A DNA stretch of 64,000 nt from Cephalotus follicularis (lineage: Eukaryota > Streptophyta > Magnoliopsida > Oxalidales > Cephalotaceae). The stretch is from NCBI GenBank assembly GCA_001972305.1, contig BDDD01002942.1:65420-129419 (forward strand), given 5' to 3'. The first letter of the stretch is position 1. The number at the start of each line of letters is the position of its first letter. The notes under the pieces were generated by a model. The model saw only the letters and a list, made by a program, of their open reading frames with translations. It searched no databases and was not told the origin of the DNA. Positions 1 to 64,000 of this stretch are shown in pieces. The position numbers and the translations under genes are program-made.

Positions 1-1212
1 GGGACGGGTCATCACATATAGTGCGTGACTCTGATAGTTCATGCGGTATACCGGGCTTAGGGGCAAAATCGTAAATTTACGATTACTGATTGAACTTCTC
101 CAATCGAGTTAGAACTCTTCTAACTACTTTGCAAATTGAAACACTTTCAATTTATCCTTTTTACAAGATGAATCAATCTCTATATGAGACTTCATTATGT
201 TTATGGGTTCTCACAGATAAAAGTAAATATCTCATATTTACGGATAAATGTTAACATCGCATGTTAGGACTAATCCCGGATACGATGGATTTAATATTTA
301 TGATATCACACATTATATTTGTTAAATCCATTAAACTATTTTATCGCAGTTTCCATACAGGTATAATCCTTCTACCATTCTATGCTCCGATTAACTCTAG
401 GGTATGGAATTTGTCAAACCCTAACAATTCAATTCTATACATCTTGCAACTTATATAAATAGCTTTACTCGTATATCGGAAACTCTTCTGAAGCTTTACT
501 CGCATATCAGAAACTCTTCTAAACATGCTTAAAGCTTTGTAAACACTTGAAGCTATTATAATTGCGATGTCATAGAGCATACAATCCCTTAAACTCGGAC
601 TAGCATATTCCTTGTTGCCTACTCATATGTCTCCATGTATAAGCGACCATACCCAATAAACACTCGTATACACCCCGTGGTTAGGAGTCGTATTTAAGTA
701 TCATCAAAGCATAATGGATTATACACAGGACATCATATGGTGGCCCAGGTCTAAGGACCATCTGCACTGTTGCAACATAAGAACTCATGTTTGACAAGTG
801 AGTAAAACTCCATAGAAGTGTTCTTCTTGCGAGCCACTATTCGGTGAACTCATATTCAACGAACACCCACATATTTATCACAATGGACTCTACGCTTGTG
901 GCTTTGAGACCAGTCATTCCCCTGCACCGGGATGATAAACATGTGACAGTCTATCTGGATTACTGACGTCCATGATTAGTAATCCTACGACTGCAAATAT
1001 TTAAGAATAGAGCTTACCGAGATTCTATGTCTCTCCCCAATGATCTCATCAATGGTCTTAGTTCTCTATCTCTATTATATGGACATTTAACAATACATTA
1101 ATGTATATAAATGAACCATTTCCTAGTTAAGTATGATAGATTGAATAAGATTGTCCTTAAGAATATGCACTTTATGGTAAACGCAATTGGCTTATAGGGC
1201 ATATCTCCAACA
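1..1212 (-). repeat. C1 3' LTR, truncated by window edge
   Basis: The sequence matches the right-hand LTR from roughly position 20 to the terminal CCAACA at 1212. An extra direct duplication of about 30 bp (sharing 'gctttactcg') near 460-515 is absent from the other LTR. Another length difference is visible near 1020-1040, where the other LTR is shorter. No coding capacity is evident. Confidence 0.85.
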
Positions 1213-1230
1213 ATCTCCCACTTGCACAAG
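1213..1230 (-). other. C1 polypurine tract
   Basis: On the minus strand this reads as a purine-rich CTTGTGCAAGTGGGAGAT ending exactly at the LTR TGTTGGAG. The run GTGGGAGAT before TGTTGGAG is a familiar arrangement of plant copia plus-strand priming sites. It fixes the element's orientation. Confidence 0.8.
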
Positions 1231-1713
1231 AGCCAACTGCGCTGTCGGTAACTACTTACCTCTTGCAATTACTATCAAAATATCGGAAACTCTTCCACTT
1301 TGATATGACTTTAGTGACGGGATCTGCTATTCAACATTTTATACAAAATCTCATCCTTATTTTATATAAAATAATTTCCAACGTTCTCTCTTATGTTATT
1401 GAAGTACTACAAGATGTATCCTTTGAACTCTTCAAATACATATGATGGCAGTTATACAGTATCGTAACTTTGAAGTCAAACTTACTTAATCTATAGTGCC
1501 AACTGTATTTAGAGTCTCTAAATCACTGCTTCATCTAATTACATCTCTAAACTATTTCAATGAAAGTATTCCTCCCACTGTGAGAAACACTCATTCAATC
1601 ACAAAATGTACAGTTGTCTATTCATTGTTCCTTTGTAATACTTGTAATAGTGTTAGTAACTCTTACATAATATGCAGCTATACTTAGAGCAATGCCTTTA
1701 ACACTGGCAGTAT
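1231..1713. other. C1 internal non-coding segment
   Basis: This AT-rich sequence lies between the C1 polypurine tract and the nested solo LTR. Only short chance ORFs are present. By position it would be the 3' end of the element's internal region, where copia elements encode RNase H, but I cannot recognise such a domain. Confidence 0.5.
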
Positions 1714-2221
1714 TGTCACACCCCGTTTAAGAGAAAATGACATTTAAGCAGTAAGGCAATTAACACATAAATACAGCTCATGTAAAAACCATAAAATTTA
1801 AACTTTTAAGCAAGTTAACAGTTGCGGAAGCATAAAAATTCATAAGCTGTAAACTCGTAGCGTGCATCCCATACTACACGCTACCCATAAACAAGTCCAA
1901 CATTGTTAATCGCCCACAAACGGAGTGTGATCACAGTACAAGATTTAAAATCCATCATAAACGAAATCCATAAGATCGGTACATCGGAAATCTTTTAACA
2001 ACTCAGTTGATTACAAAACAAGAGAATAAGCAAAACTAAGAACAACACAACAACTTGTTCTTCATCCACGCTGGCCCGGTCGGTCCACCGCATCAATCTG
2101 TAAAGTAGGGGGGTTAGCCTTTGTCCTCACTCGGCTAAGTCATAAGAGTAGTTTGGGGTTAAATTAAAAGCATGTCATGATATGAATGCATGGATGATGC
2201 AGTGCAGTATAAATCCCGGTT

Positions 2222-2293
2222 TATATATATATATATATATATATGTTTAACGGTACAGTAAAATATCAGTGGGGTATATATATATATATATAT
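2222..2293. repeat. Two (TA)n microsatellite tracts
   Basis: Uninterrupted TA repeats occupy 2222-2244 and about 2275-2293, separated by about 30 bp. They lie within the solo LTR and are not seen in the other copies of this family in the window. Confidence 0.9.
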
Positions 2294-2784
2294 TGAGTTT
2301 TCTATAGGTCAACCCTACCACTAGCCGACGCTGGCAACCTCCGCCATGCAACCAGTGGCCCAAGCACAAACACATAGCAATTCACAGAGAAAACGGTGAA
2401 TCCAAGCAGTAACAACACAGTAAACAGGATGATAGTGATCTTTTAGATCCACAACAGGCAGGTTGTTTCCAAAATGTTTTCAAAAGTGACAACATTCGAA
2501 ATATTGCATTTTCAGTAGAAAATACTTTTCAAACAATTTCAGTAGTGGAAATCTCTTTCCAAAGATGTTTGAAAATACGATATCAATATTCATTTCGTAC
2601 TCAATATAGCAGTTTCAATTTACATATGCATCTCTAAAGTAACAACACATTAGAAATCATAATCCGAGTACAAACAGTACAAACAGGCAGTAGACAGTGT
2701 ATATGCAATGCATACAAATGCTCAAATGCATCCTAGCAGGAATCGGGGTCGTTTCGCATCGTTTTAGGCAAACAGCAGTCCAAC

Positions 2785-3060
2785 CAGTCGGCTGGAATCC
2801 TTACCAGTCGACTGTTCTGGGTCGAGCATACCAGTAGTCGGCTGGTTCCTTCTACCAGTCAGCTGTCCATTAGGCAGTCGGCTGTTGTCCTTCAACAGTC
2901 TACTGTTACCACCCATTTGAAAACATTACCCAGGTTACACTTCCCGCTACTTTCTGGACAGGATAAAGTATGAACAGTCGACTGCTTTCCATTGACAGTC
3001 GACTGGTTTCATTGAGTATTCGGCTGTCTTCCTTCGATAGTCGGCTGCTCTGCGAACCAG
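2785..3060. repeat. CAGTCGRCTG motif array, first cluster of the solo LTR
   Basis: Repeated CAGTCGGCTG, CAGTCGACTG and CAGTCAGCTG words recur, several at 19-21 bp spacing, with unrelated spacers. In minus-strand translation they produce a spurious repeat of S-R-L tripeptides, which is not a protein feature. Confidence 0.75.
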
Positions 3061-3857
3061 TAGCATGCAAATCGATGATCATGGTAAGCAGATAATTCGA
3101 GCTCAGGGAGAGGAATACAACTACAGGTTGCCATATCATCCATATAACAGCTCATCCAACATACATTTCATCATGCAAGCCAAAACCATGTGAAGTTCAA
3201 CATGCATGCACAATGATCACATTTGATTCTCAGTAGCAAGCATAACAATGGGAGACAGTAGTAACCACATTCTAAATTTAGTAGCAACAACTCACGCAAT
3301 CAGGCGTTCAAATCATAGAGCATGCAATAATTTTAAACTCAAAATACCATTACAACTTCCCCTACCTTTGATTCCAAGTTAGGAATCTGTAAGTCCACCT
3401 CTTTGTGTTCCAACAGTAACGTTTTGATCTCCCCAGAAGCTCCAACTCCAATCCCAGTAGCTCCAAGGACAGCCCAACAGCTCCAACCCGAGCTCCAAAC
3501 TTCAACAATCATGAAACACTCTCCTTTCCTCTTTTCTTTGTGGTTTCTCTCTACTATTCTCTCTGGTTCTTTGTCCTTTCAGTATCCGGGCGAAGGAGGC
3601 GAGGAGAGAGACGTTTTATGCAGAGGGTTCTCTTCTTTCTCCCTTAGCTCCCTCACATGGCACTAAATGCCACATTCTCTCATTCACATGCATGCACACA
3701 CTCACAGGTCAAATTTCTCAGCCCCATGAGGTTTGCATGATTCCCAGGTGTCCCTTACATCCTTTCCTTCGGCTGCATGGAACACAGATGGCACCTACTT
3801 CCATCTGTCAACTGTGGCATGTGATTTCTGCCACATGCAACAAAATAGAGCATGATC

Positions 3858-4009
3858 CAGTCGGCTGCCTACACCCAACAGCCGGCTGCTCGCCTGGAAG
3901 ATCGTTACCACGTGGCTCGATAGTTGGCCAGTCGCCTGGTTCATCCCACCAGTCGACTGCTCCCATATGCAGCCATCCAGTCGGCTGGTCTTCCGTGCCA
4001 GTCGACTGC
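3858..4009. repeat. CAGTCGRCTG motif array, second cluster (U3 side)
   Basis: At least five related decamers lie close to the end that starts the LTR in its own orientation, as in other family members. Spacing is less regular than in the first cluster. Confidence 0.7.
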
Positions 4010-4190
4010 CTCCAGTATACTTACCAAGTAGTCACACTCCTAAGTAAAATAATCGATTTAAAGTCAACATCATCGTAGTTTGGGAAAACATCATCAAATT
4101 TGGAAAAATCCATCATTTATTAATTTCACAAATAAGGTACATTTACATTGTGAAATTACAATACATGAAAATTACGGGCATTACAAGTAT

Positions 4191-6079
4191 TGCCTGTAAA
4201 TTTCATTGCAGTAAGTCTCACAATACTTGCAGTACTGCCCACATAACTAATAGTGTTGCGAGTAATACCATATTTTAGTGTATGCCCAACAACATTTTAG
4301 GTATGCCAGCAATGCTTGCATTACCTGCAACCCTTGCATTTTACATATAAATGTTAAACTTTTTAACATTATCAAAATGTAATTTCTTGGGTCAAGCCAA
4401 GCATTTGATCATCTCTAACTCTTATTATGTAGATCCGGCTCATAGATCAACATCCTTTAATAATGTCAAGTGCTTACCCCAATGAATATACTGACAACCT
4501 TTACTTGATTGATAACAACATATTAATCCATTCTTAATGATCAATATGCAGTAATTATAACTCTTATAAAATCAAGTAAGTTACATACTCCTACTTTCTT
4601 CTTATACACATTTAGACCCCCTTTATGCTTACTTTAATCTGTTAAAAGATTTAAGTGAAAAGCATAATTATAATGGACTTCAGGAAAACTGAAATTCCAT
4701 TTTGGAGTCGATATGTCATATAGCTGTTCTTTGTAGTTCGATGGAATCTCATCCATCTGATCCACCTTTAGATACCTTCATAGTGAATCATAAGCATCTC
4801 TCAGGTGCCCGCATATTATCATATCAAACTTCAGAGAACATGTGTATAAAATTAAGGTTATTGCACAAGTGCATATTTGTGTTGCTTATGATTTCTCATT
4901 CAGCTATGTTTTACTCCCACTACTTCCTGTTAAGAGAAATGAATTCTCCTAATGGGAAGCAAGGTCTGAGATGAACTTTTCATTCTCAAACAAGGGTCGT
5001 AAAACAGTATCCCGCTATTTACTTTCGTACACTTCACAAATCAACATCCCATGTTCCTTACTTAATAATTATTTGAAGGGTATTAACTAAAAGGAAAAGG
5101 GAAAGTCTGTAAGACAGGGACTTCATTATATCTCATCATATAAGATACAATATGCTCTTCCTTTAACAGTAAATCTCATTCTGTTTGAGATGAAACAGAA
5201 ACTTACTAAATATTTTTCTCACATTCTCGATCTCATCAAGATCTATCAAAAATCATTTCAGTTCCTTTTGATAATTCATATTTGAATTCTTTGAACTTTT
5301 CAAAAGAATTCACACTTGTACCTTTTCAAGTACAAATGGTCCTTACTTTAATAAAGGACAAGTAAGGATGTGAATTACATAAAATCACCATGAGCACCAA
5401 CTATCAGTAATCCACGCAGAATCATGTAATGAACATAAGACTGACAGCTTTAAAGACTTCTCCCAATGTCGTACAGAGGGAGATTAAGTCATGTTGCCTA
5501 TAAGACAGAATTCCCAGGTCGGATTGATAATCCAAGATATGGATATACCAAGGATAAATCCACTCACAAATTCTTATCTCACAGACTTGACTTAGTCTAT
5601 ATGGCTGAGGGTATAGATTTACGGTGTATCCCCTAGGCTCACCCAACATGGCTACATCATTAACTATGCCCTTCACATCTCATGTATTAATCAATATGCA
5701 TCTAATAAGTCCATGCGAACCTTGTGTGTGCACAACAAATGCGCATAAACAAATTAGCATTAATATTGATTATTTTGGTGATTATATCAATCATCTAATT
5801 TTCCTTTTGGTTATTTATTTGATATTTAAGTACAATAGAAAAAGTCTATGTACTATTTAAGTACAAACCAAACTCTTGCCTTTGAAGAAGGAATCACCCT
5901 ACTTCATTGGCATAAGTGTTGTCTTTGATACAGGATAGACAGGCTCGTCTCTCGCGATCTCGGATAAAACATACTTAATCACCAACCTGACCATCTGAAC
6001 CTATCAACGTGACTTGCCGATTCATATTGTCAATATCAAATAACTGAGATAATCCTTCTCAAGGTTTGCTCAGAATTTT
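4191..6079. other. C1 internal region, decayed and non-coding
   Basis: The sequence is AT-rich with no ORF that resembles a retroelement domain. By orientation this should be the pol part of C1. No RT YVDD, integrase or RNase H motif could be read in any frame, so pol is either absent or beyond recognition. Confidence 0.5.
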
Positions 6080-6376
6080 AGGGCGAAGCATACAATTAAG
6101 TTTTCAGTGCCTATCTTCACCACAGTGAAAGCGCTGACCCTTCATAATCAAGAATGTGTTTAATAACCTAAGTGATTTCATTATTTCCATTAGAAGTCTT
6201 CTTGTCAGGCAAGCTCTTTTCATAGGTGCCTTACCCTTTTGCGAATTAGAGGACTCTAACGTGCGAAAATTATGAATCATATGAATTGAGACCTCAGTAC
6301 TAGTAAATATGCTTTGTCTGTTTATACAACTTTTGTTAGAGAAGCAGAAATTTAGAATAACTACTTGTATTCTCAT
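6080..6376 (-). pseudogene. Relic of copia gag, zinc-knuckle region
   Basis: A minus-strand frame reads a lysine-rich stretch (QKGKAPMKRACLT) followed by RFHCGEDRH-stop-KLNC. This matches the spacing of the CCHC knuckle CxxCxxxxHxxxxC of plant copia gag proteins, which bind the genomic RNA. The first Cys is replaced by Arg, and a stop codon falls where family members usually have Trp. The rest of the gag is not readable. This is the only protein homology I find inside C1, and it supports assignment to Ty1/copia. Confidence 0.55.
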
Positions 6377-7753
6377 GCATTCCTTTGCAACTTACAATTT
6401 TTTGATCAAATCGTGCTTGCAGTCATATTTCGCTTTACAAAATTGTTGTGAGAATATTTAGTGACTTCCGCTGCAACTCTTACAGGGAGCTTTACCTCAA
6501 CTATTTAGGCTTCAAGAGAAGTTGAGAACAACTCCTCAAATTCCTTAAACAGATCTTAAAATAAGACCCATTAAATAACACATTCGCATCATATGCTTCA
6601 AAGTGGGTTGTGGTTTGACGATGCAATACATATATAAAATATTAAAATTAAAACAACAAACATTCAATTTCTATTAAAACCCCAAAGATTTGGTCTCTAA
6701 TCTTTCATGGTAACTCCACTATTTTATTCGAATCCCATAACCCTCAAAATATGTGAGACGAGAAACTAAATCCATATCTCATGGACCTTGTTTCCAAGTG
6801 GGGATCGACGCCCTACAACATATTCAGTATAACCTTGACGGGGGCCAAAACGTTATAGTGAAACTTGCAGTTAGGCATAACTCTTGCCAATTGTGCAATA
6901 GCACAACTCCCAATCATTTTGTTTTTCCTCTAGGTACACATGACATTGGTAGGGGCTAAAACGCCATATGTATTCTAGTCAAGTTGAACCCACCATTAAA
7001 CATGCGATGAACTAATGAATGTAAACCCTGACGGGGGCCAAAACGTTCACATTCATCATTCATCTGTATGTACGATCTCATGTTCAACTGATATAGATAT
7101 AACTAGAGAATGCAAGTCCTGACAGGGGCCAAAACACTCACAATCTCTAGGAGTATCGATATCAGTTGCAATGGTAGAAGGCAGTGATCAAACATTATCT
7201 TGTGTTCATTTGACCATTATTTGATATTTGTTATAACATTGGGGTTAACATAATTAGGCCATCCCATTATAAGTCCATTTGTCACCCTATAATATGGCTC
7301 TAATTATTTTATCACATACATGGTATTTCATTATTCGAAGATAAGGAAAACAACAAACACATCTTATGCATCCTAGCATATTATCACATAATAAACATTA
7401 AACTCATCTCATGCAACCCAGCAAATATATCACATATATAAACTACATGGATGATTATGGACTTTACTAATGCGATTTGCTCAAGCTAAGCAAATTGCTT
7501 GGTCTTATCCTAGGTGTTTTATTACAAAGCTTTGTATCCCATACAGGCATGGGTTTTGTATAGCTTCGAAGGCTTTTGATGCTTTCCAACAATCTTCTTG
7601 TTGACAACTCTTGTACAACAAAAACTATCTACTATGAAAGAAACCTCGATTCTTCAATCGAGGGGATGTACATGGAGGGAGATAGAAATTTACAAACAAG
7701 AATAGAGAGAGAAGGAAGGCATGGAAGCCTCGAATTAAAAGAATATGACAATC
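6377..7753. other. C1 internal non-coding region
   Basis: No supported gene. The stretch contains a dispersed motif CTGACGGGGGCCAAAACG, listed separately, in otherwise AT-rich sequence. Confidence 0.5.
6833..7136. repeat. Dispersed GACGGGGGCCAAAACG motif, three to four copies
   Basis: Near-identical 20-mers occur at about 6833-6852, 7026-7045 and 7117-7136. A fourth, degenerate copy (GGTAGGGGCTAAAACG) lies near 6947-6963. Intervening sequence is not repeated, so this is not a simple tandem array. Confidence 0.75.
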
Positions 7754-7758
7754 ACTCC

Positions 7759-10367
7759 TGTAACGGTCCCGTTTGATTAGGGCATTGATTTTTTTTTTTT
7801 ATGATAAGTAAGGTGTTGGGCCTTAAAAGGCTCGGGCTGGTTTGGATATTTTTCTTGGGTTCTTTAGTTGATTTAGTGTGAAGGCGGTATGGGGTTACGT
7901 GCAAGTGTGGTTTGCAGGCTTGTGTAAGAGAGTTCGGCGCCCTATCATTTCAAGGACACTTCCATTTCATGCCAAGAATAGTGGGTAAAGAAGTTGTTTT
8001 GCCCATTTGCTTTGTGACAGAAGTGGTACTTGAGAGAAAGTGTGTTTTCTTAGTGCTTCTTCTTCCTTAGAAGTTTCCTTAGTGAATGCGAGTTTTGCTG
8101 TGAGGATCTGTGACCTCTTAGTTCACCGAGATGAGCTCTTCTTCCTTCGTCTTCTTTCCTCTGTTAGTTTAGCAATGTGCGTGCTAAACCTCCCATTCAC
8201 GGTAGAGTCAGAGATGGTGGTGATGATCATGGGATGATCCGTGGTGCAGTGTTGAGCAATGTGGATGATCGAGATGGTTATCCGAGGTGCTCATCATGCA
8301 TGTAGGCTTCATGCATGTTTTACTATGTTTTAGTTATAGACTGTGCTAAGTCTGTGTTTGTTGTTCTTGTAGTCGAGGAGCCGGATATCGATCCAGAGCT
8401 ATAGGAAGCGTGTGCGGAGGTGTGCGGCTAGGTGGTGAGCGGGACATTCCTTTCTTTAGTTGAAACATTGAGAGTCTATATTTTTCTTGTGTCCTTGCTA
8501 TCCATGGTGTCTTTCTTTGGGAGTTGTTCTTCCTTGTTATCTTGACATATTTTTATCGATATTGATGTCCGAGCTGTGGTGTGCTTGAGGTTCTTGGGTT
8601 GATATGTGTTGTCCCCTCTTTATCATATGTATGTCATGATTTGTTGATACCATGTGTTGTTGAGTCTGGATACTGGGTACTGGAAACCGTGGTGACTGAT
8701 AGGATGCTCCTATATGGGATTCTCGATGAAGGGTGGCTTGGGCAGTGATTCACTGACCTCCCAGTAGAAGTTTTCATACACGATTGCCGACGAGGGTGGT
8801 GCCTTAGCAGTGATTCACTGGCCCCTCAGTTGATGTTTGTGATCTGCTTGTCTCTTAGGGGCTATGTTAGAAATTATCAGTCGGTACCTCTAATGGAAGA
8901 TCAAGACTTGTGGCTCTCAGTACCGATATATGCAGGTGGTGCACTTCCTGTAAGCCTATGATCTTCATTTCCAGTCAGAGACTGTGTGAGATTGTCGTCG
9001 TGAAATTTGGCGCTGGCAGGTGTATGGAAATGGCCATGGTGATTCTGGCCGTGGTGAATTGGATAAGGTGACAGGTACCGGTATTCCTCTAATATATTTG
9101 ATCCTTGGAGTCTGATATCCTTTTTGTTGGGTCCTTGGGATATTGGGTTGGACACTTGCTTTATCTCTCTCTCTCTCTTGTTATTGTTTCTTAGCATTAT
9201 TGATTTTATATATCTTTTGCTTAATGATACTACAAGTAGTCTATCTGATTCTTGTTGAGTGTGCTCAGGTGTTGAGCCAGGCTTGATTTGTTGGCCCAGT
9301 TGGGGCATAGCTATTGTTGCTCAGCGTCCAGTGCTCGTCGGGTACTCAATGAAAGCTTCTTTTCCCCTCACTAGTCATTTGGACTAACCCCCTTCCAGGT
9401 TGTTTTGCGGTTGAGGAAGTAGGTGAAGTTCTTCCTTTTGTCTTACCACTCTAAGGACTTTTTCCCAGGTAGACCGCGGAGCATGCACTTGCATTAGCCT
9501 TTTCGGCAAATTTTTCCTTCATGCATTGGGGACATTTTGGGGTTGATTTGTATTTTGTGAACATTCATGTAGGAACCTCCTAATGGATATTGGTGTATAT
9601 TCATTTTTATGAATTATAGAATGATATTTTCTTCTCGGTTATGTATCCACGGTGAGGTTTTGAAGCTCTAAGTTTCGTAGACCTTAGTGCCGAGCTTTCG
9701 AGATGAGATAAGGATGTATGTTGATTCTAGGATGGTGGTTAGGCTTTAGTTTGACCTTAGGACTAGATCTTGGTGCACAGCAGGTTTCCTCGGCGGAAGC
9801 CAGACCATGTCGGTCATCGTACAGGCATGTCCCTGGTCCTAGGGAAGTGGTAGTCAGACCTCTAGGTTAGTTGGCAATCCTCGGAGGTGCGGAGTGCCCA
9901 TAACCTTGTTGTGGCGTGTCCCTGGACGTTGGTGCGTCCTCGGGCAATTTGGTGTCCTCGGACATTTTGGAGTCCTTGGATTCCACGGACGTTTGTTTTG
10001 TGTTGAGGCCCGAGCACTTGAGTATCTTGTTTACTGAGGAGTGGAACGTAGTGCTTGGTTCCTCGGGATAAGCCGACCTTTGGCGTCTTAAGTGATCACG
10101 TGTGGAGTACGGGTGGGTTTCCTCAGGCTTAATTGAAACAGGGAGTTAGGGGTCCTCGGCGATTTCTTTTGAGTCCCCTGCCCTTTCCTTTATCTCCCGC
10201 GTTACGTTACGCGTCCTGCCTTGTCTTCCTAGACGGGCCCTTGCGTAATAGACCTCTGGTGTTTCCCTAGGTGCTATGGTCGGGCAGTTTGTTGTTGGAG
10301 GGTTGGTGGAAGGTGTGCCTTCCCCGGCAGGCTCGTCTCTCTAGTGGAGCGGGAACGGGTCCTGTTA
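7759..10367. mobile_element. Solo LTR, TGTAACGG family, nested in C1
   Basis: The segment starts TGTAACGGTCCCG and ends ACGGGTCCTGTTA. ACTCC is duplicated directly at 7754-7758 and 10368-10372. It is 2609 bp, G/T-rich on the plus strand, and has no gag-pol-like ORF and no primer site. A dodecamer T tract (about 7789-7800) and a short CT repeat near 9168-9178 lie inside. The terminal bases are consistent with a gypsy-type LTR with a worn 3' end; strand cannot be fixed. Confidence 0.75.
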
Positions 10368-10372
10368 ACTCC

Positions 10373-10867
10373 CATTAAAGCAATAAAACACCATATATCT
10401 AGTAAAAAAATAAAACCAATGAAATTAGGTCTAAGTCCATAATCTCCATCATGCATGTAAAACATTCAATCTCATTGAATATAAGAAATAAACTTGTGAT
10501 TTTAATTAGTAATGCATGAAACTAATTTAGTATGAATTTTGGAAAAAATTTTGGCGAACGAAAAATTTCTCGAATATCCACACGAATTTTTTAATTGAGG
10601 TCAAAAATCGACTTTTCAGATATCGAATCGGTTATGGCTTTAATCGATGTGAAATTAGGGATAGAATCAACTCTTGAGACTATTCACATTTGGGTTCGGG
10701 TCAACTTTGGAACTATTCATTTTCCGGGCTTAGGTCAACTATTGACACTATTCATTTTCCAGCGCTCAGTCAACTCTTGGTTACCTGACTAATATTCCAT
10801 CAACTATTGATGAATATTAATCCTATGATCAACACTTGATAAAATCATTAAGGCATCACTTCAAGCA
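10373..10867. other. C1 internal region upstream of the repeat array
   Basis: AT-rich sequence with weak local repeats of the type 'tcaact-ttg-actattca' near 10670-10760. No gene is recognised. Confidence 0.5.
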
Positions 10868-11331
10868 CCGAAGTCTCACTTCAGGTTTTTTTTAGACCTC
10901 TACCTTTGAGGTCTGCCATCCAGCATCGAATTCTGACTTTGAACTTTTCCTCTAAGGTCTGCCTTTAAGCAATGAGGTATGCCCTCTTCCATTGAGGTCT
11001 GCCTTTAAGCAGCGAGGTCTGCCCTCTGCCTCCGAGATCTGCCTATACGCAGCGAGGTCTGACCTCAAGGTCTGACCTTCAAGGAGCGAGGTCTGACCCC
11101 AAGCACCGAGGTCTGCCTTCAATGAGCGAGGTCTGACCTTCAATGAGTGAGGTCTGACCTCAAGCACCGAGGTCTGCCTTCAAAGAGCGAGGTCTGACCT
11201 CAAGCACTGAGGTATGCCTTCAAGCACCGAGGTCTGACCTTTGAGGAGCGAGGTCTGACCTCAACCTCTGAGGTATGCATTTAAGCAGTGAGGTCTCACC
11301 TCTTCCTCTGAGGTCTACATCATCTCATGAA
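10868..11331. repeat. 20-21 bp periodic GAGGTCTGACCTC array in the C1 leader
   Basis: About 18 units carry the core GAGGTCTG(A/C)C, which in its best form GAGGTC-T-GACCTC is a 6-bp inverted repeat around one base. Core-to-core distances counted by eye are nearly all 20 or 21 bp, with variable 7-9 bp spacers. In element orientation the array lies downstream of the primer binding site, in the transcribed 5' leader ahead of gag. Confidence 0.85.
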
Positions 11332-11968
11332 TGGTCGTCTCTTTAATGCAAGACAGCTTTAGACATCAAATGCCTACACTTTTGTCTTTTAGCAATTTTG
11401 CCTTTAACCAAGGTTACAAGCAGGCTTTTACAACCACATGACTTCTTCTTACATTAGGTATGGCCTTCTTACACAATCTCTTACACACACATGGACTTGA
11501 ATGAGAAAAGCAATCTCACATATTCAAAATGCATGGCCGGCCAAAATTTAGAGACTCTGCTCATGGTTTAACTTATGTTTAGGATAGTTTAATCATCTAT
11601 TAATCCCATTAGCATTTGATTAATCTAAGGTTAACTCTTAACCTCCATTAACACCTTTTCCATCTCCTTTAACATAAAACCAAAGATCAAAGAGAGGAAA
11701 ATGCAAGAACATGATGAACTCTCACCACAATGCTAAGTTGCTCATTAATTGTCCAAATGACAAGTTATTGGTATCAAATTAAGCCAGGACCAAAAGAAAA
11801 CTTGTCAAGCTATAGAAATCAGATTTCAAACATCATATAGCAGCTCAAACCCAGCAAAAACGTTGTTGGAAAAACCAGCAACTTAAAAAATGCAAAAAAC
11901 TGAATGCAAATAAATGCCAAATTCATGCTAGTTTCAATCACAAGTGGCAAGACAAGCTGGATTAGTCT
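11332..11968. other. C1 leader, non-coding
   Basis: AT-rich sequence between the primer binding site and the periodic array. No ORF or RNA gene is supported. Confidence 0.5.
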
Positions 11969-11980
11969 GCTATGATACCA
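11969..11980 (-). other. C1 primer binding site (tRNA-Met type)
   Basis: On the minus strand this reads TGGTATCATAGC, one mismatch from the canonical initiator tRNA-Met complement TGGTATCAGAGC. It starts two bases from the LTR end. This is a priming site, not a tRNA gene. Confidence 0.85.
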
Positions 11981-11982
11981 TT

Positions 11983-13732
11983 TGTTGGTTTATTATCAAT
12001 CTGAACATAAAATTAACACTTAATCATGCACACACAAACCAAAAAACTCAGCGAAAAAAATAACACACAAAATGGCATCAACCATGCAAAGGATTGACCC
12101 TAAACCAATTCCAAGATCTCTAACCTATGCTTGCCTTTATCTCTAGCCTAAACCAACACTTGGAGTGTCATAAAAGAAGGAATAAAATCACACATATGGG
12201 TGGCAAGGATGAATCCTTCTCATGACATAGAGTGATGCATTTCCTTCTAGTATTCCATACCAAGCATGATCTCCAACACCATCCAAGAGAGTGGCTAGCT
12301 TTGACCTTCTCCTCTCCACCATTTAAGTTCGACCATGAAGGCCATTGTAGAAGGAAGAAGAGATCTCTTTTTCCCTTAGGGAAAAATTTAGAAGAGCTAA
12401 AATGAGTTGTTGCTATGTGTGGTCAAAACCAAAGTGCCTTTTTTACTAACCCTAAGTAACTAAATATCGGGACAATTTCCGGTAAGTCGAACTTACCGGA
12501 TTGTCGTATTTAATAATGTCGTCACTTAATTATACGAATTACCCTTTAATTAAGACTCTTATAAAATGATGTTGTTACAAAACTTATATTGCGTGACTCT
12601 AATAGTTCATGCAGCATACCGGGCGTAGGGGCAAAATCGTAAATTTACGATTACCGATTGAACTTCTCCAATCGAGCTAGAACTCTTCTAACTTGTTTGC
12701 AAATTGAACCACTTTCAATTTATCCCTTATACAAGATGAATATATCTCTATATGAGAGTTCATTATGTTTATGGGTTGTTACGAATAAAAGTAAATATCT
12801 CATATTAACGGATAAAGGTTAACATCGCATGTTATGACTAATCTTGGATACGATGGATTTAATATTTATGATATCACATATTATATTTGTTAAATCCATT
12901 AAACTATTTTATTGCGGTTTTCATGCAGGTATAATCCTTCTACCATTCTATGCTCTGATTAAATCTAGGGCATGGAATTTGTCAAACCCTAACAATTCAA
13001 TTTTATGCATCTCGCAACTTATATAAATAGCTTTACTCGCATATCGGAAACTCTTCCGAACATGCTTAGAGCCTTGCAAGGACTTGAAGCTATTATAATT
13101 GCGATGTCATAAAGCATACAATCCCTTATACCCAGACTCGTAGATTCCTTGTTGCCTACTCATATGTCTCCATGAATAAGCGACCATACCTAATAGACAC
13201 TCGTATACACCCCATGGTTAGGAGTCGTATTTAAGTGTCATCAAAGCATAATGGATTATACACAAGACATCATATGGCGGCTCAGGTCTAAGGACCACCT
13301 GCACTACTAAAATATAGTAACTCTTGTTTGACAAGGGGGTAAAACTCCATACAGGTGTTCTTCTTGCGAGCCACTATTCGGTGAACTCATATTCAACGAG
13401 CACCCACATATTTATCACAACGGACTCTACACCTGTGACTTTGAGACCATTCATTCCCCTGCACCGGGATGATAAACATGTGACAGTCTATCCAGATTAC
13501 TGATTTCCATGATTAGTAATCCTACGACTACGAATATTTAAGAATAGAGCTACACCCCAATAGTCTCATCAATGGTCTTAGTCCTCTATCTGTATTCTAT
13601 GGGCATTCATCAATACATTAATGTATATAGATGAAACACTTTCCAGTTAAGTATTATAGATTGAATAAGATTGTCATTAAGAATATGCCCTTTACGGTAA
13701 ACGCAATTGGCTTATAGGGCAAATCTCCAACA
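11983..13732 (-). repeat. C1 5' LTR, complete
   Basis: This 1750-bp segment is bounded by TGTTGG and CCAACA, which form a 6-bp terminal inverted repeat. From about 12590 it aligns with 1-1212. The first 600 bp have no partner in the window because the other LTR is cut by the edge. Confidence 0.85.
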
Positions 13733-13855
13733 TCAGCATCAACTAGAATTCGTAGTGGGCAACCTAGTGTTCTTGAAAGTATGACCATGGAAAGGAATCA
13801 TGCGATTGGCAAGAAAAGGAAAACTGAACCAACGTTTTGTTGGGCCCCTTGATAT
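13733..13855 (+). pseudogene. pol: G0 gypsy pol fragment, integrase C-terminal part
   Basis: The plus-strand frame reads QLEFVVGNLVFLKV, a stop, PWKGIMRLARKGKLNQR and FVGPLDI. This is the linker between integrase core and C-terminal domain in plant gypsy pol (families typically have LEFxVGDxVFLKVSP and RFxGPFxI). It is cut off on the left by C1 and on the right by SIRE1, and the frame resumes at 23327. One stop codon is present. Confidence 0.8.
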
Positions 13856-14386
13856 TGAAATAAGCACTCTTGCAATATACAAGAGGGGGGGGTGAATTGA
13901 ATATAGGTGTAAATATCGGAAATTTAAAAACTTTAAATTTAAAGAGTGAAAGGAAAGAAAAACTTCTCCGATTTAGAGTGGTTCGGCTAACTCTTGCCTA
14001 CGTCCACTTTTCCCAAGGGAGCTCCCTGAGTTTCCACTATCTCAAATTGATTATGGTAGCAATTCGTTACACCTTCCAATTTCGTGATTGACCTCAATCA
14101 CAAGACCTTGACCTCAAGACCTTAGAGGATTCTCCTCTTTTACAAGTGATTGTGAAATGTGTTTACAAGATAACCTCTGAAATAGGTTTGATATGGCTTA
14201 TACAGAACACAATATGAATCTCACAGAAGAACTCAAGATATGGAGCTTTGAAGCTTTTTAGAACACTATGGAGCACTTGAGCTTTTTCACACTAGAATGC
14301 TTGAATTTTATTTTTCTCTTGATGTTGTGGAATTCTTGTTGAATTGTTGTAATTCAGTTGCTATACTTATCTGAGGTTTGAATCTT

Positions 14387-14397
14387 CCTTTTATAGG
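14387..14397 (-). promoter_or_regulatory. Predicted TATA box of the SIRE1 LTR promoter
   Basis: Minus-strand CCTATAAAAGG; the same word occurs in the 5' LTR at 22539-22549. It lies about 90 bp downstream, in the direction of transcription, of the periodic motif array. The assignment is by motif and position only. Confidence 0.6.
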
Positions 14398-14488
14398 CAG
14401 AAGAGTCTTATAGCCGTTGCATAAATCCTGGAAGCTTTTGATTTAAAAATGTGTTGATGTAACTTTGATTTTTGTCTCTGCTGGCAGA

Positions 14489-15045
14489 AAGACGTCGATG
14501 TCTTTGACTGTTACTAGCCGTTGTAAGTGCACTAACTAGCCGTTCCGTGTTTCCCGGGTCAATCATGTTGAAAAGACGTCGATGTCTTCATAAATGCGTC
14601 GATGTCTTTGCTGGGAATTTGTCCAGGTATTTGAAGTTATGAGCATCACATCGACTTCTTCTTCAAGGGTCGATGTCTTTTCTGGATTTTGTAGATTGAT
14701 CTAGAAAGACGTCGATGTCTATGGTAAGGGATCGATGTCTTTGCATGAATGTCAATGTCTTTACAAACAAGGATCATTGTCATCACTTGAATTTGACCTA
14801 TAACTTTGGCACCTAAAGACATCGATGTCTTCTTGATAGGGATCGATGTCTTTTGTACAGACGTCGATGTCTTTGCTTGTAAGGATCGATGTCTTTGCTC
14901 AAATTTGACCTGTAACTTTGTGCACTAAAGACATCGATGTCTTTCTTCAAAGGGATCGATGTCTTTCTCCAAATTTGTCCTGTAACTTCGATGGCTTTAA
15001 GACGTCGATGTCTTCTTCAATGAGGATCGATGTCTTTCTCCTTGC
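14489..15045. repeat. SIRE1 U3 array of GACGTCGATGTC motifs (3' LTR)
   Basis: About 17 copies of (A/G)TCGATGTCTTT-type words occur, often as the near-palindrome AAAGACGTCGATGTCTTT. They come in pairs whose cores are 20-22 bp apart, separated by longer non-repeat sequence. The array is placed upstream of the TATA box. Confidence 0.8.
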
Positions 15046-15154
15046 AGTTGATTTTTGCCTTTTGTGAAGCTTTCTAATAACTTGTACATCAAGTAAACTT
15101 GTTAAATGCAAATATGTTATCATCAAAACTAGGATTGAGACTAAAACGTCAACA

Positions 15155-15176
15155 ATCTCCCCCTTTTTGATGATGA
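15155..15176 (-). other. SIRE1 polypurine tract
   Basis: The minus strand reads a purine-rich CATCAAAAAGGGGGAGAT that ends at the LTR TGTTGACG. The same tract occurs beside the SIRE2 LTR at 25858, a strong family signature. Confidence 0.85.
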
Positions 15177-15798
15177 CAAAAATTTGCTCAAAAAGGCATA
15201 AACATAAGTGATACCAATTGAGTTATCTTTTAAAAATAAGCAATGTTCATATGATAAAGTTCTGTTAGAATGTGCAGCTTTTATTTCTAATGCATTTGAG
15301 CTATTTGAGCTTTATCTCCACAACAAATGTAAGTAATATCAATTTTCTATCTCCCATAACAATATTAAAGAGCAATGCTTTTGAATTTTTATATCTCCCC
15401 ATTAGTTATAAAATCTAACATTTTGAGCCCTTTCTCCCATTAATTATAAAAACTAATGCAGCAATTGCTTTTGGGTTTTCTTATGCTTTTGAGCCTATTT
15501 CTCCCCCTTTTTTGTATAGAATCAAAAAGATAGAAGAAAAATAGCTCCCCCTTAATACATGAAAGGGTAAAAACAATATCAATAATATTGAACATTATCA
15601 TATAAGCAATTAATACTCAAGATATATATAAAAAAAAATTTGTAATAACATTCACAATCATTAAACATAAACACCATATCATAAACACAATTTCATCATA
15701 TCATTAACAAAAACATTGTTCTTACAAGAATTAAAACTACATAAACATCTTCATTACAACCAAAAACACACAACAAGAAACAAAAACAGCAACAAAGA
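15177..15798. other. SIRE1 3' untranslated region
   Basis: AT-rich sequence between ORF3 and the polypurine tract. It holds further short purine tracts on the minus strand (seen as CTCCCCCTT near 15503 and 15545). No gene is seen. Confidence 0.6.
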
Positions 15799-17109
15799 TC
15801 ATGCGGGAGGAGGATCAGAATCGGAGGCAGAGTCATCGCCCGAAGTCTCTTCGCAAGTGTCAATAACTTTGGAAGCCGCGAGTTTTTGTTCCAGTCTTTT
15901 GAGGCGTCGTTTGGTGACTTTTAGATCATAATATATAGTATCATCGACACCGTCAAAGTCGGATCGAATGGTTAAGTGATCTTTCTCCAAGTTATCAATC
16001 TGCGAATTAACTTGCTTAAATTTTCCTTCGAGGGATGCCTCCAAAGAATCAAACCTAGCAGTCATAAACTCCATCATCCTATCAAAATTAGTAGTGGATG
16101 AGGATCCTTGAGCTTGAGCAGGTTGAGGTTCTTCGTGGGCTTCCCATGGGGGAATCTCCTCTTGTTCTTCTCGCTCGACTCTTTGCCCTTGGTCACTCTT
16201 TGGGCAATAGGTCCAAATACCTCCTTGCTTTTTCCAGCCCATCCAATTCAATGTGCTTTTATTATAGGTGTCCTCCTTATTTAACTTTGTGCCAATCTCT
16301 CCTTCAAGCCGAATTTTGTGATAATGAAAGATTTTGGTGAGAATGGATCCGAAAGGGAGAATGGATTTCTTTTGAGTAAATGCTCTCACCATGGTGTGGA
16401 GCATAAGAAGGGGATAGCAAAATTCGATCTTTGAGATGATGCACCACATCAAGAATGCTTGCATCCGGTAAAGTTTAGCGTAGCCACCACCGGTGGGAAG
16501 AAGTTGATGCACAATGAGGTGATGGAGAAGTCTATGATCCACAGAAAGTTTATTGGTGCAAAGAGCCATAGTAGGGTGAATGTTTGGATCGTTGGGATAA
16601 AGGATGGACAAAATGTGATTAGGGTGAAAACCCTCTACTTCTGGCCATTTTTTGGATTTGAAAATGTAAATTCCGGTGTGTGGTATGTGAAGGATAGAAG
16701 CTAGAATCCTAGCATCTAAGAAAATACGCTGCCCTTTGACAGTAGATGAGAGAGCAAACTGCTCATGAGGGCTAGAGACGATCCTAAGGTTCATATAGAA
16801 CTCTTTGACCAATTTTACATAAAAAGGGTCCTGAATTTGGACAAGGGGAATGAGGTGTAAGTCCTCAAGCCAGGAGACAAAAGAAAACTCACTAGAACAG
16901 AAGGAAAGATCAATGTTTCTGCCTCCCATTACACGTTTGTCCATAAAAACAACATTTTGGAGTGGAATTTGCTCTTCGGATTCGGAATCCGATTCAAGAG
17001 CTGGGTCAAGGGAAGGTTACCTAATGTCAAGCCTACATTTTTTATCAGATTTCTTAGGCTGGGAGGAAGAGGCAGCCTTCTTAAGAGCAGTTCTTTTTGT
17101 TCTTGGCAT
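15799..17109 (-). pseudogene. SIRE-type ORF3 (envelope-like/unknown), one in-frame stop
   Basis: From an ATG at 17109 (MPRTKRTALKK) one frame runs to 15799, about 435 codons, broken only by a TAA at 17017-17019 after residue 30. The N-terminus is basic, followed by a Ser/Glu-rich acidic stretch. A central region about 200 residues long (VKLVKEFYMNL, SVDHRLLHHLIVHQLLPTGG) resembles the plant transposon protein domain found in SIRE ORF3s. Then come a predicted coiled coil (DSLEASLEGKFKQVNSQID) and an acidic tail ending in PPPA. SIRE elements have an ORF at this position described as envelope-like; its function is unproven, and I see no clear signal peptide or transmembrane helix in the main frame. 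Confidence 0.75.
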
Positions 17110-17610
17110 TTTGACAAACACTTGGTAGACACAAAAGACAAACACAGAGAATGAGAAAAATAGCAGAAATGGAAGTGAGAAAAACGAATTTTGAGGACGA
17201 AAGAGAGTTAGAGAGATGATATACGAACTATTAGAACAATTTTGAAAGAAAAAGAGAGAGTAGAAATTTTTTTGAAATGTCCAGAAATAGGGTAAAGTGA
17301 GATATGAACATGAAGTCGACGTTTTTATGAAAAAAATTGATATCAAGGTGAAAGACGTCGACGTGATTCCAAAGACGTCTACGCGTTCTTTAAAGAAGAG
17401 CCAGAAAACGATGCGTTTCAAAAGGCATCGACGCGTTTTAAAAGAAGTCGACGTGTTTCAAAGAGAGTTAAAGAAATCGATGTTTTGTAAAAGAGATCGA
17501 CGTGTTTTTGTAAAAATAGAACAGTAACAAGCAAAATACAATAATAACCAACAATCAATCATCACATCAAATGAGCATATAATTAAATCAAACGTTCAAA
17601 CAAATAAACA
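17110..17610. other. SIRE1 intergenic region between pol and ORF3
   Basis: Non-coding spacer of about 500 bp. Its central part is the TCGACG motif array listed separately. The minus strand near 17130-17270 is T/C-rich, like a leader for ORF3. Confidence 0.6.
17312..17506. repeat. TCGACG motif array between SIRE1 pol and ORF3
   Basis: About eight words of the form (G/A)TCGACG or GTCTACG occur, and several core-to-core distances are exactly 20 bp. It is a second array in the same element, distinct in sequence from the LTR array, and lies just upstream of the ORF3 start on the minus strand. Confidence 0.75.
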
Positions 17611-20600
17611 TCATTCAAGTTCATATAAACCTAATTCTCTTCTAAATTTTGAAAAAGAGTTTTCATCAAGAGGTTTAGTGAAAATATCCGCCACTTGTTT
17701 TTCGGTGGGAATATACTCTAAGACAATGTCTCCACTTTCAACATGTTCTCTTAAAAAGTGATATCGAATATCAATGTGCTTTGTCCTAGAATGATGAACA
17801 GGGTTCTTTGCTAGACAAATGCTACTAGTGTTATCACATTTTATGGAGACATCCTTTACACAAACACCATAATCAATCAATTGTTGCTTTTGCCATAAGA
17901 TTTGTGCATAACAACTACCTACAGCAATGTATTCAGCTTCAGTGGTAGATAAAGCAACTGAATTTTTTGTTTTTACTAAACTAGGAAATAAGCATACTTC
18001 CTAGGTATTGGCATGAGCCACTAGTGCTCTTGCGATCAACTTTATAACCACCAAAGTCAGCATCCGAGTAAGAATGTAAATCAAAATTAGAGTCTCGGGA
18101 ATACCATAAGCATAGAGTAGGTGTGTATGCAAGATATTTGAAAATACGTTTTACGGCAAACAAATGAGATTCTTTTGGATTAGATTGAAATCGGGCACAC
18201 AAGCACACACTGGACAAGATATCGGGTCTACTAGCAGTTAAATACAATAAAGACCCTATCATACTTCTATAAAGCTTTTGATCAACATATTTACCTTGTT
18301 CGTCTTTGTCAAGCTTTGTAGAGGTGCTCATAGGAGTCTTACTTGTTTTAGCTTTCTCCATTCCAAACTTCTTGAGAATTTCCTTTACGTATTTTGTTTG
18401 GTTGATGAAGATTCCATCTTTGTTTTGTGTGACTTGAAGTCCAAGAAAGAAGTTGAGCTCTCCCATTAAGCTCATTTCAAATTCGGATTTCATAGTATTT
18501 GAAAATTCCTTGCACAAAGATTCGTTAGTAGATCCAAAAATAATATCATCAACATATATTTGCACAATAAGTAAATCATTACCTTTAGATTTTATAAAAA
18601 GTGTAATATCGACATTTCCTCTTTTAAAATCATTTTCAATTAAAAATTTTGTTAATCTCTCATACCAAGCACGAGGGGCTTGTTTGAGACCATATAAAGA
18701 TTTGTTTAATTTGAAAACATGGTTTGGAAAGAAGGGATCCACAAAACGTTGAGGTTGTTCAACATATACTTCTTCTTTTATAAAACCATTTAAAAAGGCA
18801 CTTTTCACATCCATTTGATATAATTTGAAATCTTTAAAGCAAGCAAATGCAAGTAACAAGCGAATGGATTCTAATCTAGAAACCGGTGCATATGTTTCAT
18901 CATAATCTATTCCTTCTTCTTGTGAATAGCCTTAGGCAACTAATCTAGCCTTGTTTCTAATTATGATTCCTTGATTATCCATTTTATTTCTAAAAACCCA
19001 TTTAGTTCCTATTACCGAATGATCCTTAGGTCTAGGAACTAAAAACCAAACATTGTTCCGTTCAAATTGGTTTAGCTCTTCTTGCATAGCTACAATTCAA
19101 TTTTCATCCTTTTCGGCTTCTACAAAGTTCTTGGGTTCTAAGTGAGAAAGGAATGCAACATAATTACAAGTGTTTGCACTAGACCTAGTCCTAATACCTT
19201 GTTGAATATTACCAATGATAGCTTCATGAGGGTGATATTTAACTACCTTGTATGTCTTATCTACAAGTTCTTTTTGGTAACTATCCTTAGGTTCTACATC
19301 AATGTCCTCCGAAGGTTCATGAAAGTCTATGCTATCATGCATGTGTGAGCTTGAATCATGTAACTCATCAAAGACAACATGCATAGATTCTTCTACTAGC
19401 AAAGTACGTTTATTAAAACATCTATAAGCTTTACTAGTAAGTGAGTATCCAAGAAATATACCTTCATCCGCTTTCGAATCGAACTTACCAAGTTGATCTT
19501 TTCCATTGTTGTGTATAAAACATTTGCATCCGAAGGCACGGAAGTGACTAATGTTAGGCTTTCTCTCATTCCATAACTCGTATGGAGTCTTTTTGAGAAT
19601 TGGCCTTATTGATGTTCTATTTAAAATATAACATGCAGTGTTTGTCGCTTCGGCCCAAAAATATTTTGGAAGATCATTTTCGCAAAGCATGGTTCTAGTC
19701 ATTTCTTCTAAGGTTCTATTTCTCCTTTCAACAACTCCATTTTGTTGAGGAGTCCTAGGGGTTGAAAATTCATGTTTGAAACCATTTTCAATGCAATAAT
19801 CGTCAAAAATATTATTTTCAAATTCTTTTCCATGATCACTTCTAATTTTCCAAATAGAAATTCCTTTCTCTTTTTGAACAATTTTACAAAAATTTGCAAA
19901 GAATGTAAAAGTTTCACTTTTATGTGCCAAAAAATAAACCCACGTGTACCTAGTGTAGTCATCAACAATAACATAGGCATATGATTTACCTCCTAAGCTT
20001 CTTATGTTTATTGGGCAAAAAAGATCCATATGGAGTAGTTCGAGTGGCCTAGAAGTTGAGACAATGTTGGTAGATTTGAAACTTGCTCTTATTTGTTTTC
20101 CTTGTTGGCAAGCATTACATAATTTTTCTTTTTGAAAGCTAAATTTTGGAAGCCCTTTTACTAAGTCATGTTTCAAAATTTTAGCAATGGTTCTCATACT
20201 AACATGTCCAAGTCTTCTATGCCACATCCAACTATCTTCATTTAAAGAGACAAGGCATTTAACATTTTGATTTTGAAGGTCATTTAAATTTATAACATAT
20301 ACATTGCCTTCTCTTTGTCCAATAAACTTAGTAGCATTATTGTTGTTGTCTACAACTCTACATGATGTATTTTCGAAAATAACTCTACAATTCTTGTCAC
20401 ATAATTGACTTAAGCTCGAGAGATTGTGTTTGAGTCCTTTTACATGCAATACATTAGTAATAGTAATGTCTTTATTACCTATGGAGCCGGTTCCAACGAT
20501 TTGTCCTTTTGTGTTGTCTCCAAAGTTTACATTTCCTCCGTCTTTTGGTTTCCAAGTTATAAATAGGCGTTTATTACCCGTCATGTGCTTGGAGCATCCA

Positions 20601-20635
20601 CTATCGAGGTACCAACGATTTCTCTTTAGTGACAT
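17611..20635 (-). pseudogene. pol: SIRE1 pol: protease, integrase, RT, RNase H, degenerate
   Basis: The copia domain order is complete. Protease appears at the start (WYLDSGCSKHMTG, catalytic Asp at residue 11 of the frame). Next are the pre-integrase HRRLGH, the integrase core with VDDYTRYTWVYF and RSDHGKEFEN, RT with DVKSAFLNG and the catalytic YVDDIIFGS, and RNase H with DADFGG and HSRTKHIDIRYHFLREH near the end. Breaks: TGA at 19097-19099 and a TAA about 45 codons later (GCC-TAA-GGC), both in frame with flanking homology; TAG near 17981-17983; and a frameshift near 17950-17980. The protein would process and replicate the element's RNA and insert its DNA; this copy cannot be translated whole. 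Confidence 0.9.
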
Positions 20636-20652
20636 CTACAAAACAAGAGAAT

Positions 20653-22269
20653 TTATGTTGAAGACTTTGGTACCCAAGTTGCTTTGGGTCCGGGGGGCTT
20701 AGTAATAAATGTTCCTTTTGGAACCCATATAGTTCTTAATTTAAACACTTTATTTTTCAATAGTAAATTTCTCTTATGCATGTCATATCTCTTGTGATAA
20801 CAATTGTGTGTAGTGTGACCATTTTTATTGCAATAGTTGCAAGCTATGCTAGATGAGGTTTTTTTATTATCTTTCTTTTCAAGATATTTTTGAAAATGTT
20901 TAACATTGTTCATCTCATCATAGCCTAGGCCAGACTTATTAAAAACACACCTTTGGAGTCCTAAGAGATTGTCAAGTTTTTCAGTACTATTTGAAAATTT
21001 GGAAAATGTCTTCTTAAGGGCATCAATTTCTACTTTTAGGGTCTCATTTTCCTTTTCAAGATAGATAGTGTTATCATCAAAGGACTTATTAGATAGGCAT
21101 TCTATTTCATGTTTTAAACTAACATTTTCTCTATTAAGTGCTTTAATGGTCTTTTTAAGAGAGGTATTTTCTAGACTAAATTTTTCAAGTAATTCTAGAA
21201 GTTCACTTACCTCGTTTTCATCTTCATCACTATCGTTGATTGCCATCAATGCTAGTTGAGCTACTTCTTGGTTTTCTTCTTCTTCGGAGCTCGATTCATC
21301 ACTATCCGACCATGTAGCTAGCATTGCTTTCTTCTTTTTGATAGTATCTTTGGCCTTCTTTAGCCTTGGACATTCACTCTTGTAATGTCCGGGTTTGTTA
21401 CATTCGAAACAAATTATTTCTTCCTTCTTTGTTTCAGATTTTGTGGGTAAAGTCTTCTTGAAGTGTTTGCTTCCAAACTTCTTCTTTGCTAGGTATTTCT
21501 TGAATCTTCTTGTGATCAAGGCCATTTCATCGTCACTATCTTCATCGCTTGAATCCGTTGTAGAAGATTTGAATGCAATGACTTTCTTCTTCTTATTATC
21601 TTGTTCTTCTTCATCTTCATGATTTTTGATAGTCATTTCATGTGTCATGAGTGATCCAAGAAGTTCTTCAAGTGGCAAGGTGTTGAGGTCTTTTGCTTCC
21701 TCTATTGCCGTGAACTTAGGCATCCAACTTTTGGGTAGACACCTAAGTATCTTTCTTACAATCTCACTATTAGTGTAGCGTTTATTTAAAGATTGTAGGG
21801 AGTTAATAATATTTGTAAATCTAACAAACATACCAGAAATATTTTCATTTTCTTTCATGGAGAACATTTCATATTCTCTTACTAGCATGTTTATTTTAGC
21901 ATCCTTGACTTGATTGGTTCCTTCATAGGTAACCTCTAGTCTATCCCACATCTCTTTTGCGGTAGCGCGTGATGATACTCTATTGAATTGATTAGAGTTT
22001 AAAGCACATATAATAACATGTTTAGCTTTAGCATTTAATTGTACCTTCTTTCTATCATCATCCGTATATGAACTTCTCGGTTTGAGGGTTTTGATACCTT
22101 CTTGTGAGATGATGTGAGGAAGTTCGGGGCCGTCAATGATGATGTCCCATAGGTTGAAGTCAAGAGCTTGAATAAATATTGTCATCTTTGCTTTCCAATG
22201 ACTGTAGTTGTTTCCATCGAAAAATGGAGGCTTTGAGATGGACATGCTTTCCTTGTTTGACATATTCAA
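20653..22269 (-). CDS. gag: SIRE1 Gag, apparently full-length
   Basis: An uninterrupted 538-residue frame begins MNMSNKESMS. Residues about 10-220 match the copia-type Gag/UBN2 region (FDGNNYSHWKAKM, WDRLEVTYEGTNQVKDAK). Two zinc knuckles follow: CFECNKPGHYKSEC at 287-300 and CNYCNKNGHTTHNC at 477-490, separated by a Lys/Glu-rich predicted coiled coil. Gag packages the RNA into virus-like particles in the cytoplasm. The stop at 20653 lies 18 bp before the pol frame, which is in another reading frame. The start codon sits only a few bases from the truncated 5' LTR, so the normal leader is gone. This is the best preserved coding region in the window. Confidence 0.9.
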   Translation of the reverse strand: MNMSNKESMSISKPPFFDGNNYSHWKAKMTIFIQALDFNLWDIIIDGPELPHIISQEGIKTLKPRSSYTDDDRKKVQLNAKAKHVIICALNSNQFNRVSSRATAKEMWDRLEVTYEGTNQVKDAKINMLVREYEMFSMKENENISGMFVRFTNIINSLQSLNKRYTNSEIVRKILRCLPKSWMPKFTAIEEAKDLNTLPLEELLGSLMTHEMTIKNHEDEEEQDNKKKKVIAFKSSTTDSSDEDSDDEMALITRRFKKYLAKKKFGSKHFKKTLPTKSETKKEEIICFECNKPGHYKSECPRLKKAKDTIKKKKAMLATWSDSDESSSEEEENQEVAQLALMAINDSDEDENEVSELLELLEKFSLENTSLKKTIKALNRENVSLKHEIECLSNKSFDDNTIYLEKENETLKVEIDALKKTFSKFSNSTEKLDNLLGLQRCVFNKSGLGYDEMNNVKHFQKYLEKKDNKKTSSSIACNYCNKNGHTTHNCYHKRYDMHKRNLLLKNKVFKLRTIWVPKGTFITKPPGPKATWVPKSST

Positions 22270-23326
22270 GACCTTAGAGGATTCTCCTCTTTTACAAGTG
22301 ATTGTGAAATGTGTTTACAAGATAACCTCTCAAATAGGTTTGATATGGCTTATACAGAACACAATATGAATCTCACAGAAGAACTCAAGATATGGAGCTT
22401 TGAAGCTTTTTAGAACACTATGGAGCACTTGAGCTTTTTCACACTAGAATGCTTGAATTTGATTTTTCTCTTGATGTTGTGTAATTCTTGTTTAATTGTT
22501 GTAATTCAGTTGTTATACTTCTCTGAGGTTTGAATCTTCCTTTTATAGGCAGAAGAGTCTTATAGCCATTGCATAAATCCTGGAAGCTTTTGATTTAAAA
22601 ATGTGTTGATGCAACTTTGATTTTTGTCTCTGCTGGCAGAAAGACGTCGATGTCTTTGGAAAGGCGTCGATGTCTTTGACTGTTACTAGCCGTTGTAAGT
22701 GCGCTAACTAGCCGTTCCGTGTTTCCCGGGTCAATCATTTTGAAAAGACGTCGATGTCTTCATAAAGGCGTCGATGTCTTTGCTGGGAATTTGTCCAGGT
22801 ATTTGAAGTTATGAGCATCACATCGACTTCTTCTTCAAGGGTCGATGTCTTTTCTGGCTTTTGTAGATTGGTCTAGAAAGACGTCGATGTCTATGGTAAG
22901 GGATCGATGTCTTTGCATGAACGTCGATGTCTTTACAAACAAGGATCGATGTCATCACTTGAATTTGACCTGTAACTTTGGCACCTAAAGACGTCGATGT
23001 CTTCTTGATAGGGATCGATGTTGTTTGTACGGACATCGATGTCTTTGCTTGTAAGGATCGATGCCTTTGCTCAAATTTGACCTGTAACTTTGTGCACTAA
23101 AGACGTCGATGTCTTTCTTCAAAGGGATCGGTGTCTTTCTCCAAATTTGGCCTGTAACTTCGATGGCTTTAAGACGTCGATGTCTTCTTCAATGAGGATC
23201 GATGTCTTTCTCCTTGTAATTGATTTTTGCCTTTTGTGAAGCTTTCTAATAACTTGCACATCAAGTAAACTTGTTAAATGTAAATATGTTATCATCAAAA
23301 CTAGGATTGAGACTAAAACGTCAACA
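22270..23326 (-). repeat. SIRE1 5' LTR, truncated and fused to gag
   Basis: This copy matches 14113-15154, ending CGTCAACA at 23326. At its inner edge the match to the other LTR stops at CAAGACC (22266-22272), and the gag start codon follows at once. About 257 bp of LTR, the primer binding site and the whole leader are absent. The TATA box at 22539-22549 is retained. Confidence 0.85.
22641..23210. repeat. SIRE1 U3 array of GACGTCGATGTC motifs (5' LTR)
   Basis: Counterpart of the array at 14489-15045 with one additional copy near 22660. Core spacing inside runs is 20-22 bp. Several sites keep TCGA in both copies, while a few differ (for example ACATCGAT against ACGTCGAT). Confidence 0.8.
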
Positions 23327-23713
23327 GATATAAAGGGGAAGGTAAGAAAAGTCGTGTATCGTTTAGCATTACCATCTAACCTCGCACACGTGCATAATGT
23401 ATTTCACATATCTTGCCTATAGAAATACATCGCTGACCCCTCGCATGTCATTGATGTAGAACTTACCCGGATACAAGAAAACCTGATATACGAGGAGCAA
23501 CCGGTGAAGGTCTTGTGTACAAAGACCTTTGGACTAGAAGGAACAAGTCATGAGTACAAAGAAGATCCCACTAGTGAAGGTCTTGTGGCAAAACCATAAG
23601 GCAGAAGAAGCGACGTGGAAACTCGAAGAGATGATGGGCAGAAGTGCCCTCAACTATTTGATGCTTTGAATACGTCAAATTTCGGGGACGAAATTCTTTT
23701 AAGCGGGTTTGGA
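23327..23713 (+). pseudogene. pol: G0 gypsy pol, C-terminal end
   Basis: The frame continues from 13855 after removing SIRE1 and one GATAT: VYRLALPSNLAHVHNVFHISCL, a stop, then KYIADPSHV and EEQPVKVL. A frameshift follows, then VLWQNHKAEEATWKLEEMM. This is the conserved integrase C-terminus and chromodomain-like tail of Del/Tekay-type plant chromoviruses, which helps direct insertion. The typical 'TTCGGGGACGAAATTC' and a purine-rich AAGCGGGTTTGGA precede the LTR. Confidence 0.8.
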
Positions 23714-24790
23714 TGTAACACTCACTCAAGGCTCTATCCCTAGATGTCTTGATTGTATACTATACAAGAATTCAAAAGACCAAGAATGCTAAGTATTAAG
23801 TCTTGAAAGGTCACAATTTCAATTTTACAATTATATGGCTTGCATAGTAGGCAATTTAGGGTTTTGCATGACATTAACCTAGTATACATGCAAATTAGGG
23901 TTCCATACCACATCCCATGCACATGACCTACCCTATATGTATATACAAACATGTGAGAAGGCATTTTAGGACATTATGGCCAGTCCTAAGGCATGAAAAT
24001 TAGGGCTTCACATTTTAAATTGTAATGCATACACTTGTCACATAGAGGATTTTCACAAAAATGGTGCATGAGCTTCATTGCAACCCTAAGGAAACTTGTC
24101 CAACCCAAAACACCCCAAAACAACTCCTCCCAAACTCCTCTCCACCTCACACCATTCTCAAAGAGCTAGAACACTTGGGGTTTAATGCATGGAAAAGGAG
24201 GGACACTTGTCCCATGAAAACCCAATGAGACCCGAATCAACAATTTTAAGTAAATTTGAGCAGTAATAATAGGAGAGTAAAATTTCGATCGATGAAGAGA
24301 GGGAGGGACGGGTGGAAGAGCAAGAAAGAGCTAAAACTGCTTAAGTAGTCATCTCACACCAAGAAGGAAAGATCAAGATAGTAAGAGAGTTTCCTTTTCT
24401 TTCCTTAATGATCTATTGTCTCCAGTGTATTTTACATGTCCTTTACTTATTATATGTCAGTTTGAATGAATGTTTTAACACTCCCTAATCATCCAACCAC
24501 TTGCATGTTTGAAAACTATGCTCAAACATTTTCTGTAATATACTTCCAAAACTTGCAATTCATTAAAATAATCATAACTTATTCAATTATTAATGAAATT
24601 ACACGAAATCTTTTTTTAAATCTCAAAGAGTCCTCAACAACTTTTATTTTTTGAGTTTTGACATCCAAGGACCTTCTACACCTGAAAACTGGACTTCAAT
24701 ATTTCTGGACAGACTAAATGTGCATTCTAGACATGCAACTTCTAACAGATAGAACTAATTTATTTCTTAATGAAATTTTATGAATCTTAT
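23714..24790 (+). repeat. G0 gypsy 3' LTR, 5' portion
   Basis: The LTR starts TGTAACACTC directly after the polypurine-like tract. It is non-coding and AT-rich. It is interrupted by the SIRE2 LTR; the boundary, about 24770-24800, is uncertain because no target duplication survives. The end of this LTR is not found in the window. Confidence 0.65.
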
Positions 24791-25857
24791 ATGCAAACCA
24801 ATGAACAAGTATGTATGCAAACAAAAGCAAATAAATAAACAATTTAAAGAGAGAGAGTTAGAGAGAGTGCAAACACGATTTTAGAGTGGTTCAGCGTAAC
24901 TCTTGCCTACGTCCACTTTTCCCAAGGATCTCCTTGAGTTTCCACTAATCTCCGAATAAAATTCCGGGTGCTATTCAGTACACCTTTGTGATTGAACTCA
25001 ATCACTTACAACTCTCTTGGGTTCACTCTCCAATTTCTTTTAGGGTTCACTCCCCTATTACAATCAAAATAGATAAAATAGTGTTTCATGCTAAAACCTC
25101 TCAAAAGGCTGGATTTTACAAGATAAAAATGCTCAATTTAAGTGAGAACAAATATGGGCTAAGATATAAGACAGAAGCTTTTGACATGAACTTTGATTTT
25201 TGAATGCTTGTGGTATGATCTCTTGAATGATATTTTATTTGATGTCACTTGTTGTTCTTCTTATTCTTTCTCTTCAAAACACCTTTGTATATATATGTTT
25301 TTACCTCAGAGATCCATTGGGTATGTCCTGAAACTTGGTGCATCAAAATGGCGCATTAAAACTCTGTCAGAAATCTTTTCAGCCGTGCAAAGCGTCGACT
25401 GTCTCCTTCAAAGCGTCGACGCCTATGTGACCGTTAGGTATTTTAATTTGAATTTTCGAGTCAAAGCGCAGGCGTTCTGGGTGTAGGAGTCGATCGTTGC
25501 CTCAAAGCGCAGACGGTTAGATCAAAGCATCGACGCTTGTGTCAAATTGAATTCCATCTTAAGTCACTGGTTTAATCAGCAGACTCCGTGTGTCAAAGCG
25601 CAGACGCTTGAATTTAGGCATCGACGATTTGAGCATTTGTTCCTCTACTCGAAGCACTTCATCGGTAGACGCTTTGTTCATTGTCCCGACTGTTGCACAA
25701 AGCGCTGACGCTTTATTTCTGAGCGTCGACGGTTTGACCTGTTTCTGCGGTTTTTCGTGTTGTTTTGCGCTTTCCACGTTTTTCTTGCACACAAAAAAAC
25801 TTGGTTAAACACAAATATGTTATCATCAAAACTAGGATTGAGACAAAAATGTCAACA
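24790..25857 (-). repeat. SIRE2 3' LTR
   Basis: It resembles the SIRE1 LTR at two places: TTTAGAGTGGTTC and the 'CTTGCCTACGTCCACTTTTC' block (24881-24940), and the end GTTATCATCAAAACTAGG to GTCAACA at 25857. The middle differs, with its own TCGACG array. The left boundary is approximate. Confidence 0.75.
25390..25732. repeat. SIRE2 U3 array of GCGTCGACGC-type motifs
   Basis: About ten words of the form AAAGCGTCGACGC, AAAGCGCAGACG or GCATCGACG occur. The best form is a 10-bp perfect palindrome GCGTCGACGC. Several core distances are 20-21 bp. The array occupies the same place in the LTR as the different array of SIRE1. Confidence 0.75.
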
Positions 25858-25880
25858 ATCTCCCCCTTTTTGATGATGAC
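25858..25880 (-). other. SIRE2 polypurine tract
   Basis: Same minus-strand sequence as in SIRE1 (CATCAAAAAGGGGGAGAT) abutting TGTTGACA. Confidence 0.85.
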
Positions 25881-26381
25881 AAAATTTGTTTCATTTAAGC
25901 ATAACAAATAATGCACAAAGTTATAATTTAGAACATAAATGATGCACACACATATTTGCTCCCCCTTAATTCATTATCTACCCCTTAGTTAAACAAGGGG
26001 TGTTTACTTTGTCATTATTACCCTATCTTTTCTTATACTATCTCCCCCTTTTTGTTATCAATTCAAAAAGGATTTAAATCGTTATAATCAAAACAATGTT
26101 TTGCTGTAAAAACAATGTCATTTGAGCATTCATAGTCATTCCATTGGATTAAGTACAAAAGAAAGCATTCCATAACACATAATTTCATATTGCATACTTC
26201 AAACCAACACAAGTTTTACATATCAAAATTTAAACCAATACATAAAATGCATAATGAGATATCACAAAACTTGTTAAATACATCAACCAGTCACATTACA
26301 AATATAATACCACAAAGCATAAAAAGTTGTCCATATAAAAATACTACATCATCATATAATGCAATAATGAAATGCATGAGC
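25881..26381. other. SIRE2 3' untranslated region
   Basis: AT-rich, with repeated CTCCCCCTT blocks (near 25959 and 26043) that are purine tracts on the coding strand. No gene is supported. Confidence 0.6.
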
Positions 26382-26516
26382 TTAGTCGTCCATGTGAGTG
26401 CCTTCGTTTTCACCACCGATCTCTCCCTCCAAGTCATCGGTTGCTCCATCATCTTGTTGAATTTCATCATTGTCGTGGCTCGAGGAGGAGGAAATGAGAC
26501 CTTCGTAGTCCATTAT
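26382..26516 (-). pseudogene. SIRE2 ORF3 C-terminal fragment
   Basis: An open minus-strand frame of 44 codons ending TAA at 26382 encodes an acidic tail (SSSSSHDNDEIQQDDGATDD). It occupies the same position relative to the polypurine tract as the acidic end of SIRE1 ORF3. It is cut on the upstream side by the gypsy LTR starting at 26517. Confidence 0.6.
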
Positions 26517-27699
26517 TGTCACACCCCATTATTTAAATTCCAATATAGACAATCGTATATGGTGATATCAGATATAAGCATAATAATATTCCAGCATTCC
26601 ATTCAATAATTCATAAATAAAATTTGCGGAAGCATTCGATCTGCCGGAAAATAATACAAGTCATCTGCACGCATCCCATACTACGTGCAGGCATAATCCA
26701 AAATATCCTTAAACAAAAGGAAAAACAACACTAACACGGGATGTGATCCGTTCGATACGATACAATACATCATAAAGGAAATAACAGCCTTAAGATGAAA
26801 TAACAGAAGCTCTCCCAGCTTCAACAGCGATCTCCACACGTCTTCGCTTAATCTGAAATTGTAGGGGTTAGCCGTTGTCCTCACTTGGCTAAGTAGGAAG
26901 ATAATGCATGCTAAGGAATATATGAATGCAACATGTATGACAGTTTATATTTAAAATAACATTTAAATGAGCCAATATATAAGCAATCATGCCAAGTGAC
27001 CATAAACAATCCATATGCAAGAATACCGCACAAGGGTACAATCAATCAGTCCAGTGGTTTGTCCGAAGACCAGTATTGGGCTCAAGACATCTCTAACCCC
27101 TAGCCTACGTCGAGCCACCTAGCTATCACCCCAACTCCGCTGATGATAGGAGGTAAACAGTGCTCCCGGCATTTAGCGGGCAGATAACAGTCAAGCTCTG
27201 CAATTGCAGGCAGTTTGGTGTGTACTCTAGCCAACTCCTGGCACATAGGACCACCTCCGTTAGCCAGTGACCTCTGCCATCACTCGACTAACCGGCAATA
27301 TACATAGAAAATCAATTCAATCAGTACAATTCAATGATAATACTACATATGTAAATAATATGCAATATCAAAGTGTTTTCTTTAGGAACATATAACATTT
27401 CAGTGATCGTACATGTCATATGAGGAAAACGATATCAGTACAGTAGTGGTTTCCAATTCAGAAACAAAACAGTAGGTGATAAATCAGTAGTTTCTTGTAA
27501 ATAATAGTTTTCATTTGAAAATGATGGTTAAACCATGAATTGTGCATATAGCACATAGTTCGTTTGATCGTTGCAATATAAGTAGTAGCAGTGTTAAATA
27601 ACACCAAAACAATATATACTATATAATGGTAGCATATACAATTCAATAATAGTACAAGACAGTAGCAATTCAATCAATATTATGTATTTTTACCCAGGA

Positions 27700-27813
27700 C
27701 GGTCGACTGTCCTCAAGAACAGTCGACTGCTTTTGTTGAGTAGTCGACTGCTTTGCCTTAGCAGTCGACTGGATAGGGTTGAGTAGTCGACTGTCATGAA
27801 GAACAGTCGACTG
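27700..27813. repeat. CAGTCGACTG array, six sites at 20-22 bp
   Basis: Six (C/T)(A/G)GTCGACTG sites occur with successive core distances 20, 21, 21, 22 and 20 bp. The spacers differ from each other (for example TCCTCAAGAA, CTTTTGTTGAG), so only the decamer is repeated. Confidence 0.9.
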
Positions 27814-28844
27814 CTTCTGCCCAGAAATGCAGGCAGTAGCAGTTTATGTAATCTTTAATATCCAAATGCTAATTCAATGAGTACATGCAATCAAACAGAA
27901 AATAAACATACATGGTATGCATAAAATATCTTCCATAACATATCATTACCCCTACCTTAAATTGCTTATCCCAAGATCAATTGGAATGATCTTTCTCTTT
28001 GTGTTCCCAAGTCTTTTTCACCAACAATCTTTCAATCCAGTAGAATCAATCTATGCATGCATGTTTATGGACACATGCATTAGTTTCAGTAACCTTAGGA
28101 CAACTATAATTCTAACAGTAGCCTATTATCAATTCCTTAAGTCTTGAACTTTTATCTTACAATTTCCTTTTGAACTCTATGTCAAACACCATTCAATTTC
28201 GGATTCCTTGATCCTAATGAGTTGATAGAAGGTATATACATACTTAAGGAACCAGTAAGCATATATCCTAACATTAACAACAACTATAATCCAATTAGAG
28301 GTATAATCTCCATTTATATTTGAACCATTTATCACTTTCCATTTCCATCCTAGAAGATGCTAATCTTTAACCATGTTAACAGAAGGTATTAAACATCTTC
28401 CTAGTAACCCTATCATCACATTAACAGTGAGCTCGAATTTGGAAACTTACCAAGAGTCCAAAGCTTCCAAGTCTTTGAGTTCCACTCCAAATCCTCAATG
28501 CAAGCTCCAATAATCCCAGCAACTCTCCTCAATTTTCAGTGTTCCTAACACTCTCTCTCAGCTCATGCACAGCAGATATAGGGCTCAGGGACCTTGAATT
28601 CGCCAGAGTTCTTTAACTCAGCTTCTCTCATTCCTTCTCTCTCTCACATGCACTCCTCTTTCTCACCTTTCTCTCTTTTGTTTTTGCAGGTTACAGGTCT
28701 GTAACTTGCAGATGGAATAGAGGGCATGCAAGCACTCTAATTTGCATGCTCTGGCAGCTCCTGTCACGTATGACACCTGCCCTCCATGCATTCTCTTTCG
28801 TTTCAGTCACACAGGCATGCATAGACACCTGTTCTGTACTGATC

Positions 28845-28923
28845 CAGTCGACTGACTTCACTTGGCAGTCGATTGTCCTACCACGCAATAGACAGTCGAC
28901 TGCCCCCCTGTGGCAGTCGGCTG
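28845..28923. repeat. CAGTCGACTG sites near the LTR 5' end
   Basis: Four sites (CAGTCGACTG, CAGTCGATTG, CAGTCGACTG, CAGTCGGCTG) correspond to the first, U3-side cluster of the family. Confidence 0.8.
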
Positions 28924-29094
28924 TCAATGGTTGTTTTAGGGTTTCTTAAGTTTGATACTTCTCCAAATGTTCATCCCTTCATCCCAAGCAATTACCAATC
29001 ACAATCTTATAATAATTGGACATTAAATTCAAATGAGTGTACATTTTATTAATCAATATTACAATGTACACGAATTGAATTTGCAGTTATTACA

Positions 29095-29107
29095 TTCCCC
29101 CCTCCTA
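29095..29107 (-). other. Polypurine tract of the truncated family A gypsy
   Basis: The minus strand reads CATAGGAGGGGGGAA up to the LTR start TGTAATAAC, comparable to the GAGGATGGGGGAAA before the G1 3' LTR. Confidence 0.7.
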
Positions 29108-29330
29108 TGATTAGAATAGACTACTTTGGTTGTTCATATTTGATTTTCAGGAACAAGAGCAAAAAGATTAAAGTGCATAAATACTACCCAAAGTGGTGCG
29201 AATTGAAGATCAACATATCAAAAGCTTGAAGAGTTGGAAAATTTCTGCAGAAAACAGATCAAAGCGTCGATGCCCAGAGGAAAAGGGTCAACGCTTAGAT
29301 ATAAACCGATGACGCCAAATGCTTCACGTT
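29108..29330. other. Unassigned fragment between two gypsy LTRs
   Basis: About 220 bp without coding potential. The block GAATAGACTACT followed by TGATTTTCAGG resembles the start of the Athila-like LTR at 51179, so it may be a piece of such an LTR. It also holds AAAGCGTCGATGC and GGTCAACGCT, two words of the TCGACG type about 21 bp apart. Confidence 0.4.
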
Positions 29331-29372
29331 TGTAAAAACCGTAATTTTAAATTCGATGTATATTGTACAGTC
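29331..29372 (+). repeat. LTR-X, first segment
   Basis: Starts TGTAAAAACCGTAATTTT, a diverged relative of the G1 LTR start. It is interrupted by G1 after CAGTC and resumes at 41840 with AATGAATAAAATATACATTG, which extends the similarity to the G1 LTR. Confidence 0.75.
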
Positions 29373-29565
29373 TGTAATAACCGCAATTTCAAATTAATGT
29401 ATATTGTACACTTGATGAATAAAATATGCATTATATTGAGGGTTAATGTCCAATTGTTATATGAATTGTGGTTGCTGAGTTGTTTAGGGGTTTGTTTGGA
29501 ATGAAATGGGGGAATAAACTTAAGGAACTAGAATCAGCACCTAATAGCTGATTGTCACAGGGTAA

Positions 29566-29672
29566 CAGTCGACTGGTTGGTTTATGGAAGGGCAGCCGAC
29601 TGCCATAGGGTAACAGTCGACTGGTTGGTTCATGGAGGGACAATCGACTGTCACAGGGTAATAGTCGACTGG
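29566..29672. repeat. CAGTCGACTG array in the G1 U3
   Basis: Five sites (CAGTCGACTG, CAGCCGACTG, CAGTCGACTG, CAATCGACTG, TAGTCGACTG) alternate between about 27 and 21 bp core distances. They lie about 270 bp upstream of the TATA-like sequence. Confidence 0.85.
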
Positions 29673-30581
29673 TCTAAACTCAGACAGGTGTCTGTGCATG
29701 GCGTGTGAAATAGGGCATTTGATGACATGTGTTCTAAAACGTGTCATGCCGAGCTGATGCGTGCCACTAGCTGTGTAACATGCAAGAGTGGTGTCTTGCA
29801 TGTGCTCTATTCCATCTGCAGACCTGCAAACCTGCAAAACAGAATAGAAACGAGTAAGAAGATGTGCATGTGAGAGAGAGAAGAGAAAAGTGGAAACCTT
29901 GAGTTCTGACTAGAACTGGTCACTGGAATCACGAGTTCTATATATCAGTGTTGCATGAGTGTTCAAAGAGTTTAGTAATCATCTGGAGAGAAGAGTTCAA
30001 CCACTGTATTGATGGTGTATCTTAGATTGGAGTTCCAAGTGGAGCCAGGGAGCTTGGAATCGATTGGTAAGCTCCTGTTATGATTTCGATTATTGATATA
30101 GTTGTCAATAGGTATATGTATACTGATTCCGTTATATATATATCTTCTGTAACATGCACACATAGTTTAATTGTTGGAATTGGAGTTAAGTTGGTATAAA
30201 GAGTTTTGGATCTCAAAAGAGAGTTGGAGGCTTAAGATTCCTCTAGTAAGTTGTTGGTTTAATTCAGTGATGTTATGGTAGTTAGTCAACCATATTCAGT
30301 TACTGATTTTTGTTCTATATACCTGTCAACATACACCTATAGCATTAAACTTCTTGATTGTTGGTGTTGAGTTGAAGTTGGAACTCAAAGAGAAGAATCA
30401 ATCCAATTTGATTCTGGGATAGCGATTGAGGTAAGGGTATTGACATGTTCTTGAAGATATAGTATGTATTTCATGTATGGATATTTGCTATATGATTGCA
30501 TGCAATTAATTGGTCTGAATTGGAATGTGAACATGCATACTTTGTTTCTGTTAAACTACTGCCTGTCGTATCTGGACAAAA

Positions 30582-30694
30582 CAGTCGACTGTTGAGCCTA
30601 ACAGTCGACTGCTCAATGTAAATAGCCGACTATTAAGGACAAACAGTCTACTGCTCAACGTAAACAGCCGGCTATTCTTATGAACAGTCGACTG
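30582..30694. repeat. CAGTCGACTG array, six sites at 20-21 bp, in G1 5' LTR
   Basis: Core distances are 20, 21, 21, 21 and 20 bp. Variants include CAGCCGGCTA and CAGTCTACTG. It lies downstream of the putative TATA, so it is probably transcribed. Confidence 0.9.
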
Positions 30695-31983
30695 TTAAGA
30701 GATAATTTGCTGATAATAGGTACTGTTTAGGCTTAAATTGTATGTAATTACCCTAGCCTCCACATGGGATAATTCAAAAATGCAATCCTGACCATATGTA
30801 GTTACATTTCAGAAATTAAACGACTTATGCATTCCTTGTGTGAATTGCGTAAGAATGACTATGATTATGCTAATGCCCTCGTTTGAATCCTTGAATTGCT
30901 ATTGTCCCTACTGTTATGCTGCTGTTATAGACTTGGTATATCTATTAAGTGTTCATAAACACTATTATTTCACTAAATTTCAAGGATTGAACCAACTAAG
31001 TGCTATAAGCAAAAATATGGATTTTAACTGCGGTTTTCAAAATGAAAACTTACTGTCAAATAATTTACTGATTTTTCCTCCCATGAGAGGTACCACTACT
31101 GTATTGATTACTGTTTCCTCCAAAAGAGAGGTACAGTCACTGAATTGTTATATGTTTCTGAAAGGAAACTACTACTATATTGCATATTATAGATATATGT
31201 AATACTGTTATTGAATTGATTGAATTGTTTGTCTATGCTTATTGCCGTTAGTCGAGTGATAGGAGACATCACTGGTTACGGCGTGGTCCTATGTGCCAGC
31301 AGTTGGCTAGAGCTCCCACCAAACTTATCTGCAATGCAGATCTTGATTGTTACCTGCCTGCTAAATGCCGAAAAAATTGTTACCTGATCTATCATCTTCG
31401 GAGTGTAGGGTGATAGTTAGCCGGTGCGCAGTTGGTGCTAGGAGTTAGCGACGTGTGACACCCAACCACTGTATTGATTGATTTTACCCTTGTGCGGTAT
31501 TCTTGAATTGTATTGTCTATGGCCACTTGGCATGGTTGATCATATATATTAGAATACTTAAATATATATGTTATTTCAAAATAAACTGTCATACATGTTT
31601 ACATTTATATATTCATTCTCATGCTTTATTTCCTACTTAACTGAGTGAGGACAAACGCTAACCCCTACAATTTCAGATTGACAAAGGTGTTGGTCAAGTG
31701 CTGTTGAAGCTCTATTGGAGAGCTTCTATCTTCTTAAGGTTGTTAAAGACTGTATTTTAATAATCATACTCCGTTTGTTATTTTTACATTTCCAATATGT
31801 AAAAGATAACTTGTTTTGTTTTGTGTAAGCACGTAGTATGGGCTGTGTGCAGCTAATTATTATAATCCGTCTATGGAATGCTTCCGCTTTTGATTAAAGT
31901 ATTGATGATTGATGAATGCTGGATTATTAACTATTACCATTTATATATGTTGTCTATGTGGGAAATAACGAGCTGTGACAACA

Positions 31984-31995
31984 TGGTATCAGAGC
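31984..31995 (+). other. G1 primer binding site (tRNA-Met)
   Basis: TGGTATCAGAGC, the perfect complement of the plant initiator tRNA-Met 3' end, three bases after the LTR. Confidence 0.92.
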
Positions 31996-32128
31996 TTATA
32001 TAAATTATAAGCTATCGCTGGGGTAAGTTCCTTGGCAATTAAGTATATTGTCTCCTAAAAAGGAAAATGTCTTAGCAAATAAATGAATTGTTTCCTAACG
32101 ATTGACATCATTCCATATAGGAAACAAA

Positions 32129-33225
32129 ATGGATCTACGAAGAGGTAGAAGGGGAAGGCATAGAGCCGACGAAGGAATCAATGCTCTGCGAGTGCATGGA
32201 AATGATCCGCCAGTGAATGAAGGAGTAAACATTCCTCCAGCGCAAGACGAGAGGAGTAATTTTGACCGCATGGATGACCTTTTCCAGCAGCAGATTCAAG
32301 CCAATGCGGCGAATATGGAGCAGATTCGGCAGATGTATGAGGCTAACCGAGCCTATCAGCATGCTCCTGAAGCTTGTCATACTGGTGGATTTGGTAGAGA
32401 TTTGGAGTGGTTCATGAGGCAGAATCCTCCAATATTCAATGGTGAGTTAAATGCTACTGTGGTAGAGCAGTGGATTAGAGACTTGGAGAAAATATTTGCT
32501 GCTTTGGAGTGTACTGATGAGCAAAAGCTCAATTTTTCCATATACAACTTATGGGGTGAAGCTACCTATTGGTGGGAGATGACGGAAGCAAAGTGGGAAT
32601 CTCGTGGACTGGAGGGACAGATTTCAGTCTGAGTTCTCTACAGCTTATGTTCCACAGATGGAGCGTGACCAGAGGGAGACCGAACTGATGGGGTTCCGTC
32701 AAGGGGATATGACGGTAGCTCAGTTCCAGACTAGATTTGTGGAGTTGGCAAGGCATACACCCTATCTTATGGAGGGTGAATCGAGGAAGATCAGAAGGTT
32801 TCTGAAAGGCCTTTGACCTGAAATTAGATCTAAACTGTTAATGTTGCAGCTAACTTCTTTTGTAGATATTGCTGAAAGGGCAAGGATTCTGGAGGCCGAT
32901 TCAAATGAAAGGAGATTGGAGCGGTATCATGCTAATCATTCGAGGCCTGCACAATCACAAGAGCAGGGAAGTAATAATCCTGCTAAATCATCAAAGTCTG
33001 GTAACAAGGGTCAAGGAGGTTCTCGACACAGTAATTCACGATCAAGAACTCCTAACCTTAGCGGTCAGCAGAATTCGGTGGATGTACTTTCTTTGGTTGC
33101 CAAAACCATGATGAGAATGATTGTTGGAAAAGATGGGTAAATGCTTGAGGTGTGGCTCCCAAGAGCATATGCTGAATAGTTGTCGAATGATGAGGGATCA
33201 AGCACGCGACCAACAGGGTGGTGCT
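32129..33225 (+). pseudogene. gag: G1 gag, frameshifted
   Basis: The likely start is MDLRRGRRGRHRADEG at 32129. The retrotransposon Gag domain is visible (PPIFNGELNATVVEQWIRDL, YWWEMTEAKW, then FRQGDMTVAQFQTRFVELA). A serine/glycine-rich linker and a zinc knuckle CLRCGSQEHMLNSC (about 33142-33183) follow. Breaks: a frameshift near 32604-32632, TGA at 32814-32816, and another frame change around 33115-33140. Gag forms the particle and binds RNA; this copy cannot yield an intact one. Confidence 0.88.
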
Positions 33226-35112
33226 GGTGCTAGTGTTAGTGTTGTGGCTGCTCAACTGCGAAGGGATACCGGAAAGGATACCTTATCTAAAGATGATGTG
33301 CCAGAATCTACTTCTGTCGTGGGAGGTACCATTTTCATATCTGGCATATTAGCTCATGTATTGATTGATGCTAGTGCTACACATTCATTCATTGCATCTG
33401 ATTTTGCTTGCAACTTGCATGGTGTGTCTTCTAGTTTGCCCTATGTATTGGAGGTGAGTACTCCAGCTGGTACTTGTCTTCTGTCTGATACTATAATGAA
33501 TAATTGTGAGATCACGGTAGTTGGGGTTCAGTTATCTGTTGATTTACTAGTATTGCCTATCCGGGATTTTGATGTAATCTTAGGGATGGACTGGCTATAT
33601 ACTCATCATGCTTGTGTTGACTGCTACAACAAGATGATGACCTTTTATCTTTAGGGTGGGACTGAGTGCAAGTTTATCGGAGAGAAGAATGTTTCTGCTC
33701 CGATCATTTCGTATACTCGAGCACAGAAGTATCTCAAGCAAGGATGCGAGGGCTATTTGGCGTATGTGATTGATCATATGAAAGGTACGCCTAGTATTGA
33801 GCAAGTTTCTATTGTATGTGATTTTCCTGACGTATTTCCGGATGATCTTACTTCATTGCCGTCGGAGAGAGATGTAGAGTTCAGTATTGAACTAATGCCT
33901 AGGACTGCTCCTATATCCAAAGCTCCGTACCGAATGGCTCCTACTGAATTGAAGGAGTTGAAGACTCAATTACAGTATTAACTTGATAAGGGCTTCATCA
34001 GACCGAGTGTGTCACCGTGGGGAGCACCGGTCCTATTTGTGAAAAACAAGGATGGATCGATGCGACTATGTATCGATTGCAGGCTGCTAAATCAGGTAAC
34101 TATGAAGAACAAGTATTCTCTGCCACATATTGAGGAGTTGTTTGACCAATTGCAAGGCTCAACTGTATTCTCCAAACTTGACCTGAGGACAGGTTATCAT
34201 CAGTGGAGGATCCGAGAACGTGATGTGGAGAAGACTGTATTTCAAACCAGATATGGGCACTACGAATTTTTGATACTGCCGTTTGGTTTGACAAATGCTC
34301 CTACCGCCTTTATGTGTTTGATGAAGAGAGTATTGTCGTTATATTCTTAGACGACGTCCTGATTTATTCGAGGAGCATTGAGGAGCACATGCAGCATTTG
34401 AGGATTGTGTTGCAGACATTGCGGAAGGAACAGTTATTTGCCAAATTTAGTAAGTGTGAGTTTTGGATGGATCATGTGACCTTCCTAGGTCACATTGTGT
34501 CGAGTGAAGGATTGTCGATGGATCCTTCGAAGATAGAGAGTATTGTTGATTGGCCCCAATCGAGGAGCGTTACTGAGGTTTGTAGCTTCTTGGGATTGGC
34601 ATTGGCTGGCTATTACAAAAGATTCATCAAATGGTTTTCAAAGCTTGCTACACCATTGACACGGTTGACTCAGAAGAAGTCAAGCTTTGTCTGGCATGAT
34701 TCATGTGAGGCAAGTTTCCAGGAGTTGAAGAGTCGGTTGATTTCGGCTCCAGTGTTGGCATTACCGGAGGGTAATGAGGGTTTTACTGTTTATACTGATG
34801 CTTCTGGGAAGGGATTGGGATGCGTCTTTATGCAACATGATAGGGTGATTGCATACGCATCGAGAAAGTTGAAGCCGTACAAAGAAAATTATCCCGTACA
34901 CAATCTTGAGTTGGCAGCCATAGTATTCGCTTTACAGAAATGGAGACACTATCTCTATGGTGCTCAATTTGAGATCTTCACTGACCATAAAAGTTTAAAG
35001 TATTTATTTTTCCAGAAGGAGCTTAACATGAGACAGAGACGATGGGTGGAGTTCTTTAATGATTATAACTGCAACATTCAATACCACCCAGGAAAGGCGA
35101 ATGAGTGGCGGA
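33226..35112 (+). pseudogene. pol: G1 pol part 1: protease, RT, RNase H
   Basis: The aspartic protease region reads VLIDASATHSFI (catalytic motif D-A-S where D-S/T-G is usual) and VILGMDWL. RT runs from SKAPYRMAP through GSMRLCIDC and GYHQWRI to [11 protein letters not shown], the catalytic motif of gypsy RTs. RNase H has [31 protein letters not shown] and TDHKSLKY, then YHPGKAN where the nested LTR begins. Breaks: TAG at 33652-33654, TAA at 33979-33981, and a small deletion with frame change near 34314-34350 just before the catalytic Asp pair. Confidence 0.9.
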
Positions 35113-37659
35113 TGTCTGAACCCGAGAGGGGTCTCGGTCGATTTTGGGTCTAGCATGCAAGTGTGTATAATTTTAATTTTTCAAAAACCACCGAGACACA
35201 AGGTCAAGGTCACACTTACATCTTACTACCAAAATCTATGCACCTAGGATCTCCGTTTAATATTCAATCGAACAAAACGAAAAGTCAAGCATACATCCAC
35301 TTAACCGAAACCAATTCAGTAAACAACAAAAAACATAAGATTAGGAACCATACCAACGTTGGCGGCTCCTTGACTTTGCCGCTACCCGCTTGCCGAAGCA
35401 ACTGCCGTTTCTGGCCAGTCCATGACAACTTCAACCAAGACACCAACGGACTCCAAAAAATCTGCTCAACTCATTTCTAGAGGAGACAGGTAGGGAAGTG
35501 CTCCTGAAGGCGGTGAACAACGGCAACGACTCACTGAGTTCGGACTCAGTGCAACTCGGTCAACGCGGCATTGACCGGCCGCGACATATGTGGACCACAA
35601 ACACCCGATAAAGCCACTGGTGGCCGAGACTCTGAGAGACTTGGCCTGGAACGTGGCGAACAGACGGCGGCGAGTCAACACGCCTGGCGAAAACAGGATC
35701 GCCGTGACACTGCACCACCACAACCAGCACCTACATAGCACGGCCAACACAAGCCAACGCAAGACTTGCCGTGAATTGGCGCGGAACGCCGAGTCACGGC
35801 GCAAAACGCACTGAGTCTCCAGGGTCAAATCTGTGCACACAAACCTGGCCAAACAACGCCGGTCAAACCTAGTCTAAGCCAAAATAGGCAGAGCCAAGCA
35901 TGGCTCCACCTACCAAGACCACCAGCGACGGAAGAGAAGGTCGGCAGTGGGAGACGTGCAAAACGCGTCGTGCAAAACAGAAACAGAGAGAAGAGAAAAC
36001 GGGGAGAGAGAGAAGAGGAGAGTATCGCAGATGAAGGTGCACCTCTTCCTGGCCATCGACGCCACCACGCGTCCTCTTCTCCGGCTGAATCGCGCCCGCA
36101 GGCGCTACGCACGCACCTGGTGCTTTCTCCTCTGTTAGCGCGTACTAGGCACGCTTTTGGCGTGTCCAAAATTCCAAAAAGACTTTTTCAAAAAAAAAGT
36201 CAAAGTCTCCCTTTTATTCTTTCTTCTTTTCTTATAAAATAAATTCTCTCTTATTTTAAAAAATATGCACCCTGCACAAGGTATGTAAAACATACTCCCA
36301 CTGTCGTTTCTCTTAAAATATCAATTTGACAATACGGTGGTAACTTTAAATAAATAAATAAAACCACTAATGCCAAATTAATATATACTAGTTAAAACTA
36401 GATTTCCCACCAAGCTAGCATGTGCGTAGCATGCATTGCATTTCCAATAATCATGTGGGACACGAAAGCCCAGTTTGAATCCGGTACGACTAAAAAATTT
36501 TCAGAACATCCCAGGAGTTATGGTACGACTATCCCAATAGTCCCCGACTATTAAAACAGCCCCGGTGTGAATCTCATCACCCCCTGGATCCGTAGAATAA
36601 ACTACGTCTATAAGTCGACATCTGGTTAAACCAATACTTTATCCAGTCATCAGCATATGTGTCATGTATCCTACATCATACTTAGCTCCAACCGCGACCT
36701 AGGGTTCAGAATAATGTCACCCCTAGGTAAAGTTACGATAACTATAAATTTACGTACGAATTGAGACTTTTGGCAAATCTCCCTGGAAACCCCGTTTCTA
36801 GTCTGCCTATACCTGATCAGGGTTTTATGAGTCTCAACAGACATAAATAATATAGAGCCGATCACGCTGCATACGGGTGTGATGATCCCTTATTGCGAAC
36901 TCACCCATAAATCTCAATGAAGCTCCCACAAGGCCCAAAGGCAACCCTTTTGCCAGCACGTGGCTAGTACTGGGGAAGGCGAAAATCAAAGCCAAGCAGT
37001 TACAACGCAATGCATGCCAACCGCTCAGGTCTAACGATATAACATAGCTCCACGAATGGTCTACTAGTCACCATGGACTATACACTACCGAGACTATAGG
37101 AATCCTATTGACATAGGTATGACTTTCCAAATATGTTTCCTATGGTGGGTCTGTTCAGTGTCATGCCCTTTAGCACGAACCCCGTATTATTCTTTAGGCT
37201 AAATCCAAATGGTAACGAGATAACCCATCCTCCAGTAAACCCGGGAGCAAGCATAATATGACAAGTCTTTGCGGTTCATCTATTTCCCTAAGAAAGTGAA
37301 CCTATTACTTGGAATGTTCTATCAGAAGGGAGTAAGGATCTTATTCTCATAACCTCTTAGGCATGAGATCCAACCCCTCGAACGATAGGGCACTATATGT
37401 GTACTCGGATGACATGGTGGTCATCCGATCCATTTATGATGGTTTGGGATATACATATAGCAGGTGTCCATTGTTGATTGAATATCCACTAGTAAACACG
37501 ATAAAGAATTCAGATTGTATAAATAGAGAGTGTAATATACACACATGCAGTATCCCCGCGGCTTAAAGAGATATCTCTAGTTAAGGAGTGCATCTCATAC
37601 ATACATATATATTTATGCAGAGCCACCTCGTGGCATGCAAGGACACCCTTACTCCAACA
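35113..37659 (+). mobile_element. Solo LTR nested in G1 pol
   Basis: This 2547-bp insert starts TGTCTGAACCC and ends ACTCCAACA, with GCGGA duplicated at 35108-35112 and 37660-37664. Removing it and one GCGGA restores the pol homology (KAN before, ADALS after), apart from a local 1-bp loss. No internal region or coding domain is present. A TATA box 140 bp from the right end gives plus orientation. The part 35380-36130 is strikingly G/C-rich compared with everything else in the window. Confidence 0.85.
37518..37526 (+). promoter_or_regulatory. Predicted TATA box of the nested solo LTR
   Basis: TATAAATAG, about 140 bp before the LTR's 3' end. That leaves a very long U3 and a short R/U5. Confidence 0.55.
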
Positions 37660-37664
37660 GCGGA

Positions 37665-39189
37665 TGCGCTGAGTTGCAAGGCAATGATTGCTGGTGCAAT
37701 GGTTTCACAGTGGAAGTTATTGGAGGAATTTCAGAGATGGAATCCGTTCATAGTTTCCCGAGGGGTTATTGTGGCGAATCGTAGAGCACAACTGGAACTT
37801 CTGGATCCTATTCTGACTGCTCAGTTCAGTGACACCGAGTTATGGAGTATTCGTGAGAACCTAGACACTAATTCTAAATTCTCCATCCATACTGATGGTA
37901 TATTGAGGTTCCGAGGAAGGGTATGTGTTCCGGATGATGAGAGCATCAGAGGTGAGCTACTGCAGCAAGCCCACAAGTCAAATTACAGTGTTCGTACGGG
38001 AAGTTCTAACATGTGGCATGACCTGAAAAGGAACTACTGGTGGAGTCGTATGAAAAGAGAGATTTCCGAATATGTAGCCAGATGTTTGACCTATCAGAGA
38101 GTGAAGGTTGAACATCAAAAACTTGCGGGACTACTACAATTGTTACCGGTGGTTGAGTGGAAATGGGAGCATGTGACCATCAACTTCGTGTCGGGGTTGC
38201 CGAGGTCACAGAATCAGCATGAAGCTGTGTGGGCTGTAGTGGATAGACTTACTAAGTCTGCTCACTTTCTTCCAATGAACATGACGTATTCTATCGAGAA
38301 GTTGGCTCGATTGTATATCCGGGAGATAGTGAGATTGCATTGAATACCGGTCAGCATTGTGTGATCGTGATGCAAGATTCACTTCAAGGATCTAGAAGAA
38401 GTTCCAAGCAGCGATGGGAACAGCCTTGAACTTCAGTACTGCGTTTCACCCACAGACCGATGGACAGTCCGAGCGTACCATTCAGGCTCTTGAAGATATG
38501 TTGTGGGCTTGTATGATTGATTTCGCTGGGAGTTAGGAGAATCATCTGTCCCTGATTGAGTTCTCTTGTAACAACAGCTATCATACCAGCATTGGGATGG
38601 CTCCTTATGAAGCCTTGTATGGGAGAAAGTGCAGATCTCTTATTTGCTGGGATGGGGTGGGTGAGAAACAAGTGATGGGACCAGACTTGGTGCAAGAGAC
38701 TACTAATAAACTAGAAGTGATCAAGAAGAGGTTACTAGCTGCACAGAGCCGAGAAAAGAGTTACGCCGACATAAAGAGGAGGAAGCTAGAATTCGAGAAG
38801 GGGGATCATGTTTTTCTGAAGATCTCGCCTTCGAAAGGGATACACCGTCTTGGCCTCAAGGGGAAGTTGGTTCCAAGGTACATTGGACCTTATGAGATAC
38901 TGGAGAGAGTGGGGGAAGTGGCATATCAGATTGCACTACCGCCCAGTTTGTCGAATGTGTATAACGTATTTCATGTTTCCATGATACGGAAATACGTTAC
39001 GACCCTGGATTCATCAGTGACAACTTATCTTATGAAGAGAGGACAACGAGGATTGTTGATCGAATGGAGAAAGTACTAAGGAATAAGACTATTCCTATGG
39101 TAAATGTATTGTGGCGGTTTCACGGGGTCGAAGAAGCAACCTGGGAACGTGAAGCTGAGATGATAGAAACATTTCCGCACTTGTTCTGA
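37665..39189 (+). pseudogene. pol: G1 pol part 2: integrase and C-terminal tail
   Basis: Continues with ADALSCKA. The H-C zinc region is recognisable (LLQQAHKS to ARCLTYQ, the second Cys replaced by Tyr). The core has WEHVTINFVSGLP, where the first catalytic Asp of the DDE triad (usually xMDFVxGLP) is Asn. Further on are WAVVDRLTKSAHF, HPQTDGQSERT, GRKCRSL and the C-terminal GPYEILERVGEVAYQIALP, then the chromovirus-type tail EEATWERE ending at the TGA 39187-39189. Breaks: TGA at 38341-38343, a frameshift near 38345-38370, and further stops near 38391 and 38535, plus a frame change after 39000. Confidence 0.88.
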
Positions 39190-39215
39190 ATGTAAAACCT
39201 AAATTCGGGGACGAA

Positions 39216-39236
39216 TTCTCTTTGAGGATGGGGGAA
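39216..39236 (+). other. G1 polypurine tract
   Basis: Purine-rich GAGGATGGGGGAAA immediately before the 3' LTR, following the common 'TTCGGGGACGAATTC' of plant chromoviruses. Confidence 0.8.
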
Positions 39237-39409
39237 AGTAATAACCGCAATTTTCAAATTAATGTATATTGTACACTTGATGAATATAATATGCATTATA
39301 TTGAGGGTTAATGTCCAATTGTTATATGTATTATGGTTGTTGAGTTATTAGGGGGTTTGTATGGAATGAAATGGGGGAATAAACTTAAGGAACTAGAATC
39401 AGCACCTAA

Positions 39410-39538
39410 CAGCCGACTATAAAAGGGTAACAGTCAATTGGTTGGTTTATGGAAGGACAGCTGTCTGCCACAAGGTAACCGTCGACTGGTTGGTTCGTGG
39501 AGGGACAGTCGACTGTCACAGGGTAACAGTCGACTGGT
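39410..39538. repeat. CAGTCGACTG array in G1 3' LTR, U3 side
   Basis: Counterpart of 29566-29672. It includes variants such as CAGTCAATTG and CAGCTGTCTG, and two intact CAGTCGACTG cores at the right end. Confidence 0.8.
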
Positions 39539-40445
39539 CTAAACTCATACAGGTGTCTGTGTATGGCGTGTTAAAAGAGGGCCGTTGATGACATGTGTTC
39601 TAAAACGTGTCATGACGAACTGATGCGTGCCACCAGCTGTGTAACATTCAAGAGTGGTGTCTTGCATGTGCTCTATTCCATCTGATGACCTGCAAACCTG
39701 CAAAACAGAAGAGAAGGGTAAGAAGATGTGCATGTGAGAGAGAGAAGAGAAAAGTGGAAACCTTGAGTTATGAGTAGAATTGGTCACTGGAATCACGAGT
39801 TCTATATATCAGTGTTGCAAGAGTGTTCAGAGAGTTTGGTAATCGTCTGGAGAGAAGAGTTCAACCACTGTATTGATGTTGCATGTTAGATTGGAGTTCC
39901 AAGTGGAATCAGGGAGCTTGGAATCGATTGGTAAGCTCCTGTTATGATTTCGATTGTTGATATAGTTGTTAATAGGTATATGTATAATGATTCTGTTATA
40001 TATATATCTTCTGTAACATGCACACATAGTTTAATTGTTGGAATTGGAGTTGAGTTGGTATAAAGAGTTTTCTAACACAAAAGAGAGTTTGAGGCTTAAG
40101 ATTCCTCTGGTAAGTTGCTGGTTTAATTCAGTGATGTTATGGTAGTTAGTCAACCATATTCAATTACTGATTTTCGTTCTATATACCTGTCAACATGCAC
40201 CTATAGCATTAAACTTCTAGATTGTTGGTGTTGAGTTGAAGTTGGAACTCAAAGAGAAGAATCAATCCAATTTGATTCTGGGATAGCGATTGAGGTAGGG
40301 GTATTGACATGTTCTTGAAGAGATAGTATGTATATCATGTATGGATATTTGCTATATGATTGCATGTTATTAATTGGTTTGAATTGGAATGTGAACATGC
40401 ATACTCTGTTTCTGTTAAACTACTGCCTGTCATTTCTGGACAAAA

Positions 40446-40559
40446 TAGTCGACTGTTGAGCCTAATAGTCGACTACTCAATGTAAACAGCCGACTGTTAA
40501 GGACAAACAGTCGACTGCTCAATGTAAACAACCGACTATACTTATGAACAGTCAACTGT
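40446..40559. repeat. CAGTCGACTG array in G1 3' LTR, second cluster
   Basis: Counterpart of 30582-30694, six sites at 20-21 bp. Some differ by C-to-T or G-to-A changes (CAACCGACTA, CAGTCAACTG). Confidence 0.85.
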
Positions 40560-41839
40560 TAAGAGATAATTTGCTGATAATAGGTACTGTTTAGGCTTAA
40601 ATTGTATGTAATTACCCTGGCCTCCACATGGGATGATTCAAGAATGCAATCTTGGCCATATGTTGTTACATTTCAGAAATTAAACGACTTATGCATTCCT
40701 TGTGTGAATTGCGTAAGAATGACTATGATTATGCTAATGCCCTCATTTGAATCCTTGAATTGGTATTGTCCCTACTGTTATGCTAATGTATTATGTTGCT
40801 GTTGTAGACTTGGTATATCTATTAAGTGTTCATAAACATTATTGTTACACTAAATTTCAAGGATTGAATCAACTGAGTGCTATAAGCACAAATATGGATT
40901 TTACCTACTATTTTCAAAATGAAAACTTACTGCCTAATGATTTTATGATTTTTCCTCCCATGAGAGTTACCAATACTGTATTGATTACTGTTTCCTCCAA
41001 AAGAGAGGTAAGGTCACTAAATTGTTATATGTTTCTAAAAGAAAACTACTACTATATTGCATATTATAGATATATGTAATATTGTTATTGAATTGATTGA
41101 ATTGTTTGTCTATGCTTATTGCCGTTAGTCGAGTGATAGCATCACTGGCTACGGGGTGGTCCTATGTGCCAGGAGTTGGCTAGAGCTCGCACGAAACTTA
41201 TCTGCCATGCAAATCCTGATTGTTACCTGCCCGTTAAATGCCGGCAAAATTGTTACCTGATATATCATCTTCGGAGTGTAAGGTGATAGTTAGGCGGTGT
41301 GCAGTTGGTGCTAGGAGTTAGTGACATGTGATACCCAACAACTGTATTGATTGATTTTACCCTTGTGTGTCTATGACCACTTGGCATGATTGATCATATA
41401 TATTGAAATACTTAAATATATATGATATTTCAAAATAAACTGTCATACATGTTTACATTTATATATTCATTCTCATGCTTTATTTCCTACTTAGCCGAGT
41501 GAGGACAAAGGCTAACCCCTACAATTTCAGATTGACAAAGGTGTTGGTCAAGTGCTGCTGAAGTTTTATTGGAGAGCTTCTATCTTCTTAAGGTTGTTAA
41601 AGACTGTATTGTAATAATCATACTCAGTTTGTTATTTTTACATTTCCAATATGTAAAAGATAACTTGTTTTGTTTTGTATAAGCACGTCGTATGGGCTAC
41701 GTGCGGATAATTATTATCATATGGCTATGGAATGCGTCCGCTTTTGATTAAAGTATTGATGATTGATGAATGCTGGATTATTAACTATTACCATTTATAT
41801 ATGTTGTCTATGTGGGAAATAATGGGGTGTGACACAGTC

Positions 41840-43501
41840 AATGAATAAAATATACATTGAATTGAAATTTATGCTTAATTGTCCTTTTTGATTGAGCTAA
41901 TTGCTAATATTGAGTTTATTGAGGACTTGGTTGATTGGCCTTAAGAAATAAAGACTAAATTAGACTTATTGGAAAGGAGTTGAATCTGTCACGTGGACGT
42001 CGACGCCATGAACCCAGAAAAGAGTTCAGATATGTGTTTGTTGCAAGTAAATGAAAGACATGAGTGTCCTTCAATCTGGACAGGTTTGAATCTCGTGTCA
42101 ATTGTAAGAGGGGACGTGTCTCACATGAGGAATCATGTAGCATGAAACACCACCTATCAACTGAAGAGGAAGCTTGGTGTCCTAAGCACCTGCAACCTGT
42201 AAAAAAGAAGAGAAAGAAAACAACAGTGAGTTAACGGAGTTAGAGAGAGAAGAGAAAAGGTTGGAGTTCTGAGTTAGAGGATTCAATAAACTACTGAGAC
42301 GAATCCTCTATATCAGCTACTAAGAGAGTAAATTGGAATGTTAGAATCAGTGGAAAGGAGGGAAATTATTCTGGAGTTACATGTTGGAAGTGAAGTGTTC
42401 AAAGTGAGTTTTGAAGCTTGAATTATACTGGTAAGCTATTGATTTGATTTCAGGGTTGATATTATAGTTAATCAACCATATATAGCTACCGATTCTCGTT
42501 TTGTAATTGATGGTTAACATTCAAAATATAGATTGATTCTGGAATTGTAAAGTGGAGTTGAGTTGAAGGAGTATTGGAACTTAGAAAGAAGAATCAACCA
42601 ATTGATTCTGGGATAAGCGTTTGAGGTAGGGTGTATGACATGATTATGAAAATATAGCATGTATATTGTGCTCGCATGTTAATATTAAATTGTTAAGTTC
42701 ATATTATGAGTTGGTATGAGTATGGTGGAATAGACTGTGTGTGCTATTATGCTGAGAATAAGGTGTAAACCCAATAGATACACATTAACGCCTTACTGAG
42801 ATAGTCGATAGTTTACCTATTTGCGTTTGATTCTCGTCAAAGCCAAGGAAGGATACCGTTGACATTTAAAGCTACTATCTTTGAAAATGTCGACGCTAAT
42901 AGGTAACGTTGATGCGTAAGGTTCCTACCTTAACGCATCGATGCTAAAGAGAAGTGTTAACGCTTAAGGTTCATACCTTAACGCTTTGACGTCAAATAGT
43001 AACGTTGACGCCTTTATACACACGTCGACGCCCAAGATAGACGTTAACGCCATACTGGACCAATGGATATTCGGTACCATTTTTACTTGAGTGTACTATT
43101 TACTGCTTGATCCTTGAACTATTAAATTGTTATGCAATGATATATTGCCATTTCTACTGTTATTGATAGTTTATATCTATCAAAGTGATTGTAAATGCTA
43201 TTGTTCTAAAGTGTTTTCAAGGATTTAATGCCATATACATAATTAAGGTTTCAACTATTGTTTTAAAAAGAAACCTAGTGCTATTGTATCAGTTTCTCCA
43301 AGTGAAGAGTTTTATTGTTTTCTTAAATGAAAACCCAGTATAGTGCTACTGTTTCCTTAAAATGGGAACCAAGTGAAGTGTTTTATTGTTTTCTCAAAAT
43401 GAGATTTTATCGGATTGTTTTACTGTTTTCTCAAAAGAAAACTATTGTTACGTTACATATTATATATGTAATATTGCTATATTGAGTGTACTGTTTGTCT
43501 C
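41840..43501 (+). repeat. LTR-X, second segment
   Basis: Resumes LTR-X after G1. It has blocks related to the G1 LTR (for example CTGGGATAAGCG near 42609 against CTGGGATAGCG in G1) but a different motif array. It is interrupted at 43501 by a solo LTR with duplication GTCTC. No coding capacity. Confidence 0.7.
42798..43045. repeat. GTYGACGC motif array in LTR-X
   Basis: About ten words such as GTCGACGCTAA, AACGTTGACGCC, AACGCATCGATGC and CACGTCGACGCC occur at irregular but often 19-22 bp spacing. It lies where G1-type LTRs have their second CAGTCGACTG cluster. Confidence 0.7.
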
Positions 43502-46158
43502 TGTCACACCCCGAGTTTCAATTCCATTAGAGACAAGCATATATGGTGATATCAGAAATAAATATAATCCAGCATTCTCATTCAACAATTCAATAACATA
43601 AGCGGAAGCATTCATATCTGGATTATAAAATAAAAGTCATCCGCACTCAGCCCATACTACGTGCAAGTACAACCCAATAATATCCTTATACATAAGGAAA
43701 GTACAACAGGAACACGGAGTGTGAACCGTTCAATACAATTATAGTACAACATGAGAATAACAACCTTAATAGAAACTCTCCAAAAGCTCCAACAGCACCT
43801 CCCGTACGTCTTCGCTTAATCTGAAATTGTAGGGGTTAGCCGTTGTCCTCACTTGGCTAAGTAGGAAGATAATGCATGATAAGGAATATATAAATGCAAC
43901 ATGTATGACATTTTATATTGAAATTAACATAATTAAGTATTCCAATATATAAGCAACCATGCCAAGTGGCCATAGACAATACAATGCAATAATACCGCAC
44001 AAGGGTAAAATCAATCAGTACAGTGGTTTGGGTGTCACATGTCGCTAGCTCCTAGCACCAACTGTGCACCACCTATCTATCACCCTTCACTCCGGAGATG
44101 ATAGATCAGGTCAATTACTACCGGCATTAGCAGGCAGTTTAACAATCAAGATCTGCATTGTAGACAGTTTGGGTGGATACTCTAGACAACTCCTGGCACA
44201 TAGGACCACCTCCGTAGCCAGTGATGTCTCCTATCACTCGACTAACGGCAATAGCATAGACAAAAAATTCAATCAATTCAGTAATATTACATAAATTGTT
44301 AAAATGTAATATAGGGTTGTTTTCTTTAGAAACATATAACAATTCAGTAATCGTACATCTCCTAAGAGGAAAACGATATTCAGTACAGTAATAATACCAC
44401 TCATTGGAGGAAAAACAATAATCATTTGACAATATACATTTCCATTTTGAAAACCGTAAGGAACTCATATTTGTGCTTAAAGCACTAGTTTGTTCAATCA
44501 TTTGAAAATAAGGAGCAGTAGTGTTAATGAACACCTAGAACAGTATATCCAATTATAACAGTAGCATATACAGTAAACAGTAAAGCAGAGTAGCAATCAA
44601 AGGGTTCAATAAGTCATTGTATACCCTAGTCACTCTTGTAAAATTCTCACAAGGAGTATATACATTGTTTAAATTCTGAAATGTAATTATTTAAGGCCAG
44701 GATTGACTGTTCTAATCATCCATATGGAGGCCAGGTTAATCACATTCAAATTGAGGCCTAAATAGGACCTATATCAGCAATTTAACCCAGGACAGTCGAC
44801 TGCTCTCAAGAACAGTCGGCTATTTGGTTGAGTAGTCGACTGTTTGTTCTTAACAGTTGACAGGTTCGTTTGAGTAGTCGACTGTCATGAAGAACAGTCG
44901 ACTGCTTTGCCCAGAAAAGAGCAAGCAGTAGCAGGGTAAGCATTCAATGTCCAAATACTAACCCAATCAACACATGCATTCAAACAGAAAATCAACCATA
45001 CATGATATGCATAATATATCTTCCAAAAACATGTCATTACCCCTACCTTAAACGCTATCCCGAAATCAATTTGGATTGATTTCACTCCTTGAGTTTCCAA
45101 GACTCTTTCACAAACTTAGCCTTCCAATCTCAGCATAAATGATATATACAATGCATGCTCGAAGGTTCAGTCATGTAATCAGTAAGTTTAACTAATTATC
45201 TGGTTACAATTACTACTCCAACAATATCTTATCACTAGTTCATTAAGCATCAATTCTTACATTTAACAACATCTCTCCATTAATCAACTCCAATTTCAGC
45301 AAGTATTAAGTTTGCATGTTACAGAGGGTATGTATAGAGGTGATTAGAATACATATACTTATTGACAACCATAACAGCAACTATAATTCAATTTAGAGGC
45401 TTATAATCTTAACTCTTCTTGAACCATTTACCAATTCTATTTCAATTCCAGAAAATGCTAACCATAGTCATGTTAACAGGAGGCATTCTAACATTCTCTT
45501 AGTTAAATTATCAACAAACCACAACATCAGTGGTGAGTTCGGATTTGGGAACTTACCAGGAAAATCCAAAGCTTCCAAGTTTCTTTGAACACCCAAATAC
45601 TCCAAATGCAACTCCTACAATCCTCCAACAAGCCTCCCTCTATCCTTAGTGTTTTCTAACTCTCAAAACACGCAGGCAGCTTCTGTTTATAAGGGAAAAG
45701 TATTCACAATATCGTTTTCATTCTTTAGCATTGTCATTTAACATTTCTCCCTTCTCTCTCACACATGCATAACTTCCTCTCACATTACTTCTTTCAATTC
45801 TTATGTAGCAGGTTAGCAGGTCTGTAAAGCACATGCAGGGCACTCCTCCTACATGTTGTGGCAGCTGCTGTCTCGCATGACACCTGTCTATCATGCACTT
45901 CCCTTGGCTATGTCTCACATGCATGTACATACACCTGTTCTGTACCATTCCAGTCGACTATCACACCACGCATCAGACAGTTGACTGTTACCCTATGACA
46001 GACGGCTGTTTGAGCTGGTTTTAGGATTCCTCAAGTTTTTTTTACCAATTGAATTCGCAACCACAATTCATATAACAATTAGACATTAAAATTCAAGTAA
46101 GTGCATATTTTATTCATCAAGAGTACAATATACACGGGTTGAATTTGCGGTTATTACA
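43502..46158 (-). mobile_element. Solo LTR of gypsy family A, nested in LTR-X
   Basis: TGTCACACCCC to GCGGTTATTACA, 2657 bp, flanked by GTCTC at 43497-43501 and 46159-46163. Same family as G1 on the opposite strand. ORFs inside are chance. Confidence 0.9.
44793..44904. repeat. CAGTCGACTG array in solo LTR 43502-46158
   Basis: Six sites at 20-22 bp with the same order of spacers as the array at 49303. One site has decayed to CAGTTGACAG. Confidence 0.85.
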
Positions 46159-46163
46159 GTCTC

Positions 46164-46216
46164 TGATAATTCCGATGGTTTAGAGATTGGAGTATATCAC
46201 TAACTACAGAGGTGAG
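46164..46216 (+). repeat. LTR-X, third segment
   Basis: Short continuation of LTR-X. 'GGAG-ATATCACT-CTAC' parallels the 'GGAGACATCACTGGTTAC' of the G1 LTR near 31264. It is cut by the start of G2. Confidence 0.5.
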
Positions 46217-47966
46217 TGTAATACCCTATTTGTTCGTATGCATGTTTGCGGACGTTTAATCTATTTGTTTTCGGGCTTTTTAATTTGTTTTGTTATGAAG
46301 TCTGTTTACCCTGGGCTGACTGATACCAGCCTGAACTTTGGGTATGTTATTATGTATATGTGTTTTGGTAAAGATTATGTTTATTGGTTGTGCTTATGTC
46401 ATTTTAAATAAATTAACTTTCATAATTTCTAATTTTACTATTTTACAACTAATTAAAATGACTTTTTATTTTATTTAAAATTCTTTTCTTTTCTCTTCCT
46501 CTTATCTCTCTCATCCGACTCTCTCTCCTATCTCTATCTCTCCCGAAAATCTCTCCCTCTCTTAACTCCCTCACGCGTTTTTCCTCTTCTTTACTTATTC
46601 TAGCCGAAATCTTCTCCCCTTTTCTGTTTAAGAATGTGGTTATCATTTGTCTTATGCCATCCGTTTCTATTTTTGCCTGGTTGTTGCCATGTCTTGCCAA
46701 TTGGGAGTCTTCTGTGTTCTTGTGCAAGTATATTCATCAAAAGTCAGGTTTGTGCTATGTAATCTCAGTCCTTTGTTATTCTGTTGGGTTGTACTTTTCC
46801 TTGGCAGGCATTAAGGTTGTATATTTGTTTTGTTTTCTCTTCTCTTTTGTTCTTTTTGTACAGCTGGGTGATCATTGAAACTGTGGGGTCTCTCATACGG
46901 TTTCTGTATCTATAATACCATTGCAGGTTAGTATTCATGTGCTGTTATGGTCATTTAGTGTTGTATGAATTCTTTTGCATGTCTACATAGGTTGTTAGAA
47001 TTTGGTTTTGCTTCCAGCCACATAGTATTTCTATCATGGTTTATGAATCTGTTAATCAGTTCTTGGGCATCCGTATAGGTTGTAATTTGGTATTAAAAAA
47101 CTGACAGTGGTTTTTGATCGAAAAATTGGTCTATGAATATGTATGCATATGTTTAGAAGTCACTCTTTCTCTTTGAGTTTAGCCACTGGTCACATATTCA
47201 TTTAAATTCCATGTTCTTCTACTATTTAAATGCCATACAATGTCTTATGTAAATGTTTATAGGCCTCTAGTATATTGCTATCCATGTTTTGACAAGTTTC
47301 TGCATAAAATTGTAGAGTTTCTATTGTTCTATCGTCCAAAACAGTCGGCTGTTCTCTTGGACAGTCGGCTGTCTAGCCTTGAATAGTCGACTGTCTGTAT
47401 GATTAGTCGACTGCTTTGCCTTGCACAGTCGACTAGACCCCTGTCACAGTCGACTACCTGCAGTCCAGTTTGTGTAGTCGGCTGGCCCTGTTGGATAGTC
47501 GACTGCCAAGCTTCCAACAGTCGGTTGGAGCTCTGTAACAGTCGGCTGGTTTGTCCAGGAAATTTCTGTTTTCAATTTTCTGGGTCAGTTTGTATTTCAA
47601 ATTAGTCGGGGTCTGTCCTAAACACTGTAATATTTTTGTTTTATGCCCACAATGATTTTCAGACCCTTATAAGAATTATTTTGTGTCTTTTAGATTGTTG
47701 TGCTACGAAGGGCGGTTATATATATATGTATCAGTCTTTTCGTAAGTTATTTTCTGTGATCGCTCAAGGTATGAATACTTCGTTCTTTGACACTCTCTTC
47801 GATTTTATGGAAAAAAATTCAGTTTTTTTTTTTTTTTGATATGTTCCTTCAGTTTTATGAACTCGGTTATGTTTTATGATTTTGATATGATTATGAAAAT
47901 AAAGTCTGTTTTGACATTTTGCGAATTGAATGTTCCTGACTTTATACTTATGCTATGATATATTAT
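46217..47966 (+). repeat. G2 5' LTR, first segment
   Basis: TGTAATACCC start; non-coding; includes the motif array at 47342-47549 and a T15 tract near 47823-47837. Continued at 50730-51120 and 58379-59014 after the nested elements. Confidence 0.8.
47342..47549. repeat. CAGTCGRCTG array in the G2 LTR, ten sites
   Basis: Ten sites occur with core distances about 20, 22, 20, 22, 21, 28, 21, 22 and 21 bp. The LTR that carries it starts and ends differently from family A, so the motif is shared between families. Confidence 0.88.
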
Positions 47967-49302
47967 TGTCACACCCCGCCGTTCAGTTCCATTAAGGCAC
48001 AAGCATATATGGTGATATCAGAAAATAAATATAATATTCCAGCATTCAATTCAACAATTCATATATAAACGGAAGCATTCAGTAAGCCGGAATATAAAAT
48101 ACAAGCCATCCGCACGCAGCCCATACTACGTGCAGGCACAATCCAACAATATCCTTATACATAAGGAAGTACAACAACATCATGGGGTATGAACCGTTCA
48201 TTACAAATATAGTACATCATAATAAAATAACAACCTTAAGATAGAAAGAAGCTCTCCAAAAGCTTCAGCAGCACTCTCCAATGTCTTCGCTTAATCTGAA
48301 ATTGTAGGGGTTAGCCGTTGTCCTCACTTGGCTAAGTAGGAAGATAATGCATGCTAAGGAATATATGAATGAAACATGTATGACATTTTATATCGAAATA
48401 ACATTTAAGTATTCCAATATATAAGCAACCATGCCAAGTGGCCATAGACAACACAATGCAAGAATACCGCACAAGGGTGCAATCAATTCATACTTTGGTT
48501 GGGTGTCACATGTCGCTACCTCCTAGCACAGACTGCGCACCACCTATCTATCACCCTATACTCCAAAGATGATAGATCAGGTAACATTTACTACCGGCAT
48601 CAGCGGACAGTTTAACAATTAAGATCTGCAAGGTAGATAAATTTGGGTGATACTCTAGCCAACTCCCGGCACCTAGGATCCCCACCGTAGTCAGTGACCT
48701 CTGCCATCACTCGACTAACGGCATAGAGCATAGACAAACAATTCGACCAATTCAATAGAAATATTACATATATCAATAGTATGCAATATAAAAGTTGTTT
48801 TCTTTAGAAACATTTAACAATTCATTGATCGTATATCTCATAGGAGGAAAACGATATCAATACAATAGTGGTTCCCAGTTAGAGGACAAAACAGTAGGTA
48901 CCTCTCATAGGAGGAAAATCAGTAGTTCTTTTAACAATAAGCTTTCACTTGAAAATGATAGTTGATATCATAAATGGTGCATATAGCACTTAGTTGGTTT
49001 GATCATTGAAATATAAATGGTAGTGGTGTTAAATAACACCAAAACAGTATATACTAATATAACAGTAGCATATACAGCAACAATAGTAAAAGGCAGTAAA
49101 AATACAAGGAATTTAGTAAGGTAATTAGTATACCATAGTCATTCATGTGCAACCCTCACAAGGAGTGCATACATGTTTAGTTTCTGTAATGTAGTTGTAT
49201 ATAAGGCCAGGATTGATTGTTCTAATCATCCGTATGGAGGCCAAGTTAATTACATTTAAATTGAGGCTCAAACAGGACCTATATCAGCATTTTTACCCAG
49301 GA

Positions 49303-49415
49303 CAGTCGACTGCTCTCAAGAACAGTCGGCTGTTTCGATTGAGTAGTCGACTGTTTTCTCTTAACAGTCGACTAGATAGGTTGAGTAGTCGACTGTCATG
49401 AAGAACAGTCGACTG
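49303..49415. repeat. CAGTCGACTG array, six sites at 20-21 bp
   Basis: Core distances 20, 21, 21, 21 and 20 bp; five sites keep the GTCGAC core, one is GTCGGC. Confidence 0.9.
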
Positions 49416-50471
49416 CTTTGCCCAGAAAATACAGGCAGCAGCAGGTTATGTATTTCAATATTCAATTGCTAACCTAAGCAACACATGCAATCAAACAGGA
49501 AATAACCATACATGATATGCATAATATATCTTCCAAAAACTTGTCATTACCCCTACCTTAAACTCTATCCCGAAATCAATTTGGATTGATTTCTCTCTTT
49601 GAGTTTCCAAGGCTCATTCAACAACTTAGCCTTCCAATCTCAACAGGAATGATTTATACAATGCATGCTCGAAGGTTCAGTCATTTAGTTCAGTAGATTT
49701 AACTAATTATCCAGCTACAATTGTTGTTCTAATAGTGGTTCATCAATAATTCATTAAGCCTCAAAACTATCCTTCTACAACCTCTCTTTCACATTATTAA
49801 ACAACTTCTAATTCCAACTTAATTCCCAGGTTTAGCCATCTGTTCTCATGTCAACAGTGGATATATTTTACTAACATTAGCGCGTTTAATCCACTAACAA
49901 CCTAATATCCAACTAGTAGCCCATCATTAGCTCATAAGTTTCAACTCTTATTGAACCATTTATCATTTCTATCTCAATTCAAACTTGTTAACTCTTAATC
50001 AAGTTGGCAGAAGGTATATCTAACATCCTTCTAACTACATTACCACATTAGCAGTGAGTTTGGATTTGGGAACTTACCAGGAGAAATCCAAAGCTTCCAA
50101 GTCCTCCTTTGCACTCTAAGCCTTCAACATGCATCCACTTGCCAACAATTCTCTAGAAAACTCTCCTCTATCCTCAGTGTTTTCTATCACTCATACTCTA
50201 ATCTAGCAGCTGATCTAAAGCTCAGTTCGTGTCATTACTTCCCTTCAACATTTCCTCCTTCTCTCTCTCACATGTTCACTTCTTTCTCACTTTCTCTATT
50301 TTCAATCTTCTGTTTGCAGGTTGCAGGAGGGATAGAGGTCATGCAAGGCACCTCCCTGGCCTGTTAAGGAAGATGGTGACACGCATCCCTCATACATGCC
50401 ACGGTTAGACACTTGTCACCACTGTCCCTGCTCTGTTTCACGCATGCACAGACACCTGTTCTGTACCATTC

Positions 50472-50550
50472 CAGTCGACTGTATTCAACAGGCAGTCGAC
50501 TGTCACACCACGCATCAGACTGTCGACTGTTGCCCTGTGACAGTCGGCTG
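50472..50550. repeat. CAGTCGACTG sites, U3-side cluster
   Basis: Four sites: two CAGTCGACTG, one CTGTCGACTG and one CAGTCGGCTG. Equivalent to 28845-28923. Confidence 0.85.
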
Positions 50551-50729
50551 GTTGAGCTGGTTTAGGGTTTTCTTAAGTTTGATTTTCACCAATTTGTACC
50601 TCCATTCATCCCAAGCATTTACCAATCACAGAAATTATTATAATTGGACAAATAACTCAATTAAAATGTATATTTTATTTTAAAATTGGGTCAATATACA
50701 TTAATTGAGTTTGCGGTTATTACAATTAT

Positions 50730-51120
50730 GAACTATGTTATGATCATCTCTTTATAGTGGAAATAAATGATTTGATGTTCCGATTATGAAATGTATGTTA
50801 TGATATCGTTTGTTAACGATTTTTTAATATGTTTTGAAAAAGGCATGTTTGCATGGATTTTTAATTGATTATGGTAAATCAATGTTTTCGAAATGATAAA
50901 ATACTGAGTATTTGTACCCACCTATGGGGCGTACCATAGGCATGTCGTAGGCCTGGCACGGGGACATGACACTTCCGTAGCAGTGTGATTAGTCTACGAC
51001 GTCTCTCTATGTTATGAATAAACCCCATGAGGTGGATTTATGGATTCGTTATGTATGATAGAGGCGTATGAGTTGATTCTAGTATATGGCATACTTGTGG
51101 AGATATGCAATGTGTGATAT
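50730..51120 (+). repeat. G2 5' LTR, second segment
   Basis: Non-coding LTR sequence between the two nested elements; it ends with the GATAT that is duplicated after 58373. Confidence 0.75.
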
Positions 51121-52514
51121 TGATAAGCATAAAAATGTGTGATTTTAATGATTTATTTATTATATTTTTATGCTTGGAATAGACTACTGTGGTGGTGTTT
51201 ATGTGATTTTCTGGTATTATGATTATTATTGCGGAATAAGAGAAAATGGAGCTAAAACGTTACTTTTCGAGTTAAAGTGGTTTGAAGTCAACGATTGGTT
51301 AAAAAGTGCACCCACTTAAGCGAGAGAAGTCAAAATTTAAGGCTCTGAAGATATTGAATATTGGACTCATTTTGTTCATAAAATTATTTGGAGCACTTTT
51401 AGTTCTTGGGCCGACTCATTCTGAAGCTCCGATGAAGAGATATTGCAAGAAAATCAATGTTGAATCATTTGAAGCTATGTGCCACGTGTCTCGTCATACA
51501 AGCCCACATGCGTCCATCCATCATCCAGTCCATGAAACAAAGCAACATGAACAACAAAGAGTCCACGATGCACATTAATTCAAAGCCAGCCAAGACGCCA
51601 AACATAATATACAACATGCCACGGACCAACATTTTAATTTATGCATTAGGTTAAGTCAGCTATGTATATGTATATATAAGGAGACAATAACGCGAGAAAA
51701 AGAAGACAATTAGAGGCAGGAGACAGTAAAGAGAAAAACACAGAGAAGAGGGAAGACGCACAGCAGTGGAGAAGATTGAAGGAAAAAGGTGGTAATTAAT
51801 GAAGAATTTTATGCAGAAAGTTGATGTCATCTTTACCATGCTTGGCTAAGTTTCTCTAATACCTAGATGTAGATGAACCAATGTTATATATATTTTTCAG
51901 ATTTTGTTTCAAGTTTAATTGCATGTTTGTTCGACACTTTTTCTTGTTAGTGTAGTGACAACATTGATGAGAAGAATTTTTAATATATAAAATCTGTTTT
52001 GATGATTTATTGTTAGTAGCTTTATTTCATCTATATCATGCAATACTTTTTTATGTGATTGAACCAATGACAGCCTTTAACCAATCAACCTTTTGAGAGT
52101 ATCAATGTTTGACAGGATAGGTTGTACATAGGTTAATTCGGTAACTTTCTGCGCTAAACTGAAACTTGTGCCATGAATTTGAATATATATACATGCGGGG
52201 ATTCTCACATCTACGGGATTGCTGTTTCATATTACTTTTCTTATTTATTTATTTTGTTAGTTTACGTTAGATATTTAATTTGAATTGTTTAGTTTTTCAT
52301 TAAATTAGTTTACTTCAAAACCAATCATCTTTCCAATTCATTTTATTTGCATTGTTAACTTAGATTAAATTAATTTCGTATTATTTTTGTTTAGTTGCAT
52401 CCTAAGTTTATTTTTATAGCATCTCCTTTCAGCTATTCGTGGGAACGATCCCTATTTCCACTTGCTAAATTGTTATATTAGGGTAATTTTGATTCGGCCT
52501 AACAACACCCATCA
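51121..52514 (+). repeat. Athila-like 5' LTR
   Basis: 1394 bp. A possible TATA motif 'TGTATATATAAGG' near 51668 precedes a purine-rich leader. Differences from the 3' copy are few, mainly in TA runs near 52185 and single bases. Confidence 0.9.
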
Positions 52515-52520
52515 AAATTT

Positions 52521-52538
52521 TCGTGCCGTTGCCGGGGA
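52521..52538 (+). other. Athila-like primer binding site
   Basis: TCGTGCCGTTGCCGGGGA, one mismatch from the TGGCGCCGTTGCCGGGGA-type site common in Athila-related elements, starting a few bases after the LTR. Confidence 0.8.
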
Positions 52539-52628
52539 GCGTAGTGAGTGTCATAAAAATAGCTTAGGGAGCTTAGTTATTGAAAAAAAAACCTTAGGAA
52601 ATTTTCTTTTTTCATTGTAGATAGATGC

Positions 52629-55600
52629 ATGCTAGGTCGCCGATCATTAGATGCTGAAGTAGTTACTTGCGACCTAGAGATTGAAAGAACTTTAGCTAGT
52701 ATTAGAGCAAATAACAGAATGGGTGAAAATCATAACACGCCCCAAAGACGGCCCTTAAGTGAACACTTTACTCCAGGTGCTTACACCACTGCCTCGTGTA
52801 TTAGGGTGCCTACTGTCCAAGCAGCTCAATATGAGATTAAGTCCAGTATTATTCAGATGTTACCATCCTTCTATGGACTTGCCAATGAGGAACCGTACAA
52901 GTATTTAGATGAATTCATTGAGATTTGCTCTACATTTAAATTTCAAAACTTGTCGGAGGATGCCCTTAAGCTAATCTTATTTCCATTCTCATTGAAAGAT
53001 AGAGCTAAACAATGGTTAGATTCCTTAGACTCCGTCATCATCACCACGTGGGCACAATTACAACAAGAGTTCCTCAAGAAATATTTTCCCATAGGTCGAA
53101 CCAACCAAATAAGACGAGCTCTCACTAGGTTTTCGCAACAAGATGGTGAGCGGTTCCATTAGTCATGGGAAAGGTTAAAGGACCTCATTCAAAAATGTCC
53201 CTATGATGTCGTTCCTAAATGGCAGTTAGTCCAATGCTTCTATAATGGACTGACTGCACAAAATAGACAGATGGTGGATGCTTCTTTTGGAGGTACATTC
53301 ATGCATAAAAATGAGGACGAGGCTTGGCAATTATTTGAGTCCCTCAGCGAGAACTCTTTGCATCATTTATCATCCAGAGTAGAGTCCTCTGCAACGGATA
53401 TTCAAAAGAAGGGAGGTATTTATGAGGTGAGCCAATTTGAGACCATCAAGGCTAAGGTGGACATCCTATCACAAGAGTTAGATAAAGTGCTAACCATAGG
53501 AACGCTTCCTACGCAATCTACTCAGACTTCCATTGCATAAGAGGCTTGCACTTTATGTGCCAGCCTAACACATTACATGAGTGATTTCCCACTGGCTGTG
53601 CATTATCCGGATTGTATTCAAGAACAAGCACAAGCAATACAAGGATTCCAACGACCGAAAAATGACCCATATTCCAACACGCATACCTCGGGATGGAGGA
53701 ATCACCCCAATTTTAGTTGGAAGCAACCCAATACCAGCCAAAATCCCTCGTATAGGCAAAATAATTCTTTTCCATATCAGAATGCCTATCGGGATGTACC
53801 GCAATCTAATTTTCCACCACCTCAAACACCTATGGCAAATGAAGATAAAATTGATAAGATACTATTTGCGTTAGATGGGATCAACAAGAATAGCCAAAAA
53901 TATGATCAGATAATTCACTCTCATCCCCAATCCATCTCCAAATTTGAAACGCAAATAGGACAGCTAGCCGATATGATGAGGAAGAGAGAATAAGGCTACA
54001 TGCCTAGTCAAGTGGTAGGCAATCTAAGAAATCAGGCTGGACAGTGTTCCTACGTAGAACAAGCCCAAGCAATTACTACCTTGAGAAGTGGTCGAGTAAT
54101 CAAAGGAATGCAAGAAACTATCTCAAATCCTAATCCGATTCATGAAAAGAATCCTGAAGAGAGTGTGTCCTCTGAGAGTGGTGAGAAAGAAACCGTTGGC
54201 GAATCTAAAACAGAAGTCACTAAAGCATCCACGTCTAAAGAAAGTGAACAAAAGGGGAGGAAAAAGACATTACCTTTGCCACATCTAAAGCACCTTTCCC
54301 CCAGTGTTTGCGATCTCCGTCTTTAGTTCCTCTGTTTGGTAACAAGTTAGCAAGAATGGACGAGATTATGGAACTATTCAAACAAGTCCAAATCAACCTT
54401 CCTCTCTTAGATGCGATACAGCAAGTTCCAGCTTATGCCAAGTTCTTAAAGGATTTATGCACCACGAAGCGTAAGCTGAAAACGTACATTCCAAAAACGG
54501 TCCATCTCACAGAGTAGGTGAGCGCAGTGCTTTCTAACATGTTGCCACCTAAACTAAAAGATCCTGGAGCTCCTCTGATATCTTGTAAGATTGGAAATTT
54601 ACTCATAGATAGAGCACTCTTGGATTTAGGGGCCAGTGTTAACATCCTCCCTAGCTCAGTTTATGATCATTTTGGATTTGAAGAATTGAAACCCGCTGAG
54701 GTAACCCTTCAACTTGTTGATAGATCTTTCAAAATTCCGAAGGGATTCATTGAGGACGTGCTAGTGAAAGTAGACGAGCTTTATTTTCCAATGGATTTCC
54801 TTGTGCTTGATATGGAAACACATGCGAATGGGAAGGCACAATCAATTATCTTAGGTCTTCCTTTCTTGGAGACAACAAACGCATGCATAAATTGTCGATC
54901 TGGAGCCATGGACATATCCTTTGGTAATAAGAAGTTGAGACTGAACATCTTCAATGCAGCCCTAGGACCGGAAGATGTGGAAGTTTGTTTTGCCATAGAT
55001 AGGATAGATAGGACATATCCTCAGAGTTTCGCTGATGATTATTGTGAGGCAGATTCAGACACTATTGAGATTAATGCCCTGTTGGATTCTCCTTTGATAC
55101 ACTCGTCTCCTGATAGGATTGACACACAGTGGTTGGAAAATGAAGCAGAGTTAGCATGACTAGAAAATAAGCTCACTGAGCCAACATCAGATAGCGAATG
55201 GGATCATCTATCCCATTACACTCACAAAATTGCCACACCTGACCAAACGTCCTTTGACATAGAGTTTGATAGCAACTTCATTGAATGCTTGAAGGAAATA
55301 GAGGATAAGGAAGCAATTCAACAGGAATTTTTGAAGTGGCTAGATAATGGGGTTATTGAATCCATCTCAGATAGGGAACACAAATTTGATGAAATCATCA
55401 GTGAGTGTATGAGGGAATTTGAGGAGATTGAAAAAGGAGATTTCTTTGAGGTGTTAGGTCCACAACCATTAGAATCAGAGGGTCCATTGCCCACATCTTG
55501 GCATAAACCATTCATAGAAAAGTCTCTGAAATTTAAATTAAAAGAATTTCCTTGTAATTCATTCATGGGTCATTGTTCCACCTCATTTGAAATTGTGAAT

Positions 55601-55954
55601 GTTCTTTGGGATTGGGAGACTAGTAATTTGGTATATTGCATTTTTGACAGTTTTTACTGGTGGAATTCTTGTTGGGATGGTTTTTATATTGTAAAAGTTG
55701 TTTTCTCCCATTGTGTTGATGCACTTAAATGTTATGGTTCTATTGATGGATTTTATTGGTGGAAATATTTTTGGGATGCCATTTATATTGTTCAAAATGT
55801 GCATTTACTTGGTATTTTTGAGTTTGCTTGGACAGGTTTTGAAGACACATTTAAAGTCAATGGGACGCGTTTGAAACCATATGTGAATGGAATTACTGAT
55901 GGACAAATCATTGAGTCTGTTGACTTGATTGATCCTGTCTACACTCCTCTTTGA
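52629..55954 (+). pseudogene. gag: Athila-like gag-protease with pol C-terminal tail, RT and integrase absent
   Basis: One nearly continuous frame encodes a retrotransposon Gag domain (SSIIQMLPSFYGLANEEP, AKQWLDSL, FLKKYFPIGRT), then a degenerate CxxC zinc motif near 53547 (CTLCASLTHYMSDF). Next is an Athila-type protease (LLDLGASVNILPSSVY, IILGLPFL at about 54610-54860). A region with two copies of FYWW-x-WD-x-YIV (about 55650-55790) follows, and a tail FKVNGTRLKPY like that ending gypsy integrases. Breaks: stops at 53160, 53538, 53991, 54515 and 55157, and a frameshift near 54290. RT, RNase H and integrase are missing altogether, so mobility would depend on a partner element. Confidence 0.85.
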
Positions 55955-56967
55955 TATCCACACCAGCTGCGTCTAGCCAAAGACGTTAAAGTAAAGCGCT
56001 TAGTGGGAGGCAACCCACTATTTTTGTTTTAATTATGTATCTCGTTTCTTTTACGTTTTTGTTTTTGTAGGTAAGTGCGGATTGATAATCTTCAAAAGTT
56101 TTAGCTGCACCGATAGAATATTTCGAGCTCTATGATAATATCCGGTAAATCCTACCCCATTATTCTTTTATTTATTTGCATTGTTTGATTATTTTTGCTC
56201 ATTTATTGTTATTTTTATATTTGTTTTTCATTGCATTGAGGACAATGCAACGTTTAAGTATGNNNNNNNNNNNNNNNNNNNNNNNNNNNNNNNNNNNNNN
56301 NNNNNNNNNNNNNNNNNNNNNNNNNNNNNNNNNNNNNNNNNNNNNNNNNNNNNNNNNNNNNNNNNNNNNNNNNNNNNNNNNNNNNNNNNNNNNNNNNNNN
56401 NNNNNNNNNNNNACTATTTAGTACTTTGAGTGTCTGGTGTTTGCTCTATCCATGACATTTCATATGGAAAAGAGTGGAAGAATGAAAAAAAAAAGAAAGA
56501 AAATGTGTGTGAGTGCTAAAGTTTTTTGTCTGACTCAGAACTAGGATTTTATGTTGCTAAGAATGCATATTTTGATTGGTTTATATATTTTGGAATAATA
56601 TAAATATATATGAAAGCTCCTTAATTGAGATGTGTTTTGATTCTAGAACTTGGAACGAATAATAAAATTCAAGTATGGGGGTGTTCTATGAATTTTTAAG
56701 TAGAGATACATTTAGCCTATTGTCAAATTTTTGATGAACTGAATTTTGTGTGTTTATTCACTTTGAAAACACTCACGAGACTAAAACTCGTCCGCTAGGG
56801 CCACCTAGGGGTTTAAAGGCTTGTTGCATCTGCTAAATGCAATCGTGATTCCTACGAAAGTGAGTCAGGTTTCTTGTTTGTGTTTGCTGTTTATATTTTT
56901 GTTTTCGTGTTCTTAGCTTTCTATTTTTTTTCCTTGAGGACAAGCAAAGTGCAAGTATGGGGGTATT
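55955..56967. other. Athila-like 3' untranslated region with repeated polypurine-like tracts
   Basis: Contains AAGTATGGGGGT-type words at about 56673-56684 and 56953-56966, the latter just before the 3' LTR, and AAGTATG at the edge of the gap (56256). 'GAGGACAATGCAA' and 'GAGGACAAGCAAAG' precede two of them. No ORF is supported. Confidence 0.6.
56263..56412. other. Assembly gap of 150 N
   Basis: Unknown bases. Any ORF drawn across it is an artefact. Confidence 0.98.
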
Positions 56968-58373
56968 TGATACGCATAAAAATGTGTGATTTTAATGATT
57001 TATTTATTATATTTTTATGCTTGGAATAGACTTTTGTGGTGGTGTTTATGTGATTTTCAGGTATTATGATTATTATTGCGGAATAAGAGAAAATGGAGCT
57101 AAAACGTTACTTTTCGAGTTAAAGTGGTTTGAAGTCAACGATTGCTTAAAGAGTGCACCCACTTAACCGAGAGAAGTCAAAATTTAAGGCTCAGAAGATA
57201 TTGAATATTGGACTCATTTTGTTCATAAAATTATTTGGAGCACTTTTAGTTCTTGGGCCGACTCATTCTGAAGCTCCGATGAAGAGATATTGCAAGAAAA
57301 TCAACGTTGAATCATTTGAAGCTATGTGCCACGTGTGTCGCCATACAATCCCACAAGCGTCCATCCATCATCCAGTCCATGAAACAAAGCAACATGAACA
57401 ACAAAGAGTCCACGATGCACATTAATTCAAAGCCAGCCAAGACGCCAAACATAATATACAACATGCCACGGACCAACATTTTAATTTATGCATTAGGTTA
57501 AGTCGGCTATGTATATGTATATATAGGGTGACAATAACGCGAGAAAAAGTAGACAATTAGAGGCAGGAGACAGTAAAGAGAAAAACACAGAGAAGAGGGA
57601 AGACGCACAGCAGTGGAGAAGATTGAAGGAAAAAGGTGGTAATTAATGAAGAATTTTATGCAGAAAGTTGATGTCATCTTTACCATGCTTGGCTAAGTTT
57701 CTCTAATCCCTAGATGTAGATGAACCTATGTTATATATATTTTTCAGATTTTGTTTCAAATTTAATTGCATGTTTGTAAGACACTTTTTCTTGTTAGTGT
57801 AGTGACAACATTGATGAGAAGAATTTTTAATATATAAAATATGTTTTGATGATTTATTGTTAGTAGCTTTATTTCATCTATATCATGCAATACTTTTTTA
57901 TGTGATTGAACCAATGACAGCCTTTAACCAATCAACCTTTTGAGAGTATCAAGGTTTGACAAGATAGATTGTACCTAGGTTAATTCGGTAACTTTTTGCG
58001 CTAAACTGAAACTTGTTCCATGAATTTGAATATATATATATATATGCATGCGGGGATTCTCAAATCTACGGGATTGTTGTTTCATATTACTTTTCTTATT
58101 TATTTATTTTGTTAGTTTACTTTAGATATTTAATTTGAATTGTTTAGCTTTTCATTAAATTAGTTTAATTCAAAACCAATCCTCTTTTTAATTCATTTTA
58201 TTTGCATTGTTAACTTAGATTAAATTAATTTCGTATTCGTTATTTTTGTTTAATTGCATCCTAAGTTTATTTTTATAGCATCTCCTTTCAGCTCTTCGTG
58301 ACAACGATCCCTACTTCCACTTGCTAAATTGTTAGATTAGGGTAATTTTGATTCGGCCTAATGACACCCATCA
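56968..58373 (+). repeat. Athila-like 3' LTR
   Basis: 1406 bp, TGATACGC to ACACCCATCA, matching 51121-52514. A (TA) run at about 58030-58044 is longer than in the 5' copy. Confidence 0.9.
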
Positions 58374-58378
58374 GATAT

Positions 58379-59014
58379 GATATAATATGAGAATTGACTT
58401 GTGTAGTACCGTACACTTCAATTCTACTGGGCATGTGGAATTAGCGCCTCCCTTGCCATCTATATGTTTTGATACATGATATGTTGTGTGACTCAGTATG
58501 AAATGTTTTATTTTGAAATGTTTCGTGTATGTTTCGAAAGTTATGGATTTGACTTCAAAGATTGTTTAAACTGATTTACTACTTAAGATTTCTGTTTCGA
58601 TATAACTTTGAAATCTTACTGCTTTGAGATTATCGTTTACTGTTTTACATTCTTTATTTGTACTGGGGTCTGCTTAGCCGCGTTTTTTGTTTCCATGCGA
58701 CAGGTTATCATGAGCACCGGGGGAAAGTGTGATTGAGAGATGTCCACCATATGTCAAGGATCCTCTAGGAGTGTGATCCTACTATGCTTTCTGTTAGGAT
58801 CGGACTTGAAACATATGTTACTTTTGGTTTATGTATTTAATTGACCCTTAGAACATGTTTACGTTTTTAGAATATGTTAAGGTTTCTGTTATGATATCAG
58901 AAGTTGCTATGTTATGACCACCATGTATTTTGCTAATAAAGTTATGCTTATGTTTTGTTAAGTTAAGATCTGTATTATGACCTGTAATGGCTCCCACCAT
59001 TCGGGGGTGTTACA
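58379..59014 (+). repeat. G2 5' LTR, third segment
   Basis: Ends GGGGGTGTTACA. Continuity with 51120 is shown by the single GATAT shared across the removed element. Confidence 0.8.
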
Positions 59015-59018
59015 GTTA

Positions 59019-59030
59019 TGGTATCAGAGA
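59019..59030 (+). other. G2 primer binding site (tRNA-Met)
   Basis: TGGTATCAGAGA, one terminal mismatch from TGGTATCAGAGC, four bases after the LTR. Confidence 0.88.
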
Positions 59031-59183
59031 ATAGGTTTTGTTTCCTTAGAATACCTGACTAGGTTTGACCTATGAGATTGGGTAGACTTTGGGTTAGGCT
59101 ATTTCGATATGGTCTTTTCGATATGTCTTATGTTTTGGTTTTTGTTTGCTTTTGATATTTTATGTTTCGATATCTTTTCATAG

Positions 59184-60322
59184 ATGGTACGTACAAGGAA
59201 CGCTTCTCAGAGAACTGCCCTAGCTGAGGCTCGAGAATTCAGGAATGAGCCTTCTATGGAAGAGTTTGTACGACAGGCAGTTGCTCAAGAGGTACGTCGT
59301 GTGATGGATCAGTAGAATACGGGACAAGGCCGTAGGGAGTAAGTTGCTGAAGATGATGCACCGACAGATGATCAGTTAGGTGGGGAAACTGGGGACAGGA
59401 CTGACACTCCTGTTTATATCTGGCTTGAGCGGTTCCAAAAACAGAGGCCGCAGTCCTTCAATTCAGTCGTGACTCCTGTGGAGGCTGAGCATTGGATTGC
59501 ACATATGGATAAGATCTTTGATGTGTTGGGATGTGGTGACGAGTACAAGGTCAGGTTGTCCGCTTACAAGCTTGAAGTTGATTCTCAGAAGTGGTGGAAG
59601 ACTTTGGGATTGGCTAAGGGTGGAGATTACATTGATGCTTTGACCTGGTCAGAGTTTTGTGAAGTCTTCTATCAGCAGTATTTTCCCGTTGCTGATAAGG
59701 AGGCCTATGCAACGGAGTTTATTAACACAAGACAGAAAGATGGAGAATCGGTTACGGAGTTTCTGACCCGTTTCACTGGTTTTGCTGGTTTTGCTGGGTC
59801 TGCGGCAGGGACAACACTGGAGCAAGCTGAGAAATTCAAGTGGAAGTTGCACTATCCGCTCCGGGGTAAGTTGATCAATGCTAGATTTGCTGATGTTTCC
59901 GAAGTGGCCAACGCGGTGAAGAATATAGAAATGGAGAGGTTAGATTTCCAGGCAGCTCGGCAAGAAAATGAAAAAAAAAGAACAGGGGGGATTCTCAAGG
60001 GCAGAGTTCTGGACAACATGGTAAAGGCAGAAATGGCAAACAGCGGATGAAGAATGATAATCGGGGACAACAACGACAGCCCGGTAATGATCAGGGGCAG
60101 ACACAGGGAACTGTAGATGTTCAGATTGCCTGATGTGATACTTGCGGTAGACAGCATCCAGTGGGAGTTTGCTATAAGGCCATTGGGGCATGCTTTGTAT
60201 ATGGTCAAAAGGGGCATTTTGTGAAGGATTGTCCTGATCCTCGTGCAAAGGATAAGAAGGGAAACAGTGCATATTCTGGACAGCAGAATGTGGGTGGTCG
60301 AGTTTTTGCCATCACGGTGCAC
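59184..60322 (+). pseudogene. gag: G2 gag
   Basis: Starts MVRTRNASQRTALAEA. Gag domain motifs are VEAEHWIAHMDKIFDVLGC, KWWKTLG, FCEVFYQQYFP and RQKDGESVTEFLTRF (about 59480-59790). After a frameshift at an A/G-rich run near 59970-59992, a paired zinc region follows, CDTCGRQHPVGVC and CFVYGQKGHFVKDC, the second with Tyr in place of a Cys. In-frame stops lie at 59313, 59340 and 60131. A short duplicated FAGFAGSAAG stretch is near 59780. The protein would bind genomic RNA; this copy is inactive. Confidence 0.85.
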
Positions 60323-60325
60323 TAG

Positions 60326-61531
60326 GTACTATTTCAGGTTTTATTTCTGTTGGTAACCGTAGGGCTTATGTTTTATATGATACTAGATCGACCCACTCGG
60401 TTGTAGTGAGGTCTTTTGTTCGGCATCTTAGTATGCCTTCACAGTTGCTTGATCCCACTCTGGTTCTTTCGACCCCTACGGGGACATCTGTTATGATATC
60501 TGAATGTTTTTATGCTTGCCCTCTTGTTTTTGATGATCGGATTAGTGATGCGGATCTTTTTCCTATTGATATATATGACTTTGATATGATTCTGGGTATG
60601 AATTGGTTGGTTCACCATCGAGCTATGATTGATAGTCACGCTCGGAGGATTCTGTTTGGGGATGTGGATAGACCTGATTTTATTTATTAGGGTTCACAGC
60701 CAAGAAAAGAAGTTAAAGTTGTTTCTGCTTTGAAGGCTCAAAAGTTGGTAGCTAAGGGCACTGAGGGTTTCTTAGTTGTTGTGAAAGACGTCTCTAAGGT
60801 TGAGCCTCACCCTGAAGACTATCTTATGGTTCGAGAGATTGCATATGTGTTTCCAGAGGAGTTACCGGGGTTGCCACCACAATGGGAAGTGGAGTTTACA
60901 ATTAATCTCATTCCTGGGACGGCGCCTATATCTAAAGCACCTTATAGGATGGCACCAGTTGAATTACAAGAGCTGAAGGAACAGTTGCAAGAGCTGTTGG
61001 ATCAGGGTTTCATTCGGCCTAGTGTTTCGCCGTGGGGTGCTCCGGTTCTTTTTGTGAAGAAGAAGGACGGGTCTATGAGGCTATTTATAGACTACAGGAA
61101 GTTGAATCGGATTACTGTTCGGAACAAATACCCTTTGCCTAGGATTGATGACTTATTTGATCAACTCCAAGGTGCTCGGTATTTTTCTAAGATCGATCTG
61201 AGATCTGGATATCATCAGCTTCAGATAAAGGACGAAGATGTGCCTAAGACTGCTTTCCATACTCGGTATGGGCATTATGAGTTTCTGGTGATGCCTTTCG
61301 GACTTACTAATGCACCGGCAGTTTTCATGGATCTAATGAATCGGGTGTTTCATGAGTTCTTGGATCAGTTTGTGATTGTGTTCATCGATGATATCCTTGT
61401 GTATTCCAAGTCGAAGGAAGAACATGAAGAACAGCTTCGTATAGTGCTGGTATTCTGAGGGAGAATCAGCTATACGCGAAGTTTTCAAAGTGTGAGTTCT
61501 GGTTGGAACGTGTGGCGTTCTTGGGTCATAT
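60326..61531 (+). pseudogene. pol: G2 pol: protease and RT, cut by nested LTR
   Basis: Protease: LYDTRSTHSVVV (family D-T/S-G-S/A, here D-T-R) and [81 protein letters not shown] and the catalytic [15 protein letters not shown] at 60688-60690 and a frameshift near 61450 precede [20 protein letters not shown], where the next LTR interrupts at 61532. The rest of RT, RNase H and integrase lie beyond the window, if present. Confidence 0.88.
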
Positions 61532-62803
61532 TGTCATGCCCCGAACCGCGAGAGTAAACCCCCACGATCCGACGCGTGATATATACCATTCGTTCAGTCC
61601 ATTCCTCATTTTATTATATACCATCTGTTCAGTCCATTCATCATTTTATTCATACTCCAGAAGTGCTATATATATATATATATACAAAGCTTCAAATTAA
61701 AGTCATATTACATCAGCGGAACGATCAATTCAAATAAAAATTAACTCTTAAAATCTCCCAAAAATTGGGCATGATGTATTCATTTATCGGACTAAACACC
61801 CTGTAAAGAAAAACACATTTATATATCTCCACACTCCCGAAGGAGGAATCAATAGTTTATATATATACATGGGGCTCAGCCCTCAAATCCACAACTAAAC
61901 CAGTATCATATCATTCTAATGCCTCAAATGATGGGTCTGTCCCTGTTTAATACATCAACACATATATCATAAGCACTGCCACATGTCGGCAGGTCGATAG
62001 CTGAAATGAAACATCTCTTATACATCTTTAGATTTGTCTCTTTACATAACAAGTCTTATATATAAGTACAGTTCAACTATAAACATAAGGCCCCTTTTTA
62101 CGATTCTTTATAAGTAAACCCATATCAATTACCATAAGTAAGATCATATACAATATGGCAAATCAAAACATGCTACAGAGAACCCATCCATCTCAGCCTA
62201 TCTAATTTAATACAATTCATATAAGTAAATCCATAACATGATCATAACGAAACCATATGCAATAACAACACAATCCCAACACCACTACTATCCAAGATCC
62301 AGCTTAAGTATCCATCCATCTCGATCCATTTCACTGTGATCCATCACCTGGGTCTAAGCCTGACCCATTCCGCATACAGGGGAAATGGGTCAGCGACATA
62401 ATATCGTGTAGGGTATACTATGTCTATGTATGCAACAGTTATAACAGTATGCAATGTATGCATCAATACAATAGTGTGACAGTGTAACAGTAGGCCGTGT
62501 AACAGTACAATGCACAGTGAACAGTAATGGTGTATAGTCACAGTGGCAGTAACAGTAATAGTGTAGTGCAGTATATCAGTGTACAGTTGCGGACAGCTTC
62601 GATATACCAACCGTCTCTAAGCGGGGTATATCTAGCTAGTCCTAATCACATCCAAGGCCATAGGCCTGCAGACACTCAGTAATCAGTCAGTCACAGTACA
62701 TGGGAACAAACAATCCATAGGTCCATCCCACTATCTATGCACTCTCTGAGTCGTAGATGAGTATGGTTGAGATAACATTGACCACACAGTGTTTACAGTA
62801 CGG

Positions 62804-62965
62804 CTTGTCCTCTATGGTCCCAGCCTATATTATTCCGATCGTCCACTATGGTCCCACTCTATATTGTTCCGGCCGTCCACTATGGTCCCAACCTATATTG
62901 CTCTGGCCGTCACTATGGTCCCAACCTATATCGTCTCGACCCTCCACAGTGGTCCCAACCTATAT
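62804..62965. repeat. Tandem repeat, about 33-36 bp unit, about five copies
   Basis: Units contain CTATGGTCCCAACCTATAT followed by a variable TTGTTCCGGCCGTCCA part. Copies differ by substitutions and small indels. The plus-strand ORF over it has a corresponding repeat and is judged a by-product. Confidence 0.85.
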
Positions 62966-63059
62966 AATGTGGTCTAACATTGATAACCTTCATGACGGAA
63001 ATGAAGGGTATGAATGGGTTGTCTCGTTTGGTCTCAAACAGTATCAGTCAAAACAGTGA

Positions 63060-63220
63060 TCATACAATACCCGTACCCGTAACAGTATTACAGTAAATAG
63101 TAGAAATGATAGGGACCTAAAGGATCAATGTAAGATCCACATCCGTCAAAACAGTTATAAAACAGTTTTCAATAACAGTTTTCAGTAACAGTATCAGTAA
63201 CAGTTTAGTAACAGTTGGTT
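63060..63220. repeat. Cryptically simple AACAGT-rich stretch
   Basis: Many AACAGT and CAGTAACAGT words cluster here; similar clusters lie near 62460-62580 and 63830-63890. Low-complexity sequence rather than a regular array. Confidence 0.6.
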
Positions 63221-63517
63221 GGTCACTATCGAGTTTGTAAAACAATGGAGAGGAAGTCCAACGAGATCATCCGCGTCCAGAGGTCCCAAAGGAGCTATCC
63301 TAACCATTCTTGATAATCGTTTCTATAAAAACTCTTTGTTGCACTTTCTTCAAGAATCACTTTGAAAACTTGATTTAAGATTCAACAACAGTGTTAAAAG
63401 ATGATTCGCATAGGATACAAGGCCTTAGGGAGGCTTCCTATGGAATCAATTTAAAGAAGAAACAGTTTGAATTTAAAAACAGTGAGAAACAGTGCCATTT
63501 CGCAAAACAAGGCACTA

Positions 63518-63682
63518 AGCGTCGACTAGATTAGTTTAAAAGTGTAAAGTGTCGACTATTCAGTTTAACACACAAAAGAGTCGACGGTTTTAGAAAACAT
63601 AAGTATAAAACATCGACTACTCAGTTTAAAGGTAATGAAAGCATCGACGGGTCAGTTTTTGAAAGGAGTAAAGTGTCGACAG
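63518..63682. repeat. RTCGAC array, six sites at about 30 bp
   Basis: GTCGAC or ATCGAC cores recur with distances of about 30, 29, 32, 31 and 32 bp, each preceded by AA(A)G(T/C) or similar and often followed by TCAGTTT. The spacing is about three helical turns instead of two. Confidence 0.85.
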
Positions 63683-64000
63683 TTTCATCAGATACAACAG
63701 TTCGCAAAGCAGTTCGCAAATCAATGGAACTAAGTCCAAAATCCATGAAATCAGTTTCAATCTCAGTGAAAACAGTTTATAGATCAACACCCAGTTCCCA
63801 GTCGGTGCGATAACCAGTAAACAGTAGCGGTTTCAATAACAGTATAACAATCAATCAACACGCAGTAACAGTAACACAGTAACAATTCACACAATTCATA
63901 GAAATGCATGAATGCAATGCAAATAGTATAACCTACCAGTTGAAGCAGTAACAACAATTGCGCTTATTATTTAAGGGATTCTGTAGTAGAACCGACGAAC

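Follow-up and report, generated by a model that had tools for sequence, protein, structure and literature searches.

Palindrome arrays and the elements that carry them

The window analysed here is a stretch of 64,000 nucleotides from Cephalotus follicularis (contig BDDD01002942.1) that contains arrays of short palindromic sites. In the initial annotation these arrays were ascribed to unrelated LTR retrotransposons. The description holds for the comparison of Ty3/gypsy with Sirevirus elements, but not within either group: LTR-X and E2785 are related to family A, and SIRE1 is related to SIRE2.

On the basis of sequence comparison, the Ty3/gypsy group comprises (i) the LTRs A1-A5, (ii) the LTR at 2785 (E2785), (iii) a fragment at 46-48 kb and (iv) LTR-X, an A-type LTR that is for the most part colinear. 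The gypsy A element encodes proteins with Retrotrans_gag, RVP_2, RVT_1, RT_RNaseH, Integrase_H2C2 and SH3_Tf2-1 domains (Pfam), and is not a Sirevirus. A single element, flanked on both sides by CAGTC, has A2 and A3 as its LTRs. The gypsy A arrays are clusters of LTR palindromes with divergent flanks, as are the repeated motif (RM) boxes of Sireviruses. The arrays of this group are as follows:

2785..3047, minus strand: E2785 LTR cluster 1, 10 CAGYCGRCTG-like sites, 7 of the 9 gaps being 19-21 bp
3858..4008, minus strand: E2785 LTR cluster 2, 6 CAGYCGRCTG-like sites
27700..27813, minus strand: gypsy A1 LTR cluster 1, 6 sites
28845..28923, minus strand: gypsy A1 LTR cluster 2, 4 sites with gaps of 21, 27 and 21 bp
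29566..29671, plus strand: gypsy A2 (5' LTR) cluster 2
30582..30694, plus strand: gypsy A2 (5' LTR) cluster 1
39410..39536, plus strand: gypsy A3 (3' LTR of the element of A2) cluster 2
40446..40558, plus strand: gypsy A3 cluster 1
41997..42006, plus strand: lone exact ACGTCGACGC of LTR-X, near the cluster-2 position
42886..43051, plus strand: LTR-X array of ACGTYRACGC type, near the A-type cluster-1 position
44793..44904, minus strand: gypsy A4 LTR cluster 1
45951..46008, minus strand: gypsy A4 LTR cluster 2, one 21-bp unit shorter than in A1 and A5
47342..47548, minus strand: array of 10 sites in another A-like fragment, which lies between A4 and A5
49303..49415, minus strand: gypsy A5 LTR cluster 1
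50472..50550, minus strand: gypsy A5 LTR cluster 2

The second group contains SIRE1 and SIRE2, identified as relatives by sequence comparison, with the following features:

14491..15041, minus strand: array of AAGRYRTCGATGTCTT type in the SIRE1 LTR at 14.1-15.2 kb
15799..17016, minus strand: env-like ORF of SIRE1, PF20167 (putative plant transposon protein)
17309..17507, minus strand: internal SIRE1 array between pol and the env-like ORF, a degenerate form of the LTR motif
22641..23208, minus strand: array in the SIRE1 LTR at 22.3-23.3 kb
25389..25734, minus strand: SIRE2 LTR array of AAAGCGYMGACGCTT type, in an LTR location similar to that of the SIRE1 array

SIRE1 shows several Sirevirus characteristics: (i) Ty1/copia domains (RVT_2, rve, gag_pre-integrs, Retrotran_gag_2), (ii) a multiple PPT ahead of the 3' LTR, although with two copies only (AAAGGGGGAGA at 15166 and 15510, minus strand), and (iii) palindromic boxes that precede TATA in the LTR and are also present upstream of the env-like ORF, where the copies are degenerate (2-4 mismatches). 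The SIRE1 box AAGRYRTCGATGTCTT lacks the CGG-CCG signature of Sireviruses, as does the Tnd-1 RM in PMC2829016. Downstream of the array in the 22.3-23.3 kb LTR, 780 bases into the LTR, lies TATAAAAG.

Two arrays were placed in neither group:

10954..11316, no strand assigned: C1 array, GAGGTCTGACCTC-like, a 20/40-bp tandem repeat
63516..63682, no strand assigned: last array, AAAGYGTCGACTR-like, with sites 29-32 bp apart

C1 resembles a plain tandem repeat, its spacers being conserved (identity of 0.52-0.55). A Pfam search of 4101-12580 revealed no family around it. The observed/expected CpG ratio is 1.30 in the SIRE1 LTR array, 2.68 in the env-upstream array, 1.43 in SIRE2, 1.81 in LTR-X and 1.55 in the last array, compared with 0-0.54 in the measured flanks and 0.61 in the window. 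The gypsy arrays are weakly enriched in CpG (0.69-1.04 in the A arrays versus 0.51 for the whole A2 LTR; 0.67-0.72 in E2785) and C1 is not enriched (0.40).

Periodicity and spacing

The periodic arrays are real. We compared 5-mer autocorrelation at lags 20-22 with dinucleotide shuffles in 22 regions, 14 array-bearing and 8 array-free. None of 200 shuffles reached the observed value in A1-A5, E2785, C1, SIRE2, both SIRE1 LTRs, the stretch between SIRE1 pol and the env-like ORF or the fragment at 46-48 kb, together 12 of the array-bearing regions, which bears out the phased arrays of the initial annotation. The corresponding counts were 10/200 for LTR-X and 11/200 for the last array, whose best lag triplet was 29-31 (0/200), in agreement with the spacing of about 30 bp originally assigned to it. 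A mild excess at lags 20-22 is also present in a few array-free regions; the array-free counts were 98/200 for the copia LTR at 12582-13732, 6/200 for the copia LTR at 14-1212, 67 and 77 of 200 for the LTR pair 51120/56967, 5/60 for SIRE1 coding sequence, 4/60 for the gypsy A internal region and 1/60 for 58400-62700. The remaining array-free region, 52515-56966 (0/60), was rejected, since the coding of its 150 N as A created an artefactual value, with about 140-150 matches at the top short lags.

Exact words in the window number 24 for CAGTCGACTG, 11 for GACGTCGATGTC and 4 for GAGGTCTGACCTC. GCGTCGACGC and GTTGACGCC, which had been proposed as the array motifs of SIRE2 and LTR-X, each occur as a single exact copy, and the arrays themselves hold degenerate versions. 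TCGA-to-TCGA spacings of 20, 21 and 22 occur 16, 16 and 8 times, with an expectation under uniform placement of about 0.83 per bin. Successive site distances were 20-22 in 64 of 102 cases over the 13 arrays tallied, a tally made without A3-A5 and one SIRE1 LTR and from hand-edited site lists (one weak SIRE1 site removed, and the 46-48 kb fragment given two more sites).

A motif-free scan for dyads gave a much weaker signal. Among the regions compared with 40 shuffles, only A2, A3, the region labelled int, E2785 and C1 had an excess at lags 19-23 reached by no more than 0-1 shuffles; among those compared with 12 shuffles, the counts were 0/12 for the gypsy A internal region, which is array-free, and 1/12 for 4400-10900. 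The scan was low in power and an array-free region scored equally strongly; its outcome speaks against a claim based purely on symmetry.

The suggestion that the sites share one face of the helix is weakly supported. For the 34 of 102 distances outside 19-23, R was 0.39 at a period of 10.5 and 0.42 at 11 (exp(-nR2) of 0.006 and 0.002), the gaps being partly homologous copies; R was also 0.30-0.35 at periods of 10, 20.5 and 21. Gaps of 27-28 bp recur (7 of the 102 distances) and are not compatible with a single helical face.

Mutually exclusive motif sets in related LTRs

In both groups, related LTRs carry arrays at roughly one position, with motif sets that are mutually exclusive. The X motif has no match in the A LTRs at up to 1 mismatch on both strands, and the A motif was not found in LTR-X; the SIRE2 motif has no match at up to 3 mismatches in the SIRE1 LTRs, nor the SIRE1 motif in SIRE2. 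LTR-X sites do not match A sites column for column. All four exact copies of ACGTYRACGC in the window lie in LTR-X, and since one of them is located about 1 kb from the other three, near the cluster-2 place, local tandem copying is not a ready explanation.

Conservation of cores between elements and after insertion

Within most arrays the cores are alike and the spacers near chance, in accordance with the dissimilar spacers described in the initial annotation, from which C1, with spacers conserved as in a tandem repeat, departs. Within-array identity was 0.70-0.91 for cores (chance 0.26), a value inflated by the choice of cores by motif, falling to 0.32-0.62 at offsets 6-10 from the centre and 0.21-0.55 at offsets 11-15 (chance 0.26).

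A column test was performed on the five aligned gypsy A LTRs, with cores defined on one LTR and the remaining four compared among themselves. Agreement was found in 917/1020 cells of core columns, 1952/2775 of spacers and 47766/65349 elsewhere. Of the CpG cells, 63/71 were retained in cores, 24/32 in the non-core parts of clusters and 359/716 outside clusters; without A3 the figures are 41/44 versus 242/455 (Fisher 4e-8), the cells not being independent. Rotations of single LTRs reached the observed value in 188/2508 (A1), 29/2524 (A2), 13/1056 (A4) and 6/2481 (A5) cases, not all of which are extreme, and in the rotation test the downstream spacers of A2 scored 0.90.

The cores of gypsy A are conserved between elements, and this conservation is absent after insertion in one element. 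Between elements, cores differ 2-5 times less than the rest: in nine pairs, with cores always defined from other rows, the core/rest ratio was 0.19-0.51 (e.g. 5/100 versus 637/2386). Between A2 and A3, in contrast, 14/100 positions differ in cores and 156/2486 elsewhere (p 0.006), and this LTR pair departs from each of the nine between-element pairs (9/9; Fisher p 2e-4 to 9e-7), although the latter share rows and are not independent. The sample is small: the gypsy post-insertion rate comes from a single element, and all five LTRs of the alignment lie in one window. The LTR pair of SIRE1 shows a tendency in the same direction (13/272 versus 18/769, p 0.059), with gap columns excluded and sites defined from that pair itself.

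After insertion, cores do not change faster than other sequence at CG (4/36 versus 28/131, p 0.23) or at CHG (9/67 versus 36/287, p 0.84), but they do at other bases (15/85 versus 159/3185); differences were counted both ways, and part of this last class may be T/A from C/G. The lower CG figure leaves room for some protection of cores after insertion. The greater divergence of cores after insertion, together with their lesser divergence between elements, indicates that selection kept the cores in the replicating lineage and not in inserted copies.

Arrays as probable docking platforms

We consider it probable, at roughly 0.6, that the arrays act as docking platforms for a sequence-specific, probably dimeric, trans-acting protein, as cis-regulatory sequences kept while the element replicates. 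Sites for a dimeric DNA-binding protein had been among the ideas first put forward, and fit best with cores that are conserved between elements and spacers that are not. According to this model, (i) the platforms would sit in LTRs (presumably in U3 in the gypsy elements), with a further one immediately before the env-like ORF in the Sirevirus, (ii) each palindrome would be a putative site for one such protein, (iii) 3-20 sites about 21 bp apart would place neighbouring dimers side by side, and (iv) the bound array would drive transcription, or keep the LTR from being silenced, during replication. Small duplications and deletions would add or remove units, after which the spacers would drift and the cores would be held by selection on replicating copies. 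A different motif set at about one place in related families would be expected if the binding partner had changed, and we infer that the motif differences follow such changes. Resemblances to known sites of plant transcription factors (DREB/CBF, W-box, auxin response) were not used as evidence.

Neutral turnover of tandem repeats, in which the periodicity would be a legacy of slippage that duplicated units of about 21 or 42 bp, is an unlikely general explanation. TRF detects 21-, 42- and 48-bp arrays, the array positions are inherited among the A LTRs, A2 and A3 contain additional core-bearing sequence at cluster 2, and A4 lacks one 21-bp unit; for C1, with its conserved spacers, turnover may be the whole story. 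It would account for spacing, but not for cores that outlast spacers between elements yet are unfavoured after insertion, and it leaves unexplained the presence of one motif in gypsy A clusters about 1 kb apart. On present data it is contradicted for gypsy A because of the contrast between post-insertion and between-element change.

It is improbable that the arrays act mainly through RNA or single-strand hairpins, with folded transcripts feeding small-RNA production or regulating the RNA. An RNA fold z of at most -3.0 was obtained for 8/14 array pieces (-8.3 for A1 cluster 1, -5.1 for A2 cluster 1 and for LTR-X) and for 0/6 control pieces, and an excess of small RNAs is reported for Sirevirus palindromes in PMC10760457 and PMC5311732. 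The other six array pieces, however, gave only -0.24 to -1.67, including the sole SIRE2 piece (-0.42), the sole env-upstream piece (-0.24) and one of the two SIRE1 pieces (-0.46), which speaks against the hairpin as a general role, and service as a silencing-RNA template would not by itself select for core retention.

We also regard as improbable an element-encoded, VANC-like anti-silencing binder, for which the Sirevirus candidate is the PF20167 env-like ORF: motif sets differing between related LTRs and sites upstream of this ORF as well as in the LTR match such a binder, but the structural model of the ORF product has a mean pLDDT of 44 and no usable fold, searches of PHROGs and of PDB sequences gave nothing and no match at E up to 1, respectively, and the coding strand of gypsy A, the strand scanned, showed gag-pol Pfam domains only, with no candidate binder seen. 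Gypsy A also contains a 155-aa ORF without a domain (35775-36242).

A bolder form of the docking model, possible but doubtful, is that two superfamilies of a single plant converged on one grammar, an LTR palindrome per 20-22 bp, with a family-specific word that is replaced wholesale; the array would then be an address that keeps families apart, each calling its own activating or anti-silencing factor, and would permit escape from host silencing.

Relation to known systems

One of the two kinds of element, the Sireviruses, is already known for such arrays. The paper by Bousios et al. 2010 (PMC2829016) describes RM boxes as short, high-copy palindromes that form CpG-rich stretches ahead of TATA within the upper LTR half, with further copies upstream of the ENV gene; their sequences are element-specific, some being centred on TCGA (Vitis CGGTCGACCG, Tnd-1 ACAATCGATTGT), and they are given as Sirevirus-specific and missing from classic Ty1/copia elements. 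In contrast, similar arrays are found here in a Ty3/gypsy family, and that text, as available, gives neither a rule for spacing nor an instance of differing motifs at homologous positions, and does not compare post-insertion with between-element change. No report of LTR arrays of this sort in Ty3/gypsy elements was found in the open-access literature.

Palindromes of maize Sirevirus LTRs (Bousios et al. 2016, as given in parts of citing papers) are likewise clustered in the LTR cis-region; they are small-RNA hot spots with the consensus CACCGGACNNNGTCCGGTG. According to PMC10760457, this palindrome is abundant also in maize Helitrons, and the cis-regions of TEs are often arrays of repeats, sometimes palindromic, which narrows the novelty of the present arrays. 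Retand elements (PMC11963269, available in part) also represent plant Ty3/gypsy elements with family-specific tandem repeats, but these are located between pol and the 3' LTR and are described there without a palindromic core. In VANDAL transposons, element-encoded VANC binds non-coding tandem motifs that are short, fast-changing and family-specific (PMC5735166), and the arrays of the window likewise have family-specific motif sets in non-coding tandem arrays. VANDALs differ in that they are DNA transposons, their motifs (YAGTATTAY and AGTTGTCC/AGTTGTAC) are not palindromes, and the binder is known and element-encoded (PMC5735166).

A scan of viral contigs for paired CAGTCGACTG yielded one stretch, and a gag search on viral contigs confirmed no relative among 13 pattern matches. 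Short interrupted repeat cassettes, reportedly present in Arabidopsis, may bear on LTR arrays.

The occurrence in Ty3/gypsy elements of a layout regarded as a Sirevirus speciality, together with a signal of selection on replicating copies, makes the purpose of the boxes testable. Comparison of the change between the LTRs of a pair with that between elements may be a general way to find functional cis-elements of retrotransposons, and related LTRs that differ in their motifs (A versus X, SIRE1 versus SIRE2) allow one to ask whether the partner changes with the motif.

Elements carrying the palindrome arrays

The window is plant DNA composed of nested LTR retrotransposons, among them the following elements:

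about 14.1-23.3 kb, minus strand: SIRE1, a Sirevirus; it encodes Ty1/copia gag, integrase and RT domains and also has an env-like ORF (PF20167)
29372-31984 (LTR A2) and 39236-41836 (LTR A3): LTRs of the gypsy A element, with Ty3/gypsy domains

The first 11 matches listed for the SIRE1 gag protein share 85-92% identity with it over 61-96% of its length, the named species being Cephalotus follicularis, which makes this plant or a near relative of it the probable host. The polypurine junction AAAGGGGGAGATTGTTG is located at 15166 (minus strand) in SIRE1 and at 25869 in SIRE2, the other Sirevirus. The SIRE1 LTR at 22.3 kb apparently lacks roughly its final 150 bp (22200-22314 versus 13940-14114); it seems shortened, since the other SIRE1 LTR and SIRE2 match each other past the end of the SIRE1 LTR-pair match.

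The gypsy A element, which is flanked on either side by CAGTC, contains an exact primer-site-like word, TGGTATCAGAGC, located 3' of its 5' LTR. It was inserted close to the start of LTR-X, another array-bearing LTR; the LTR start TGTAAAAACCG is found just before the insertion (about 29331-29371, cf. 41837-43501), with CAGTC on either side. Additional A-type LTRs are A1, A4 and A5.

The arrays had been described in the initial annotation as common to unrelated LTRs, which holds for at least two unrelated groups, one in each superfamily, and fails within them. LTR-X shares four colinear patches with the A-type LTRs (X 5-46, 352-423, 565-830 and 1578-1664), plus one short match that is not in order, and the four same-order patches assign it, on sequence grounds, to the A-type LTRs. 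At E up to 1e-3, E2785 (the LTR at 2785) shares nothing with them except a 46-48-bp patch and the array units; the arrays are among the few parts still alignable there. SIRE1 and SIRE2 are alike over 75 bp where their LTRs begin (88%) and in a second stretch at the far end (79%). Two arrays were not placed in an element: a Pfam search of 4101-12580 gave no family for C1, and that of 61300-64000 gave nothing beyond an RT tail for the last array. Downstream of a gypsy RT, at 62807-62965, lies a 34/67-bp tandem repeat (GTCCACTATGGTCCCAACC...).

The A-type LTRs also contain a block (about 41425-41565 in A3) with homologs in A2 (31571-31711), A5 and E2785. It includes the word TTAGCCGAGTGAGGACAAAGGCTAACCCC in A3 and E2785, and a slightly different form in A2 and A5, as well as a short inverted repeat (TTAGCC/GGCTAA), and falls within the 60 columns where the A-type LTR alignment is best conserved (0.94). 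It may serve as a promoter, an R-region or a processing signal.

Periodicity and motifs

The arrays proved to be real. TCGA-TCGA pair distances in the window peak at 20-22 bp, and a 5-mer autocorrelation at lags 20-22, for which no motif was chosen, exceeded all 200 shuffles in 12 of the 14 array-bearing regions. The observed value was reached by 10/200 shuffles in LTR-X and by 11/200 in the last array, whose best lags are 29-31. Among the eight array-free regions, three, all LTRs, were clearly negative (67-98/200), and a mild excess was found in the copia LTR 14-1212 (6/200), SIRE1 coding DNA (5/60), the gypsy A internal region (4/60) and 58400-62700 (1/60). The signal in one array-free region was rejected as an artefact of N. 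A dyad scan backed the arrays only partially.

The motifs differ between families. LTR-X has ACGTYRACGC sites near the place of cluster 1, one of the two groups of core palindromes in the A LTR, and one exact copy near that of cluster 2, with no column-for-column match (X columns 219 and 1573-1837; A columns 254-371 and 1555-1680). The window has four exact copies, every one of them in LTR-X; at one mismatch, seven further sites occur in SIRE1 and SIRE2 and none in A1-A5, and the A motif is absent from LTR-X at up to one mismatch. Just outside the LTR-X start (29260-29330) are the X-like words CGTCGATGCC and GATGACGCC, perhaps a further cluster in the X internal region. With up to three mismatches allowed, the SIRE2 motif has no site in the SIRE1 LTRs and the SIRE1 motif none in SIRE2, and the internal SIRE1 array resembles the SIRE1 LTR word (2-4 mismatches).

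In the arrays of gypsy A, E2785 and the 46-48 kb fragment, wherever C stands for T in one palindrome half, this gives GCCGAC on the sense strand; the mirror GTCGGC is absent from that strand in their site lists. Part of this strand-biased pattern is inherited by position.

Conservation of the cores

In an alignment of five A-type LTRs, with cores defined from one LTR and scored in the other four, identity was 0.899 in cores, 0.703 in the spacers between them and 0.731 elsewhere. CpG was retained in 63/71 core cells, 24/32 cells in the rest of the clusters and 359/716 outside. Rotation tests on single LTRs were less extreme, A1 by itself not being significant (188/2508).

Differences within the LTR pair of one insertion arose after insertion, whereas those between elements also include changes during replication of the lineage. 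A2 and A3 differ at 14/100 core and 156/2486 other positions; across the nine pairs of different elements, the counts run from 5/100 versus 637/2386 to 14/90 versus 706/2317. This contrast was found for all nine pairs (Fisher p 2e-4 to 9e-7; the pairs share rows). The gypsy A cores were therefore retained in the replicating lineage, without being favoured in the inserted copies. The two SIRE1 LTRs show the same direction (13/272 versus 18/769, p 0.059). The post-insertion core excess is confined to bases outside CG and CHG (15/85 versus 159/3185), with none at CG or CHG; because double counting of direction blurs this pattern, we do not claim methylation decay as its cause.

Possible role of the arrays

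PMC2829016 describes palindromic repeated motifs, with CpG islands, in the LTRs of Sireviruses and also upstream of ENV. The SIRE1 layout closely matches that account, but lacks the CGG-CCG signature. A maize follow-up on small RNAs is cited in PMC10760457 and PMC5311732. According to the former, TE cis-regions are often arrays of repeats, sometimes palindromic, and the maize Sirevirus palindrome also occurs in Helitrons. We found no report of such LTR arrays in gypsy elements in searches of open-access papers, including passages of PMC11963269, PMC3212565 and PMC6911290, which is weak evidence of absence.

The arrays could alternatively reflect an anti-silencing factor encoded by the element, RNA hairpins formed by the palindromes, or neutral turnover. 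We consider protein docking the best mechanism, with a probability of about 0.6. The closest known mechanism is that of VANC (PMC5735166, PMC10398659). The same or a similar word recurs in clusters that are separated by about 1 kb in gypsy and by a few kb in SIRE1, which suggests that separate clusters may be recognized by one trans-acting reader.
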